Source: Gloeopeniophorella convolvens (lineage: Eukaryota; Basidiomycota; Agaricomycetes; Russulales). Taken from it: DNA of 64,000 nucleotides. Under the pieces are notes generated by a model. It was given only the letters and a program-made list of their open reading frames with translations. It was not told the origin of the DNA and made no database searches. Every line of letters starts with the position of its first letter. Position 1 is the first letter of the stretch. This document shows, one piece after another, positions 1 through 64,000 of the stretch. Location: assembly GCA_022496205.1 (NCBI GenBank), contig WTXD01000055.1, forward strand, positions 62,001-126,000. Direction: 5' to 3'. Made by a program: the position numbers and the translations under genes.

Positions 1-660
1 CACCGTTGAGGACTCGGAGCCGGGCAAGTTTGGGGATGATATTCGCACAGAATGGGCATGACTCGGTCAGCCGGTTAATTCCCACGGGAGGTTGATCTGG
101 GGAGTGATTGTCGGACAAATCGCCTGGTCCATTGGACCTCTTGTGCCGAGAATACATGTTCGCAGGCTCGAGTATACGTGCATACGAGTCCGTTTCCAGG
201 GAAGCAATGAAGGCGTCGACTTTGACTCTATCCTCAGACACTGGACTGGCTGTCGTGGCCGCGAATGGCACTGACGGGGCTCCGCTCGTCATGCGCCCCA
301 CCAGATCGACCCGCGACGCGGACGACGAGCACTTGGCCACGTGGCCGGAGCTCCAACGCCGACTGTTTTCACTTGAATACGCTCGACGGTATTTTGTTAG
401 CATTCAAAGCGTAAGTATGTCGAGCATGGCGAGTTGAACCGCTCGCGACCAGCGGCAAAGGGACGCGTTGATGATGAGAAGTCATAGGTGTCCGGCGTAC
501 GTGTGTCCAGTGGCTCTGGCCGTTGCCGAAAACTCACGCGGAGTCCGATTGATGGCTTTGTCACCCCCGAACACAACCCAGTCGGAACATCGAACTTGAA
601 GTTGGCATCTTTTCAATACAAGTACTCTGTGTCCCAAGCTACAACTGGTACAACGTCCTA
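1..660 (-). CDS. Hypothetical protein, 3' part cut by the window edge
   Basis: On the minus strand one frame stays open from about position 340 to base 1, through CSSSASRVDLVGRM (about 290-331) and a CPFC motif near base 50, so a real exon runs out of the window. Upstream, 340-660 resembles 33060-33430 (shared HRVL and INR.PRE..ATARATGHT stretches), which suggests one or more earlier exons, but their splice sites are not resolved. A third related piece lies at 30.3-30.7 kb (CSSSTSRIDLVGRM). The family is not recognised: no signal peptide or membrane segment is visible in the open part, and only the short CPFC could be part of a metal site. The gene could be intact or already decaying; the upstream half has lost frame relative to the 33-kb copy. 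Confidence 0.4.
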
Positions 661-669
661 GGAAAAAAG

Positions 670-912
670 CAAATACTACCATAAGATATAGCCTGTGTCG
701 TTCTTCGAGAGTGTGGCAAGTGGCCATCCGATAGGTTTCCAATGGGGTGAGCGCCTGCTCTGGGATTTTGACCAATGCCGGAGGACGTAGTGACTGATTC
801 TAGGTCTTGAAAGACAGCCGCATCCGTAGCTTTCTGCGAGAGAGGGATTGACAGCCGAGTCGGTCCATGGAAGTGCGAAGCCCACGCACTGTTCGGACTG
901 CAACAAAGACCT
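670..912 (-). pseudogene. Relic of a CHAT/TPR gene
   Basis: The minus strand keeps clear nucleotide similarity to the part of the CHAT/TPR gene at about 45.4-45.7 kb, between the TPR region and the CHAT domain. The matching protein pieces are RGLRTSMDRL and NPSLAESY, against RGLRTSVDRL and NPSLAESY in the large gene. The matching pieces fall in different frames, so the frame is broken by indels, and both flanks end abruptly. No CHAT catalytic motif is left. It is a non-functional fragment of a local duplication. Confidence 0.7.
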
Positions 913-1603
913 GAGTCGAACTTCCCATCATCACAAGAAATCTATCAGCACCGCCACACGAGATTGACTGGACGGGCTTGTCCTTGTGTTCAGTATACCT
1001 CGAATCGTGGGTCTGGAAAGGGGGTCCGACGCAACTGCGGTATATCAAGGTGCGTTGTAGCAACCGGTTCATCAACAATGGCAGTCGCTACGAACTCTTC
1101 GTCTTTCTGATCGACAATGGGGCTTTTCGAAGTGCGAATCACAGACAGTAAGCTGTATCTATCTTTCCCGCCACTGATTGTCTCTGAATGTCGCACACGT
1201 CTAGGACTTTGGCTTAAGCCTTGATGAGGCTCGTCAGTCACCGACGATACGGTCTCGCGAGAAGACAATCTACTGGAACGACACCGATTCGGACGAATGC
1301 GGAATCGGCACTGGTATCCAGGACCGTCTGCAGACTCGACGCTCGTCATCATCAAGCACTTCTTTGTGCCACTGAGTTTTGATTGAGGTCGTATGAAGAT
1401 GAACTTCGAGCGAAGCATAGAAGCATCTTCATGCATGCACACATCATCCGCGGCAATATGGGTGCACGAGGAGTCCGGAGACGGGGTTTCTGCTGTGCAA
1501 CCTCATCACAGGAACCTGGACTTAAGCTCCCCGACTTACACGATGCTTTTCCTTATCCCAAGTCCCATTCAACGCCCCGAAGTCGGTATTCCTTGAAGGG
1601 ATC
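913..1603. other. Region without a supported gene
   Basis: A 150-codon minus-strand open frame (990-1442) and short plus-strand frames are present, but they have no recognisable motif, no splice-supported extension and no paralogue in the window. The right end is the 5' flank of the DUF6533 gene starting at 1604. Nothing else is seen. Confidence 0.4.
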
Positions 1604-3221
1604 ATGCCTGACGACACGCAGAACGCTGATACAGCGAGACAACTGTAAGTGAGACATTCGACAAAACATCACCTACAGGCCTTGACTGCTCATGGCATCT
1701 GCTCCAAAGGCATATCAATTATATCCTTAATATCTTCCCGCTCGGTAAGTCCCCATGTCTTCGACCTACCAAGAGAGCCCAGACCCAACAGTCGACCAAA
1801 GTCATACTGTACTACGATTTTGCCATCACACTCTCGAAGGAGGTAGAGTTCTTCTGGCCCCCAAAGCGGCGCCTTGGATACGTGTCCTTCTTTTTCCTCC
1901 TCAATCGCTACCTTTTGGTAATCGGAACTATACCTTCCGGACTTTCATTCGTCATAAACGGGGGGAAAACCGTACGTATGAATTCTAATTCGAAACTAAG
2001 CCGTAGAGCTGATGCCTGTCCTTACTTCTACAGTAGTGTGTTTATACATCCCGCCATGGTATTTACACTGACCGAGACCTTAGCTGCCAACTGATATCAG
2101 TCTACGAAGAATTTCATGAAGGAATCACTATAGGTGTTGTCGGAAGTATGGACGACATTTTCGTCTTCCACGTTTGTCACCTAATATCATCATTCACCAC
2201 AGTCCTCTGCATCATACGCGTCTACGCCCTGTGTGACCGCAGCCGGCGTGTGCTCACGTTTTTTATCCTGCTATACGTGGCCGCGTTTGCGGTGTCTGTC
2301 GTACGTGCACTACGCCATCTATACCAACACCAGCATCCGAGTTGACCTATTGCCTGCAGTATGGTATTGTAGCTCCGAATGATGAACTCGTCCTTTCGGG
2401 GCTGGAGGGTATCGTCCCCGGATGCCCTCCAAGGATCCTCGTGCGTGAAGGGTACGTACCTATATGCCCACCATCGTTCCTTCTAATACTTTCATCTCTT
2501 TAGACATAAGCGTAAGACCGTGCAACCCAGTCAGGAACGAGCGACTTAAGGCGATGCCATGTCATATAGGATTCATGATCTCGTGGATCTCTGTGCTCCT
2601 GTTCGATAGCGCTATATTCGGTTTTACCGTACTCAACACAATCCTTATGGGTAAGGGTGCACGTTTGCACCGACTTCTATTTCGCGACGGTGAGTCCGAC
2701 GCTACTGCACCCAGGGCGACTTCTGAACTGCATGCTTCAGGGGCTTTATATTTCGCGTTCGTGCTTGGTGGCGCACCTAGCCCCGCTCAACCCTGATCCT
2801 TATATGCAGCGGTGTGGCTAGTGTAAACCTGGCGAACATATTGACGATGCAGGTGAGATGACACATCCTTGACGTAGCCCGATATCCGCACTTGACGCGG
2901 CTGCGCTCCCTAGTTTGCGCCTGTAAGCTCTAGCTCTCGTCACATAAACGCCGCCTAACCCGTGGCTGGCAGTTGCTTCTTCAACTCGCCTTAACAAAAT
3001 CTGCGAACGTGTCAGTTAACGAAGTCGAATCACACCCGCCTTCTGAATTCTGTGCTGATAGTCATGGTAGGGTATCGGCAGTCCTCATATCAAGGTCAAT
3101 GTTTCGCTTGCGTGAGGGCGATCGCGGACTTTCCGCCCGCGTCTCGGGCATAGGATCCAACCTGCCTGTCTGTCTCAACGCGCTCGAAGCTGGGGACGTG
3201 AGCTTCATCCGAAGAGACTAA
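1604..3221 (+). CDS. DUF6533 membrane protein, copy A (14 exons)
   Basis: Multi-pass membrane protein of the basidiomycete DUF6533 family; function unknown. Exons: 1604-1644, 1710-1744, 1802-1971, 2034-2035, 2084-2145, 2203-2300, 2360-2451, 2504-2511, 2570-2689, 2741-2756, 2810-2852, 2914-2922, 2973-3010, 3071-3221. They sum to 885 nt, giving 294 residues with no internal stop. Signature pieces are ILYYDFAITLSKEVEFFWPP and FLLNRYL (exon 3), LCIIRVYAL (exon 6), ISWISVLLFDSAIF (exon 9) and NLANILTM (exon 11). Exon 4 is 2 nt, exon 8 is 8 nt and exon 12 is 9 nt (FAP). The ATG at 1604 was chosen because its exon ends in phase with the 35-nt exon 2 found in every copy. Read in single frames it looks like a pseudogene; with these introns it is intact. 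It is the most diverged plus-strand copy: Tyr replaces the usual Trp at the start of exon 7. Confidence 0.8.
2034..2035 (+). other. 2-nt micro-exon of DUF6533 copy A
   Basis: The dinucleotide TA lies between an acceptor (ctacag) and a donor (gtgtgt). Joined to the C that opens exon 5 it makes TAC (Tyr) before TGC CAA (Cys-Gln). Without these two bases exon 3 (phase 0) and exon 5 (needs two bases) do not join in frame. The same arrangement occurs in the other five copies. Confidence 0.75.
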
Positions 3222-3643
3222 GAGTAGGCTGCCTTCCGAGAGGTGCGGTTGCTTCCACGTCAATTTCGGCCGAAATTAACTCGGAACGACTCCATGGGGT
3301 AGGCTGCGGTGGAGATCCCGAACCCTCCTAATACCTGCGGAGCACGAGTCGTACTCCAGTCCCTGGTACTGGTGTACGTACGCCTAAGTAGATATTGAGA
3401 TTCGGTACGGTGATTTCACAAAAAGTACGGATATGGTGCGCTTGCTGCGTCCAGGGTGTTCTCGCAGATAGATTTACTAGGCACACGGACAATGTACACT
3501 GGTCACAGTCGGAACGATGTTTGATCAGATGGATAGGAATTTGGTTCGTGGCGGGTCAAGACGCCCCGATCAATCAATCAATGGTGCAACACGACGACAT
3601 CACGATACAGTGTTGTGAGGGACACCGGAATGGAGCTCAGCCT

Positions 3644-5537
3644 TCAAGCTGCGATCCGCATACTGGTGTCAGGATACCACGAGCGGTACGTTGGGCGCTC
3701 GCTCCCATGCTTCCTGCGCCTGTTGCAGAAAGTCCAAATAGTGTCTTCCCTGCTAAACTGTGAGAGGCCGCTGCGGGCGGGATGTGTCGTGGACTCGAGG
3801 AGGCAATGCTGGCCGTCCTGTATCCGGTTCGTTGCTACGTGAAGTGTCCCAGTTCGATGTCTGATGCGATTGTGGGTATTGTGTTTCAGCCAAGATGCAG
3901 TCAAAGATAGGCGCTCACCTTCGGGATTACTGCTGCGACTCGTGTCGGTAGTGCCATCGCTGTTGATCAGGGCAGGTGGCTCGTAAAATGCCATCCCCGT
4001 TCTCGTTCTCTCCGTAGGTGGGTCCGTGCTAGCGTGTTCCTCCCGTAGGTTCAACATGACGCGGGCGACCATGATGGTGGCGAGGCTGCCAGAAAATTAG
4101 CTCAGATATAGGTCCGGGATATAAGTTGAGGACGAACACGCTCGTCAAAGTCAGTGTTGAGTTCCGTTGTAATGGCTGGGAGAGAACATCATCTTGGATG
4201 AGGAAGCTGCCAGAAGGCTACGTTGAAAGAAAGCTTACAGGCGCGAACTGTAACCATATCAGTCATCATCGAGTTTGATACTGATAGAAGGTGCGTACGC
4301 GGAGTATGAAAACGTTCGCCACATTGACAAGGAATATGATTCTATTGAAGTCGCCCGGTGTCAGCGTCCTGAAGGCTGGAATTGTTGGATGGTCGTACGT
4401 AAAGTACATTGCGCCTTAAGATATAATCACCGATTAGAATAGCCCGATGTTTCAAAAGTTCGATGCTCACCGTCGCGGACGAGTACATTCAACAGCCTTA
4501 CCCTTCGACCAGCGATGAGCGCCTTGTACGCGGTCAGAGAAAATATCGCGCTGTCGAACACGGACACGCAAGCCCATGTTATTGAGAGCCCTGCCGACGT
4601 CATTTTCGACTAGATGAGTGCATCAAGGAGAACTCACTGGTTCCTCTAAACGAGTCGTCAGAATGGGTAAGATCAGATGTCACATAAGAGGGCTCACGCA
4701 TCCACTCCAACCCATTGATTGCACCCTGGGAACGTCGATATAACTTGGATGATGTCGGTCCCCTCGCCTCTGGAGATGGTCCACTATACGTCATAAGGAC
4801 AGGTGCCTCGTTGGGAAGCAGAAGAGGGTCCTTACGCCGACTATGCCCAGATTGACTGCAGACAAAACAATGAGAAACCACAGCACCCGCCGACTTCGCC
4901 CATACATGGCATAGACCCGCACAATGCAAAGGACTTCGTGAATCAGCGTCGGTTGAGGACGAATGAATGAGACGACACGCACTCCCAATGCAGACCTGTT
5001 GGATGGCATAGAGAATTTCATGAAACACGAATTCCCATTGGCAGCTTCAAAGTATGAATTATACTCTCGCATCTTCGAGCAGATAGATTTAACTTACTAC
5101 TGTAAAGTCATATTCGCGGTGGGGGCGGTTGTCAGGCCCTGCAACGTGGATATGTAGAAATTTGACTCACGTCAAATGTCGGACTTGTGAAATAAGCTTT
5201 CGCGACAATTAAATTGCCAAAGAAGGCGACGTATCGATTCAGAAGGAACACGGTAGAGACAAATCCAAGCTTGTGTTTTGGAGGCCAGAAGAATTCAACT
5301 TCCCGCGAAAACGTGACGGCGTAGTCGTAATAAAGTATAACTTTGCATTGCAGAAGTTGGATGGTTAGTAGCCTCTAATCAGACCCGCGACAAGGACGTA
5401 CCAAGAGGACACAAGTTGAGGATATAGTTTTTGTACCTGAGTTACGAGGTCGATGAAGGCTTCGCTATCATACAGATTATCGACACTCACAGTTGAAACC
5501 CGGATGAGGCACCGAGGATTGGTACTGGACTCGCCAT
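3644..5537 (-). CDS. DUF6533 membrane protein, copy B
   Basis: Same family and exon plan as copy A, on the minus strand. The start is the ATG at 5537 (MASPVPILGASSGFQL), followed by the 35-nt exon 2 (YKNYILNLCPL), an exon with VILYYDYAVTFSREVEFFWP, the 2-nt exon at 5098-5099 (TA), YCQWEFVFHEIL, LCIVRVYAMYGRSRRVL, FPGCNQWVGVDA, the 8-nt exon at 4638-4645, ITWACVSVFDSAIF and the 9-nt exon at 4239-4247 (FAP). The last exon codes for VARVMLNLREEH and a long hydrophilic tail ending at 3644. A donor inside the tail (CCCGAAG/gtgagc) would give a shorter alternative end, DIELGHFT. An upstream in-frame ATG in another frame was rejected because only the chosen one keeps phase into exon 2. Function unknown. 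Confidence 0.75.
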
Positions 5538-6540
5538 GTACCGATGAAGGGGAAAAGGTAAGGGGCCCGCCCGGCAAGACAAGTTAAGAGACGGGAAACT
5601 GGGTGCTTCTTAATAGGGAGGAAAGATAAAGATGGCTACCCATGTACCCCAGCGCTGCTCGTATCTCGAGCTAATGATAGCTTTGAGCTATGAGGGTGGC
5701 TCGGCCCATGCGGGTACTTAATCATGAGTCCAGTCGACTGGATGGCATCGAGCCTTATGAGGCGTGATCCGGCCAACGTTCGAGGCTACGTATGTCAGTG
5801 GCGGATTCATTCAGGTCTTCTGTCAGACGGTCCTGCACGGGGACCCTCAACTCGGAAGTACGGGTGCATTAACTCCCGGGTGGGAAATGGACTGGCCGCC
5901 GGAGAGGTCGAAGGCGCTGCGCTCATCATGGTGGTTGCCTGTCGAGTCGCACCGGCGCTGCCAACTGATGGACCTCATTGACTCGGAACAGCTTGAGTAA
6001 AGGTCCTGCCGGCTGTGTTGTTTCGACCAAGTCTGCACCAAAAGGCACTGTTCAATGGAGCGCTCTCACCGCAGTGGAAGTACTCGTGTTCGATGGATAA
6101 AGTTAAGGTTCAAGCTGAAGCGCTGAAGAATCGAAGTGTGAAAGCTCCCGCCGAGCGCTCCACGTTCCAATTGCGTGTACCGGGTATGACGGCCCGCCCG
6201 AGCTTGTATCTGCTTGTGCCGCGGCAAATGCCGGAGACGGTTCGGTCGACTCCTCGCTCGCCGCGTCTCGGTCCTCGGACCGCGCGGTCACTGCTAGCAC
6301 CGTGCTGGTGACCGTGGGGCTTTACTGTCCTAAGGCTGGCATAGGAACGCAAGCCTCCTTCGGGGAATTATATGCATGAAATGAATTCCCTGTTTCCTAT
6401 TCTCCTTTTGAACTGTTACGTCGTTAAGTGACCAATTGTGACAGCTGATACTGTGAGTAGTACCTTTGCACTGCGTCGGACAGGACTAAGCCTTATATCT
6501 CGAAACAGTATTGCTATTCTGAGGTTCCTTCAACGCGACC
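5538..6540. other. Intergenic region
   Basis: This lies between the divergent starts of DUF6533 copy B and F-box gene 1, so both promoters should be here. Open frames of 60-98 codons exist but carry no motif and no paralogue. A short stretch around 6093-6150 (core aaagttaaggttcaagct) recurs near 10207-10265. Confidence 0.4.
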
Positions 6541-7857
6541 ATGTCATCTCAGGGAGAATCTCACAAGCCTGAGCCTGTCGCGAGGCCGTGCGGGTTTCCA
6601 CCCGAGATCTGGCTTCGTATCTTCGAGCTAGCCACCGATACACCAAACCTCTATTGTCGAGACATTCGCGACCCATTCGACGGAAGGGCTGGTGAAACGG
6701 GAGGTGCCATCTCGTTCTATCGTCGCGAAGAAAGGAGCACCATCCGCGCAGCGCTTGTCACGAAGCGACATCTCGTGCGTGTTTGTCGACAGTGGTGCAA
6801 CCTCGCGACTCCTCTGCTCTACCGCGGGCTCTACATAGGGCGCGTACGGAGGCTCATATCCCTCGGAAATACGTTACAAGAATCACAAACAGGGGGTGAG
6901 GGCTCGATTCCACTCGGGTCCCACGTTCTTCGCCTCGACATAGCTTTCGGGAGCCCTTCGGAAGAAGGTGATCTGCAGATCACCATCACAGACGTTGAAG
7001 ATCACCTGTGTCGAATCATATCGTGCCTCTCACGTTTAGAGATATTGGCCGTCAGCGCATCATGGCGCAGTATATCGAGGGGTCGGCCGCCGGTCTGGAT
7101 GCCTACAAGAGTGGCGGCTTGCCTCGGATCGACGTGCGGTACATCCCTACGTCGTCTACAATGGACAAGGAACTCCGGACTCCTGTTTAAGCCTGGGGAT
7201 CTTCACGACCTTCTCCGTCACATCCCCAACTTACGGTCTGTCACTGGGACTGAAATATCATACTTCCCCACCAATCCCATACAACTCCCAAACGCCGATT
7301 ATATCGGGTTCTTAATCCAAATTGCATCAATCCCGGCTCCCGCACCGTCTCCTTTCCCCAATATACGTCATATGCTATTGAAAACTGCATTTCTGTCGTC
7401 TCTCATCCCGTCTGTGACCTCTCTTCTCGGTCTCACATCCCATCTCAAGACGGTATATCTGACTTCGCGGGGCGCGGAAGCCCTCCTACAGTCTATCCGG
7501 GATGCACAGATCCCGCATTTGGTCCTGCACCTGAACAAGTGGACATCGTTCAGGGGAAGGATGCGGATCCCTGCGTGCGTTACCCACCTCGGTGTGGCTG
7601 TTGACCAGCTCCAGGCCAAGGATGAAGATTATGGCCACTTCTTCGATTGGCTGGATATGGCCGCTGAGCACGCCTCTGCGCTGCGGTTCGTGCGACTCCT
7701 GAATCCACGCGGCGCGCTAGACCTCGCCAAACACGTCAATCGCCTTAACAGGGCCCTTGCGTGGCTAGGAGAGCGAAACATCCGCCTTGAGGACGTGCGA
7801 GGACTCGCTATAAGACCTGTATCCCGACGACGCCTATCGCCACAGCTTCGCAGTTAG
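6541..7857 (+). CDS. F-box protein 1
   Basis: Intronless 438-residue protein. Residues about 18-34 read GFPPEIWLRIFELATD, the first part of a fungal F-box, continuing through VCRQWCNLATPLLYRGLYIG (about 82-101). F-box proteins act as substrate adaptors of SCF (Skp1-cullin) ubiquitin ligases; the C-terminal part, with irregular Leu-rich segments such as LRHIPNLRSVTG and RFVRLLNP, would bind the target. The second F-box gene at 11714-12985 is a clear paralogue with matching order of motifs (LVRVCRQW / LVLVCKRW; VTHLGVA; VRLLNP.GA.DL.KHV). Codon use is less GC-rich than in the paralogue. Its 3' end faces the 3' end of DUF6533 copy C, 218 bp away. Target unknown. Confidence 0.85.
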   Translation: MSSQGESHKPEPVARPCGFPPEIWLRIFELATDTPNLYCRDIRDPFDGRAGETGGAISFYRREERSTIRAALVTKRHLVRVCRQWCNLATPLLYRGLYIGRVRRLISLGNTLQESQTGGEGSIPLGSHVLRLDIAFGSPSEEGDLQITITDVEDHLCRIISCLSRLEILAVSASWRSISRGRPPVWMPTRVAACLGSTCGTSLRRLQWTRNSGLLFKPGDLHDLLRHIPNLRSVTGTEISYFPTNPIQLPNADYIGFLIQIASIPAPAPSPFPNIRHMLLKTAFLSSLIPSVTSLLGLTSHLKTVYLTSRGAEALLQSIRDAQIPHLVLHLNKWTSFRGRMRIPACVTHLGVAVDQLQAKDEDYGHFFDWLDMAAEHASALRFVRLLNPRGALDLAKHVNRLNRALAWLGERNIRLEDVRGLAIRPVSRRRLSPQLRS

Positions 7858-8074
7858 TTGGACCCGTATCCGCGTTTGAACACCATATGTATAAATCGAT
7901 GACTACAAGTTCTTACAATGTATTGCATGTGTTAGTACATGAACTCCATGGTATATGCGTCCTATAAATTATCCTATTGTCCTTCTGGAGCCGGCCTTCG
8001 TCATGCGGGGATTTCCAGCCCCACTTTCCTAATGAGAAGCGGCGGGAGATCTACTCTCACCATGGTACTACGGC

Positions 8075-9751
8075 TCAGCACATATCGTATGTCGCATTGG
8101 ATGGACCGAGACGGATATCACCCAAGCCGGTACTTGAAACGAAAGCCACATCCAACGCTTGAACCACAGTTGGGGTGGTCATTTCCTGGGCGACGGTCCA
8201 TATGCGATGATGTTCCGCACGTAGATTGATCATGATACGGGAGATCATGACCGCGGCCAGCCTATATGCACGTCAGATTGGTAACGACACAAGATTGAAC
8301 CGTGAGAACTGACAGATTTGTGAGGCTCGGAGACGAATTCCGGAGCAGGGGCTGTGTTGAAGGGCGTCGAATAAGTTCAAAAACATAGGTAACGTGATCA
8401 AATCGTTTACAGGAGCAAACTATGTTGCCTGCGTCAGAGTTGTACCATGATGGAGTGAAAGAAACGGGGACTGACGCGAAGCACCATGACATTTACGATG
8501 TTCACGAGAGCGATGAGCCTGTGTCAAGCTCAGATTAACAAAACGAAGCAGAGAGAAAAAGGGTACGTACGTGAAAAACACGGTACCTGACGTGTTGTCA
8601 GCCTCTTCAACAGTCGAGGTCTAGTTACGTACCATCGCGCATTAAAACATCTAGAAGCCGCACTCCGCCGCGGCCGAACGTTAGTGATTTGTAAAGCGTC
8701 ATAAAGAATATGATAGCGTCGAACGCTGAGAGGCTGCCCCATGTTATCGCTAAGCCTAAGAGACGGACGTCGTGTAAGCAGCTTGGTTATCTCGCCAAGA
8801 AAAGAACACACCGCGTCCGCTGGAGATAGAGGATCATGAGTACGGTGAATGTGCGTCCGAAAGATGTACATACGCATCCTGTCCTACCCATTGGTTGCAA
8901 CCAGGAATTATTGAGGTAACTTGAAGGATACCGGCACCCATCCCAGTGACGGTAGACCACTACAGATCATTGTTTGTGACTGGTTCGACCCCGGGGGTCA
9001 ACGTACGTACCATAGCAATGCTCAGGCCAGCCAGCGATAGAATCACCAGGGCACACAATATACGTCGACTGCACAGATACATTGCGTACACGCGCGCAAC
9101 GCAGAGTACTTTCATCATTCGAGAGTCAGTCAGTCGTGAGAGTATTCTGGGCGAATACTCGAGTACTCACAACCCACGCAGGTCTCTTGAGAAAAGAACA
9201 GAAGTTCGTGGTACAAAAACTCGCCCTTGCAGCTTCGATACAAAATGAATGACTATTGTTCACTTTTCAGTTCGCAGAAACCAAACTTACTACTATAACA
9301 TCAAAAACACGGAGGTTGGTGACACCGTCACGTTAGCTGTGGATCCATGCGACTCAAAGGCGTAGGGTACGTACGGATGGGCTTGGATAGGTGAACAGTT
9401 CCCTCACTATGGCGAGATTCCCGACAAGGGCAATGTACCGATTGAGGAGAAAAACGATGGAGACGAATCCGAGCTTGTTCCTTGGAGGCCAGAAAAATTC
9501 GACCTCCTCGGGGAGTGTGAGGAAGTAGTCGTAGATTATCACGGCTGCAGCAATGGATAACGATCCACCGTTCAAATCAGCGCCGTGATGTACCCAGGCG
9601 GCAATAATGCCAGCTTACCGAGTGGAATCAAAGCAAGCACGTGCTTGGCATAGCTAGACATGTTTTGTGAGGAAGAAACTGAGAGGCTTTAAGCAACTCA
9701 CAGCTGGCTAATGAATGCCGGATCCGATAGTGTCTGCACCTGGCTGGACAT
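8075..9751 (-). CDS. DUF6533 membrane protein, copy C
   Basis: Minus-strand family member with the full 14-exon plan. Start at 9751 (MSSQVQTLSDPAFISQL), 35-nt exon 2 (YAKHVLALIPL), exon 3 with VIIYDYFLTLPEEVEFFWPP and F.LNRYIAL, 2-nt exon at 9291-9292 (TA), YCKGEFLYHELLF, LCVARVYAMYLCSRRIL, IIPGCNQWVGQDA, 8-nt exon at 8812-8819 (cggacgcg), ITWGSLSAFDAIIFF, 16-nt exon (GTVFF), LIALVNIVNVMVLR, 9-nt exon at 8411-8419 (FAP) and LAAVMISRIMINLRAEH, with a tail stopping at 8075. All junctions keep frame. Copy C has Lys where others have Gln after the conserved Tyr/Phe-Cys. Role unknown; the hydrophobic exons imply several membrane helices. Confidence 0.75.
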
Positions 9752-10325
9752 CGAAGACGAAATTTGAGAACGTGAATCTGGCAGGTGAATGAAAGAGAGG
9801 AACACTAACAACAAGGGGCGATGTACCGGCCAAAGTTCAAATAGCACATTCAAGAAGGCGATCACCGACGGAACATGCGGTATAGCTGCTAGCATGCAGC
9901 GTAAAATGGCGGGCTTCTACTGAAACGAACAGAGATCAAGGAAGTACAACTTTGTGGGCGCCGCAGGCTGACGTACAATCAAGTAGATCCTCAGTGGGGT
10001 CCCTAGGCTGTCCTTACCATGTGATGGCTATCATGGCGTGGAATTTCCCAGAGGAACCAGAACGAGCACGAGGCTCCAATAGCGGAGACTATCATGACTC
10101 CGCCGGAACGTGAGATCTGGCTATGACCATAGTACAATCTTGTGTATCATGAAGGATCGGTAGAAGCATTTCTGGTAGATGCGAAGCCTCAACTTCAAGT
10201 CGATCATCAAAGTCAAGGTTCAAGCTCGAGATGAATCAACGACTCCGAACTCCGACGTGTGAAAGATCGCCGTCACTGGAAGGATCGGCCGGGTAATGCC
10301 GCGAACGCTGGCCGCGCCGCGACCA
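9752..10325. other. Intergenic region
   Basis: This is the 5' flank of DUF6533 copy C and the 3' flank of a weak hypothetical gene. It contains the 10207-10265 copy of a short repeat also seen near 6.1 kb. No gene is supported. Confidence 0.35.
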
Positions 10326-11340
10326 TCACGTCGACGTGACGGCGTACCAATCATGATGTCCATGACGCATTAATTCATTCCGATGCGCACTTGAGCCGGA
10401 AACCGGAATATCGTCGTACATACCAGGGCTAGGTCCACCATAGGCTTCGAGCCCATAGAGGACATCTGAAGCTCTCTGATTGACGTGGTCGCGGAAACTT
10501 GGTCGTGGGAGCTTGGCTGCGGGGGCATCACCACCAAACTCGGGCCCGAAATCTTCGAACATGCGACGGATGTCAGGATTTCGAAGTAAACATGTTCGAC
10601 CAGCCACGGAATCAAGTCGACTGCCCGTACTCACCTCCTTTGAACAATACATCCTTTCCTCCGTCTGCCTTTGAGTTGTTCACTATGCGGTACAGCAAAG
10701 CTCATCTATATGCTTGAACCCACCAAGTTATTGACAGAGACTCCTGTTTTGTATAGATTCAGCAGCGAGCTTGCGACACTGCTGAGGCCTGAGGGATGTG
10801 AAAAAAGACGTGTGTTGCCACCGCCCTAGTGGCAGTGCCAGTGGTTGAGTGCGGCTTGCGGAATATAATCATGGCTATTCCTGTCTCCGTGTGATTGGTT
10901 GCAGCGCCGCACTTTCTGCGCGAGAATTGATCGCAAAACGCGATATCAGCATGTCTGTAGGCGCAGTGGGAATTGATCAGGACAGAGATCGACTCGCAGA
11001 CGAACACTCTGGTGAGCGTTGGCATCAGATCCCGTAAGAGTGAATTTGTCGTCGCCCTTGGGCCTTGAGTCGTTTCAGGGAGAGAGGAGCCGGGAATGTC
11101 TTACAGGATCAAACTGGAAGTACCTTGCTTAACATTGTAGTGAACGCGTAGCTCTTCTAACTTACGCGCATCACCGAGGCGCTCGACAAGCTCGCCGGAG
11201 ACGGAACCCTGCGTTCGGCTTTGCGAAAGGTGATGCATGATGCTGCACGAAGTGGTGGTCGCTTTACTAAGAAATAGGGCATCTGCGAATGTCATTTTAG
11301 CTCTGCCTCGGAGAGGGTAAGTGCCCAAACGCACCATCAC
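10326..11340 (-). CDS. Hypothetical protein, exon structure unresolved
   Basis: Three minus-strand open stretches have protein-like composition: 11101-11340 (begins MVRLGTYPLRGRAKMTF after a doubled Met), about 10760-10900 (GIAMIIFRKPHSTTGTATRA) and 10326-10560 (MFEDFGPEFGGDAP, then a stop after WYAVTST). Candidate donors (gtacttcc after NVKQ; gtgagtac near 10635) fit short introns, but phases across the middle could not be fixed. No motif, membrane segment or paralogue is recognised. It may be one spliced gene, two small genes or a decayed gene. Confidence 0.25.
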
Positions 11341-11713
11341 GAACGAGCAGATCTGGTCCAGGACTGGGTCCTGCCCAATCGCCTAGCCACAGTGCTCGGG
11401 GTCGTCATCAAGGACCTCAGGTCTCAATCTTAACTCAAAGGATTATAACTTCGTTGCCAACAGGTGCGGAAAAGGCGAAACGAATCGGTGGCCACAGGCT
11501 GGTGCACCTCTGACCGTGATCGATGTATGCGGGAAACGAGTGACGATATGAATCAGCGAGAATGGGCCACGTGCCAGATTGACGCGGCCTAGCAGGAGGC
11601 AAGAGGGCCGCGTCAGCTCCGACGTCCTTCACTTTGAGACTCCCACCACAATATTCCCAACAGCCCAGGATCATAACTGCTGAGCCACCCCAATCTGTGA
11701 TCCATGTAGAAAC

Positions 11714-12985
11714 ATGTCAAAATGGAGCAGTCAGAGCCACGCTGCCACCTCACTACCAAACCTCCCATCCGAGCTTTGGCTCTGCATTTTCGACCTCGCA
11801 ACGGATGTATCGGGGCTATACGATGTGGAAATGCCCGATCCGTACGATGAACCCCTCGCCGCGCATACACTTCTCTTTGGCCCAGCAGAAGAAAATCGCG
11901 CAATTCGGAAAGCTTGCGCCGTCAAGCGGTCGCTGGTGCTGGTATGCAAGCGGTGGCGCGTGCTTGCAACACCCTTGCTCTACCAGACACTCCACATCGG
12001 ACGTCTGCACAGTCTTTCTTCTCTCAGCAGCACGCTGCGGTCGTCAAAGCACGAACACAGAACGGATGGTCTCGGATCTCACGCACGCCGTGTCGATCTG
12101 GCTTTCCGGAGTCCAGGAGAGGAGGGCGTGGAAGGTTTTGTCACCAACGATCTCGAGCAAGACTTGTGCGACATCATATCCTGCATCCCGAACCTCCAAA
12201 TCTTCGTCATTGGCGTCTCGCGGCAGAGGACCCCGAACTGGCCAATGACCATCCCTGGGCGCGTCCTCCCATGCCTCGGAAAGACGTGCGGGAGGTCGTT
12301 GCGCAGCATCGCATGGCGCGACAACTACGGGTTCTCCCCAACAGACGAAGACCTGCGCGCGCTGCTGCTTCAAGCACCGAACCTACGCACGCTCGCCGGC
12401 GCGGACATCCCACTCGATTCCGGCGCGGCACACGCAGTAACGTACGCGGAGTTCTACTTCCCTTCACGCACACATCCCGCAACACAGGCACCGGCATGCC
12501 CGCACCTGCACCACGCCCTGCTGTCCTCGTCCGAGCGGCTGCCCGAGGGCGCGCCGCTCGCGTCCGCCACAGCGCTGCTCGCCGCGGCGCCGGGCCTGCG
12601 CACGGTGTGCCTGTACGAGCTGACGACCGACTCGCTCGTGAGCGCGCTGCACGCGGCGGGTGTGCGGCGCATCGTCCTGCGCTACCGCGGCTGGACAATG
12701 TTCCGCCAGGAACTGCAGGTGCATTCCGGCGTGACGCACCTCGGCGTCGCGATCGAGCAGGCGCAAGCGCCCGCACGTATGTACGCACGCTTCTTCGCGT
12801 GGCTTGCGGAGCATGTGGAGAAACTACCGAGACTGCAGGTCGTGCGGTTGCTTAACCCACACGGCGCACGGGACTTGTCGAAGCATGTCGGGCGCCTCAG
12901 AGCGGGATTGGTGTGGATGGAGGCGCGGAAGATCCGCTTCGAGGACCCGCACGGGGAGCTTATGCGACCCCGGTGGACGACGTGA
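11714..12985 (+). CDS. F-box protein 2
   Basis: Intronless, 423 residues, paralogue of the F-box gene at 6541. The F-box starts near residue 15 (LPNLPSELWLCIFDLATD) and continues through LVLVCKRWRVLATPLLYQ (about 75-92). The C-terminal half is Leu-rich (LLQAPNLRTLAGAD, GLRTVCLYELTT, LPRLQVVRLLNPHG) and fits a substrate-binding region of an SCF adaptor. From about 12350 on, third codon positions are almost all G or C, which produces many long antisense shadow frames; the first paralogue lacks this bias. An ATG at 11714 fits the paralogue's short N-terminus. An upstream ATG at 11634 lies in another frame and was rejected. Confidence 0.85.
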   Translation: MSKWSSQSHAATSLPNLPSELWLCIFDLATDVSGLYDVEMPDPYDEPLAAHTLLFGPAEENRAIRKACAVKRSLVLVCKRWRVLATPLLYQTLHIGRLHSLSSLSSTLRSSKHEHRTDGLGSHARRVDLAFRSPGEEGVEGFVTNDLEQDLCDIISCIPNLQIFVIGVSRQRTPNWPMTIPGRVLPCLGKTCGRSLRSIAWRDNYGFSPTDEDLRALLLQAPNLRTLAGADIPLDSGAAHAVTYAEFYFPSRTHPATQAPACPHLHHALLSSSERLPEGAPLASATALLAAAPGLRTVCLYELTTDSLVSALHAAGVRRIVLRYRGWTMFRQELQVHSGVTHLGVAIEQAQAPARMYARFFAWLAEHVEKLPRLQVVRLLNPHGARDLSKHVGRLRAGLVWMEARKIRFEDPHGELMRPRWTT

Positions 12986-13263
12986 TGCTGTAGCCTCCAT
13001 GAGCTTCAACACTATTGATAGTCTGCCTGGTCGGTGACTTTCACTTCGTCCCCATTGCAATATAATATCAACGCTCGGTATGCATTTCCGATCCGCGATC
13101 ATGGTTTACAGAACATCAAAATTGATAAGAGCGATAGATAGAAACCGTATCAAACGTGGCGTGCAGTCCGTGAAGACTTCTAAGAATACAACGATAGCGG
13201 ACTTCTACTTACTACAGTCGATTGTTCCTCGGACTTCGGCAAATTCAGTACTTAGGCCATCTT

Positions 13264-14778
13264 TTACTCGAAGTTCAGGACCACACGACCGACAACTTTG
13301 CCCTGTTCCATCCCTTCATAAACACTGCGGAAAGATATCGATCAGCGACTCGAGACACTGATGGACTGTGGGAAATACATACTCGGACAGAGCTGAGAGA
13401 GGCTTGAGCTCGTAGTGGCACTTGATACGGCCCATTGCTGCGATGTCCAGCGCCTCGCGCGCATCTTGCCGGTTGCTGAGGGCCGCATGAGCGAACACAA
13501 TTTCGATGGTGCATGCGAATCACTCACCCGACGTAGGAACCGTAGATGCTGATGCTCTTCACGACTGTCCAGAAGATGGGTGCACCGATTTGTGCCTTTG
13601 CGGGGAGGCCGACGACCATGAGCGAACCGCCAGGCCTGAGATAGTCGATCGCCTGCTCATATGCAGAGCTCTAAACGTCGGGAAGAGTGTTAGCGCGTGG
13701 TGTCTATAAATAATCGCGCAGTGTGGGCTTACGCTGGCAGCAGACACGAGTGCGGCGTGCGGGCCGTCGCCGCCGGTGGCGTCCTTGATGTCCTGGACCA
13801 GGTCTTTCGTCTCGCGGAAGTCCACCCATTTCTCCGCACCGAGTTTGAGGCAGAGTGCCTTCTTTTCCGGTCCGGTGTCTGAGAAGCTGGGATTAGAGGG
13901 GGTGAAGAAGCAAGAAGTTGCATGACATACCTACTGCCACCACCCGAAGACCGAAAGCATGAGCAGCATATTGAACGGCTGAAGAGATGTGTCGTTGAGC
14001 GCCAGCATCTACTTGTATCTACGCAGGCAGCGTACCGAGATGTCCCAGTCCTCCACCGGCACCGGGAAGGACGACCCAGTCGCCTGGCTTGGTGTTGCTG
14101 TATTTCAATGCACGATATACAGTGACGCCCTGCACGTGACCGTCAGCACGAACATGAATGCAAACACTATGGTACGTACTGCGCAGAGGAAAGAAGCAGC
14201 CTCGGCGCTATCGAGCTTTTCGGGGATGGGCGTAACATGAGAGACATAAGAGACCTGCTCGCATCGATTACTAGACTGCGGAGCGAGACCCGAAGCAAAG
14301 CTACGCACCACGTATTGAGAAAAGGTTCCATCAACGGTGTATCCACTGAGCTTCGCCTTCGCGCAACCTGCAAGTGACCTGCACGTGAGGATATGACGCG
14401 CATGTGAACATATGGTTGCGTACTCTGCTCCAAGCCTTTTCGGCATTGCTCGCACTCGAGACAGGAGTCGGCAAGCCACTTGACTCCAACGCGGTCGCCG
14501 ATCTTGACTGGCGAGCTGACAGTGTGTGCACCGATGGCGACGATCTCTCCAACGCCTTCGTGGCCACCGATAAGCGGGCGCTTGGTCGGGATTGGCCAAT
14601 CGCCCTTGCGGGCGTGGAGGTCCGTGTGGCATACGCCGGTGAAGGCCATCTTGATGAGGCACTCGCCGGGTGCGAGCTCATCTGGCTGCTTGACGGGGTG
14701 GTCGTCCTTGACGTGGATCGGCTGGTCGGGTGCTTCGACGACGGCAGCCTTCTGGACCCTTGGGATGTTTTGAGACAT
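13264..14778 (-). CDS. Zinc-dependent alcohol dehydrogenase (ADH1-like)
   Basis: Medium-chain NAD(P)-dependent alcohol dehydrogenase, which interconverts alcohols and aldehydes, probably in the cytosol. Eight exons give about 345 residues. Exon 1 (from MSQNIPRVQKAAVV) has the catalytic-zinc Cys and the relay motif GVCHTDLHARKGDWP, the zinc His in GGHEGVG and the structural-zinc cysteines CLECEQC; the fourth Cys follows the first intron (SCAKAKLSG). Later exons read HVTPIPEKLDSAEAASFLCA, GDWVVLPGAGGGLGHL (Rossmann fold glycines), GLRVVAVDTGPEKK, LRPGGSLMVVGLPA and the end VYEGMEQGKVVGRVVLNFE. All eight junctions keep frame. Length and motif order match fungal ADH1-type tetrameric enzymes; no signal peptide or mitochondrial presequence is seen. 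Substrate cannot be told from sequence. Confidence 0.92.
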
Positions 14779-14844
14779 TGCGATTGCTTGTGGGGTAAGA
14801 TAGGGGAGTAGCTGTTCGCTATGGATAGGAGCAAAACGGCTCTT

Positions 14845-14854
14845 GCATTTATAC
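14845..14854 (-). promoter_or_regulatory. TATA-like box of the alcohol dehydrogenase gene
   Basis: On the minus strand the sequence gtataaatgc lies about 70 nt upstream of the ATG at 14778, a usual place for a fungal TATA box. Confidence 0.45.
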
Positions 14855-17083
14855 TTGCGACGATATGGAGGCGCGTCCGTATGGTACTCCGACGGGCCGC
14901 GAACCTGCCTGGATTGCGAGTCCGCGTTGCTCGACCGGGTCCCGCGAGCCCGCAGCACCTCCCGTTCCGACGCCACAGGGGAGGACATGCGTCACATGAC
15001 CCTGCTGGCAGGGTCGCGTCGTGCCCAGAACCGCAATCGGCGCGTCTCGTCCCAGCTCAGAGGCCCACTTCCAGGCCGTAGAACGACGTCCTCGACCCCT
15101 CATGCCTACGTGATTGCTGATAGCAGTTTGTGCACAGCAGTAATCGGTCTGAAAATGATGTCGGAGAAGGGGATGGGACGAGGGATAATCGATAATCAAA
15201 AGGTAATTTGATCAGGTCAAGTCTTCGCAGCATGACCACGGGACCCTGGCAACTCGCCAGAAGTTGGAGAGGTGTTGGGGGATAAAACGAAATAGAGGTC
15301 GGGGTCCAGAATTGGGTCTGGCCCTATGACTGGACGGCCAATGAGAAGAGAGCTGGTCATCGAATGGTAGCATACCTCGTTGTCTAGTCGCGCCCGTTGC
15401 CCGTCATGCATGGCGGATGCAAGCCCGCTCGCTCTACACCGTGCCGCGCTGGAGTGTCGGAGCATACCCATCCTCCGTTGCTGACTTTGCGGAAGACAGT
15501 CGTTCCCTGATGGATAAAGTCGGGACAGCGTGTCCGTCCGGAAAATGCCGGAACCACGCGGAAGCATTGGCTCGGGGAACGTGGTGACGGACCGTGACCG
15601 TGACGCGGACGCAGGTTGCCTTGAACCTGCAGCGCAACGGCCGGCTCAGGGAGGCTGAGAGCTGCAGGACGCGTCCACGAAGCTCGATGCTGCATGGACA
15701 GGCGGTGCTTCCCTACTATCACCCCGTGAACCACGTTCTCCATCTTGACGGTCGACACGAGACCCGCGCGGCAATCTGGAATTACTTCCAAGTTACCCCG
15801 TCTCCCCTTGTATCGTTCGCTGATTCTCCCAATCTCAAAGCTATCTTTCTTCCACCGTGTCAAGTACACTTCGAATACGTCGCTTCGTGTGCCTCCGATG
15901 GATCCGAACACCCTCTGCTCATAAGCCCTCGCTTCTCGAGGGTAACAGCGGCTGTCTTTGTCTCTACATCCAGTAACTCGGCTATGCTACTGACCGACAT
16001 CGTAGCATCTCCCACCCTCTCGCAATCTCCATGTGGGTTCAAGTGCAAAAGTATCTCCGTACGTTGCGCTGGGTTGATGGATGCGCCTGAACTTCTCGGA
16101 GTTTGCGGCGGAGTCTTTGGGACCTTCGTTCCCATCTGCTTTGCAGCCCAAGTTGTGGATCGGACTCAGGCCCTCTATTGGCGTCCAGAAAAGAAGGTGT
16201 GAGCCGGTACATTCTCACCCCTCCTTTTCCATTCACTAAGCCAGGGTTTGCACCCAGTCGGGCCCCAGTCTTATCGTCACCCTACCCGGATTTCGGAGAG
16301 CTTGACTCGGCCACCGACTTAAATAAAGATCGTCTCTTTATCAATCAAATGTTTGGTATTACATCACTTCCCCTCGCTCGCACCTGTGTGTCTGAGGAGC
16401 TATTCTGAGGGCGTCAGTGCTAATTGGGGCGTTCCGGTAAGCGCCTGAGCCGACTATCCGAGAACCCTTGTGTTGATGATTCGTCTCACCCCTCATCGCA
16501 AAATCCTGTTCAAATCTCGTTATGCATGCCTCACAGAAACTCAGCGACGATGAAAATAGCACTTCCCGGAGGCGTCCAGCCGGCTATATTGGCCAGGTGC
16601 ACTAGAGGCTGTAGCTAGCCTCAATTCAAAGCCGACGTCCCCATCCTAGAAGAAGCACCATTCTGAAGAGTACATGGCTAGTGATCACCGTGGCAGGCTT
16701 CTTGCTATATTCACCACTTCGTGCCCAAGGACCTGACACGTGTCCAGCTTCTTTTCCAAACAATTCAACGAAATCTGCTAAAGCAGAAGCCCGAAAGGCG
16801 CTTGTCTAGCGCTGCCTCTCCCGCGCCCACCGTGCAACATGCCCGTGCCTCAATCCGGTTCCTGCATCTCATGGATCGTCGCAGGCCGCCGCCCCTTCTG
16901 ATTGCGCCTTGAGTTGTGCGGCCGTTGTACGGGTTTTCATTTCTGCAAATACGCCGCCTTCTACGTGGAGAAATTCGGGTGCAGAGCCATGGAGGGCCTG
17001 GGTATTTAGACTGCGCATCGTGGTCATGGCGCTGCTTCCCCAAGGACGGCGAAAGCCTGTCGAGACACGACTCTACGCAGGGT

Positions 17084-19040
17084 ATGGCTCTGGCCGATCT
17101 CAAGCTCGGAGCGCACGATGCAGAGCAGCTGTAATTCGCATTTATGCCCCCATCTGTCTCCCTTACTGATATACGCCTGCTTCAGAAACATTAATGCCAT
17201 CCTCACGCTCTTTCCTGTAGGTAAGTTCTTCTATACTCCGTGTTGGCAAGCAGATCGATGAACTGATGCATGATCGCCAGCAATATTATACTACGACTAC
17301 CTTCTTACTATATCCCGTGAGATCTGTTTCGTCTGGCCTCCGGTCAATAAGCTCGGATGGGTTACAACTATATATTTCCTCAATCGCTACCTTTCTATGC
17401 TCGGTCACGCACCAGTCGTGTTCTCTTATTTTATCAAGGGAAATCTTGAGGTACGCCACCTCCGACGTATCTACCATCAGCTCAGAGAATTCATTTCATG
17501 TTTCTCTAGTTGTACGTGGCATATATGTCTCTGCGGAGCCGACAATGGCTGATCAGCCCCAGCTGCCAATTTCTTCACACGTACCACGAGATTCTTGAAT
17601 TCGTGTTGCAAGTGCTTGGCGGCGGTGTGTTCTTCGTACCTCCATCATAGCCCGCGCGTTGTTGATCCAGGGTATGGCTTTCAGTGCTCTGCATTATCCG
17701 CGTACATGCACTTTACGGAAGGAGTCGTCGCGTCCTGATGTTCTTGCTTTCGCTTAGTATAGTCGCGATTATCATCGGATGCGTACGTCCTCCCTGTTCG
17801 CCTCAATGGTGCGCACAAGGGAGCATCTGACCCTGCCTTCGTCCAGTGGGCAATTTTCACCGACCGCAACTCCGACGTAGAATCCATCGAGGTGATATCT
17901 AACATCCCAGGGTGCAATCAATATGTCACGACAGCGGGGTACGTAGGATAACTCAAGCAATCTTCCGGGATATCGGACTGACGGCCCTCTCTAGAGGTCG
18001 ACGTAAGTAGAACCCCTAATTGCACGAGACGATTGTAATGTGTGAGGGTAGATCCTGCACTTGCATGGACAGGCGTGTTGGCGTTTGATTGCGTTGTTTT
18101 CGCCCTCACTTTGTACAAGGCATTCACAATGGGCAGACTTGGAGACGGAGACATACCGTATATCCTTGACGTCTTCGTACGGGATGGTGAGTCGGACTGC
18201 CGCCCTGTCAGCGACACAGGCTCACGCATCATCATAGGGGCGATGTATTTTTCGTGAGTAGACTCATGTCCAGGATCCTCTCTGCAACTCTGACCAAGGA
18301 ATAGTGTGCTTTGCTTTGTGAATCTAGCGAACATCTTAATTCTTCGAGTACGTCAAATTTACGTGTACCTGCTCAATCGCTCATACGTGCCTTTCCTACC
18401 AGTTCGCCCCGGTCCGTCTATCACTCCTAGTCAACGAGAGCTTTCTGGCTGCTCACCTCTCGAACCAAATGCTAGCCGCTCCTTCGGAATTCAGCAGGAA
18501 CACTCACCAACGTGTCTGTTTCTCTCCAATGTTGTTACGTCACCATGCTGACACATCGTCTCCCCAGGCTCTCATCGGTCCTGGTATCCCGTCTCTTGCT
18601 CAACCTCCGCGCGGAGAACGCCACTGCATTGGGTTACTCAAGCGGGGGGGACATGGAGTCGTCTCTCGCGTTCGAGGCGGCTTCTCCCGCCGCGCGCGCT
18701 CCGACATCGACACTTGGCACCACTGCTACGGTAGGCTTTTCGGACGACACTGCGCGGGACAGCATGAAAAACGACGCCAGAGTAGGTAAGCACGCCCAAA
18801 TAATATCGCTCGCCTGAGCTTCAGAATGACGAAAGTGACTATGCGGGGGCATTAATTGACACCCCAGATATCAGTGTGACCGAACACGGGGAAAACGACG
18901 CGAAGCAAGGGATCGCGCGAGTTGGAGAAACGTCGCACCCGTGCTTTGGCGCAGTTGCGGGCTGTAATTCATCCACGGATGGTAAAGATGGACTCACCAG
19001 AGACGGTATAGATGTACACGCTGTAATCTACGAGGTATAA
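17084..19040 (+). CDS. DUF6533 membrane protein, copy D
   Basis: Exons: 17084-17130, 17186-17220, 17281-17450, 17510-17511, 17563-17624, 17685-17782, 17847-17938, 17995-18002, 18052-18186, 18238-18253, 18305-18347, 18403-18411, 18476-18513, 18568-18781, and probably 18825-19040. Start MALADLKLGAHDAEQL. Key pieces: ILYYDYLLTISREI, WPPVNKLGW, LCIIRVHALYGRSRRVL, IPGCNQYVTTAGG, LAWTGVLAFDCVVF, FVNLANILILR, FAP (9-nt exon) and VSRLLLNLRAEN. Lengths of exons 2, 3, 5, 6, 7, 10, 11, 12 and 13 equal those of copy A. The final exon (NDESDYAGALIDTP to HAVIYEV) is supported because the same frame is open in copy E with indels of 9, 9 and 3 nt. Its donor (gtaggt) is weak; if the neighbouring gtaagc is used, translation stops one codon later. 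Function unknown. Confidence 0.78.
17510..17511 (+). other. 2-nt micro-exon of DUF6533 copy D
   Basis: TT sits between ctctag and gtacgt; with the following C it makes TTC (Phe) before Cys-Gln. The duplicated copy E keeps the same bases at 22477-22478. Confidence 0.75.
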
Positions 19041-19571
19041 TACCCCCAGATGCTGATGAGTACTGCTCGGTGAGCTCGTTTATTTGCACACTGGCACACG
19101 ACAATCTGGCTTCCATGAGATCTCAGCGCAGGAGGTGTGCCGGCGTCCTTAGTGGAGAAGTGGGGTGACACTACATAACCCAGAGCGCGCAAGACCAATA
19201 CTTACACTGTACCCCATGGATGCGGAAATTTGCCAAGTAGGGTGATGATATCGACAGCCCTGGCTAGACTGGCGGTTCAAGGGATAATCGATAATCAAAG
19301 GTAATTTGATTAGGTCAAGCCTTCGTAGCATGACCACGGGACCCTGGCAACTCACCAGAAGTCGGAGGTGGTTGGAGAAGAAAACGAAATAGAGGTCGGG
19401 GTCTGGAATTAAGTCTGGCCCTAGTATGCTAGTGGATGGCCAATGAGAAGGGAGCTGGTCACCGAATGGTAGCATACATACCGTCGTCTGGTCGCGCCCG
19501 TTGACCCCGTCGTGTATGGCGGGCGCAAGCCCGCTCGCCCTACGCCGTTCCGCGCTGGAGTCGGAGCATAC

Positions 19572-20401
19572 CTACACGGCCAAGTGCCAGAACCGTCCTG
19601 AGGTTGCTTTTTGCGAAAGTCACCGCGTTTTGGGCGATATTGAGATCTGGGGGGTGATTTACGCTAGCCGAAGGTTGCAGCACGGTGAGATTCAGTTTGA
19701 ATGACGGTACGGCCACAGGTTGAATAAGCGGGTCGAGCACGGGTTCGCATGCCACCGGCGCTGGCACTGGCTCAACGAACCCCGAGGACAGCATGAAAAG
19801 CATCCTCAGGATGGTTTGGGTCGCTTAGACGGAAAAGGAAACGGCCCCTGCCCGGCATCAGCGGCATATCATCGGACTGCCAAAGTGAATTACACATCGT
19901 TGCGGCTGGCCCAAAATTCGTCTGCAAGTCGCGTTGCTCGTCTCTTCAACTTGAACTTGAACTCCAAGTTCCACCCACTCTCGTGTGCCGCCCTTGCTCT
20001 CATGTATTAAGATGATTAGGTTTACTGTATGCTCCACCTGTAGTACTATTGTATAGCATAGTAGTCACTTCTCCTGTACATTTACTTAGTTCCAAGGTAT
20101 TAGTTGTGAATGCAAGGCCCCGTTTTCAACATTCTGATTGTGCGAAAGCCCCCGGTGGTCTCCCCAATGGAAAGTGGGCTGAGACAGGCGACGGATATGA
20201 ATGACTAAGCTCTCGGCTAGCCTCGCGTCCTGATTACAGCCTGCAACGCAACCTCAGGTTGGACTGAGAGCATCCTGAGGATCAACCTCGGCTATCCTGG
20301 CGCATCGTGTGCGAAAATAACCTCGTTTTGTTGCTACAGCCATCCTCTGTCATACGTCTCCCAGGCCAACCTCAGGATGCTCCCATCACTTGGCCGTGTA
20401 G
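19572..20401. mobile_element. Non-autonomous DNA transposon with terminal inverted repeats
   Basis: The 830-bp insertion begins ctacacggccaagtg and ends cacttggccgtgtag, a perfect 15-bp inverted repeat. The match resumes inside as cctgaggttg on the left and caacctcagg on the right. Subterminal copies of cctcagg/cctgagg recur near 19803, 20252, 20275 and 20370. No open frame with transposase motifs is present, so mobility would depend on an enzyme coded elsewhere. A target-site duplication is not obvious: unit 1 reads catacccatcctccg at the empty site. The superfamily cannot be assigned. Confidence 0.75.
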
Positions 20402-22047
20402 CCTCCGTTGCTGACTTTGCGGAAGACAGTCGTTCCGCGTTGGATACGTAAGGTCGGAACAGCGCGTCCGTCCGGAAGATGCCGGGGCCACACGGAAGCA
20501 TTGGCTCGGGAAACGCGGTGACCCGGACGCGGGCTGCCAACAGCGCAACGGGCTGAGGGCTGCATGACTCGGATGCGTCCCCGAACCTCGATGCTGCGTT
20601 GATGGGCAGTACTTCCCAGACATTGCCCTCCGCATGCCCCGTGAACTGCATTGACGGTCGACACGAGACCCGCGCGGCGATCTGGAACTTCCTTACCCCG
20701 TCTTCCATTGTACCGTTCGCTGTCGCTGGTTCTCTTGATATCAAGCCATCTTCCTTCCACCGCACCAAGTGCACCTCGAAAACTCGCTCCGTGTGCCTCC
20801 GATAGATCCGAACGCCTTCTGCTCATAAGCCCTCGCTTCTCGAGGGCAACAACGGGTAACAGTGGCTGTTTTTGCCTCTCTACCCAGTAACCCGGCTACA
20901 TTACTGACCGACATCGTAGCATATCCCACCCCTCGCAATCTCCTCGCGGAATCCAGTGCAAAGGTGTCCCCGTACGTTACGCTGGGTTGACGGGTGTGCC
21001 TGAACTTTTCGGAAGTTCGCGACGGAGCCTTTGGAACCATCGTTCCCATCTACTTCTCAACCCAAGTTGTGGATTGGACTCGGGACCCTCTATTGGCATC
21101 CCGGAAAAGGGGACGTGAGCTGGTGCAATCTTACCCTTCCTTTTCCATTCACTATGCCAGCCGGGTTTGCACCCAGTCGGGCCCCAGCCTTACTATCACC
21201 CTACACGGATTTCGGAGAGCCTGGCTCGGCCACCCACTGGAATAACGATAGCCTCTTTGTCAATCAGATATCCGGTGGCACACCACCTGCCCTCGCTCAC
21301 ACATGTGTCTGGGAGTGCGTCAGCGTTAATTGGCACGTTCCGGTAAGCGTCGGCCCTCTAAGCCGACTATCCGAGAACCCTAGTGCTGATGATTCACCTC
21401 ACCCCTCATCACAAAATCCTATTTAAATCCTGTCATGTATGCCCCACGGAAACCCAGCGACGATGGAAGCAACGCTTCCTGGAGGCGTCCGGCCGGCCAT
21501 ATTGGCCGGATGCGCTAGAGGCTGTAGCTAGCCTCATTAAAGCCGACATCTCCATCCCAGAAGAAGCTCCATCTCTGAAGAGTACAGGACTAGTGATCAC
21601 CGTGGTATGCTTCTTGCTATATTCGCCACAGTTTGCGCCCAAGAACCTAACACATGTCCAGCTTCTTTTCCGAACAATTCAATGAGAATCTGCTAGAGTA
21701 GAAGCCCGAAAGGCGATGTCCCCTTGTCCAGCGCTGCCTCCCCCGCGCCCGCCGTGTAGCATGCCCGTATCTCGCCTTCCGACATACTTTGCTATGCTCT
21801 ATGCTTCCGCGCTTTCCGAGTCCTGCATCTCGCAGATCGTCACAGGCAGCGCCTTCTGATTGCGCTTCGGGTCGTGCGGCTGTTATACGGTTCTCGGATT
21901 TAATTTTGGCATATGCGCCGCCTTCTGCGTGGAGAAATCCGGGTGCAGAACCACGGAGAGCCTGGGTATTTAGGCTACGCCTCAGAGGCATGGTGCTGCT
22001 TTTCCAAGGACGGCGAAAGCCTGTCGAGACACGACCCCACGCAGCCC

Positions 22048-24007
22048 ATGGCCCTGGCGGATCTCAAGCTCGGGGCGCACGACGCAGAGCAGCTGTAATC
22101 CCCTTGTATCTTCCGACTCGTCTCCCTTACTCATACTCGTCTACCGCAGAAACACTAATGCCATCCTCACACTATTTCCCGTAGGTGAGTTCTCTTCCGT
22201 ATTCCATGTTGGCGAACAGATCGATGAGCTGATCCTTGATCGCCAGCAATATTATACTACGATTACCTGCTTACTATATCCCGCGAGATCCGTTTCGTCT
22301 GGCCCCCGGTCAATAAGCTCGGATGGGTTACATCTGTATATTTCCTCAACCGCTATCTTTCTATACTCGGTCACGCCCCGCTACTGTCCTCTTATTTCAT
22401 TAGAGGGAATCTTGAAGTACGCCACCTTCCAGCGCATCTACCATCAGCTCATGGAGCTCATCTCATACTTTTCTAGTTGTACGTGACATACATCTACTCC
22501 TAGGGAGCCGACAAAGGCTGATCAGCCCAAGCTGCCAATTTCTTCATACGTATCATGAGATTCTCGAAGTCGTGTTGCAAGTACTTGGCGGCGGTGTGTT
22601 CTTTCATACCCCTACAGTCCGCGCGTCGCTGATCTGGGGTATGGGTTTCAGTGCTCTGCCTGATTCGCGTGCATGCACTTTACGGAAAGAGCCGTCGCGT
22701 CCTGGTGTCTTTGCTTTCGCTTGGTGTCGTTGCGATCATCATTGGATGCGTATGTCCTCCCTGTTTGTCTTAATGATGCGCACAGCGGAGCATCTGATCG
22801 TACCCTCGTCCAGTGGGCAATTCTCACCGACCGCAACTCCGACGTGGAGTCCATCGAGGTGATATCTAGCATCCCAGGGTGCAATCAATATGTCACGACA
22901 GCAGGGTACGTAGAATAACTCAAGCAATCTTCCGAGTATTGGTCTGACGACCCTCTCTAGAGGTCGACGTAAGTGGAACCCCTAATTGCACGAGACGATT
23001 GTAATGTGTGAGGGCAGATCCTGCACTTGCATGGACAGGCATGTTGGCGTATGATTGCGCTGTTTTCGCTCTTACTTTGTACAAGGCGTTCGCAGTGGGC
23101 AGACTCGGAGACATACCGTATATCCTTGACGTCATTGTACGGGATGGTGAGTCGGACTGCTACTTTCTCAGCCGGACCTAGGCTCACGCCTTACCGTAGG
23201 GGCGATGTATTTCTCGTGAGTGGGTTTATGTCGGGAATCGTCTCTTAGTCTGATCAAAGAATAGTGCGCTTTGCTTTGTGAATCTAGCGAATATCCTGAC
23301 TCTTCGGGTACGCCAATTTCGACTGTCATATCCTACCTAGTACCCAATCGCTCATTCGTGCCTTTCCTACCAGTTCGCCCCGGTCTGTCTATCTGGTCCG
23401 ACGAGATCCTTCCGTTCGCTTACCTCTCGACCCAACTACCAGCCGCTCCTTCGGAATTCAGCAGGAACACTCACCAACGTGTCTGTTTTTCTGCAAAGCT
23501 ATTACGTCACCATGCTGACACATCATCTCCCCAGGCTCTCATCGGTCCTGGTATCCCGTCTCTTGCTCAACCTCCGCGCGGAGAACGCCACCGCAATAGG
23601 CTTCTCAAGCGGAGAAGATATGCAGTCGTCCCTGGCGTGGGAGGCAGCCTTTCCCGTCGCGGGCGCTCCGACGTCGACACTTGGCATCACTGCTACGGTC
23701 CTTTCGAACGACGCTGCGCAAGACAGGATGAAGAACGACGCCAGAGCAGGTAAGCACGCCCAAATAATATCGCTCGCCTGAGCTTCAGAATGACGAAAGT
23801 GGGGATGCAGGGGCATTAATTGAGCTGAATAACATCCCGGATATCCGTGTGACCGAACACGGGGAAAGCGAGGCGGAGCGAGGGATCGGGCGAGCTGGAG
23901 AAACGTCGCACCCCACCGTTGCGGACTGTAGTTCATCCACTTTGGACGATAAAGATGGACTCACTAGAGACGATCTAGATGTACACGCCGTAATCTACGA
24001 GGTATGA
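22048..24007 (+). CDS. DUF6533 membrane protein, copy E
   Basis: Tandem duplicate of copy D with the same exon plan. Start MALADLKLGAHDAEQL at 22048; exon 3 from 22251 (ILYYDYLLTISREIRFVW); 2-nt exon 22477-22478 (TT); CQFLHTYHEILEVVLQVLGG; LCLIRVHALYGKSRRVL; IPGCNQYVTTAG; 8-nt exon 22961-22968 (identical to copy D); LAWTGMLAYDCAVF; 9-nt exon 23374-23382 (FAP); VSRLLLNLRAEN. The acceptor before exon 9 changed from gtag to gcag without losing the AG. The last exon reads NDESGDAGALIE to DVHAVIYEV. The last intron would need a GC donor (gcaggt) to keep that frame; with gtaagc the protein stops at once, as in copy D. Function unknown. Confidence 0.76.
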
Positions 24008-24253
24008 GACCCCCAGATGCTGACGAGTACTGCTCGGTGAGCTCGTTTGTTTTCACACTGGCATCATGCAACCGTGACGATCCGGCTTCCATGGGATCAT
24101 CTGCGTAGTGGCCAGATCCCGGGTGCTCCTCAGTGGAGAAGTGGTGTGGTACTACAATAACCCGGAGCGCGCAAGACCAATACACTGTACCCCATGGACG
24201 CGGAGACTTGCTCCAAGTAGGGCAATGACATCGACGGCCCTGGCTGGACTGAT

Positions 24254-24963
24254 TACGGGCATCTCGGCTGAAAGGACAATCGAGGCTGGCGCTGACTCGG
24301 CGCTCGTCACTAATGTACTAATGACCAAAGCCGATAAGTCCGAAGTACACTGGTGGTGCCATGTGACGTACCTCCGTATCACCCCCACGGGCCACAACTT
24401 GATGCTCTGTTCTTACTTGTAAACGTTGCTCTTTCAAAAAGTATCGCGAGTGCTCTTTCAGTTGCGTTGGCTGGTAGTCCTGGCTTTCACGAGCTATGCA
24501 TATCCATGGGGACGTCATCCGTCCTAGTTGCTCTCACCCAGCCTGTTCGATGTTTCCAGGGCGACTGCGCTTTCGACAGAGGTAAAACGCACCCGCGAAA
24601 CTATGCCATCGCGACGACGATGCTTGGCGACACCTTTGCAGGACACCGCCCCTTCCTCGGACTTGCTTGTAGCCCGCGCCACGTTAATTCCCGGCCTCCC
24701 CATACTGCAATCACCATGTCTCCCCGCACCCCTCGAGTAGTCCACCTGCGCGCCACCACCTGATTCGCTGTTCTTTCTTGGCGCCTTTCGGTCGCACGGT
24801 TTGGATTCTTACGCGTAGCACCGGGCCGTACCGTCACCGATGTGGTTGGATGCTGGTCTACGTTCACGCGTGTGCCTCTTAAAGAGCATACTGTGTCTCC
24901 TCAACCCGGCGACCCTGTTTCCTCAGAAGGGCCTATTCCCTCAATAGCTTTAACAGGCCTACA
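24254..24963. other. Intergenic region
   Basis: This follows the end of the tandem duplication and precedes DUF6533 copy F. Frames of up to 136 codons exist on both strands but have no motif, paralogue or splice support. Confidence 0.35.
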
Positions 24964-26849
24964 ATGTCCCCGGGGGGTGTCATTGCCGCTGGATCGCACG
25001 CTGCAGGACACGTGTAAGCTGACAGCTTCACTTCAGCTAGATTACATGCTAACATCATACTTATAGGCAATCAAACTACATTCTAAATCTGGTTCCAGTA
25101 GGTAAGCTTACCGATTCAAATCTTCAATACATCATTCAAGCAGGCCTTCATTAAACGTAGTGATTCTATACTATGACTTTGTGCTTACTTCATCCTCCGA
25201 AATCCGCTTTTTCTGGCCACCTCACAACAAGCAAGGCTGGGGGACCTTTGCATTTCTCCTAAACCGCTACCTCTCTTTCTTCGGGTACATCCCGATGTTG
25301 ATCTCTTTCTTTGGCCGTGGACATAGTCCCAAGGTGGGCCCTCTTGGTTAGCTTGAAGCTCAGTCTGGCTGAGTTTACGCTCGAATAGTTGTGCGTCTCT
25401 AGAATGTGCGCTGCCCGGCGCCGATGAGGCTCATCAGATCGCAGTTGCCAAGGCCTACATGCATATCACGAAGTCTTCGAAGTCGTCTTACAAATAGCTG
25501 TTGGCGGTAAGCTTCCGACATGTCCGTGTACGTCGCTTTCCGTACCTGACCCAGCCCACTCTCAACCAGTTCTCTGCGCGATGCGCGTGCACGCGTTGTA
25601 CGGCCGGAGTCGTCGGGCTTTGAGCCTTTTGGTCCTCCTCGCCACCGCCTCGGTTGTCGTCGGAGGCGTGCGTCTCCTTGAGGCCTATCGGGTGTACACT
25701 AATGCTCCCCTCGTAGTGGGCCATTCTCGCTGACCGCTACAATACAGTCAAATCGGGTCCCGTGGTATCGGACTTTCCTGGTTGCAACAGGTATACGACA
25801 GCCGCAGGGTATGTTGTTGGGTTCTCTCAAGGAACGACTCGGACTCAACAAGTGCCTCGTTCGTTCACTCTCTAGGGGCCGGCGTAAGTCGCGGTATGGG
25901 GATTGTAGTGAAATGCTAAACGCTCAGAACAGAGACCGCCTTGGCATGGTCGGGCGTGCTCGTATTCGACAGCGCCGTCTTCTTGCTTACTCTCCGAAAA
26001 GCATGTGCGATCGGAAGAGGTGCTCACATCTTGGACGTGATCGTACGTGATGGTGAGTCCCGCCGATGTTTTTGCAAAATCAGACACTGACACGATGGTC
26101 CCACTCAGGAACCGTATACTTCTCGTGAGGGCCATTCGTAAACTTTGGCTTGACGGAGGTCTCACCTCGGATTCAGTGCTTTGTTCGTCGTGAACCTGGC
26201 AAACATACTCACACTCCGGGTGCGTCGGCATTCTTCCTGGTAGTTTGCTTTGTGACGAAGACCTCGTCTAGTTTGCTCCGGTTCGTTCCTGCCTCCGGCA
26301 CCCACCCGCACCGCCGCTAACATTACGGCTCCTGCGTTCAGACTTTCTTGCGTGCTTCCACCACAACCCTTACAAATGTGTTCGTTCAATTGGCGACCTC
26401 CGTCGAAGCGGACGCTGATGCATAGTATATGCAGATTATCGACCACCCTCATGTCGCGTCTCATGTTGATTCTCCGCGCGGAACACGCAGCGTCCGCGGG
26501 TCTGCCGATGTCGATAGAGTCCTCAGGGAGATTTCGAGCGGCATTGCCTGTAGCGCCTTCACCCGTGCTGATAGCCACTCCCCGGTCCGTCAACACCTTT
26601 TTGACAGTCGGCTCAACGGGAACCCAAGCGCGGCGTGAAACTCCTAGTGGGTCTCTTGCACAGCTAACGCGCCTCGATCTGTTGAATCCGTCTCCTTCAC
26701 AGCTTCAACGCTTCAATCCTGACATCGACCACGACCATCCAGAGCACACATCACCTGCTTTCGCAGACGAAAGTAACTTCGTGTTGACGACAACAACACA
26801 ACATTGTGTTACATTCTGTATCATCACCTACTGTAGCCTTTGGTCGTGA
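24964..26849 (+). CDS. DUF6533 membrane protein, copy F
   Basis: Start MSPGGVIAAGSHAAGH at 24964, 35-nt exon 2 (QSNYILNLVPV), exon 3 (ILYYDFVLTSSSEIRFFWPP, FLLNRYLSFFG), 2-nt exon 25389-25390 (TT, giving Phe before CQGLHAYHEVFEVVLQ), LCAMRVHALYGRSRRALSLL, FPGCNRYTTAAG, 8-nt exon 25876-25883 (gggccggc), LAWSGVLVFDSAVFLL, 16-nt exon (GTVYF), NLANILTLR, 9-nt exon 26272-26280 (FAP), TFLRASTTTLTN and LMSRLMLILRAEHAAS. The last exon is long and stops at 26849. Copy F lies just outside the tandem duplication and has diverged from D and E, yet keeps every tiny exon. Function unknown; several hydrophobic segments indicate a multi-pass membrane protein. Confidence 0.78.
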
Positions 26850-27123
26850 AGCTCGTGTTCTATTATACAAATCATGATATCACATAACGGCATCTCAAGA
26901 CGTTGCCCCAATCAAGTATCCACAAGAACGAAAGAATATGCTTTTGCCGCTTCGTAACGCACTACTTTCCCCAATGCTAATCACGGAGAGGGTGCCCACC
27001 GGTCGGAGATCTTCCAAAACCTCCATTGTCCGATGCCAGCGCCGATCCAGCGTTGAATTGTCACATGCTCCGCCGCCCGACCGCGCCTCATCCAGAACCG
27101 TGACCACCGCCGACGCCTGGGCG

Positions 27124-28158
27124 TCATGCAACGCTCAGCCACCGGTTCGTCTCGGCGCGTGGCCGCGGAGGCGCATACTGCATCAGCGTGAGTCGCGCGC
27201 AGGACTTGCTCGCGGGCGTCGTCACGCGGCGCAGGACCCATGGCGCAGAGATGGGGCGGGCGCTCGGGGCGGCTGCGGCTGCGGTCAGGAACGGCGCAGT
27301 GCTTGGCCCGGACCCGGTCCGGACTGCCGCAGGCGCGAGCTCGACGCGGAAGTTCTCGCCGCCGTTGTTGTCCCACCACTCGCCGGATCCAGGGACGGCG
27401 TAGCGAATGGCGAGGGAAAGAGTGCGTGCAGAGGCAACAGCCTCGAGGGGGATTGTGAAGACGAAGCGGTCCCATGTGCCGTCGGGCGTCGCGGGGCCGG
27501 TGTAGCGCGCGTGGACTTCGGATTGTGTCGTCCAGGCGTCAAGGGTGAAGCGCGCAGCGACGTCCTTCTCGAATGCGATGTTGCGCACGCGCACGGTGCC
27601 GCGGAGAAGAGGAGGTCGCGCAGTCGGTAGGGATACGGACTCGAGTAGAACGCGCGCGTTTGGTGAAGGATGCGGTGAGGGTACGGGTGACATGTCTGCT
27701 ACCCTGAGAGGCAGGAGGCGTCCCGTAGACGAGAAAGCTTCTGACTCGGTCTCAGTCTCCGTATCCGAGAGGGGGCGGGAGATGGAGGAGGGCCGCGAGG
27801 TTATACGAAAATGACGGACAGACTCGAGTCCACAGTCCTTGTCTTTAAATTGGACGCATTTTGGGCTGTCAGGGAGCGATTGAGAGCGGACATGGTGTGC
27901 GTGGGAGAGAGCCCTGCTCTGAGAGCACTTGAGAGAAGATTTCGTGGGTTTCTTTTGATGCGGAACAAGGCAACTAGTCGTACGCAGGGTTGGTACGCAT
28001 CGAGGTGACGCGCATCGGGGCCTAGTGAGATCTCCCTGACTCGGTGTAGACGATGACGTCGAGGGAAGTGAAGATGTGAGAATGGTTGGGAGCGGGATGA
28101 ATACTGGCGGCGGTGTAGGATGCTCGCCAATGCGAGTGGTGACTGGAACGTAGGGCAT
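27124..28158 (-). CDS. Protein phosphatase 1 regulatory subunit with CBM21 domain
   Basis: Single-exon, 344-residue protein of the Gac1/glycogen-targeting type, which directs PP1 to glycogen and so favours glycogen synthase activation. Residues about 100-104 are KCVQF, a fit to the PP1-docking RVxF motif (K/R-x-V-x-F), in a Ser/Pro-rich N-terminal region. Residues about 165-290 form the CBM21 domain: GTVRVRNIAFEKDVAARFT, then TWDRFVFTIPL, LSLAIRYAVPG and the typical WWDNNGGENFRVEL. The C-terminal 50 residues are Ala/Pro-rich. The length is short compared with yeast Gac1 but usual for basidiomycete members. A TATA-like sequence lies about 45 nt upstream of the ATG. Confidence 0.88.
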   Translation of the reverse strand: MPYVPVTTRIGEHPTPPPVFIPLPTILTSSLPSTSSSTPSQGDLTRPRCASPRCVPTLRTTSCLVPHQKKPTKSSLKCSQSRALSHAHHVRSQSLPDSPKCVQFKDKDCGLESVRHFRITSRPSSISRPLSDTETETESEAFSSTGRLLPLRVADMSPVPSPHPSPNARVLLESVSLPTARPPLLRGTVRVRNIAFEKDVAARFTLDAWTTQSEVHARYTGPATPDGTWDRFVFTIPLEAVASARTLSLAIRYAVPGSGEWWDNNGGENFRVELAPAAVRTGSGPSTAPFLTAAAAAPSARPISAPWVLRRVTTPASKSCARLTLMQYAPPRPRAETNRWLSVA

Positions 28159-29298
28159 CTTGGTTAGGCTGTGGGCCGAGAGGGGTCAAGTCGACCCACC
28201 AGATATTTATGAGCGCGTAATTGTATATCGGCCCCGGTGGCGTTGAGCTTGGACTTTGTTCCGATGCCATTTTCCTGAGGGTCGCGCCTGAAACCGAATG
28301 CGTCTAGGACAGGTCTCGGAAGCGCCTGGAGGCGGCCTAGAACACCGTCGCCGATAGCCCGAGCCTCATGAGTGGCTGACATGGCAGCTCTCCTCCGATC
28401 CTCTCCGCTCTGGAACTGCCTGTATGTTTGATCGACTCGTCGGCCACACAGCTCGGAAGATTAGCATCAACGATACCGCCCGAAGGGGGGGACACTGGAG
28501 CCACCGCGGTACATCTCCGCTCTCACGCTTCACTGCGGCTCTTTGGTGGATGTTACTGTAAGGCCTAGCTGCGTTCGCCATGTTCCAGAGAGCCCTGGAA
28601 ACGGTCAAAGCGCCTGATAGATACAGCCTTATCAGTAGGGTCTTGCTTGGATGATTAGGCCGAAGAAAGTACTTCCCGCAGCTCCGCAAAGCGCAAAGCG
28701 CGAGCCCGGGCGTAACGCACAGTTCAAACGGCGCTAACGTGCCGAAGATAATGGGTATCCTCATTGATCTTGTGTCAGGGTCGCTGGACAGGTGCATGTG
28801 GAATCTGGGCCGCAGTTGGGGAACTTTGAGCAAATATAAATGGCAGACCGCCGTCTGAAGGGCGCTTATTATCCGGTCCGAGCCAGCCTAGTCATTACCT
28901 AATCAGCCAATTCGTAAATCAGCCGCTTCTTTCTCACTCAGCACGCCATCGTGCCCTCCCAAAATTTACACGCTTGTGCGCTAGCTAAGTATCGGCGGTC
29001 TAACATAGACCTCTTTGACATCTTGCATACAGGATATTGAACCTGGCTTCTCGCATGGCAGTTACTTCATGGTCTCGTCTTGCGCCGCACTTGGGAGTCA
29101 GACGCCAGATGAACGGATAGACCCCCACGTCCTGGCAATCACTTGGGCTGGACCGCGAGTCGTCAATCTAGGCACCACGCCTAAAAAACATGAAGAACAA
29201 GCATAACCCGTCGGGAGACCATACACCGACTCTGTAACTAAGTAAGTTCCAACGGATGATCCGAAGCACCGTTCAATCTCAGCTGTCTACATAGTTGC
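28159..29298. other. Intergenic region
   Basis: This is the 5' side of the CBM21 gene and the 3' side of NTF2-like gene 1. A 155-codon minus-strand frame (28366-28833) has no motif or paralogue and is not called. The sequence near 28833-28840 (aatataaa) is AT-rich, but no gene start follows it. Confidence 0.35.
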
Positions 29299-29879
29299 TC
29301 ATGCTCCCAGTGCCTGTGGTCCGGAGGCACTGCCACTTCCGAACTTGATTAAGGCATCGCTGTCTGCAAACTCTTTGATGCCTTCAATCTTCTGCTGAGG
29401 GCCACTTTTCTCAAATGTGAAAAGATAGATGGCCTCGATGTTGAGCGGGGTACCGCTCGAGGCACTTCCGTGCACGAATGTCTATCGACCTCGGCGTGAG
29501 CATTCAGCGTCCCTCCTAAACATTGACCAAGAAGTGCGTACGTGGATCCAAACACTATTCTTATCCTCGTTGACTGCGTAGATAGTGATCTGTCCAGATC
29601 GGGAGCAATTAAGATGCTGCGCTCATCGCGAAATGTATACAACACTACCTCCAGGGGATTTCCTTCCAATCGGTCTTTGAGCTCTTTCACGTACTCAAGG
29701 TCTTCAGCCTTGCTTCTGACCGGGATGCCCAGCGATGCAGGGAGCGACGTCTGGGTAAACTCGTCCGTGGTGAACTTGCTCAGCTGTTCGAAATTCCACT
29801 CGGACAGAGACTTCAGGTACTGCTGCGCAATCTTCACCTGCGGGGAGGGATGCTCTAGGAATTTGAATGTCTGCGACAT
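29299..29879 (-). CDS. NTF2/SnoaL-like small protein 1
   Basis: Three exons, about 155 residues. Exon 1 (MSQTFKFLEHPSPQ to EGNPLE) has the amphipathic N-terminal helices usual in SnoaL-like NTF2 folds, including AQQYLKSLSEWNFEQLSKF. Exon 2 starts after ctggacag and reads ITIYAVNEDKNSVWIH; exon 3 reads TFVHGSASSGTPLNIEAIYL, continuing to KIEGIKEFADSDALIKF, with a stop at 29299. Motif order and lengths match the tandem paralogue at 31311-31881 at every junction, which supports the introns. Fungal members are often scavenging or unknown enzymes; no catalytic residue set is recognised. A TATA-like box lies at about 29950-29957. Confidence 0.75.
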
Positions 29880-29948
29880 TTCTGGCGGGTTGTATGAGTA
29901 TGAGTGTATCCTGAAGTTTGTTGCGGAAGGAGCTCTGAAACTGCTCAG

Positions 29949-29958
29949 CTTATATACC
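29949..29958 (-). promoter_or_regulatory. TATA-like box of NTF2-like gene 1
   Basis: The minus strand reads gtatataagc about 75 nt upstream of the ATG at 29879. Confidence 0.45.
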
Positions 29959-30299
29959 CAGCTGCTGCCAAGCGCCTGCTACATCTTTGGAAGACATATC
30001 ACGCACCTCAGAACATGGCTACTGGAGCTGTGTGAATCACAGGCACATGCGGCCCTAGTATTGTGTCTCTTGTCAGCCCTACACTGTGCAGCTTTGCTTG
30101 GACCTGGCATGCGTTGCATCCAAGTGCCACCCGCAAGCATCCTCGGGGAATTTCAAGTACAGCTCAAAAGGGTTCACGGCGTCCTTTTTGATGCCACCAG
30201 TCCCGATTTGAGGGCACGCAGACCTAGAGGTGTACGCGTAACATTCGATCCGTCGTATTGCACGCAATCAGTAAATACAGCACCGGGGATGGAGCTATA

Positions 30300-30720
30300 G
30301 CGTCTCGCATAATCATAAGGTATAGTGTTCCAAGAGTGAATAAAATTGCCATGCTGAGCACACGACCGACAGCCATGTTCATCACCCGCATATGCAAGCT
30401 TGTATTGGTTAGTTCTGAATGGATCCGCGTGAACGCTTCAATGATATTCGAAGCGGGTTGCCCCGTTGTTCGGCAGGTCCAGTCGATTTGACCTCCAGTA
30501 CAGAGCATCGGCCGTGGATACTGGAAATGCCTCTATCTTCATGCGCCCCACCAGATCGATCCGCGACGTGGACGACGAACACCATTCGATGATGCTCAGG
30601 TTGGTTCAAGAGCGCTCAGGCCTCGGGAAGCGCGCGCGGAGCGCCGAGCATGCACATGACGCGATTTCGGCCTTTGCCGGGGGTTGAGAGCCCGACTCGA
30701 ACCTAATAACGCTATGTTTC
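30300..30720 (-). pseudogene. Fragment of the unknown family seen at 1-660
   Basis: The minus strand carries CSSSTSRIDLVGRM, nearly the same as CSSSASRVDLVGRM in the first gene of the window, at matching DNA positions (gcgccccaccagatcga on the plus strand). Upstream the frame meets a stop near 30617; downstream it diverges and stops within 40 codons. It is therefore a displaced, broken piece. Confidence 0.55.
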
Positions 30721-31310
30721 CGATTCGAACGAAATGAACCCATGTTCAACGTCGTCGTCGAACTTACTCGAAACTACCTCGGTACATCTCTTGCGGGAGG
30801 ATTTCTACTTATGTCCGTTGCTCTCTATCTGTCCCAGCAATTTCTGACTCTCCCTCGGAGATCAGTCGTTCTCTTCTATCAATGACCCACTATAACTTGA
30901 CGACAAAGACACACGGCATGAGTACCTCCCTCTGACTCGATGGTTGGTTCGGGTGTGTGCGGTAGTCACTGTTACCCGCCTAGATGGGGTTCTTGACTGT
31001 TTCCGTGGTAGCCCATTTTGTGTGCACCCTCTCCGCGCCGCGCTAGGCAATGGTCTGAGCTTCTGCTGGCCCGCGTCATGCGAATCTCTGGCTCTCGACG
31101 GATGTCAACGGCTGGACGCAGCTCCATTGGAGAGTGAACATGAATCTACGCTTGAATTTACATTGCAATCACCACATATCTCGCTCCCGCTCCGCCTACA
31201 TAATTCTGATCACTACGTGAACCATCGATCCTCGGACTCCGCCTCCCAAAAAAACGGACAGCATATTATCTGAACTCTGATTCCGGAGACCACCCTACCG
31301 TCCGCAATGA

Positions 31311-31881
31311 TCAAGCGGTCGCACCTTGTCCTTCTTCGGCAGCAGCAGCGGCGAAGAAGTCGAGAAAAGCCTTGCTATCTGCAAATTCCTTGATTCCTTC
31401 CACCTTCACTCCCACAAACGCGAAGAGGTAAATCGCCTCGACATCGAGGGCAAGACCACTCGGGGCACTTCCTTGCACGAGACACTGTAATTAAGCGTGA
31501 GTACCCGGTATCTGTCAGACAACTTTTCTCAGATGGTGCGTACGTGAATCCAGATGTTGTCGACCTCCTCATTGACTTGATATATAGTGATCTGGTCGGA
31601 ATGGAAATATTCACTCCTCTAGGCTCATTGAGAAGTACGTGCTGGCTGACCTGGAGAGGATTTCCTCCCAATGTGCTCTGGAGCTGCTTCAAAAAGTCGA
31701 GATCCTCGGCCTTGCTTCTGGCCGCGACATCGAGCGATGCGGGGAGCGTCGTTTGGGTAAAGTTGTCTGTGGTGAAGCTGCTGACTTGATCTATGTCGTA
31801 TTGAGAAAGGGCTTTCAGATACTGCAGAGCAAGCTGCGCTTGTGGGGAGGGAATCGCAGGAAGCTGGGAAGGTTGCGACAT
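31311..31881 (-). CDS. NTF2/SnoaL-like small protein 2
   Basis: Tandem paralogue of the gene at 29299-29879, same strand, same three exons. Exon 1: MSQPSQLPAIPSPQAQLALQ to GGNPLQ. Exon 2 starts after ttccgaccag: ITIYQVNEEVDNIWIH. Exon 3: CLVQGSAPSGLALDVEAIYL, then VKVEGIKEFADSKAFLDFF and an Ala-rich end, with a stop at 31311. The shared blocks are ARSKAEDL, GNPL, ITIY.VNE, WIH, EAIYLF and EGIKEFADS. The introns differ in sequence but not in position, so the duplication is older than the 15-24 kb one. Biochemical role unknown. Confidence 0.75.
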
Positions 31882-31941
31882 GGTCGTACTGGTAATACCT
31901 TGCAGTGGGTTCTGGTGCGAAGAGATCAGTGCTATGAGGCG

Positions 31942-31950
31942 GTTTATATG
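31942..31950 (-). promoter_or_regulatory. TATA-like box of NTF2-like gene 2
   Basis: The minus strand reads catataaac about 65 nt upstream of the ATG at 31881. Confidence 0.45.
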
Positions 31951-32159
31951 GTGAGCAGCAACCGCTCAGCCCTCGAGTGGCAGTCAAAATCTTCTTCTGA
32001 CCGTGTGTGTAGCACAGGATGCACGGGCTCGAGCCGGCCACCCAGTTTCACCGAGGACTGGCATAGTGTGAGAGCACCGGTCCGTGTGTCAGGTGTTTCC
32101 GGGGCATGGCCCTGCCGAGGTTCCTTTTGTTTCATTGAGCTATCGCCTGAAGTAGGCTT

Positions 32160-32240
32160 GAGGTGAAGTCTCTCCGCTCAGAAATACCAGGGGTCGAAGA
32201 CCCACTGACATTGACCATTAGCCGTACAACGCTCTTTGGC
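32160..32240 (+). pseudogene. Relic of the DUF7330-like gene
   Basis: One plus-strand frame reads LRSEIPGVEDPLTLTISRTT followed by LFGHM. This matches IREIPGVEDP.....RNITSRGIFGRI of the gene at 33777-35401. The similarity stops on both sides, so only about 25 codons of a former copy remain. Confidence 0.55.
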
Positions 32241-32699
32241 CATATGCAACCCACCATCGTGGCCTATGTTAAGTGGATCTCATTTCCCCGATACTATTGC
32301 CCTTGGTGGCGGCCTCCTGCATTTTTTAATGTATCTTCCCTGAAAGCGATGAATAGAAGTCCTGTTCTCCAGGCACCTGGCCCGGTGGTTTCGCTTCCGC
32401 GGAGGCTCAGATCGCCTCATGGGACGTGGACGCTCTACAATAGCCATCCCAGAGGCTTACATCACGCACTATCATCATGTCGCCTCAGGAGTAGCAAGTG
32501 CGTGTCAGATTGGTACACCTCGAGAGTTCGTTATACCGATGCTGGACGCTTATGACGTGGTCGCAGCTCAATGGCTGAGAGTGCTCCCACCTGCATTATT
32601 ATATATCAAGGATTAGATCAATGGCCACGCGATGTCAGTCCGAAGCTCACGCTCACGTAACCCTACATTAAGAACAGAGCCTCAAGCTTCAACGTTTTA

Positions 32700-33430
32700 C
32701 CCTTGCTCAAGCGCTCCATTTCCGGTGGAACGTCCCAGTCGGATAGGATGCGTGTAACACCCGAGACATCCGGCAGCACACCCACGGAATGTCATGGAAA
32801 GTCTTCCGCGTATGTGTTCGAGCAGTGGCGTTGTCGGGGGAGCACAAGTTCCGGATGAGCAAGACATTTTTGCACGCATTGCCAAGCCGCGGGTCCGCGC
32901 GGGAGGTAAGGCATGTCTGATAAGCCCTTCTGCGAGATAATGGGACTCCTACCGATGTAGACGGAGACCGACATCTGAAGATCCTGCAAATCTCCCCAAC
33001 GGTCATTGCGGTACTTGGCCTTGATGCATGGAATCATAATCCAGCCGGTTAGACGATCAACAGCCACGTGACCGGAACTCCAGCGCGGACTATTTTACTT
33101 GAATATGCTTGACGATACTTGTCAGCACCCAAAAGCAGAGATATTTCGCGTTATAAGGAGCACGGCTTACTGAACTGCTCGCGACCAGCGGCAAAGGCGA
33201 TGACGCAGACGCGGGCGACGGACTCAGCCTTGCGCCCGTGTGCCCTGTGGCTCTGGCCGTTGCCGAAACTTCACGCGGAGCCCGATTGATGGCTTCTACT
33301 TTGTCACTGAGCTGAGTCACCTTAGAGTCACCCAAGCACATTGAACTTGTCGACGATCGCGTACGAAGTCGGCATCTTTTCAACGAGTACTCTGTGGATA
33401 GCTGGCACAGCGGTGCCTTGGAAAGTGAAA
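32700..33430 (-). pseudogene. Degenerate copy of the unknown family at 1-660
   Basis: The minus strand from 33430 reads HRVLVEKMPTSYAIVDKFNV, later INRAPREVSATARATG, then a donor (gtaagccg) and, after the intron, RWSSGHVAVDRLTGWIMIPC. Frames change between blocks (ARVCVIAFAAGREQF lies in a different frame from the block before it), so the copy is broken or its introns are not understood. DNA similarity to 340-660 is clear. No function can be proposed. Confidence 0.35.
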
Positions 33431-33776
33431 GCAAGTATCAGCGTGGGCGTGTTGATATTACCCACAAAGTTGGTTTGGTCCTTTTTTCGATACTCTCTTG
33501 CTCACGTGGTTTTCGGTCATCGTCGTTGGTCAGTTGCCCCATGTCCCGCAAAGATGACGAGGACTACGGCACCCAGAACGTCAGGCGCTTTCCTCCAAAG
33601 GGATATTGGCCTGTGTATATTAGTCGTTGCGCAGCCTCCTGTCGCCTGCGCAGTAGAGGGGCTTTACCACATTTCCGCAGCAACATCATCCCACATATCC
33701 CACTGCAACGTGCCCACCAGTGCTCGGCTATATCTACCTGCCTTTTGACCTACTACACCGGTTGAACCTTGTCGGT

Positions 33777-35401
33777 ATGGACGCAAGCCACCGCGACGAG
33801 ATATCTGCCAAGAAAGAATCCGATTTCTCTGGCCCTGCTACCTACGCCAACTCTCTCAGCACCACCGCCCACGGCAGCATGGACAAAGCCTATACGCCCC
33901 TCGATTACAGGCCCGAGCCAGCTAGAAGACGCTTTGGAAGAGCATTCCTAGTCGCAGCATTGGTTCTCATCGTCGCGGACTGCCTCATAACAGCAACCAT
34001 ACTTTCCGGGTATCGAACCTGGTTCACTGTGCGTCTGCTTGCTGCGTGATCCTACCTCATACACTTACGGGAACCCCGACGCAGATCGACTCCGATCCGA
34101 GCACGCTCATCGACGACCGCATTGTAGAGTGCACGGACTGGACAAGTACCTCCAACAAGAACCTCCCTCACGTGCCGGGATTTATCACGGGCCCAGGGTC
34201 ATGGGCTAACGCAGAGTTTGACCTGCCCATTGATGCGAAGGCCCTCTATGTGGTGTCGCGGGGCTCCCTGGCCTCCGGCATCGTCCGCGTTGGCCAATCC
34301 GCTGAGGTGGAAGATCTCAAAGTCAACGTCTCTGTTCATTACCGCGACAGCGAAGCCCTTTCACGCGCACGCGTGTGCCAGGTGGAGCGTGGCGACCGGG
34401 GCAGCGGAGTGGCAATCTTGGTGTGTCAAACAAGTCTCGGCCGTACTGAGTACGGTACTCACTCGAATGTGATAGACCCCGTTCCGATGGATCCCGCCAG
34501 GGAGGAAGGATACATTGCAATTTGTCGTGGACGTCACATTCCCATCTCCTAAGGATGGTACTCAGCATCTCCCCGCATTTGCGGCGGACGTCCCTTCGTT
34601 CGGTCTGCGCGTAGGCGACCTGTCTTCCTTGAATTTCGATCTGTTTGCTCTCAAGGCAACGAACAACCACATCTCTGCGAAAGTAAGTCACATCGTATGG
34701 ACTCTGGCCTCGTCGTTAACATCACCCAATCAATAGTCAATCGTCGGAGATGTTGTTGTGGTAGATGCAAGGAATAGCAACATCGAGGGAGCTTTCAACG
34801 TAACTAAGTCTTTGGTCCTCGCCACCTCGAACGGTCACATCAAAGCCTTGGTGAATGCTGAGAATGGCGTTCCTACTGAGCCTACAAAAGTATCCCTCAA
34901 GACATCCAATGGGTCAGGGCTTCTCCTTGCAGCCTCTCCGCACCGACCTTCGGCTGATGCATGTCTGCCCGCCGCAGCTTCTTGGCGTCAAAGATCTCGC
35001 TCTTCACGAACGCCTCCTCGGGGACTGGTGGCGCCTTCCGCGTCGGCACGCACACGCGCAACGCCCCGCTTGCAGTAAAGGTCAACACGAGCCCGCCCGA
35101 CTCGCGTCTTGTGCTCGATGCAAGCTCCAAGAACGCTGCGGCGCGCGTCGCGCTTCCACCGGCATTCGAGGGTGACTTACTCCTCGTGACGACCCAGCAT
35201 TATCCTTCGATCCGCGAGATCCCGGGGGTCGAGGACCCCTCGGGACACGAGCGTACTCGCAACATTACGTCACGTGGAATTTTCGGGCGCATCGTGGTTG
35301 GAAACGTGTCGTGGGTGCCGCAGGAGAGCGAACTTGCTGGCGCAGGCAAAGCGGGAGTGAGCGTCGTGACGTCCAACGCGCCAGTTACGCTGGCGCTCTG
35401 A
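33777..35401 (+). CDS. Membrane-anchored surface protein, DUF7330-like
   Basis: Five exons. The ATG at 33777 begins MDASHRDEISAKKES. A hydrophilic tail of about 60 residues is followed by one membrane helix (FLVAALVLIVADCLITATIL), a type II signal anchor. The lumenal part then reads DDRIVECTDWTS, FDLPIDAKALYVVSRG, TPFRWIPPGRKDTLQFVVDV, then repeating beta-strand blocks (VVVDARNSNIEGAF, SLVLATSNGHIKALV, VSLKTSNGFLASKISLFT, VNTSPPDSRLVLDASSK) and the end NVSWVPQESE to VTLAL. Introns: gtgcgt near 34027, gtgtgt near 34421, gtaagt near 34684 and gtcagg near 34917; all joins keep frame. The repeated strand pattern resembles fungal adhesin-like folds; the DUF7330 name is my recognition and is uncertain. 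A small relic lies at 32.2 kb. Confidence 0.7.
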
Positions 35402-35867
35402 TGCTGCATACTTGCGACGATCCCGTTTACGCGATCTCTACTCCCAGTTCTTCGCCATACACTGTATGTTGTGTCTGCTAATCTCAACTCATGTACCACC
35501 ACCATGCATTGTGTGAGGGCGCCCATTCGCTTAGACTTCCAAGCGAATCGTTGTGATAACAAACCACCTTGGTACACACGATCAAGCCAACGTGTAACCT
35601 TCAACATTCAATCTTGAGATGGATTTGACGAGAATCAATGGCACGTATGCATGAAGTTACAAGGGGAAGGGATACAAAAACACGACAGTTTACATAAGCC
35701 ACCCTCTCACTATGCTCCGTAATGGATAAGATTTAGTTTCGCCCCTCCAAATAGCATGTGAGTCACCATGTCACCATCAACGCCCCCGGACCTTCCCTCC
35801 GTGCGCGCGCCCCCTGCACGCGTGCCCAAAAATTTAGCTGCGCCAGATCCGCATTACAAGCCGCAAG

Positions 35868-37029
35868 CTAAACGGTGCTATGTGCCCAACTCACGAGAGA
35901 GATGACGAGAAAGAGAATAACCAAAGGCGCCAATAGCCCAACCAGCGCGAATGCGTCGCGCGCGAGGTCGAGCACGAGTAAGTTGGGCACGTATGTGTAG
36001 TGCTTGCCAGTGAGAGGCGCCGCCCACGTGCAGAAGTCGAAGAAAACTCGGTGACGAGCACGGAGAGGAACCCCATGTCCAGGGGAGTGGGATGATGATG
36101 GTAGTGGTCAAGATGAGGAGGGCCCCAGGATGAAAGGTCATTTATTGAGGAGAGGTCGTATGCAATCGCACGCAAATCGCACGCGTACGCGACCTGGAAC
36201 AAAGGAAAGTACAGTAGTACGCGTGCCAGCGCCTGGGAGGCGAGGCTGCGCGAGTCCCGAAGGACAACATATCAGCGAAAATTTAAACTCACTGACGGTG
36301 TACTCGTGTCACGTTCTCCCTTCAGCTCAGTCGTGGCATATACGTGTAGACTTCATCCATCACGCACCAAAACAGAGATATTGAAAAGCCCTCGGCGCCG
36401 TGGGCCGCACCTGGGCGCGATGCCAGCCAGTGAGTCCAATCTTACCAACTCATTAGTATATTCTCGCGCTGCTGGCACCTCGTAGACTTGCAGATTGGTG
36501 GGCCTGAGCTGGACAATGTCATTGGCTGGCATCCATAGGCAGTAGGCCTGACTGTCTGATCCCGCGCGAGAGTATGATGTCGCATCCTAAGAGCAGAAAG
36601 CAAAGTGGCATTCAATCAACGCCGTATCTACGCCATCTAGGCGCCACGAATCCTACTTATGATGCACGAGATGCTAAGATTTACGACCATAGTACGGCTT
36701 CCTGGGAGCGAAAGCTTGACCCCATACGACGCCTCCAGGGTGCCTGCAGCTACGCTGAACAGAGCTGAGATGTTTGCCCACAGTGCATACGCAGATGGCT
36801 TTACCTGGATTCGGAACCACGTCAGCGAACGAACAGTATAGGAGCACGAAACGACACTTACATATGATATGATGATGGGGACCAGATACACCGCCAATAT
36901 CACCAAAGCAGCCCTCAATAGCAGCTCTACGATGGCTTGGAGGAGCGCAAGACACATGAGAACTCTGGTGTCCTGGTCGGTCAAAGCGCTCTTCTCCACG
37001 CGTTCAAGGAGTTCTTCCAAGTGGCTCAT
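35868..37029 (-). CDS. Multi-pass membrane protein, unknown family (1)
   Basis: Exon 1 (37029-36862) starts MSHLEELLERVEK and holds a long hydrophobic stretch (VELLLRAALVILAVYLVPII). Exon 2 (36804-36685) reads VKPSAYALWANISALFSVAA. Exon 3 (36586-36446) reads DATSYSRAGSDSQAYCLWMP to AAREYTNEL. Later exons include ARVLLYFPLFQVAYACDLRA and a last part with FFDFCTWAAPLTGKHYTYVP and LARDAFALVGLLAPLVILFL, stopping at 35868. Between MGFLSVLVTEF and FFDFC the frame needs one extra T in a run of four T, so there is a 1-nt frameshift that could be real or a sequence error. One junction between exon 3 and the 3' part is unresolved. A related gene follows at 37.4-38.1 kb. Function unknown. Confidence 0.5.
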
Positions 37030-37399
37030 GGGTCTAGATGTGAGTGATTGTTGATGGTGTGTCGCTGAGGAAGAGCGCAGGCAGATGAATAGATAAATAC
37101 TGAAGCGGGCGCTAGAAGATTGGAGTAGACCATTGCGCCCGATGACACAGCATAAGCGTAACGCAGCAGCACGTAGCCGAAGGCCTCCATATGATTATAT
37201 TGCCCCAAGAGCCCGTCCGATGCAGACGGAGAGTCTTGGGGTGGCGAGTCGAGGCCGGGGAGACGCACGCGAAGTTTCACGACTCGAAAAGCAGCAGCGT
37301 CTGAAGCAGAGATTGCAATGCAGAGATCGCCTTGATCGAGGTAGATAAAACAAGAAACGAGAAGGAAGATCTTCCTCTTTCCGATGGGGGATGGTTCAA

Positions 37400-38145
37400 G
37401 TCATCGCGAATGCTGGTGACGGGTGTTGACCGCGTGTGCTTGAGACCTGAAGTGGCCGTGAGATCACGGAAGACTCACAGGAGTGAGTGAGCCACCCCGA
37501 TTTGAAAGGACAGTGCGAAGACGTGTAGCCTGATGCGGCCATGGTATAGGTGATGTCGTGGACAAAGCGAGTCGAGTCGTGCTGTGCGCACTTGGCCACA
37601 TCAAACCCTAACCCTATGATGAACAGTAAGGCGTAGCGCCGGAGACCATTGGGCGTGTGCGTAAGGACCTTCGAACGTCGGAACAGCGCAGTGATACTAG
37701 TATTCAACGACCTCAGATGCATCACATCAGATACATGCGCACGCAGTCAATCTCTTCATCTAGATAGGACGATACAGGAGAGAATACCACGACTTCCTCT
37801 CTCGATCTCGACCCAGGATTGGCATGCCACTATCACGAGCTCTACACCTTTTCCAATGCCACGCCGACAACATTCGCGTTTTGGCCGTACAAAAATTCCC
37901 AAAGCGCGCTCAATAGGGCCCTGATCTAAAAGCCGGACCCCAATCAGACAACACCCAGGATATAGGTCCGCCACTGCACTTACCAGGGATATGATGATGC
38001 ATGCCAAAGATATCACCAACCACCCCCAAGCGAGCCTCTCAAGGAGCCACGCGAGCAAGAAGACTCCGGCCAGGATATACATATATCGCTCTGCATTGTC
38101 ACCGCTCGCGATATGTTCTGTGAGGTGTTTTACGAGTAAGTTCAT
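37400..38145 (-). CDS. Multi-pass membrane protein, unknown family (2)
   Basis: Exon 1 begins MNLLVKHLTEHIASGDNAER and contains YILAGVFLLAWLLERLAWGW and LVISLACIIISL, the same layout as exon 1 of the neighbour at 37029 (hydrophilic 20 residues, then helices ending in III-S). The donor gtaagtgc is followed by an acceptor before IRALLSALWEFLYGQNANVV, which lines up with VKPSAYALWANISAL of the neighbour. A later coding-like block is FVHDITYTMAASGYTSSHCP, ending at a gtgagt donor near 37475. The 3' exons are not fixed. The two genes are probably old tandem duplicates. Confidence 0.4.
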
Positions 38146-39812
38146 GATGGTGTTCGAAGCCTGAGGCGAAAATGGCGGCACTTCATGGTGCTGCGCGTTT
38201 TTAAATGCCATGGCGAGCGCCAGCATGTTGGAGCACTTGCTGCGCACAAAGACACAGCACGGTCGCTAAAGCGCTGTAATGTGTCAAAAGAGAATCCACG
38301 TTGATTCCACGTCAGCTCGGCCAGCATGTGCCCGATAAGTGGGTGGGGCCTGAGTTTCGAGTCAACCCGCTAGCGCAAGGAAGGTTGGAGCGCAGGTAAT
38401 ATCAAAGGATTACGACATGTGCGCGAGTTTTGTAGACGTCTTGCGGGGAGATGGCACGCCGTCCGCCCGGAAGTGGTTGACGACACAGTACGCAAGCGTG
38501 CAGGTTGCATACTATTCGGCTCCTTTGCGAGCTTTCCGACTGCGGAGTGCCAGGTAGGGGAATGACTCGAGTGAGAGCATCAATAGTGAACACGCGTAGG
38601 CCCCAACGACAAGATCACCTCTCCGCTGCGTGCCGAGACCAGGTTGCATTGACTCTGTGATCGGCATGGAGTAGCCATATCCCGTTATGAGTAGAATGAA
38701 CTACAATACGTGGGCCCGCCGAAGAGTACACGACGACCCCCGGCGCCGAGAAGCTATAATCACAGCGACTGCCAGCTCAAAACGTCAGCGGGGTAACGAT
38801 GAGCATGACGGGTCGACATACACATGAGACTTGGAGCCGTACAGCAGCCCTTGCAAGTACCGGTATATGGAAGTAGGTAGAATTCCTGCTGTGGTATGGC
38901 GGACTTGCGACAAGATGCAATTGCAAGCTTCGGTACGATAAGAACCTGGAAGAGCCAAGCATCGAAACTCATGCGTCGGGAGAGGTCGGGATCGCGCCCA
39001 GTCACACTCACGTGTCTGGGATGTCACGCGCACGCGTCACGGAGGCCGCCGTCGGACTTGCGATTGCACGCGTCACAGGTGGCCAGTAAGGTTACACATC
39101 CATCGGAGAACGACTGTCTTCTTCGATCGGATGAGGTCAGCTACGGAGACTACAGTAAGGTGTAAACCTCGAGCGCGCTCTACACTGACGAATTAGGCGA
39201 ATTGTGCGCGACTAGGTCACGCCCACGGGGTGGGCATGCGTGGCCGGGTGTCCGGCGCGCTTCTTTCTTCCATCGCTGCACGCCGCATCACTGCCTCATG
39301 AACTCAACCTGACAGCTGCAGCTGTCCATGTCAGAGCCGTCGATCGGGTGCGCACAAGTTGTGGCGTACATGCGTCAGGTGGAAATTTCGGCGTTGCCGC
39401 ACGAGAATCCCTCTCGGAAATGAATCAAAGTTGGTACAGCACGTCCTGGACTTGTCTATTCCGGAACAGATAACATCGCAGTTCCCCTGCGCACCCGTGG
39501 CAACGATCACGATGACAGGGGAACGTCGAGAACAAGGCGACGCGCGTCGCACATAAACATGAGGCAAACTTGACGCCGAACCGTGAGTGTCGGCCCACGA
39601 TCCGAGACGGTGTCTTGAGTAGACTCATGGCCAACATACGTGAACGCGCAAATGCAGAAATGCGATAAAGATATTACAGAAATATCGCGCAAAGTACAGT
39701 AGAGTTGGTGTCGAATGTAAATATTATGGATATAATTAAGTAAAACGACGACCGTGATATACTTTTTGGAGGCTGGCCGGGACGCGTGAATGACAGTGCA
39801 GGCGAGCCACGA
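38146..39812. other. Region without a supported gene
   Basis: Several 60-90 codon frames overlap at 38760-39030. One minus-strand piece (MSFDAWLFQVLIVPKLAIAS) is hydrophobic and could be a decayed membrane exon, but no splice-consistent partner was found. The rest holds nothing recognisable. Confidence 0.3.
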
Positions 39813-40482
39813 TCATGGGAGACCGGAAAGCAATGCGGCATACCTCGCTGGACTTACAAAACGGGCCCCCTTGTCTGGAGCGACGAAGAACCGGTACCCC
39901 TGAAATGTGGGGTGCCAGTCTCCAATCTCTAAAGGGGCCCAGCCGCCATCTCCAGAATAAATCCATGCTTGAACGTCCTCGTTGAAGATATTGACAAACA
40001 CGTCGTCCTGATTTGGCATCGGCTCGAGATCACTATAAAGCGGCGGAGCTGCCCGCTGCCCTAGGCCCTTCAGCTCGAAGAGCCAGAACTTGTTGACCTT
40101 GTATATTCTCTTTTCGCGTGAGATGATAGGACTCGGGGACATTCGGTCGATCAGATGCACGCTGAGAGCCCCAGTTGAGTGGCTGTGGGACAGGAAGAAA
40201 ACGAACGACTCACCTAGGTGCTTCTTCCAAAAATGCATCCTGATCATGAGGCCCACCGGCACCGTCGCCTGGAGGGTATCCGCGGGCGTCCGTACGTCCC
40301 TCCCGCAACCCAGCAGGGAGTTGAAAAAATAACACAGCTTTCCGGGTAATGTGAAGGAGAACGAGAAGGATGGCTGTAGCGGGAATTGCAAGGGGGAGGG
40401 CCATTGTCGAGTTGCTTGACGAAGTTGCTCTAAATCTCCTCTTGATATACCTGACCAAAGGCACAGTAATACCCGTGAGCAC
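39813..40482 (-). CDS. Small membrane-anchored hypothetical protein
   Basis: Two exons. Exon 1 starts MLTGITVPLVRYIKRRF (an alternative start is the internal MALPLAIPATAILLVLLH) and gives one N-terminal membrane segment. It then reads PPGDGAGGPHDQDAFLEEAP; a gtgagt donor and a ctctcag acceptor join it in frame to SVHLIDRMSPSPIISREKRI, KVNKFWLFELKG, DVFVNIFNEDVQAWIYSGDG and GDWHPTFQGYRFF, with a stop at 39813. The C-terminal half is rich in Trp and Tyr, like small uncharacterised Agaricomycete proteins. A gtaagt inside the last codons (after GARF) may be another donor. No function is known to me. Confidence 0.55.
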
Positions 40483-42452
40483 TGGCTTTATAACGGACGC
40501 AGCCCTGAACCATCAATATGTTTTGGTAAATCCTGAAGCGCTGAACAGCGGTTTCGAAATTGACCATGCTGTCTGAGCACGGGCGCTACTTCTTCGACGG
40601 CTCGTGAGTCGGAGGCTACCAGCGACGAGCGTCTGGATGGCAGATCCAGTTGAAACGGTAGGGCCCGGTCATTGTGTACTTCCATTGACCTTGGGAGAGG
40701 TCCGATATTTACGGGGCGGGAGGGAAGCAACAGATAGCCACCCTTTGGCTGTCCTCCAATAGGAAAAGATGAGCAGCTAACCACCTTTTCAGAGCATTCG
40801 CAGCGGGATGACCTGGACCCCGCCTAGATTTCAATCAGAGGGATCCGCCATTCTTATTTCCTCAGAGACGCACCTCACAATACGTTCATATGCTTCTGAG
40901 AATTCTCAGCTACACGTGGTGGTTTCGACAAGGTTTCGATGTGACATGCCGGGCGTGTTTGATTGACAGCTGGCGTATCCTGGGATTCACCCAATTCTAC
41001 TACACGACCGAAAGTCACTATACGCCGAACCGGAACCAGACCCGGATCCCGCTACCGCAGCTCTCGCAGCGCGTAGGTAGGCTGAGTGGGTCGTGCGCAA
41101 GGATTCCACGGATAAAGGCAGTGCTGGGGTCCAGTCACATTGGGGACACGAACCCGGTCGGCCCTGATGTCGACTCATGATGAATGGACCTAAACTGCTG
41201 CGGACCCTGCACCGTTCGTGGGACTAGGGTTACCCCTGAGAAACGCTACACGGGATCGAAGATGGCCACGAACCGTTCCGTCTACATATAATAGATGGGC
41301 GTCAACAGCGAAGCACCCACCCAGCAAGTATTAGGGTCTTCTATCAAAGCGATGCTTCGGAAGGATGTTGTCATGGACCCAACGTCGTTCTCCACCGTCC
41401 GTGGGTTTGGTGAGTTCAGGCCGATCGCTCGTTGGCTGAGATAATCGGCCGTGAGCTGACAAGCGCGACTAACCCTTGGAGATGCTGTTTCCGCCGCGGC
41501 AGAGGGCTGTCCAGAGTGATATCCGCCAACCGACCACGGCATCCCCCTTGCTTCTGAAGCACATCATTGGATCAACGTTTTCGAATCCTTCGTTCAGCCT
41601 ACCAAGATTAGAGCACTGGTCCCACATCTGGGGGTGCGCAGTAAACGCACGTACGACTTTGCATCAATCGCCTTCGTTCTAGTTCAGACCCTAAAGAACA
41701 CTCCACCTATGAGCGTCTCAGATAGCAAAGGACCACTGGAAGGCCGAGCCTCGGCGTGAATTACCCATGACCAGTGCAATGTCATACAAAAACTGGTTGC
41801 TTCGCGTTTGTAGACTTATTTTCAATGCAACGTGTTGCCATCCAATACTTTGTCAGGCATTCCTTGCAGAGACAATGGCCGCATTGAGTTGAAGGAAAAG
41901 AGAGCGCAAGAGGTAGTACATACTTGTGTTTCCGACCTCTACCACGTTTGTTGATTATCTACATCTGAGTCATTACCTACTCAGTCAGAAAGGCGTGGGG
42001 GGGGGGGGGGGAGTAGGTCTTGGCATCGAGCATGACGCACCGGTACAGATTTCTCTGCCCAGATGCTCAGCTGGGAGGGCGGAGAAGCCCGAGAAAGGGA
42101 GCGAGTAGTTGTCGATTCGGTCCCTCGTGAAATTGTTGTCCTGTAAGCTCAGAAGATGCGCGACGCAGGAGCAGACGAGGTTGGACAGAAGCACTCAACG
42201 ACGCTGTCGCGAGTCGTACTCGATAGTATTTCGAAAGAGACTCGGAGCGCGTTGAGAGACCGTGGCAGTCGGAAGTGACGCAGTGATGGCGGATGATGTG
42301 GCCGGCATGACCCGAGACCCCAACCCTATTCTCATTCCTCTAACACACTGGCCTCTACCCAGGCTTTACGCACCACCGGCCACAACATAAGTTACGATAT
42401 ACGACCCTCCAAACCATTGGTCCGTCCAGAGACGAAGTACCGAGTATTCCAT
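40483..42452. other. Long region without a supported gene
   Basis: Only short frames with no motif. The notable feature is a run of 15 G around 41997-42011. Nothing else is seen. Confidence 0.35.
41997..42011. repeat. Poly-G tract (15 bp)
   Basis: An uninterrupted run of about 15 G in non-coding sequence. Such runs are hypermutable and hard to sequence, so the exact length is uncertain. Confidence 0.8.
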
Positions 42453-43153
42453 CTACTGCACTTTGTTTATACTATCAAGCTGAGCCACCTCTGCCGCGCC
42501 GCCGCTGGGAGCGGAGAGCCGCAGAATCTGCTTGACGTTGTCAACAATAGCGGTGGGGTCCGAGCCGGTGTTGATCAGGAAGAAGTTGTTCTGCTGGATG
42601 GGCGCGTTCTGGCGAGCGCGTTGCACGGTATTGCGATCAGGAGTCGCCCCCGTTGAGTGCTTCTTTACGTTTTGAGGTGCGGAGATCACGGCGCTTGGCA
42701 GCGAGCTACTGAACCTAGGCTATGACGAGCAGCAGCGGGGGCCATCAGCGTCCGCTGCGTTACACAGATCGTGTAGACAGTACTCACAACGATGAACATG
42801 GTGCAGACGATGACTGGAATTTCCACGAGAGAAGCCTTGGTGGCACCCCTGAAGAGTTCGCCCATCGTCCGGCCGACAAACCCAGAGGCAGAGTCGACGG
42901 CGCTCTCGAAAGAACAAACAGAAATCACGGGAAGTACGTCTCCCTGGTGGAGCATCTCGTCGTTCATGTCTGGGTAAGCGATTATTGGTGAGTACTGTCC
43001 GTCTGGCGTGAATCTATAGGCGGCGATGGGGGTGCATGGTGCACTTGAGAGGGACATCTCCGTGGAAAAGAGAGAACATGCCAGCCTCGAGCTCCCATTC
43101 AGAGTTGTCGATGGATGCACTACAGCACTCGGAATGAGATGCCCTTGGCCCAA
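42453..43153 (-). CDS. Hypothetical protein with three exons
   Basis: Exon 1 is open from 43153 (MGQGHLIPSAVVHP) or from the inner MSLSSAPCTPIAAYRF. It reads MNDEMLHQGDVLPVISV, GFVGRTMGELFRGATKASLV and ends EIPVIVCTMFIV before gtgagt. Exon 2 (acceptor gtcatag) reads PRFSSSLPSAVISAPQN before gtaaag. Exon 3 (acceptor cgccag) reads NAPIQQNNFFLINTGSDPTA to INKVQ. All three joins are phase 0, and exon 3 has a strong C-ending codon bias, good evidence that it is translated. The hydrophobic end of exon 1 could be a short membrane helix. No family recognised. Confidence 0.55.
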
Positions 43154-43320
43154 GTGAGAAGAGGAGCCAGTAGTGGATTAAAAGTCACAGTCCGTAGGAA
43201 AACCATGTTCCCAGGGGTGGCGGAGGAGGAACAATGCGCATTGAACGTAGAAGAACAGCGACGCAACGGTGGAGGGTGGTAACAATTGCCAAAATCAATT
43301 GAAGTCTTGGAGGCGGCGCC

Positions 43321-44245
43321 GTGCAACGGTTCCGCGCGCCGCGCGAGGACCCTGCCAAACTCGGCCAGAGGTCCGATGCCAAAAAAACCGAAAATCGCCG
43401 GCCCGAGGCAGGAGGTTAGATGCTTTTGAACCGAATGCGGTCTCGTGACCAATCGATGTTATATGGCAAAAGAACCGAATCGGGTCAGCTGACCATCGAT
43501 CCGGGGTGGGTATGATGAGGAAACGATAGAATACACTCGGTAATTAGTGCTCTGAGACCACTGTGGGAGATCTTATGCTCAAATACTGCATGTAGCCTTT
43601 CATTTTTGCTCTGTTGTGACAATATAGCCATGCTGGTACCTATATCAACAACAGTAGTCATATAGGACACGAGACAAGTGAGCCAGATTGTTGCGTTGAC
43701 GTAATGGTAAGCATCATGTTGACTGTGATTGTGCGTGTGGGAAGGTCCGGGGTTCGAATCCCGATCGATTTTTCCTTCAGGCTACAGTGTTCTTATCAAC
43801 AAATACACTGCCGCTAGTGGGAACGGGGCCACACAGACACCATAGAGAGGGTCCAAAAGTGTCCCAGGCCGTCCTATTTGTCAACTAAAGCACAGTGAAC
43901 TCAGTCTCTGGCAGCTCAGGATTCAAATAAGTGACTTGAGGCACTGATCATGTTATGCTTTCTCACTCAGCGTCTACTCTGCTGTAAAAAAATGCTCATT
44001 TACACAATACTGCATGTGACGCGAGGCCAGTTGAAAGCCCTGGCCGAAGTTACACGGAGAAATGACTGAAATACGATGTTGCAGCGCAGAGGTTGTGCGA
44101 GGTTAGATGGAAATGAACCGAATCTTGCCGGCCCGCTCCGGGACGGGCCGGGCCGGAGATCCCGAAGAGAACCGAAAATCTGCTCCTCAGGATCTAACCT
44201 CCATACGGGTTTGGCAGGGTCCTGCCGCGCGCGGCGATGCAAGCG
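43321..44245. repeat. Inverted repeat pair enclosing about 0.65 kb
   Basis: The plus strand at 43340-43440 (gaggaccctgccaaact, then aaccgaaaat and ggaggttagat) matches the minus strand at about 44110-44245 (caggaccctgccaaac, with ggaggttagat and attttcggtt). The arms are imperfect, and both contain gcgcgc-rich ends. Between them lies a tRNA-like sequence. This could be a decayed foldback or SINE-type element. Confidence 0.45.
43693..43768 (+). pseudogene. tRNA-like relic (A and B boxes)
   Basis: A perfect B-box (ggttcgaatcc, 43750-43760) follows an A-box-like tgacgtaatggtaagc by about 50 nt, and a short T run follows (gatttttcc). The T-stem has only three pairs and no seven-pair acceptor stem can be formed, so it is not a working tRNA. 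It fits the head of a SINE or a tRNA pseudogene with possible Pol III promoter boxes. Confidence 0.5.
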
Positions 44246-44288
44246 GCTTTATAATTACATAATTTACATTCACACGCTGCGAGCCAAC

Positions 44289-47200
44289 TCAGGCTCCGTA
44301 ATGGACGAAATTTACCCATCGCTCCAACGTGACGCCTCTCTTCTTCCTCAACCTCTGCACTGCATGCTGAAGCGCTCTAGCGGATCTCTCCCCAACAGGT
44401 ACCCTGGCATCCCACTCCGGCGCGAGCAAGTGCTGGTAGAAGTGCTTGGCCAGGTCCTTCCCGTCCGCGTCCGCCATCGCCCACATCGTGCCAACGACAC
44501 TGCGGAAGCCGCAGTACTGCATCGCCGCAGCGAGGTGCAGCGCCTCGTCCGGGTGTTCCGTGTCCGTGAGCTCAGCAGTGTGGCACGCGGAGAGGAAGGC
44601 GAGCTCGGCGTGCGGGAGCCGCGAGCGCACTATGTCGAGCAGCGTGAGTCGGTCACCGCCATGTAGCAGGAACGATGCTTCGAACGGCCGGCCAGTCTCC
44701 AGCTCGCCGTGGCAGGTGAAATGGGCGAGCGAATGCTTCTGCAAGCCCTCGAGGACGGTGGCGCGTGTCGCTTTTGCGGAGATGAGACTGGCTACTGGGA
44801 TCTTGATGGACTTGACTGTCTTGATCTCTCCGTACGCTCCCAAAAGGGATTCGTCCGGTTGGCCGACCAATAATAGTGACGGTGTCTGAGTCGAATCCCG
44901 CTTAGCACCGGCGCGGGACTGGATGAGCGCGTCGAGCGTCGGGGTATAGGAGCATACGTAGTAATCTGAGAAATAGAATTTGCGCTCGTCCCAGGTCGAC
45001 ATGAAGGGCCCATGGCATGGAGAGGGAGTGAGCAGAAGACAGAGGTCGGGTACCACCAGACACGCGAATGCTCCTCGATACCCAGCTCTTGGAGCCTGTT
45101 GAACACCGGAAGGCCAACAAGTTCGCCGAGTCCTGAGAGCACGGCGCGCAGTGCGCGCTCATATTCGCCCGAGTCCAAACCATATTTCTCACGCATCTGG
45201 ACGATGAAATTCGTCCATATGATTGCATGCGAGTAAAAGTCGGGTGGGGTAGGAACATGAGATGGAGGTGCGTTGTGGAGGACTATGAGGATGTCACAGC
45301 GCCAGGAACAGTGATTTATGATGACGATTGGCCCCTCTGATGCTGCTTGCTGGAGATTGTGAAACGACGCCTTGGTCAAGAAGCTTTCGAAGCCTGGAAG
45401 AGCGCGAATTCGTGAGAGGATAGTCTGGCGCTCATGCAACAGCCTGCGCTGTTCTTCGAAGATGAGGGCAAACGGGTCCGACGGGGCGGCTTTCCGACGG
45501 TCTCCAATGGGGTGAGCGCCTGCCATGGGATCTTGACCGAGGCTGGAGGACGTAGTCACTGATTCTAGGTCTTTACAGACAGCCACGTAGCTTTCTGCGA
45601 GGGAAGGGTTGACGGCGCGTAGTCGGTCCACGGAAGTACGAAGTCCACGCATTTCGGACCACAATAAAGACCTCCCTTGTTCGAGAGTCTCGACTGCCTG
45701 CTCCAACTGCCCGATCGCGATCTGGTAGGACGCGTAATCCAATGGCATGCGTGTAACGTGAGTCCCATCCAACGTTGCATTTCCCATGGCAGTATTCTGT
45801 ATTTGAAGCGTCGGCGCTGAACTTGTGAACTCTTGCATAGCGGACATGGCGCATTGGTACGCCCGGGAGGTAGAGGGGTGGTGGTGCTGCCGCGCGATAG
45901 CCGCCCATCTGCACGCGGAGGGATATAGATGGACTACACCTGCCAAGGGCTCGCTGCTGCTGAAAGCCGCGTCGTATGTCGCCATGGACTCTTCCAGGTC
46001 GGCTGGATCGTCGGCATGCCAGAAGCGCAACGCCAAAGAGAAGGCCAGTTCGCACAAAAGCCCAGAAGGCTGGGATGACCCGAAACGACGGTGGACTTGT
46101 GCTTTTCGAAAGAGTCGGATGGAATCGTCGATATCCTCTACTCGTCCGCTGATCGAATACAATAACTGGAACTTTGATGCCAGGGTCGCGAGAAGGCCAT
46201 CCTGGTGTGAAAGCGTAGGTGATACAGGTGCGAGTGCCGATTGGATGTACTCAAGCCTCTCGCGAAGATCCAGCGAATCGTTTCCACGTGTATATTCGAG
46301 ATCATAAAGGTCCAGTAGGTGTGAGATGTTCATGGTATACTCGGGGTGGTTAGGCGAAGTCTTATCAAGCCACCCGCAAACAACTTGTATCTCGAAATTC
46401 AAAGCCGTCGTCGACCTTTTTGCACGTAGGAGAGCCAGGGTATGGCCCATCGGTCCGCCGTTGGTGCTGGAGATTGGCTGGAGTTCTTGAGAACTTAGCC
46501 TGATAGCTTCCGCGTAGTAGGCGTCTGCCTCCTGCAAGCACTCCGGATGACCAAAGCGCTGGAAGCGCCGCCGCAAAACATTCGCTAGGCCGTAGAGGAG
46601 CCAAACGCGATCCTTCTTCGCGAGGGAGTTGAATTGAAGAAGCGTGCGGCTCACGGAGATCGCAGATTCATCAATGCTCAATATGTCATCTGTGAAATCA
46701 CCGGTTGACACGACCAATGAAAGGAGCTCCGGGTAGTCACGATATGACAGGAGAGGAAGGTTGTCTTGCATCAATGTGGTCGCTTCCCGATGACACCCAA
46801 CCTCCGCACCGGCGAAGCAGTGATTGAGGGCTAATGCTAACATGATGGAAAGAGCTGGACGGCCAGATGAGTGGGAAAGTGTGCATGCGCTGCGGAGATG
46901 CTTGGCCAAATCTTCGGCCAGTGCTGGTTGGAGGAGTGGGTCTTGACAAAAACAGACAGTTTCTACTAGAGCGTGGAGGAGATCAATTTCGTATTTCCCT
47001 AAAGGGTAGCTAGGGGAACAGTCGGTATAGAGGGCGAGTAAGGTCTTCGCGTACTCCACTTCGGTAGCAAGGCCTAACTCCTTTTGAGCTCTCAGCGCTT
47101 TGATGAGCATCGATAAAATCGTAGAACGCTGAACTTTAGCAAGCTCGGGTAACGAGGTGCTTAGAAGATAGTTGGATAATCTGATAACGGAATTCAGATC

Positions 47201-47700
47201 GATGGGCTGTCTGGTGAGGAAGTATCTGTAATCAAGTGCTTTTAAAAGTTCAGAAAGCGCAGAGACAACGACGTCGAGTTCTGTGTCCGTAGCAGGAAAG
47301 GGGAAGGGAAGGATGATAGTTTCTGTGGCGTGCAAGATAGCGTCGTCGACAGCCTGGACCTGAACCAGAGTGCCGCCGTTGAATGTGGTATTTGAAGCGG
47401 AGATCTCGTGCAACTCGCCGCAAGTGAGAGTGGAGAGAACGAAGACGCGCAGGAAATGGGGCCGAGGGACAGCGGCAAGGAGTTTCTTGCCTTCAATGAC
47501 CCAGCCGCTAGGAAGCTGCCGGCCGCCAGCTACCCGCAACGCAGAGCGCAGAGGCATAAGTATTGTGGTGCAGTAGCTGGTGGACAACTCACCAATAGCC
47601 TGAAGATAAACCTCCTCCCATTCATGGTAAGCCCGTATGAGCCATTGAGCTGAACTTGGAGTTTAGTGGGTTGACGGCTCCGAATATCGATGTAGAGTTA
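44289..47700 (-). CDS. CHAT-domain protein with TPR-like region, frameshifted
   Basis: About 1100 codons. The N-terminal part (LYIDIRSRQPTKLQVQLNGS to RRFIFRLL at about 47600-47700, then LRVAGGRQLPSGWV) is followed by a long helical TPR-like region (for example LLYGLANVLRRRFQRFGHPE and LEQAVETLEQGRSLLWSEM) and a CHAT (caspase HetF associated with TPRs) domain. The CHAT motifs are HFTCHGELE (catalytic His) and ELAFLSACHTAEL (catalytic Cys), then GFRSVVGTMWAM and the end ERWVNFVHYG. The frame breaks near 45003: after LPLHAMGP one base is missing, and the catalytic part continues in the next frame (FMSTWDERKFYFSDYY). As written the product would stop at 44792 without the His and Cys. No intron can bridge it. 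Either a pseudogene or a base missed in a C run. A relic lies at 670-912. Confidence 0.75.
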
Positions 47701-48558
47701 CTTGGGATTTTCACTGCCATATGTTTCCTGCGTCTGTAAGAATGGGGTGACCTATCCTCGGTGGGACAAAGAGGATGAGGGCAGGCTGGGTCTGAGAGAC
47801 ACCTGGGGACGATGCGACAGGAAAGCAGTGGGTAAAAGAGAAAGGAGCTGGTGGTATCAGGAGAAAGATACAGCCCTTCTGGGCGTGGTTTGAAGATGCG
47901 TCAACATTGGGTAGCTGCATCACATGTGAAGACATTCAACGTGTATACCCATCCCAGGGCGTGGTCTGAGGTCAAAAGTACCACCAAAAGCAGAACCTCG
48001 ACATTCTCAATGCGGACATTGGGCGCAGAAGTGATGAGGGCAGTGGGTAATTGAAGTCTCGTAGCTTGTATTCACCACGAGTCGATTCGGTTCATGTGTG
48101 CATGTGAGATGTTGGCAGACGGTCACGGCAGAGCCACAAAAATCTCGGAACTGGTTGGCTCGCTCGATTGGCTCGCGGAAACTTGACATATGACTAATGC
48201 TTTCCCACATCATACGGACGGGTCCCACACTCCAACCGTCACGGTCTCACTCTCTTCGGAGGTCAAGAATGGCATGCAGCCAACGCACTCATTGCGCTCT
48301 GGGTACAATATTCCGGTGTGAAGGATGCCTTTATGACGCAGTCAGAGACTCCATCGAGCGCTGCTGATACACGAGGGCGCTCCCAGGTTAGTCGGATCTC
48401 AGCTGTGTGCACGCGGGGTGCAATAGACCGTACTGCCATACACTGCTAATCATTATGTCGTCAAGAGGGGCTAGAGAAAGAAACATGTATGGAGGACGAG
48501 TTACCACCGGCCACCTGTGCGCCCTCGGACGCACATCCCAGGCTAAGCGATACCAATC
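47701..48558. other. Intergenic region
   Basis: This is the 5' side of the CHAT gene (the first exon may extend a little into it) and the 3' side of the next gene. No motif-bearing frame is seen. Confidence 0.35.
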
Positions 48559-49725
48559 TTACACCGCATGGGCCCGCTCGGGTTCGGTGACCTCCTTCAC
48601 ATCGGCAAACGGCCCATCAACGTTCTTCGTCTCCTGGATCGGCATGGCAGACGTCCGTCTTGCGAATATCACATCCGTCGCGGCACGAGTTGCGCTGCGC
48701 CGCCTGACGCGCGCGCGCCAGAGAGCGAGAACGACGCCGAGCGCAATCAGGGCGAGTCCACCCACAACACCACCGACGATTGCTGCGACGTGCGAATGCG
48801 AGCTCGACTCCCCAAGCTGCTGAGATGACAAGCCCGGCACTTTCGTCTGCGTGCTCGTGGGCACCGGCGGCGCCGCAAGTGTCCCTGCTTCGCTCGGGAT
48901 CGCCTCCATGGGGTCTGTGTCGTCACGTGGTCGGGCGTGAGTAAGAGAGTGGCTCGACTGCCGGGCAACAGTGGGCAACTCACCGCCAACGCGGAAGGCC
49001 AGCAGGGGATCCCAAGTGCCAGTTTCCTGTAGGCCAATTCAGCCCGCGAGATAAATTGATCAATCATAGCCGCTCACGGTTACGTTGATGAACGCCCATG
49101 CAGGGACGCGCGTTCCAGATGGAATTAGGTTTGAGAACCTGCGCGGTCGATTGGATCGGTAAGCACTATTTTTAGCTGCCCGGCAGACAGGACTGACGTC
49201 GTTGGGGGGTCAATCGCCGTGCAATTCTGTGTCCATTGTTCCCACCTCGAGTCGTTGCTATAGTCAACACATAGAAAGTAGGCGGCGAGATATGGCTCAC
49301 GAGATCCATTCGGCATTCTGGCATGCATCACAGGCACTCATCAGCGAGTACACGACTGTGTTGCACTTGCACAGGTCGGAATTATCTCCAGAGCCATTCG
49401 GCCCTGTGTACGAATCGCCCTTGGGCAGTAACGGAATTTTGAACACTTCCGGTGTCTTGAGCCCAAGGAAATAGGACAACGAAAAGTCATGCTCACCTCC
49501 ATTATTGCAGACACCTTGCAAGGCCGCCGCGACAGCGCAGGGACCCTCACCAAAAGAATTGAACGTCTATGTGTAACGATAGTCAGAATAGCTGCAGCAA
49601 GAACGCAAGATAAAACGCACCCATGACAAAGTATTAGGGCAGATGGGATATGTCAGTTGGGCACTTGCTAGTCGTGAGGCAAACAAGGTGACGGATAAGA
49701 CTTGCAGGAGGGCGCCAAAAGTCAT
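48559..49725 (-). CDS. Secreted-side type I membrane protein, Cys-rich
   Basis: Seven exons. Exon 1 starts at 49725 with a signal peptide (MTFGALLQVLSVTLFASRLA, then SAQLTYPICP). The Cys-rich ectodomain reads TFNSFGEGPCAVAAALQGVC, CKCNTVVYSLMSACDACQNA, WEQWTQNC, FSNLIPSGTRVPAWAFINVT and ETGTWDPLLAFRVG. The last exon has a Ser/Thr/Pro linker, one membrane helix (VAAIVGGVVGGLALIALGVV) and a basic tail (RARVRRR) that places the C-terminus in the cytosol, stopping at 48559. All joins keep frame. The pattern CxCNTVxYxLxSACxxCQ recurs in many uncharacterised Agaricomycete surface proteins; the role is unknown. A TATA-like box lies about 55 nt upstream. Confidence 0.78.
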
Positions 49726-51245
49726 CGTGCTTGCAGGGGGGCGAAAAAGGCTCCGGCGAGCCGTTTTGCCAACGGGGGGTTATAAGTGTGGGCGGCTGTT
49801 GGTACATTTGACTCCACATATCCGTCGTGCTGGGCGGTTGCGTTGATAACGTCTAGCGCTAAACGTCGGAACGTGACAGGATGTGGTGTAGCTGCTTTTG
49901 GCAATCAAGCTATCAGGGGCCTATGATCTTCCCTATTTGACGTCTTCCAGCGCGCCGCGGGCTGCCGCATGCAAACATACTGGGCAGTGCATGCGCCGAT
50001 ACAGCCATTCACCTGCCACCATGTATATGTATCATTGAGGGGTGACAGGGACAGCCGACGGATAACGCACGTATGGATATTTTTGGTTACAGGCTAGTGC
50101 TTGACCACCGTCGGCCTGGGGAAGCGTGGTCGTATCTTGAACAAGGCGTAGGACATCCCGGAGTGGGCGCAATGGGAGAGCGGCGGAAGTAGGCGTTGTT
50201 GTCAATGCGGCTCGGTAGAAAGGGTGCTCGAAGGGTTTTGCATGAAATCACCGACCTGGCAGCTTGCGGACTGAAGCAGCCGGGCCATGAGGCCGATGCC
50301 AAGCTTCGATAAAGGCGCTGAGATGGACGCACTTTAGGAAGTCGTTCATCGCGACGCGCCCACCAGCCATCACGGCCTTCCAACGCCGAAGCTACGCCTG
50401 CCATACCCGAGACTACACAGTCAACTGGAGCCAGATTCAATCGCCATGCGTGTGGTGAGACCTGCTTGTACAACCACAATCACATCCATCTAACCGAACG
50501 CCACGTCCTGCATGCAGGCACAGGACAGGGGCAACGAGGGCCTATCGAACGGAGGACATCAATCAAGCAAGACGGAAGCGACAGAGGAACGGACCAGAAA
50601 TGGTCAAGCCTGGATCACGGCTAAATTGACCGTGACACGCCGCCGACATGCATCACCTATGTGCCGTGGTATCGCCGCTGGAGGGCTAGGACGAACATGT
50701 CTGTTTCTGGAGACGGAGGTGGGTCGTAGACTTCGTTTTTAGGATCCCTTGTCTCCCTGCGCCAGGTCGATGAAAGCGAGTCGGGTACCGTTGGGAATTA
50801 GCGGATGCGCATCGCGATGTGGCCTCGTATTGTCGATGTGCTCGCCGAGCGAGGCTGGCGGAGCTGGTCGCACTGGTTTCTCTAGCTATTTGAAGAACTC
50901 AGACATCTGATAACGGATAATCGCAGTGACTTTCAAGAACTGAGGACTCGAAATTGTTGCAGTGGGCGGAGAGCTGCTGAGAGTGCAGGCTATACCGGGT
51001 GAGTCATTATTATGACGAACAGCGTGAGAAAATGCCACGTGGAACAAATATCAGGTCACATGATTGAAACGCGTGTAGGTGTGATCTCCGACCCGCCTTA
51101 ACAAGCTGCTTTCTCGCCGAAATTCGCCAGGCCGCCATTGACTTCGCTCATTGGCAGAAACAGATTAAATTTATACAATACATACATATTTTCTCCAGCT
51201 TCAAACATCCCTAAATTAACCCGGTTGTACAGCGCGTGCGCATTG
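49726..51245. other. Region without a supported gene
   Basis: One 130-codon minus-strand frame (50087-50479) has no motif, no splice support and no paralogue. The rest is short frames. The left end should contain the promoter of the Cys-rich membrane protein. Confidence 0.35.
49777..49786 (-). promoter_or_regulatory. TATA-like box of the Cys-rich membrane protein gene
   Basis: The minus strand reads cacttataac about 55 nt upstream of the ATG at 49725. Confidence 0.4.
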
Positions 51246-52483
51246 TCACAGCTTGGAGGCCAGTGGGACTCGAAAATCGGTATCGGCGGCGACATCGGAT
51301 AACAATACCCGCAGAGTTTCCTCAGGCTGGTCCCAGTGTGCCTTAAAAATGGTGTCATGAGATAAAATCTAGACCTAATGAGGTTTCGATCGCTCACAAA
51401 GTGGTTGGCACCGTGCAAGCGCACAATTGAATGATTCCTCGCACGCTTCCCGGAGGCGCGCGCCTCGGCGACCTCAGCCTCAAACGCCCAGCCGCTCACT
51501 ACGGTGAGCCACACCGAGCGGTCGCACCAGATGTACCTGAGTTCGATGTCGTCCCATGCGGAGCTACCTGGAGGGAAGAGCGTGGCGGCACGCAGACGTG
51601 CCCAGAGGCCATGTTGGACGCCGTTGCTCATGAGAAGCGCATCCGCACCCTCAGGATATGCGGGTTGTGCATATATGTTTCTCTTTATCTCCTCTGGAGA
51701 CATATCCAGGATGGAACGGCGCGGCACCAACACCGGATCACGCGGCGAGAGCGTGTCAAGCGTGTCCCCATGAGAAAAGTAGCTGGATACCCACGTCGCG
51801 AACGCGGTCGCCATCTGTACCGGATCCGTGATTCGTAGTGGGTTGTATCCGTCAAAGGGGATGGGGTAGCCTATGAGATGGGCAGGTGGATCTGGAAGAC
51901 TTACGTTAGCTCGGTATGTGGCGCGGACCTAAGGCACATGCTTACCATAGGCGATGAGCCTGCGCACATACCGATGCAGCTCAAGGCCATCCTCTGGGAA
52001 CGAAGAAGCGTGTGCGAGGAATGACGTGATCCAACACGTTCCGAGTGACCAACCTGCGAGAATGATGCTCTTCAAGGGCACATCTCCTGCGGAAACGAGG
52101 TGCCTGAGAAAGTCGTACAGCTCCCTTGCGCGCTCCTTCGCGAACTGCTCAATGCCGCTTGGGATTTCTGAAGGTTTTAAGAGTGCGAATTCCTCTTGAT
52201 TGAAGGGCGCTGAGCCGGGATATCCTCGCCGATTAATCAAAACGATACGCGCGCCAAATCGACCGGCTAAAGCCTCTAGCCGACTAAACACTCCTGCGAT
52301 AACAATGTCAACCATTGAAGTCAAGTACATGTCAGGCTCTGATAAGTACTCACCTGCTGTGAAGCTAAGGCCGTGAACCATCACGAGCGTAGGGTAACTT
52401 TCCCGGTCGGGGGCGGGGGTTGATGGAGCTCCCGTATCTCGAAACGCGAAGACCCCAGCCTTCTTCCACTCGTATGGAGGCAT
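51246..52483 (-). CDS. Alpha/beta hydrolase
   Basis: Four exons. Start MPPYEWKKAGVFAFRDTG; exon 1 ends in LVMVHGLSFTAG (HG of the oxyanion loop). Exon 2 reads VFSRLEALAGRFGARIVLIN, RRGYPGSAPF, then the nucleophile elbow GWSLGT (GxSxG). Exon 3 reads DPPAHLIGYPIPFDGYNPLR and ends RLHGANHF. Exon 4 reads AHWDQPEETLRVLL, so HGANHFAHWDQPE holds the catalytic His, and ends PLASKL at 51246. All joins keep frame. No signal peptide, so probably cytosolic. The acid residue was not fixed. The substrate is unknown; esterase, lipase or epoxide-hydrolase-like functions are possible. Confidence 0.85.
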
Positions 52484-52623
52484 GCTGATGGGTAAGTTGG
52501 GAAGGGATAAGTTAGAAAGCAGTCAGGACACACATAACTTTTATATCGAGCGCCACGATACGCCACTGCTACGGACATTAGGTACTTGCGGTCCCCACAA
52601 GCGCCTTTGGTCAACACTCGGCG

Positions 52624-53106
52624 TCAGCTGATAGTGGGTGCGACCTGAAGGCCTGGCCCGGACCAACTATCGAGTCCATGGGAACCATCCCATGGTGTAC
52701 TTCGCAGAAAAGACACAGAGGTATGGAATTGCAGACATTGGAGGGGCACGCCCAAGTTCGCGCCGACGACCCCTGAACGCAGAATTACATGCGCTTGGGA
52801 AGCCAAAGTCTTGTGAGCTTGCGGGACGTCATTTCCTAAAGCGCGACCAATCGGTGTACCAATCGGAGACGTATCGGACGGTTCGAATGGACAAGCACCT
52901 GATGCAGAAGCACGCGGGTTGAGGAATGAGAACGTAAGAATGGAAAACGGAAGATAGTGACTGACTCCGAGAATGACGTGCCGAAGCTGGTCTTTTGGGC
53001 TATATTTGCTCGGCATGTCAATTGGGATTTCGCTGAGTGGACTCAATATCTCTCTGCCATGCAAATGGTATCTGCTCATGGAGCCTTCATAGATAACTTT
53101 ATTCAA
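52624..53106 (-). CDS. Hypothetical protein, weak
   Basis: A 160-codon open frame (or 151 codons from the inner MSRYHLHGREILSPL) with no family match. It includes EIPIDMPSKYSPKDQLRHVI and a Ser/Pro-rich middle. It could be a single-exon gene, but the sequence after VILG looks less protein-like and may be intron or untranslated sequence. It lies between two better supported minus-strand genes. Confidence 0.25.
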   Translation of the reverse strand: MNKVIYEGSMSRYHLHGREILSPLSEIPIDMPSKYSPKDQLRHVILGVSHYLPFSILTFSFLNPRASASGACPFEPSDTSPIGTPIGRALGNDVPQAHKTLASQAHVILRSGVVGANLGVPLQCLQFHTSVSFLRSTPWDGSHGLDSWSGPGLQVAPTIS

Positions 53107-53155
53107 GATTCGCTAACGCTTACATGAAATTCCCACCGCGGCACATATCAGAAAG

Positions 53156-53769
53156 TTAGATAATCCTCGATTGGGTAAGTTGCAGTGCGCCGAGTTGAAT
53201 GATAAGGCTGACGGCCTTATTGACGATGTCAATGAAGTGTAACGCAGCATCCTTTGCCGCTTCAACGTCTGAATGAGGTTCGGTTGAGAGAGCCCGGGCG
53301 TCGCATACAGCCGCACACGTGTAGTTTTGGGATCCAGAGAAGGCCGGGAGTGCGTCACCGCGATCCCGCCGTACGCAGGCCAGTTTGATGCTCTGCCTCA
53401 CGGTTTGTAAGCCTGTAAAGAAACCGGATCAACTTGGTACAGATAAGGACGAGGAGGATGGCTATACCATCATGCAGGGTCAGCTGTACATCCCGTCTCC
53501 GCCAAGCGTTGAAAACGGGGAGGATTGCGTCACAGATCCGATGCATTGAGAAGCTGACCGCGCGCAGGCTGAGCACTTCAGGAACTTCTCCATACTGCCG
53601 GGACCAGACTCCCTCCAGCTGGTCGAGTCTTGACACGAGAGTGTCAACCATCGTCCGCACGGCACTGATGTCGTAGACCGGCTTCTCAGGGACACTGCAA
53701 AGAGATGATGAGCGATAACGACGAGAGATGGATGTCGAATACGAACACGTTCAGGAGGTAAGAAGACAT
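53156..53769 (-). CDS. Paired hypothetical protein M1
   Basis: Three exons. Exon 1: MSSYLLN, with a donor after aacgt. Exon 2: VPEKPVYDISAVRTMVDTLV, EVPEVLSLRAVSFSMHRICD, NAWRRRDVQLTLHDG. Exon 3: LQTVRQSIKLACVRRDRGDA, DVEAAKDAALHFIDIVNKAV, SLIIQL and the end SRII. The gene at 55449-56495 on the other strand has the same exons with matching phases, which fixes the splice sites. No membrane helix or signal is clear; the C-terminal block ...VNKAVSLIIQL is amphipathic. M1 is about 140 residues shorter than M2 because it lacks the Pro-rich insert. Family unknown. A TATA-like box (tgtataaag) lies near 53823-53831. Confidence 0.65.
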
Positions 53770-55448
53770 TTGAAAAGGGAAAACTACGAGTATCTGGCTG
53801 TAGAGTGGTGCCAACGACGCAGCTTTATACAGTTAGAAAGGCGTTGTGTCGGACTTGATCTGTGGCATTGATGAATGCGTCCACATCACAACACGTTTTC
53901 CGAAAACACTTGTGTGCCGCCAAACCAAGACACCAAATGACACTTGGCCAGACACACGGGTGGAGCCGTGCGAAGGATAGCCGAGCGAGCCTGCCACTGA
54001 ACCATGTTAAGGCTTCCTTTGGTGGGCATTACGCTTGCGAGTCTAAGACCAGAGGAGGCCGGGGCCAAGGCTTCGACGTTCCTATCTCTGCAGACTGAGT
54101 TGAACTAAGAATACAGTGGAGCTCATCTAGTCCCAAGTTGATTCCTACATGTCTCGATACGGAGGAACACGGGTCCTCCACCGCGGAGCCGAGCGTGGCT
54201 CGCAATCTCCGTCAGCATTCTTGCTCAGATGTCGCCGGGGTGCACCGCAGACTCGCTCGGTCCTGTTTGTTTCGACGCCATACGTGAAGTGAATGGAATA
54301 GGAGAAGCCAGTAACTGAGGCGACAGATGCAACGGGCTGGATGAGCCACGTTTGCTAGTCCTGACCAGCGTTCCTAGGTTTCGTCCCGTCCTGAAAGGGA
54401 CGAAAAGCTGACAACTGGGCCAACAACCCGGCTTGGAATAGTGCTCACAGGTGCTCACTTGGTGCTGACACAGAACCTCTATTTAGTGCAACTTGATTGT
54501 ACTGTAGTTGGATGGTGGACGGTGATGCAGGCTGACTCAATGCTCCGTGAACAAACAAAAAGCGAACCGGTTCAACCCGCCCTGGCCCGCCGCCGTTCCG
54601 GTTGTTGTTTCGCCGGAATTCACCCAGCCCATGCGCGCCTCGTGGGAATATCGGACGCGTGGGAGCATGTTACCTTTCACAGCAGCAGAAGCAGCCACGG
54701 CCGATGGCGCTGCCGCCAGCCACTTCCCGCACTGCATCAGCCTCGCCGCCACGCGCGCCGAACTTATTCTACGACGATTCTAAATGCAATCCTCTGAAGC
54801 TCTGGCTCATTCCAGTTTCCCTACCCCGGATTACGTCTTCTCCCCACGCTCGGCTCCCTAATACTAGGATCTCCAATTGGCAGTTGCATCCTTGGTTGTG
54901 TAGAAGTACGGACCCCAGACAGGCCCCGCAATTGCTAGAAGCTGAGCCAGGCTCGCTCTGCCCCATGGATGAGGTCGATTGATTCGCCTTCTTTCGGGTG
55001 ACTGGAGACTTCCATTTCTTATATTTGTGCCCTGGGATAGCTGCCACTACGCTATTGTCGCCCCCTTCCGTACAATCGTCGCGGGCCATAATCATCCTAT
55101 CATCAACTAGTTTCCCATCGTACGTCGAGGGCAGTTTACATCAAGAGCATATCTGCTGCAGACTGTGGGCCTTTGAGCAGCCCTAGAGATCGGGTTCCTT
55201 CTGACTTTCTCACAGAGCTCCACTAAGGTAGTTGACTGACTGGCAGAAACGCCGCGTGCGTGCCATGCGCTCTCCTCGAGGCCGGCATCCCACCCGGGGG
55301 TCTGGTCTCCGGAGGAATGCCTAGTTCTCGGCACCCAATGTATGGATTGCTGCAGATGAGCGTTCATCCTAATCATCCTACTTTTCTCAGTTATATTAGT
55401 ATATATAAAGCTATCTGGTCTATATTGGTGTTCCACTACCCTTCCAAC
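53770..55448. other. Shared upstream region of the divergent pair M1/M2
   Basis: About 1.7 kb between two divergent paralogous starts. TATA-like sequences lie near each start (about 53827 on the minus strand, about 55400 on the plus strand). A plus-strand frame at 54547-54783 and others have no motif and are not called. Confidence 0.4.
55398..55409 (+). promoter_or_regulatory. TATA-like box of gene M2
   Basis: gtatatataaag lies about 45 nt upstream of the ATG at 55449. Confidence 0.45.
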
Positions 55449-56495
55449 ATGCACATGCCCCTCCTGAGTTTGTATGTTTCATGGTTGCATAGCTGGCTTG
55501 ATCTCTGACAAAGCGTTTCAGCGTCCCAAATCTCGTTCGATACGACGTCCATGCCATCAGAACGTTGATCGAAAGCTTCGTTGTCCGGCTGAGAGAGATG
55601 GAAGTTGTCTGGGTCGACTATTCTGGGAACGCCCCTCAGGTCGTTAGCTTGCGTGCTATCATCTCTACTTTGGGCCGGGTCCTCGTCGAAGTTGAGGCTG
55701 AATTTAAGAGCTGGTCTCATGAAGATGTTCAAAGGTTTTTAAGGCACGGTGAGCGGTCATGCATCATGATTTGCTTTGACCTCCAAGGATCTTACTGGAT
55801 AGATATCAGGATTCTTTTACGTGAGGCAAAGAATCGTCACAGCATACAATAGATGGGAACGCGGGGACGAACCGGATGATTTCCTGGCCTTCTCTATCCC
55901 TTTTCACCCCGTCAGGTTTCCCAGTGGAGGCGGTGCTTCATCTACCCAAGTACCATCATCGTCAGCTTCTGCTTCGCGCACTGTCCATGCCACCTCCGGT
56001 GTTCGCTGCGGGTACTTGTCGTTCGATCCTACCAGCAATTCCACGGTACATGGTCATTCCTACTCCCAGCAAAGCTCATATAGCATGCGGAGCGATTCCA
56101 TTAATCTTCAATTCGCAGGCCAGGGGCAGCCCACGCAGAACCATGGTTTTGATGCGAATGCAGCGTACTACCCCCCTCCACCTGGACCACCTCCAGGACG
56201 CAACCACCCTCTCTCGCCAATGTCCCCGAGAATTGGGGGCGCCGCGCGGCCTCCTGTCCCGGGTCCATCCGGATACGCCTTGCCGCAAGAGAGTGCGTAT
56301 AATGCACAGCAATCTGCCAGTCCCAACACATTCCTCTATCCGATACCAGCGCGCTCGCAGGAACCGAGGCCCCCAGAGCGGACGGTTGTCCAGGCCCTTC
56401 CACCAGATGTCCTAATAGCGCAGGAGACTGCCGTTCACCTGCTCGAGATCATCAACAAGGCTGTGAGCCTTATTATCCAGCTGAATGCGCTCTGA
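55449..56495 (+). CDS. Paired hypothetical protein M2, Pro-rich
   Basis: Three exons. Exon 1: MHMPLLS. Exon 2: VPNLVRYDVHAIRTLIESFV, QVVSLRAIISTLGRVL, FKSWSHEDVQRFLRHG. Exon 3 starts after atatcag: FFYVRQRIVTAYNRWERGDE, DDFLAFS, then a Ser/Tyr/Pro-rich stretch with AAYYPPPPGPPPGRNHP and the end AVHLLEIINKAVSLIIQLNA. Each block lines up with M1 (53156-53769). The Pro-rich part between the shared N- and C-blocks is absent from M1 and could bind SH3 or WW domains. About 330 residues; function unknown. Confidence 0.7.
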
Positions 56496-57824
56496 GCCTG
56501 CTGTGTCCTCGCGTACTTGGCACTGCTTTGACGTGAGTGGGGCCTGTACACTCCACAATAAGGGCCGCATTGACTGACACTTTCAAAATGGCAGGTGAGC
56601 GTATCGCCCCGGCGGCGGTGCCATCTATGTGTCCTCTGGCATAATTGGGTGTGTAGTCCTCGGGTTTCCGTATTTCTTCGAATGTCGCCTTTTCTTTCCT
56701 CGCCAAAGCGCCTGCCGGACAGCCTGGTGGTAGACTAATAATCCTTGCTGGTGTATGTCTCGTTTCGTTGACGTTGGTACATCGCTCCTACTCGTATTCA
56801 CGATATGTACCGGTATTCTTGACATATGCGGACACTCTTTCCCACTCGCACAGGGCTCATAATCAATAAAAATGTAACCTAGTCACAGACTTGCGACTTC
56901 TGGACGCGATGGGAGTCTAGGACCTGGCCTTGCAGCTGCAGTGGTCATGTGATATCACGTTGAAGTGTGACACGTGGATCAAGCGTCCATCTCAGGCCAA
57001 CTATGGAGGCGCCCCAGGAAGCGACAGCGCGGCCATTTCTTCTGCCAACCATGACCAGCTAAAAGTCATGCACCGTGCAGCAATTCACATTCGGTGCGCG
57101 TCACACGTATGCACCATCATCTGACCGACGGATGGGGACGACTTGCCTCGTTATGGCTATTCTTGATGGCTCACCCAGCACGCCGCTGCAGCGTCAGCTG
57201 GCTGTGTGCTTGCGTCACGGCCTACATCCTTTGTGACGGATTCAATTGGATTTGTGAAACAGCGAAGAAGGCGGGATGCGGTATTGGGCTTGCTAGGGGG
57301 CAATCCGACACCGCCAGGGTGTATAAACACGCACAGCAAGTCAGATGTGTATCTTTGGTGAGTGAGGCATTGTTGAACCCTACGAAGACGATCGCGCGAA
57401 GGTGCAGCGTCTCGGCATGGGAGCGAGGTGCCGTTTGTTCGCCATCAATCCTCGTGCAGATGTAGGGTCTGAGCGTGCGCTCGATCGCTCCGCAGGTGAC
57501 TGGCTCTTCTTTCGCCGCTCGAACATTCACCTGCAGATCATTCACCGGGCAACCGCCACGGCCTCCACGGTCGGGGCTGCGGGCTTAGGCGTTCTGTCTT
57601 CTTCATCGGTGCTATTTGGACCGGGACACTGGGTACGCCCTTACACGGAGTGTCATCGTAGTCTAAGGAAGGTTTTGGTATTCATTAACAAGCTGCCTCG
57701 TTGCTACCTCCCCGCAGACCGCTGCTGCGCCTCGCCCCCCGAATGCCATGCCACCTATATATACCGTCTCTTCCAGAGCGTAAGCAGCATCATTCTCTTA
57801 CTCACTGAGGTATCTGTTGACACT
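56496..57824. other. Intergenic region
   Basis: This is the 3' side of M2 and the promoter side of the RBR gene; a TATA-like ctatatatac lies at about 57753. Open frames of up to 123 codons have no motif and are not called. Confidence 0.35.
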
Positions 57825-59105
57825 ATGTCCTCAACATACGCCAGGATGAACAATGGACCCATTGCTGGACCGTCTCGAGCTGCTGCTGCAGCCGAGCCTC
57901 CGCTTTGGGTTTTCCTGCAAGCAGAGGCTGCAAAAGACCCATACGCGTGGCTCACGCAGGTACTCCTTACCTCACTCGTGTCTGTGCCTCCACTCACCCA
58001 TAGATGTAGGATGATGTGCCCTTGTACCCGCCGCGAGCCAAAGGCCCGCTCTCCTCCAGCGCTGAACTCGCGGCGAGGCTGCAGCGGCAGTTCGACGATG
58101 AGGACCGCGCGCTGGCTGCAGAGCGTGCGACCCTCGCCGCGGCCCAGCAGCGCGTGTTTGACTGTGGCGTGTGTATGGACACGTTGCCGGAAGATGAGAT
58201 CACGACCATCGAGCCATGCGGGCACGCTTTTTGCCGGGAGTGCATGCGGGGGCTCGTGGTGTCACAGATCGACCAGCGCCGCTTCCCTGTGCTGTGTCCT
58301 GGATGCACCGCCGGGCCAGGAAAGGGCGCGGACGAAATAGGGAGTAAGTGAACCTATGAAGTTATTTCTTGCGCTTTGTTCCTCATCACACTCTTCGCCA
58401 TAGAGGTCACCCAACAGCTTGTGATCGAACTCGGCATCACGGAGCAACAGTATGAGGTTTGGACCGAGATGGAGATGTCAGAGCTTTTCCTGTCCTTGCA
58501 CTGCCGAAAGTAAGTGCTACTCGCGTAGCCGTTGCTTCACATAGTTTTCCCAGCCTCATGCTGCCCATCAGGTGCGACCGCTCGAACTTCTTCGATCGCG
58601 AGATGGTGAACGACGCGCGGAACCTGATATGCCTCTTTGACGACTGTGATTATACTTGGTGCAAAACGTGCCAGCAGGAGATCACTCGTGACGGGCCTGA
58701 GCACTCCTGCGACGGGACGACGGAGCTCAACCATCTAGTCCAGCAAGAAGGGTGGAAGTTCTGTCCCAGTGAGGCTCCTTCCCCAAGCGTTCTACGCAGA
58801 GAGTGACGTATCCCGCACAGCTTGTCACACACCATGCGAGAAAATTTCTGGCTGCAACTTCATGTCTGTGAGTTGGGAATGAAGTACGCCTTCGACCTAC
58901 TCTGACTTATTTGACGCCCAGTGTATTTCTCCGGGCTGCAATTCGTAAGTATAATCTCACTCTTGAGCGCAAGCGCCCGTGTCTCATTAAATCCTTGCAA
59001 AGGCACTTCTGCTACAAATGTGCCCAGTTGGTCGTCAGGTCCGCAGTCCCTCTAGAAATCGGAACGGCAAAGAGTTTGCATTTCACGAAGTGCGCTGCAT
59101 ACTGA
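57825..59105 (+). CDS. RBR-type E3 ubiquitin ligase (RING-IBR-RING)
   Basis: Six or more exons. The start MSSTYARMNNGPIAGPSRAA is followed by LWVFLQAEAAKDPYAWLTQ and, after an intron, DDVPLYPPRAKGP and a helical region (LQRQFDDEDRALAAERATLA). RING1: CGVCMDTLPEDEITTIEPCG, HAFCRECM, then CPGC. Next IELGITEQQYEVWTEMEM, and the IBR: KCDRSNFF, LICLFDDCDYTWCKTCQQEI. RING2: WKFCPTCHTPCEKISGCNFM, then S-C-ISPGCNSHFCYKC; the Cys after GCNFMS is the expected thioester-forming residue of RBR ligases. It stops at 59105. RBR ligases take ubiquitin from E2 onto that Cys and then onto targets. All joins keep frame. The protein is short, with little after RING2. Confidence 0.85.
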
Positions 59106-60006
59106 GAGCACTTGGCCCTTCCTGCCACATCGTGTCTCCGTACCTACCAAAGCGCTGCTCTCTGATATTATGATAATTCATTTTCGTTTTCCCTTACCAA
59201 GGCTTCGCTATGTATCTAAGGCTGGCGTGTCGTCGTCGTGCATCTGAATCATACGATGTACGGAGGCTCGAGTCGTCGAGCCTTTGCCTACTACCAAACC
59301 CAGTGTATCTATAATATAATAGCTCCAGGATCACTGTATTACGCGAGAGAGGCTCAAGATCACCCTATGGCCAGTGCATGTCCACGGTTGGCATCCCTGG
59401 TTCCGACTGGCCTCTCACTGCCAGCTGGCAAAGCGTTCCACGTGTCCGGCGACCGGTCCGCCAACTCCGATTCGTCAACTCCGATTATTCCCCGACGTTC
59501 CGAGATCTTGACAGGCTTGGACTCCTTCAGTTCTGTCAAGCGGACCCACTGAGGTAGATCAATACTGGGACTGCGTGTCTCCCCACTCTGAACTCAGGGC
59601 CGCATTCTCTCGCAGCAAGAGTTTTCACGCCCGACCTCACTGGGTCCCACAGTTCACTAGAGCAATCACATCCCACATTCATATACGGCAATATTTCTGT
59701 TCACGTCATCCCAACACGCACAGCACCTGCCAATTGTTCTGGGGCAGCGCCGCAGTCCGCTGCTCCGTTGCTTCAGCATTCCATTTATGGTATCGCGAAG
59801 GTACAGCGCCATGTCCGTCCATTGCTGTTCTTGCTGTGCCCAGAGAGCTAACGTCGTTCTCAAGCTTCCAATGCCTTTGGTGACTTGTGACATGGCGCGT
59901 TGATCGTGCTGTGTATCATATTGGTTCCGTTTATCAATAAGGCACCCTGGAGGACCGGACGTCTTCCCCAGCCTTTCTTCCTCTCGCGCAACCCCCCCCC
60001 CCCCCC
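59106..60006. other. Intergenic region with a poly-C tract
   Basis: Between the RBR gene and DUF6535 gene 1. A minus-strand frame at 59666-60061 was considered and not called. It ends in about 15 C directly before the ATG at 60007. Confidence 0.4.
59992..60006. repeat. Poly-C tract (15 bp) abutting a start codon
   Basis: An uninterrupted run of 15 C directly before ATG GAC GAC of DUF6535 gene 1, inside the presumed 5' UTR. Confidence 0.8.
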
Positions 60007-62244
60007 ATGGACGACCACAGCAACGAAGATCTCGAGAAAGGCCGTAGTGGCCCGATACCATTCCCTGTTCCCACTATCCCAGTCCTTCCCGCTCTCGGGG
60101 TTTCTCCAGAGAGAAGCTTCGATCCCGGAATGCATAGTCTTCCGTACGCCTTCTTCTCAAATACGAGCAACGCTGGTAAGTTTTGACCGAGTGCAGGAGA
60201 AAGACGGGATAACGTAAATACCCATCATAGGATTCAATGGCGATGATGGAAAAGCCTTATTTGACTCGTCCGTTCGGGAGGCCGAGCCAACAAGGGAGTC
60301 GTCGCAGTTCAATTCTGGTCAGGGTTATGGCGACCCATCTGCGAAAGTCTGGGGTATATATGTAGCCAAGGCGGATAAGCACGACAAGATGCGCGCAGAG
60401 AGCTGGAACGGCGATACACAGGGGATCCTCGTTTTCGTGCGTGTTTACTTCTCAGAATATGAGGACGTCAAGTAACCCTTGTGACATAGACTGGTCTCTT
60501 CTCCGCAACGGTCGCCGCTTTTCTAATCGAAAGTTACAAGCTACTCATTCCAGACCCCGAGGATCGCATCGTTTCGCTTCTGGGTCAAATTTCGCAGCAG
60601 CTTGCTGCTAACTCCAGTACCACCGGCATCACCTCGACGTCCTCAGGGACTCCATTCCGCCAAACTTCTTCATCCATTCGGATCAATATTCTTTGGTTCA
60701 TGAGCCTGGCGCTGAGCATCACCTGCGCCCTGATCGCGACGCTCATGCAGACCTGGGTACGCAGGTACATCCAAGTCACCCAACAGAACAATGCATCCGT
60801 ACAGAAACAAGCGAGGATTCGTTCGTATTTCTATCACGGGGTCGAGAAGTTTGGTCTCCCGACAGCGGTGGGAGTTATCCCCGCTTTGCTTCACATATCC
60901 GTATTCTTGTTTTTCGCTGGCCTCGCCGAGTTTGTGTTTAACCTCAGCGACACGGTCGGTTCCATCCTCGTTTCCTACTTTGCTGTCTGCGCTTTCGCAT
61001 ACCTTGCCCTCTCCATGCTCCCTCTCTTCATCTCCAACTGCCCATACCACACGCCGCTCACCTCTTTCTTCTGGTTCCTCTACCATCTTCTCTGGCTTAC
61101 CTTCATGTGGCCTCTGAAGAAGATCTTTCTCCAAGACTTGACGCGCGGGACACACAGGCTTCGGAACTTCGCTCATGGAGCCAAGGTCCGACCATTCGCA
61201 AGCAAGATCGTGGACGTCTGCGTGTTCCACATGATCTCTCTTCAGATCGGGATGGTACGCTATCTCGAACGGAGGGCGGGGTATCTGGGAGCGCTCTTTG
61301 ACAGGGACGCGCTGCGCTGGACGATCGAGAACTTGGACGAAGACGACGAGTTCGAGCAGTTCGTGGACGGCATCTCCGGATTCTATCGATCGCGCTCGGT
61401 CAGGCGAGCGAAGATTGTCATCGAATACTGTTCAAAGGTGTCTTTTATGAACCCATGGCTCGGACATCGCATCTTATTGCTGACCCAAACGGCCCAAGCT
61501 ATGTCAAATGCGGCACAGCTTCGACGCTTCACCACTTGCATCAGGGCTATCTGCTGCTTGCCTTGGGTCCTGCTCGACTTCTTCCCCACCAAGATCGGCG
61601 ACGACGCCAGCCCCCAGCTCGAGGCATTCCACATGGTCGAGGCGTGGCAAATCACAGATGCCTTCAAAGATGACAATGACCAAGACCTGGTTTGCACCGC
61701 TTACGCGCTCGGCGCATGGTACACGTACTATTGGAAGAAGGGTGTCCTTAGTTTCCCAGAAACTGCAGTCCACCGCCTCTTAGAGCGCCAGTTCCGCGTG
61801 GACATCCACGGCCTACAACCTCATCTCGAGGACGAGCAGTCTTTCCATCTCACCAACACCCTCAGCCTCGTACGATGCGTCCTCCCGCACATGTGCAGCA
61901 CAGATCCGGACGATGACACGATGCTCTACCCATTCATCTGCCGCGTCGCTCTCCTTATCTCACGGGACATCCGTCTTGCGGACATGACCGAAGCGCACCG
62001 CCAAGAATTCCGGGCAATCTGTGAGACAATCGAGGAGGCCGTATCATCGCCGATTCCTCTCCTGCCCGAACTTACGCAGATGCACGCGTTGCTTCTCCCC
62101 TTCTGTTCTGCGCCATCTGAATCGGCTGAGCAGCATGATGGCGGAGACAGCGGAGGAGCCCAGGATCACAGTGAGAGCGACGGAGCCAAATCGCTTCCTC
62201 CGCCAGGTGCGTCATCTCAGGTCAATTCCAACCGGCCGCTCTGA
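60007..62244 (+). CDS. DUF6535 membrane protein 1
   Basis: Three exons, about 680 residues. Exon 1: MDDHSNEDLEKGRSGPIPFP to FFSNTSNAG. Exon 2: FNGDDGKALFDSSVREAEPT to WNGDTQGILVF. Exon 3: TGLFSATVAAFLIESYKLLI (first helix and the usual DUF6535 ESY motif), then WFMSLALSITCALIATLMQT (second helix), WVRRYIQVT, GVIPALLHISVFLFFAGLAE (third helix) and AVCAFAYLALSMLPLFI (fourth helix), followed by a long soluble helical C-terminal part ending VNSNRPL. DUF6535 proteins are expanded in Agaricomycetes and have no known function. Both joins keep frame. Confidence 0.85.
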
Positions 62245-63199
62245 TATTTGCTTGACTGCAGATTCTGTGGGTCCCGGGGCCGAAGCGCTCCACAGGTGGG
62301 TACACAGTTTGGAAGAGTAGTGTGGCAGTGGGATGTAGTCGCAGTGTCATTGACAGAAAAGGAGGCAGCTTCGGGTGGGAAGTTGAGGATGGCAGTGCTG
62401 CGGCAACGGTGGCGGGTCAGACATGTATGACAGATTACAGTTGGATGTGGTTTACCCAATGTTACCAATCCACGACTATGACATTGTCAACAAACTACGC
62501 AGGTGTGGGTGGGAGTGAAGGGAGTACTATGCCCAATCAGGAAGTGAACATGACCAGGAAGTGAACATTTTGGAAAGATTGACTCCGCATGCAACAATGG
62601 CTGCATAGCATTTGTCGATATTTTTATCCAGTGAATGCATAGATCCGTTCTACGTGCTTGCGAAGTTTTAAGCCGATTGAGCTGCTAGATGATGCTAGAG
62701 AAATCGGTACTTCTGAGACATTGATGTGGACAGCTGCCAATCCTCCAGGAACAAGGTAAGAAATAGCTTATACGCCATGAAACCTGATATTCACAATACA
62801 CTTATACATATCTACTATATCTCCAAGTTTTGTGTCATTCACATGGGTAGAACACCATCTGCGAAAGCTTTCCCTCCGGGGGAGCTCTAAGCGTGACAGA
62901 GGAGATCTAAGCTCCGCCGCCGGAGCGCGTGAACGACGCGTTGCGCGAATGTGCATCAGTGGGTTCCGGTCCACGATGAGATCGAATCTATGATCCCAGC
63001 AGGCGTGACAATCCGTGACAAGCGCGCACTCCTTGCGGGCACTTTTCTCTCGACTTCGGCTTTGCTCTGGCACGCTCAGATCTCAACAAATAAATCTAGA
63101 ACTTAATAGGTACATAAAAAACACATCAAGGAATACACATGCAAAGTTCCAAGAGATTTGATTGAGGAAAAACCCGAGATTACCAGGAAGTGAATATTT
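62245..63199. other. Intergenic region
   Basis: Between the two DUF6535 genes. The motif caggaagtgaa occurs at 62538 and 62555, and a close third copy lies at 63184, just before the next open DUF6535 segment. No exon for the missing N-terminus of gene 2 was found. Confidence 0.4.
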
Positions 63200-64000
63200 G
63201 TGTCCACTTCCCGATTGGTCATAGTATCCGTGTCTACCTCAACCAATCCACCAGTCTTCCACCCATCGGCTTCGGCTGTCTGGGTGAATTCCCTTTGGTT
63301 CCTCAGCCTGGCCATAAGTCTGGCTTGTGCACTCATCGCGACGCTCTTACAACAGTGGGCCCGCCGATACCTCCACGTCACCCATCGTCGTCACGCAATC
63401 CACACGCGCGCTCGTATCCGGACGTACTTTGCAGAAGGCGCAAGGCGACTTCATTTACCGACAGTCGTCGGAATTATCCCTGCCCTACTTCATGTTTCAG
63501 TGTTCTTATTCTTCGCCGGCCTCGCTATCTTCGTCTCCGACATCAACCGCATCGTCTCTGCGATCCTACTCTCGTTCATCGCGACATGCGGATTGGCCTA
63601 TATCATGCTCTCTATCCTTCCCCTCATTTTCCATAGCAGCCCATACCAGACCCCCCTATCAGCCGCCATCTGGTCCTTCTTCTATGGGACCTTTCTTCTC
63701 ATACTAAAGCTGGCGCGTCGTGCAATAACGCAGCTCCGTCCTCTCCCGCAGTACGATCAGGGAAGCTTCCGCAGCCTCATAAACAAGGCGTTCTGGAGGT
63801 GTCATTCGAGATTCAAGCTTGGCATGAGCAAGACTTGCGAGAACTCAGCAACTCTCGTACCCTGGACGATCGACGCCCGGGCACTACTCTGGACGCTCGA
63901 ATCAATTGACGATGACAGCCAACTGCTACGCTTTCTTGCGGCAATCCCTGGGTTTCATCAGTCGAGGGTGGTGCGCAGTCCTAAGGCCATATTGTCGACG
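63200..64000 (+). CDS. DUF6535 membrane protein 2, partial
   Basis: One frame is open from about 63200 to the window end: VSTSRLVIVSVSTST, SASAVWVNSLWFLSLAISLA, CALIATLLQQWARRYLHVT, PTVVGIIPALLHVSVFLFFA, GLAIFVSDINRI, LAYIMLSILPLIFHSS and onward to a helical part (ALLWTLESIDDDSQLLRFLA). It is a paralogue of the gene at 60007. The N-terminal segment with the first helix (TGLFSA...ESYK in gene 1) is missing upstream: the frame meets a stop near 63191. The gene may be 5'-truncated, or its first exons may be too diverged to see. The 3' end lies outside the window. Confidence 0.65.
   Translation, partial: MSTSRLVIVSVSTSTNPPVFHPSASAVWVNSLWFLSLAISLACALIATLLQQWARRYLHVTHRRHAIHTRARIRTYFAEGARRLHLPTVVGIIPALLHVSVFLFFAGLAIFVSDINRIVSAILLSFIATCGLAYIMLSILPLIFHSSPYQTPLSAAIWSFFYGTFLLILKLARRAITQLRPLPQYDQGSFRSLINKAFWRCHSRFKLGMSKTCENSATLVPWTIDARALLWTLESIDDDSQLLRFLAAIPGFHQSRVVRSPKAILST

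Follow-up and report, generated by a model that had tools for sequence, protein, structure and literature searches.

Microexons of a single nucleotide are carried by the plant genes APC11 and VPS55 (Guo and Liu 2015, PMC4674806; Yu et al. 2022, PMC8831610). In basidiomycetes, the shortest exon given for the P450 genes of P. chrysosporium is 6 bp (PMC1184071), and minima of 5, 6 and 18 bp are given for microexon-bearing bglA genes of basidiomycete yeasts (PMC9142197). A microexon of Xlr2 in the filamentous fungus Trichoderma virens acts as a condition-dependent inclusion switch (PMC11121469). SNB1 (snowball) of Coprinopsis cinerea is a DUF6533 protein with seven predicted helices, required for fruiting-body patterning according to the title of the paper, in whose main text the word "intron" does not occur (PMC10949477). 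Among the open-licence matches listed, from which a paper with the phrase "2-nt exon" alone could escape, no description of an exon of 2 nt was found for fungi or for DUF6533 genes.

DUF6533 membrane-protein genes of Gloeopeniophorella convolvens very probably contain a real, constitutively used exon of two bases between two complete short GT-AG introns. The arrangement is like that of APC11 and VPS55 (PMC4674806, PMC8831610): an ultra-small exon, long conserved and missed by annotation, lies between two introns, and some gene copies hold the base or bases inside a larger exon. As in APC11, the frame depends on the tiny exon. However, the plant exons are one base long, occur in one or few genes per species and are RNA-confirmed, whereas the exon described here has two bases, belongs to a large family and is predicted from genomic sequence. 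The P450 and bglA genes share very short exons and short introns in basidiomycetes, but the exons given there are above 2 nt and have no fixed family-wide length (PMC1184071, PMC9142197). The Xlr2 microexon is likewise found in a filamentous fungus but, unlike this inclusion switch, skipping of the DUF6533 exon would break the frame (PMC11121469). The genes studied here and SNB1 belong to the same Pfam family, and are likened here by family membership (PMC10949477).

The stretch of DNA analysed (the window) comprises 64,000 nt of G. convolvens (GCA_022496205.1, contig WTXD01000055.1, positions 62,001 to 126,000, forward strand). It contains six DUF6533 copies, W1 to W6, all of which passed the curated cut-off of PF20151 (46.9 bits for spliced W2 and 39.2 bits for spliced W6, against a cut-off of 24.1). 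An earlier note on this DNA had placed a 2-nt site of the form AG-NN-GT in each copy; the exon before it stops at phase 0, and the one after it starts N-TGC. All six sites were confirmed. With a phase-0 end upstream and a phase-2 start in the next exon, the reading frame needs the two bases. They are flanked by complete GT-AG introns whose lengths are normal: the upstream one measures 55-82 nt and the downstream one 48-58 nt.

In W1 (plus strand), the DUF6533 exon (1802..1971, 170 nt) ends in phase 0 and is followed by a 62-nt intron (1972..2033, gtacgt...acag), the 2-nt exon TA (2034..2035), a 48-nt intron (2036..2083, gtgtgt...ttag) and a 62-nt exon starting C-TGC (2084..2145). W2, on the minus strand, has a DUF6533 exon of 170 nt (5171..5340), introns of 71 nt (5100..5170) and 53 nt (5045..5097) around TA (5098..5099), and a 62-nt exon starting C-TGC (4983..5044). 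W3, also on the minus strand, was delimited from the start of the PF20151 match, not of the exon, to the exon end (9375..9551); its introns of 82 nt (9293..9374) and 58 nt (9233..9290) enclose TA (9291..9292), and its 62-nt exon again starts C-TGC (9171..9232). The other three copies lie on the plus strand. W4 consists of a 170-nt DUF6533 exon (17281..17450), a 59-nt intron (17451..17509), TT (17510..17511), a 51-nt intron (17512..17562) and a 62-nt exon starting C-TGC (17563..17624). In W5, the span from match start to exon end (22246..22416, not from the exon start) precedes introns of 60 nt (22417..22476) and 53 nt (22479..22531) on either side of TT (22477..22478), with a 62-nt exon starting C-TGC (22532..22593). 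Finally, W6 has a DUF6533 exon of 173 nt (25161..25333), introns of 55 nt (25334..25388) and 54 nt (25391..25444) around TT (25389..25390), and a 62-nt exon starting T-TGC (25445..25506). In W1, W2, W6 and W4 the exon lengths are thus 35, 170 or 173, 2, 62 and 98 nt, the 35-nt first and 98-nt last exons having been placed by hand. The codon formed across the junction is TAC (Tyr) in W1, W2 and W3, TTC (Phe) in W4 and W5, and TTT (Phe) in W6, and in all six copies it is directly followed by TGC (Cys). As W4 and W5 are close duplicates, the six copies are not fully independent.

The 2-nt model was compared with other splicing models, using splice weights that were our own general, untrained values. 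It was the top two-intron model in 6/6 window copies. When 31 NRY-type copies were enumerated, it came first in 29 and second in L010, and was absent in L039. Chance was assayed with 5,000 dinucleotide shuffles of the introns of each of the six window copies: a valid AG-NN-GT of any quality appeared in 7-29% of the shuffles, and a site as good as that observed in 0-0.28%. Compensation by a stronger downstream donor was considered and rejected: compared with the donor before the 2-nt exon, the one after it scored higher in 14 and lower in 11 of 30 cases (p = 0.21).

The analysis was extended to 59 DUF6533 copies of the genome, in 50 of which the next exon could be placed. AG-NN-GT with an upstream phase-0 donor was present in 45 of the 50; in one more, L047, the two bases are fused to the upstream exon. 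The site was absent in L039, which fits a 5-nt exon instead, and in L030, L035 and L056. By eye, L030 looks mutated, with AT in place of AG. Counts are also given for sequence clusters, to allow for the non-independence of tandem copies and possible haplotigs. At strict splice consensus, a spacing of two bases between AG and GT was found in 39/50 copies and 26/34 clusters (L047 included), whereas each of the other spacings from 0 to 30 was found in at most 3 copies and 3 clusters. Without the consensus filter, AG-N2-GT occurred in 46/50 copies and 30/34 clusters (L047 included), and a spacing of 6 in 31/50 copies; we attribute the latter largely to the GT that bases +5 and +6 of the same donor form. 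Position, phase and family-wide recurrence are directly visible in the DNA, as is the fact that length 2 alone recurs at strict consensus.

The gene structure around the site was also regular. AG-NN-GT was present in 19/19 copies whose next exon had been placed by a peptide profile blind to splice sites, and a GT was found exactly 62 nt past the start of the next exon in 29/30 NRY-type copies. In the non-NRY carriers, a phase-0 donor whose upstream reading is open was found 46-57 nt before the AG in 15/15 copies, with a score of at least 2 in 12/15. Of the 38 intron-bearing copies in which the spacing from Cys to Arg could be measured, 36 had one of 25 residues. This spacing is kept (counted by eye) in L045, L046 and L048, which read through into Asp-Cys with no intron. 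In L047 (contig C79, near L049), 24 aligned codons are followed by GG in the same exon, the first intron is absent, and A-TGC comes after one intron. The exonic two bases of L047 and the paralogues beyond the window strongly support the conserved 2-nt exon proposed in the earlier note. Its statement that the resulting residue is always aromatic holds for the six window copies but not for the family: among 46 copies the junction codon gives 14 Tyr, 11 Phe, 10 Leu and 6 Ser, with one each of His, Thr, Val, Gln and Gly (the last in L047). Judged from these genes, which are paralogues of one genome, a predicted length of two is kept across relatives (45/50 copies, plus L047 in fused form). On our best reading, it is the length of the microexon that would be conserved and not its sequence. 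A search for relatives in viral and genome contig collections confirmed none.

Several choices define these counts. The start of the next exon (exon 3) was set by hand in 31/50 copies (30 hand-picked strings, and L061 likewise), and the remaining 19 starts came from a 20-residue profile seeded with eight copies. As N-TG[CT] was the form picked for many of these starts, the presence of Cys in 49/50 copies partly reflects how they were placed. The acceptor of L020 is found three bases before the start assigned to its next exon. L015, L024, L040, L050, L057 and L058 each offered two candidate sites, one of which was chosen by hand; this choice touches the residue, pair and intron-length tallies, but not the spacing counts. 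L040 passed the strict filter only through the candidate that was not chosen, and L047 is counted in both the 46 and the 39, as its AG is exonic. Nine of the 59 copies were left out: L017, where AG-TC-GT is present but no proper acceptor comes after; L018, treated as its twin; L052, which has AG-TA-GT at a contig end; L045, L046, L048 and L060, whose coding is contiguous; and L053 and L059.

Alternatively, one longer intron that uses a different donor or acceptor might connect the two exons in frame, with AG-NN-GT as a decoy or a product of chance. The earlier note had held that only two extra bases can join them. That goes too far: no one-intron GT-AG model is open in W2, but 9, 4, 8, 9 and 8 formal ones are open in W1, W3, W4, W5 and W6, respectively. 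For instance, use of the TAG within AGTAG would let W1 read on through the 48 nt of its second intron; in W4, the second intron, of 51 nt, could be retained. However, L031 and L032 are, like W2, devoid of any such model; elsewhere the models differ from copy to copy with none in common, and in W1, W3 and W4 the best of them code through part or all of intron 2, whose complete retention would lead to a frameshift or stop in 44/46 copies. Together with the recurrence of AG-N2-GT across the family, this makes a single intron very improbable. We give still less credence to decay of the gene copies, with a frame merely broken at the site, than to any other alternative. A few copies do look degenerate by eye (L017, L018 and L030), but the flanking exons hold frame, lengths and Cys-to-Arg spacing across divergent copies. 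Moreover, the site was in register in 13/13 close pairs, where donor positions +3 to +6 were identical in 50/52 cells, against 1049/1251 in intron interiors; the invariant AG and GT of these pairs are no evidence, because only AG-NN-GT copies entered.

Another possibility is that the two bases are part of an intron that is nested or ratcheting, with no ordinary exon. In a recursive splice site, AG is directly followed by GT and zero bases are retained; in a stwintron, an internal intron splits a splice element of an external intron. The word "stwintron" was not found among the matches listed from the open-licence literature. A zero spacing occurred in 7/50 copies when consensus was ignored but in 0/50 at strict consensus, and a join that retains no base would be out of frame. 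The two flanking introns are each equipped with a donor and an acceptor of their own. In a permissive scan without shuffle control, a branch-like YTNAN motif preceded the upstream acceptor in 44/46 copies and the downstream one in 46/46. Both arrangements were therefore rejected as candidates, and this explanation seems to us hardly more probable than decay. The gap of two bases between acceptor and donor nevertheless suggests that removal is stepwise. Thus, of the recursive-like two-step removal proposed in the earlier note, the strict recursive sense does not stand, as two complete introns of ordinary length are present and the site is AG-NN-GT, not AG-GT, while removal in steps is likely.

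For a true 2-nt exon, the spliceosome would pair sites across each short intron (intron definition), and exon length would then hardly matter. An acceptor and a donor two bases apart are probably not occupied simultaneously; being too close for joint use, they would have the introns removed one after the other. What would maintain the 2-nt exon is that losing or skipping it puts the sequence out of frame right before the conserved Cys, while its letters would be free to drift because the residue before Cys is unconstrained. A broader scenario, which we consider rather doubtful, is that the exon is ancestral and lineage-wide in the DUF6533 receptor-like family of mushroom-forming fungi, where packed sites would force ordered removal and, because skipping shifts the frame, could provide a quality or dosage gate shared by dozens of membrane-protein genes.

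Exons of one or two bases probe how the spliceosome finds exons at all. The earlier note placed this one near the limit of recognition, a fair description, though 1-nt exons are published in plants. A single genome here offers about 30 sequence clusters (45 copies) of natural replicates, in which the letters differ and the length is the same. These replicates, and L047, which lacks one intron, open the way to direct tests of intron definition, of the order of splicing and of the lower limit on exon size. Altogether, many members of a large putative membrane-protein family appear to carry a frame-keeping 2-nt exon. Such an exon is about the smallest possible and is easily overlooked by gene-finding programs. 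Annotation often misses very small exons, as shown for plants (PMC8831610); DUF6533 gene models, perhaps including relatives of snb1, may therefore err just past the annotated domain.

All six DUF6533 (PF20151) copies of the window (W1 to W6) carry an AG, two bases and a GT exactly where the earlier note had placed 2-nt exons: 2034-2035 (W1), 5098-5099 (W2, minus strand), 9291-9292 (W3, minus strand), 17510-17511 (W4), 22477-22478 (W5) and 25389-25390 (W6). Measured from where the NRY codons start, the upstream exon continues for 69 nt (72 nt in W6) and stops in phase 0; N-TGC opens the following exon. The exons around the site measure 35, 170 (173 in W6), 2, 62 and 98 nt in W1, W2, W4 and W6. 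In shuffled intervening sequences (5,000 trials per copy), the observed site quality was matched in 0.08, 0, 0.2, 0.14, 0.02 and 0.28% of trials for the six copies.

GT-AG models were enumerated for the window copies and for other copies with NRY codons in the upstream exon (NRY-type). Among models with two introns, the 2-nt one was the best for each of the six window copies and for 29 of the 31 NRY-type copies covered; it was second in L010 and did not appear in L039. The earlier claim that only two extra bases restore the frame was too strong, as one-intron models are open in five of the six window copies. These open models differ from copy to copy, and a single longer intron that uses another donor or acceptor, without the 2-nt exon, is very improbable. 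Its rating is marginally higher than it would otherwise be, since the second intron of W4 can be kept whole with the frame open.

The 2-nt exon was then surveyed across the genome (36.7 Mb, 404 contigs), in which at least 58 PF20151 matches were found, including W1 to W6. The sample comprised 59 copies: the six of the window, 52 other matches and L061, which sits on a short contig (G000:C189:3100-4700) and is nearly identical to W6. Intron interiors of L061 and W6 are 98/98 identical, and L061 could represent the second haplotype or have arisen by recent duplication. Matches on contigs C274 and C367, and on C92 and C371, have equal scores and look like similar pairs. One other open reading frame of the window, flanked by DUF6533 copies, encodes an alcohol dehydrogenase GroES-like domain (14167-14988, minus strand). 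Two more encode 344 residues with a CBM21 starch-binding module (27124-28158, minus strand) and 514 residues whose N-terminus is the tail end of a DUF6535 domain (60700-62244, plus strand).

The following exon was placed in 50 of the 59 copies, with a peptide profile in 19 and manually in 31. These copies form 34 clusters when grouped at 75% identity across 40% or more of their length. AG-N2-GT was sought 40-75 nt upstream of this exon. When donor and acceptor had to pass a strict filter, it was present in 39/50 copies and 26/34 clusters; each of the alternative spacings between 0 and 30 nt gave 0-3 (mean 0.43 clusters). Unfiltered, it was present in 46 copies and 30 clusters, including all 19 profile-placed copies; the mean for other spacings was 6.4 clusters, and spacing 6 had the most, 21. 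L047 is counted in both 46 and 39 although its AG is exonic; the copies with two introns are thus 45 and 38, respectively. The 45 comprise 30 NRY-type copies, whose first donor is at 69-78 nt, and 15 others with a phase-0 donor 46-57 nt upstream of the AG, scoring at least 2 in 12. Carriers differ widely in sequence: across the 20 residues that follow the site, median identity is 20% and the minimum 5%.

Contig C79 carries L047, L049 and L056 inside roughly 10 kb. L049 shows 24 codons from NRY, an intron, TC, an intron and A-TGC. L047 shows 24 aligned codons, GG in the same exon, a single intron and A-TGC; a first intron with a well-scoring donor was not found in it. Exactly two bases would therefore be coding there in a sister gene lacking the first intron; on sequence evidence, L047 is a natural control for the 2-nt exon. 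L045, L046 and L048 are intronless at the site, where they encode Asp-Cys, and L060 reads through into Ala-Cys. The Cys-to-Arg spacing is 25 residues in L045, L046 and L048 (counted by eye) and in 36 of the 38 measurable intron-bearing copies, the other two having 29; it was not measurable in 12 of the 50.

The two bases in the 46 copies are TA (14), TT (13), CT (8), TC (4), CA (2), AG (2), AC, GT and GG (1 each), giving Tyr (14), Phe (11), Leu (10), Ser (6), and His, Thr, Val, Gln and Gly (1 each). An always aromatic residue (Tyr or Phe), as proposed earlier, is thus true of the window copies and fails across the family, for example in the Leu and Ser copies. Because bases and residues vary among carriers, the length of the exon would be held and its letters not: read from the genes themselves, length, not sequence, is its conserved property. 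The site aligned in register in 13/13 close pairs. Donor positions +3 to +6 were identical in 50/52 cells, versus 1049/1251 in intron interiors, in a comparison where AG and GT identity is by construction, some copies enter two or three pairs and the W6/L061 interiors are identical.

AG-N2-GT was not found in 4 of the 50 placed copies (L039, L030, L035 and L056). In L039 (G000:C124:116139-117770), the sequence instead suits a 5-nt exon, AACAT (2+3), whose acceptor is weak, and Asp stands at the position of the Cys. L030 seems to have AT replacing AG (by eye). L017 has AG-TC-GT but no acceptor ahead of the next exon (by eye); L018, with the same PF20151 score and printed peptide, was taken as its twin. 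L017, L018 and L030 thus seem to have a damaged splice site beside the 2-nt exon and are perhaps pseudogenes or use unusual sites.

The downstream intron measures 46-69 nt (46 copies) and the upstream intron, with its donor set at 69-78 nt, 49-82 nt in NRY-type copies, except L010 (179 nt) and L011 (182 nt), whose long introns may hold a further exon. Passages of a review (PMC8624252) describe intron definition of such introns as dependent on intron length, not exon length, and Prp40 as necessary for very small exons. The short introns flanking the 2-nt exon are probably spliced by intron definition. At AG-NN-GT, the acceptor machinery and U1 are likely mutually exclusive, AG and GT lying two bases apart; removal of the two introns would therefore be sequential. 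Donor scores gave no hint on the order. Skipping the two bases shifts the frame, with a stop within 20 codons in 17/46 copies, and retention of intron 2 causes a frameshift or stop in 44/46.

Single-base exons are known in plants, where some gene copies likewise hold the base in a larger exon (PMC4674806, PMC8831610). Excerpts on basidiomycetes describe shortest exons of 5 bp (PMC9142197) and 6 bp (PMC1184071). No description of a 2-nt exon in the DUF6533 family was found among the top matches listed from the open-licence literature. Ultra-small exons are a known kind; what appears new is that one in a fungus is 2 nt long and recurs across a large, divergent family.

The DUF6533 member SNB1 is, by the title of its report, required for fruiting-body patterning, and an excerpt gives it a predicted extracellular N-terminus (PMC10949477). 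With an N-terminus oriented as in SNB1, the 2-nt exon would fall in the outer loop ahead of helix 3. The Cys after it lies in the 62-nt exon, and W2 and W6 share a second Cys in a later FPGCN stretch. An outer disulfide is present in many seven-helix receptors, and by analogy these two cysteines could form one.
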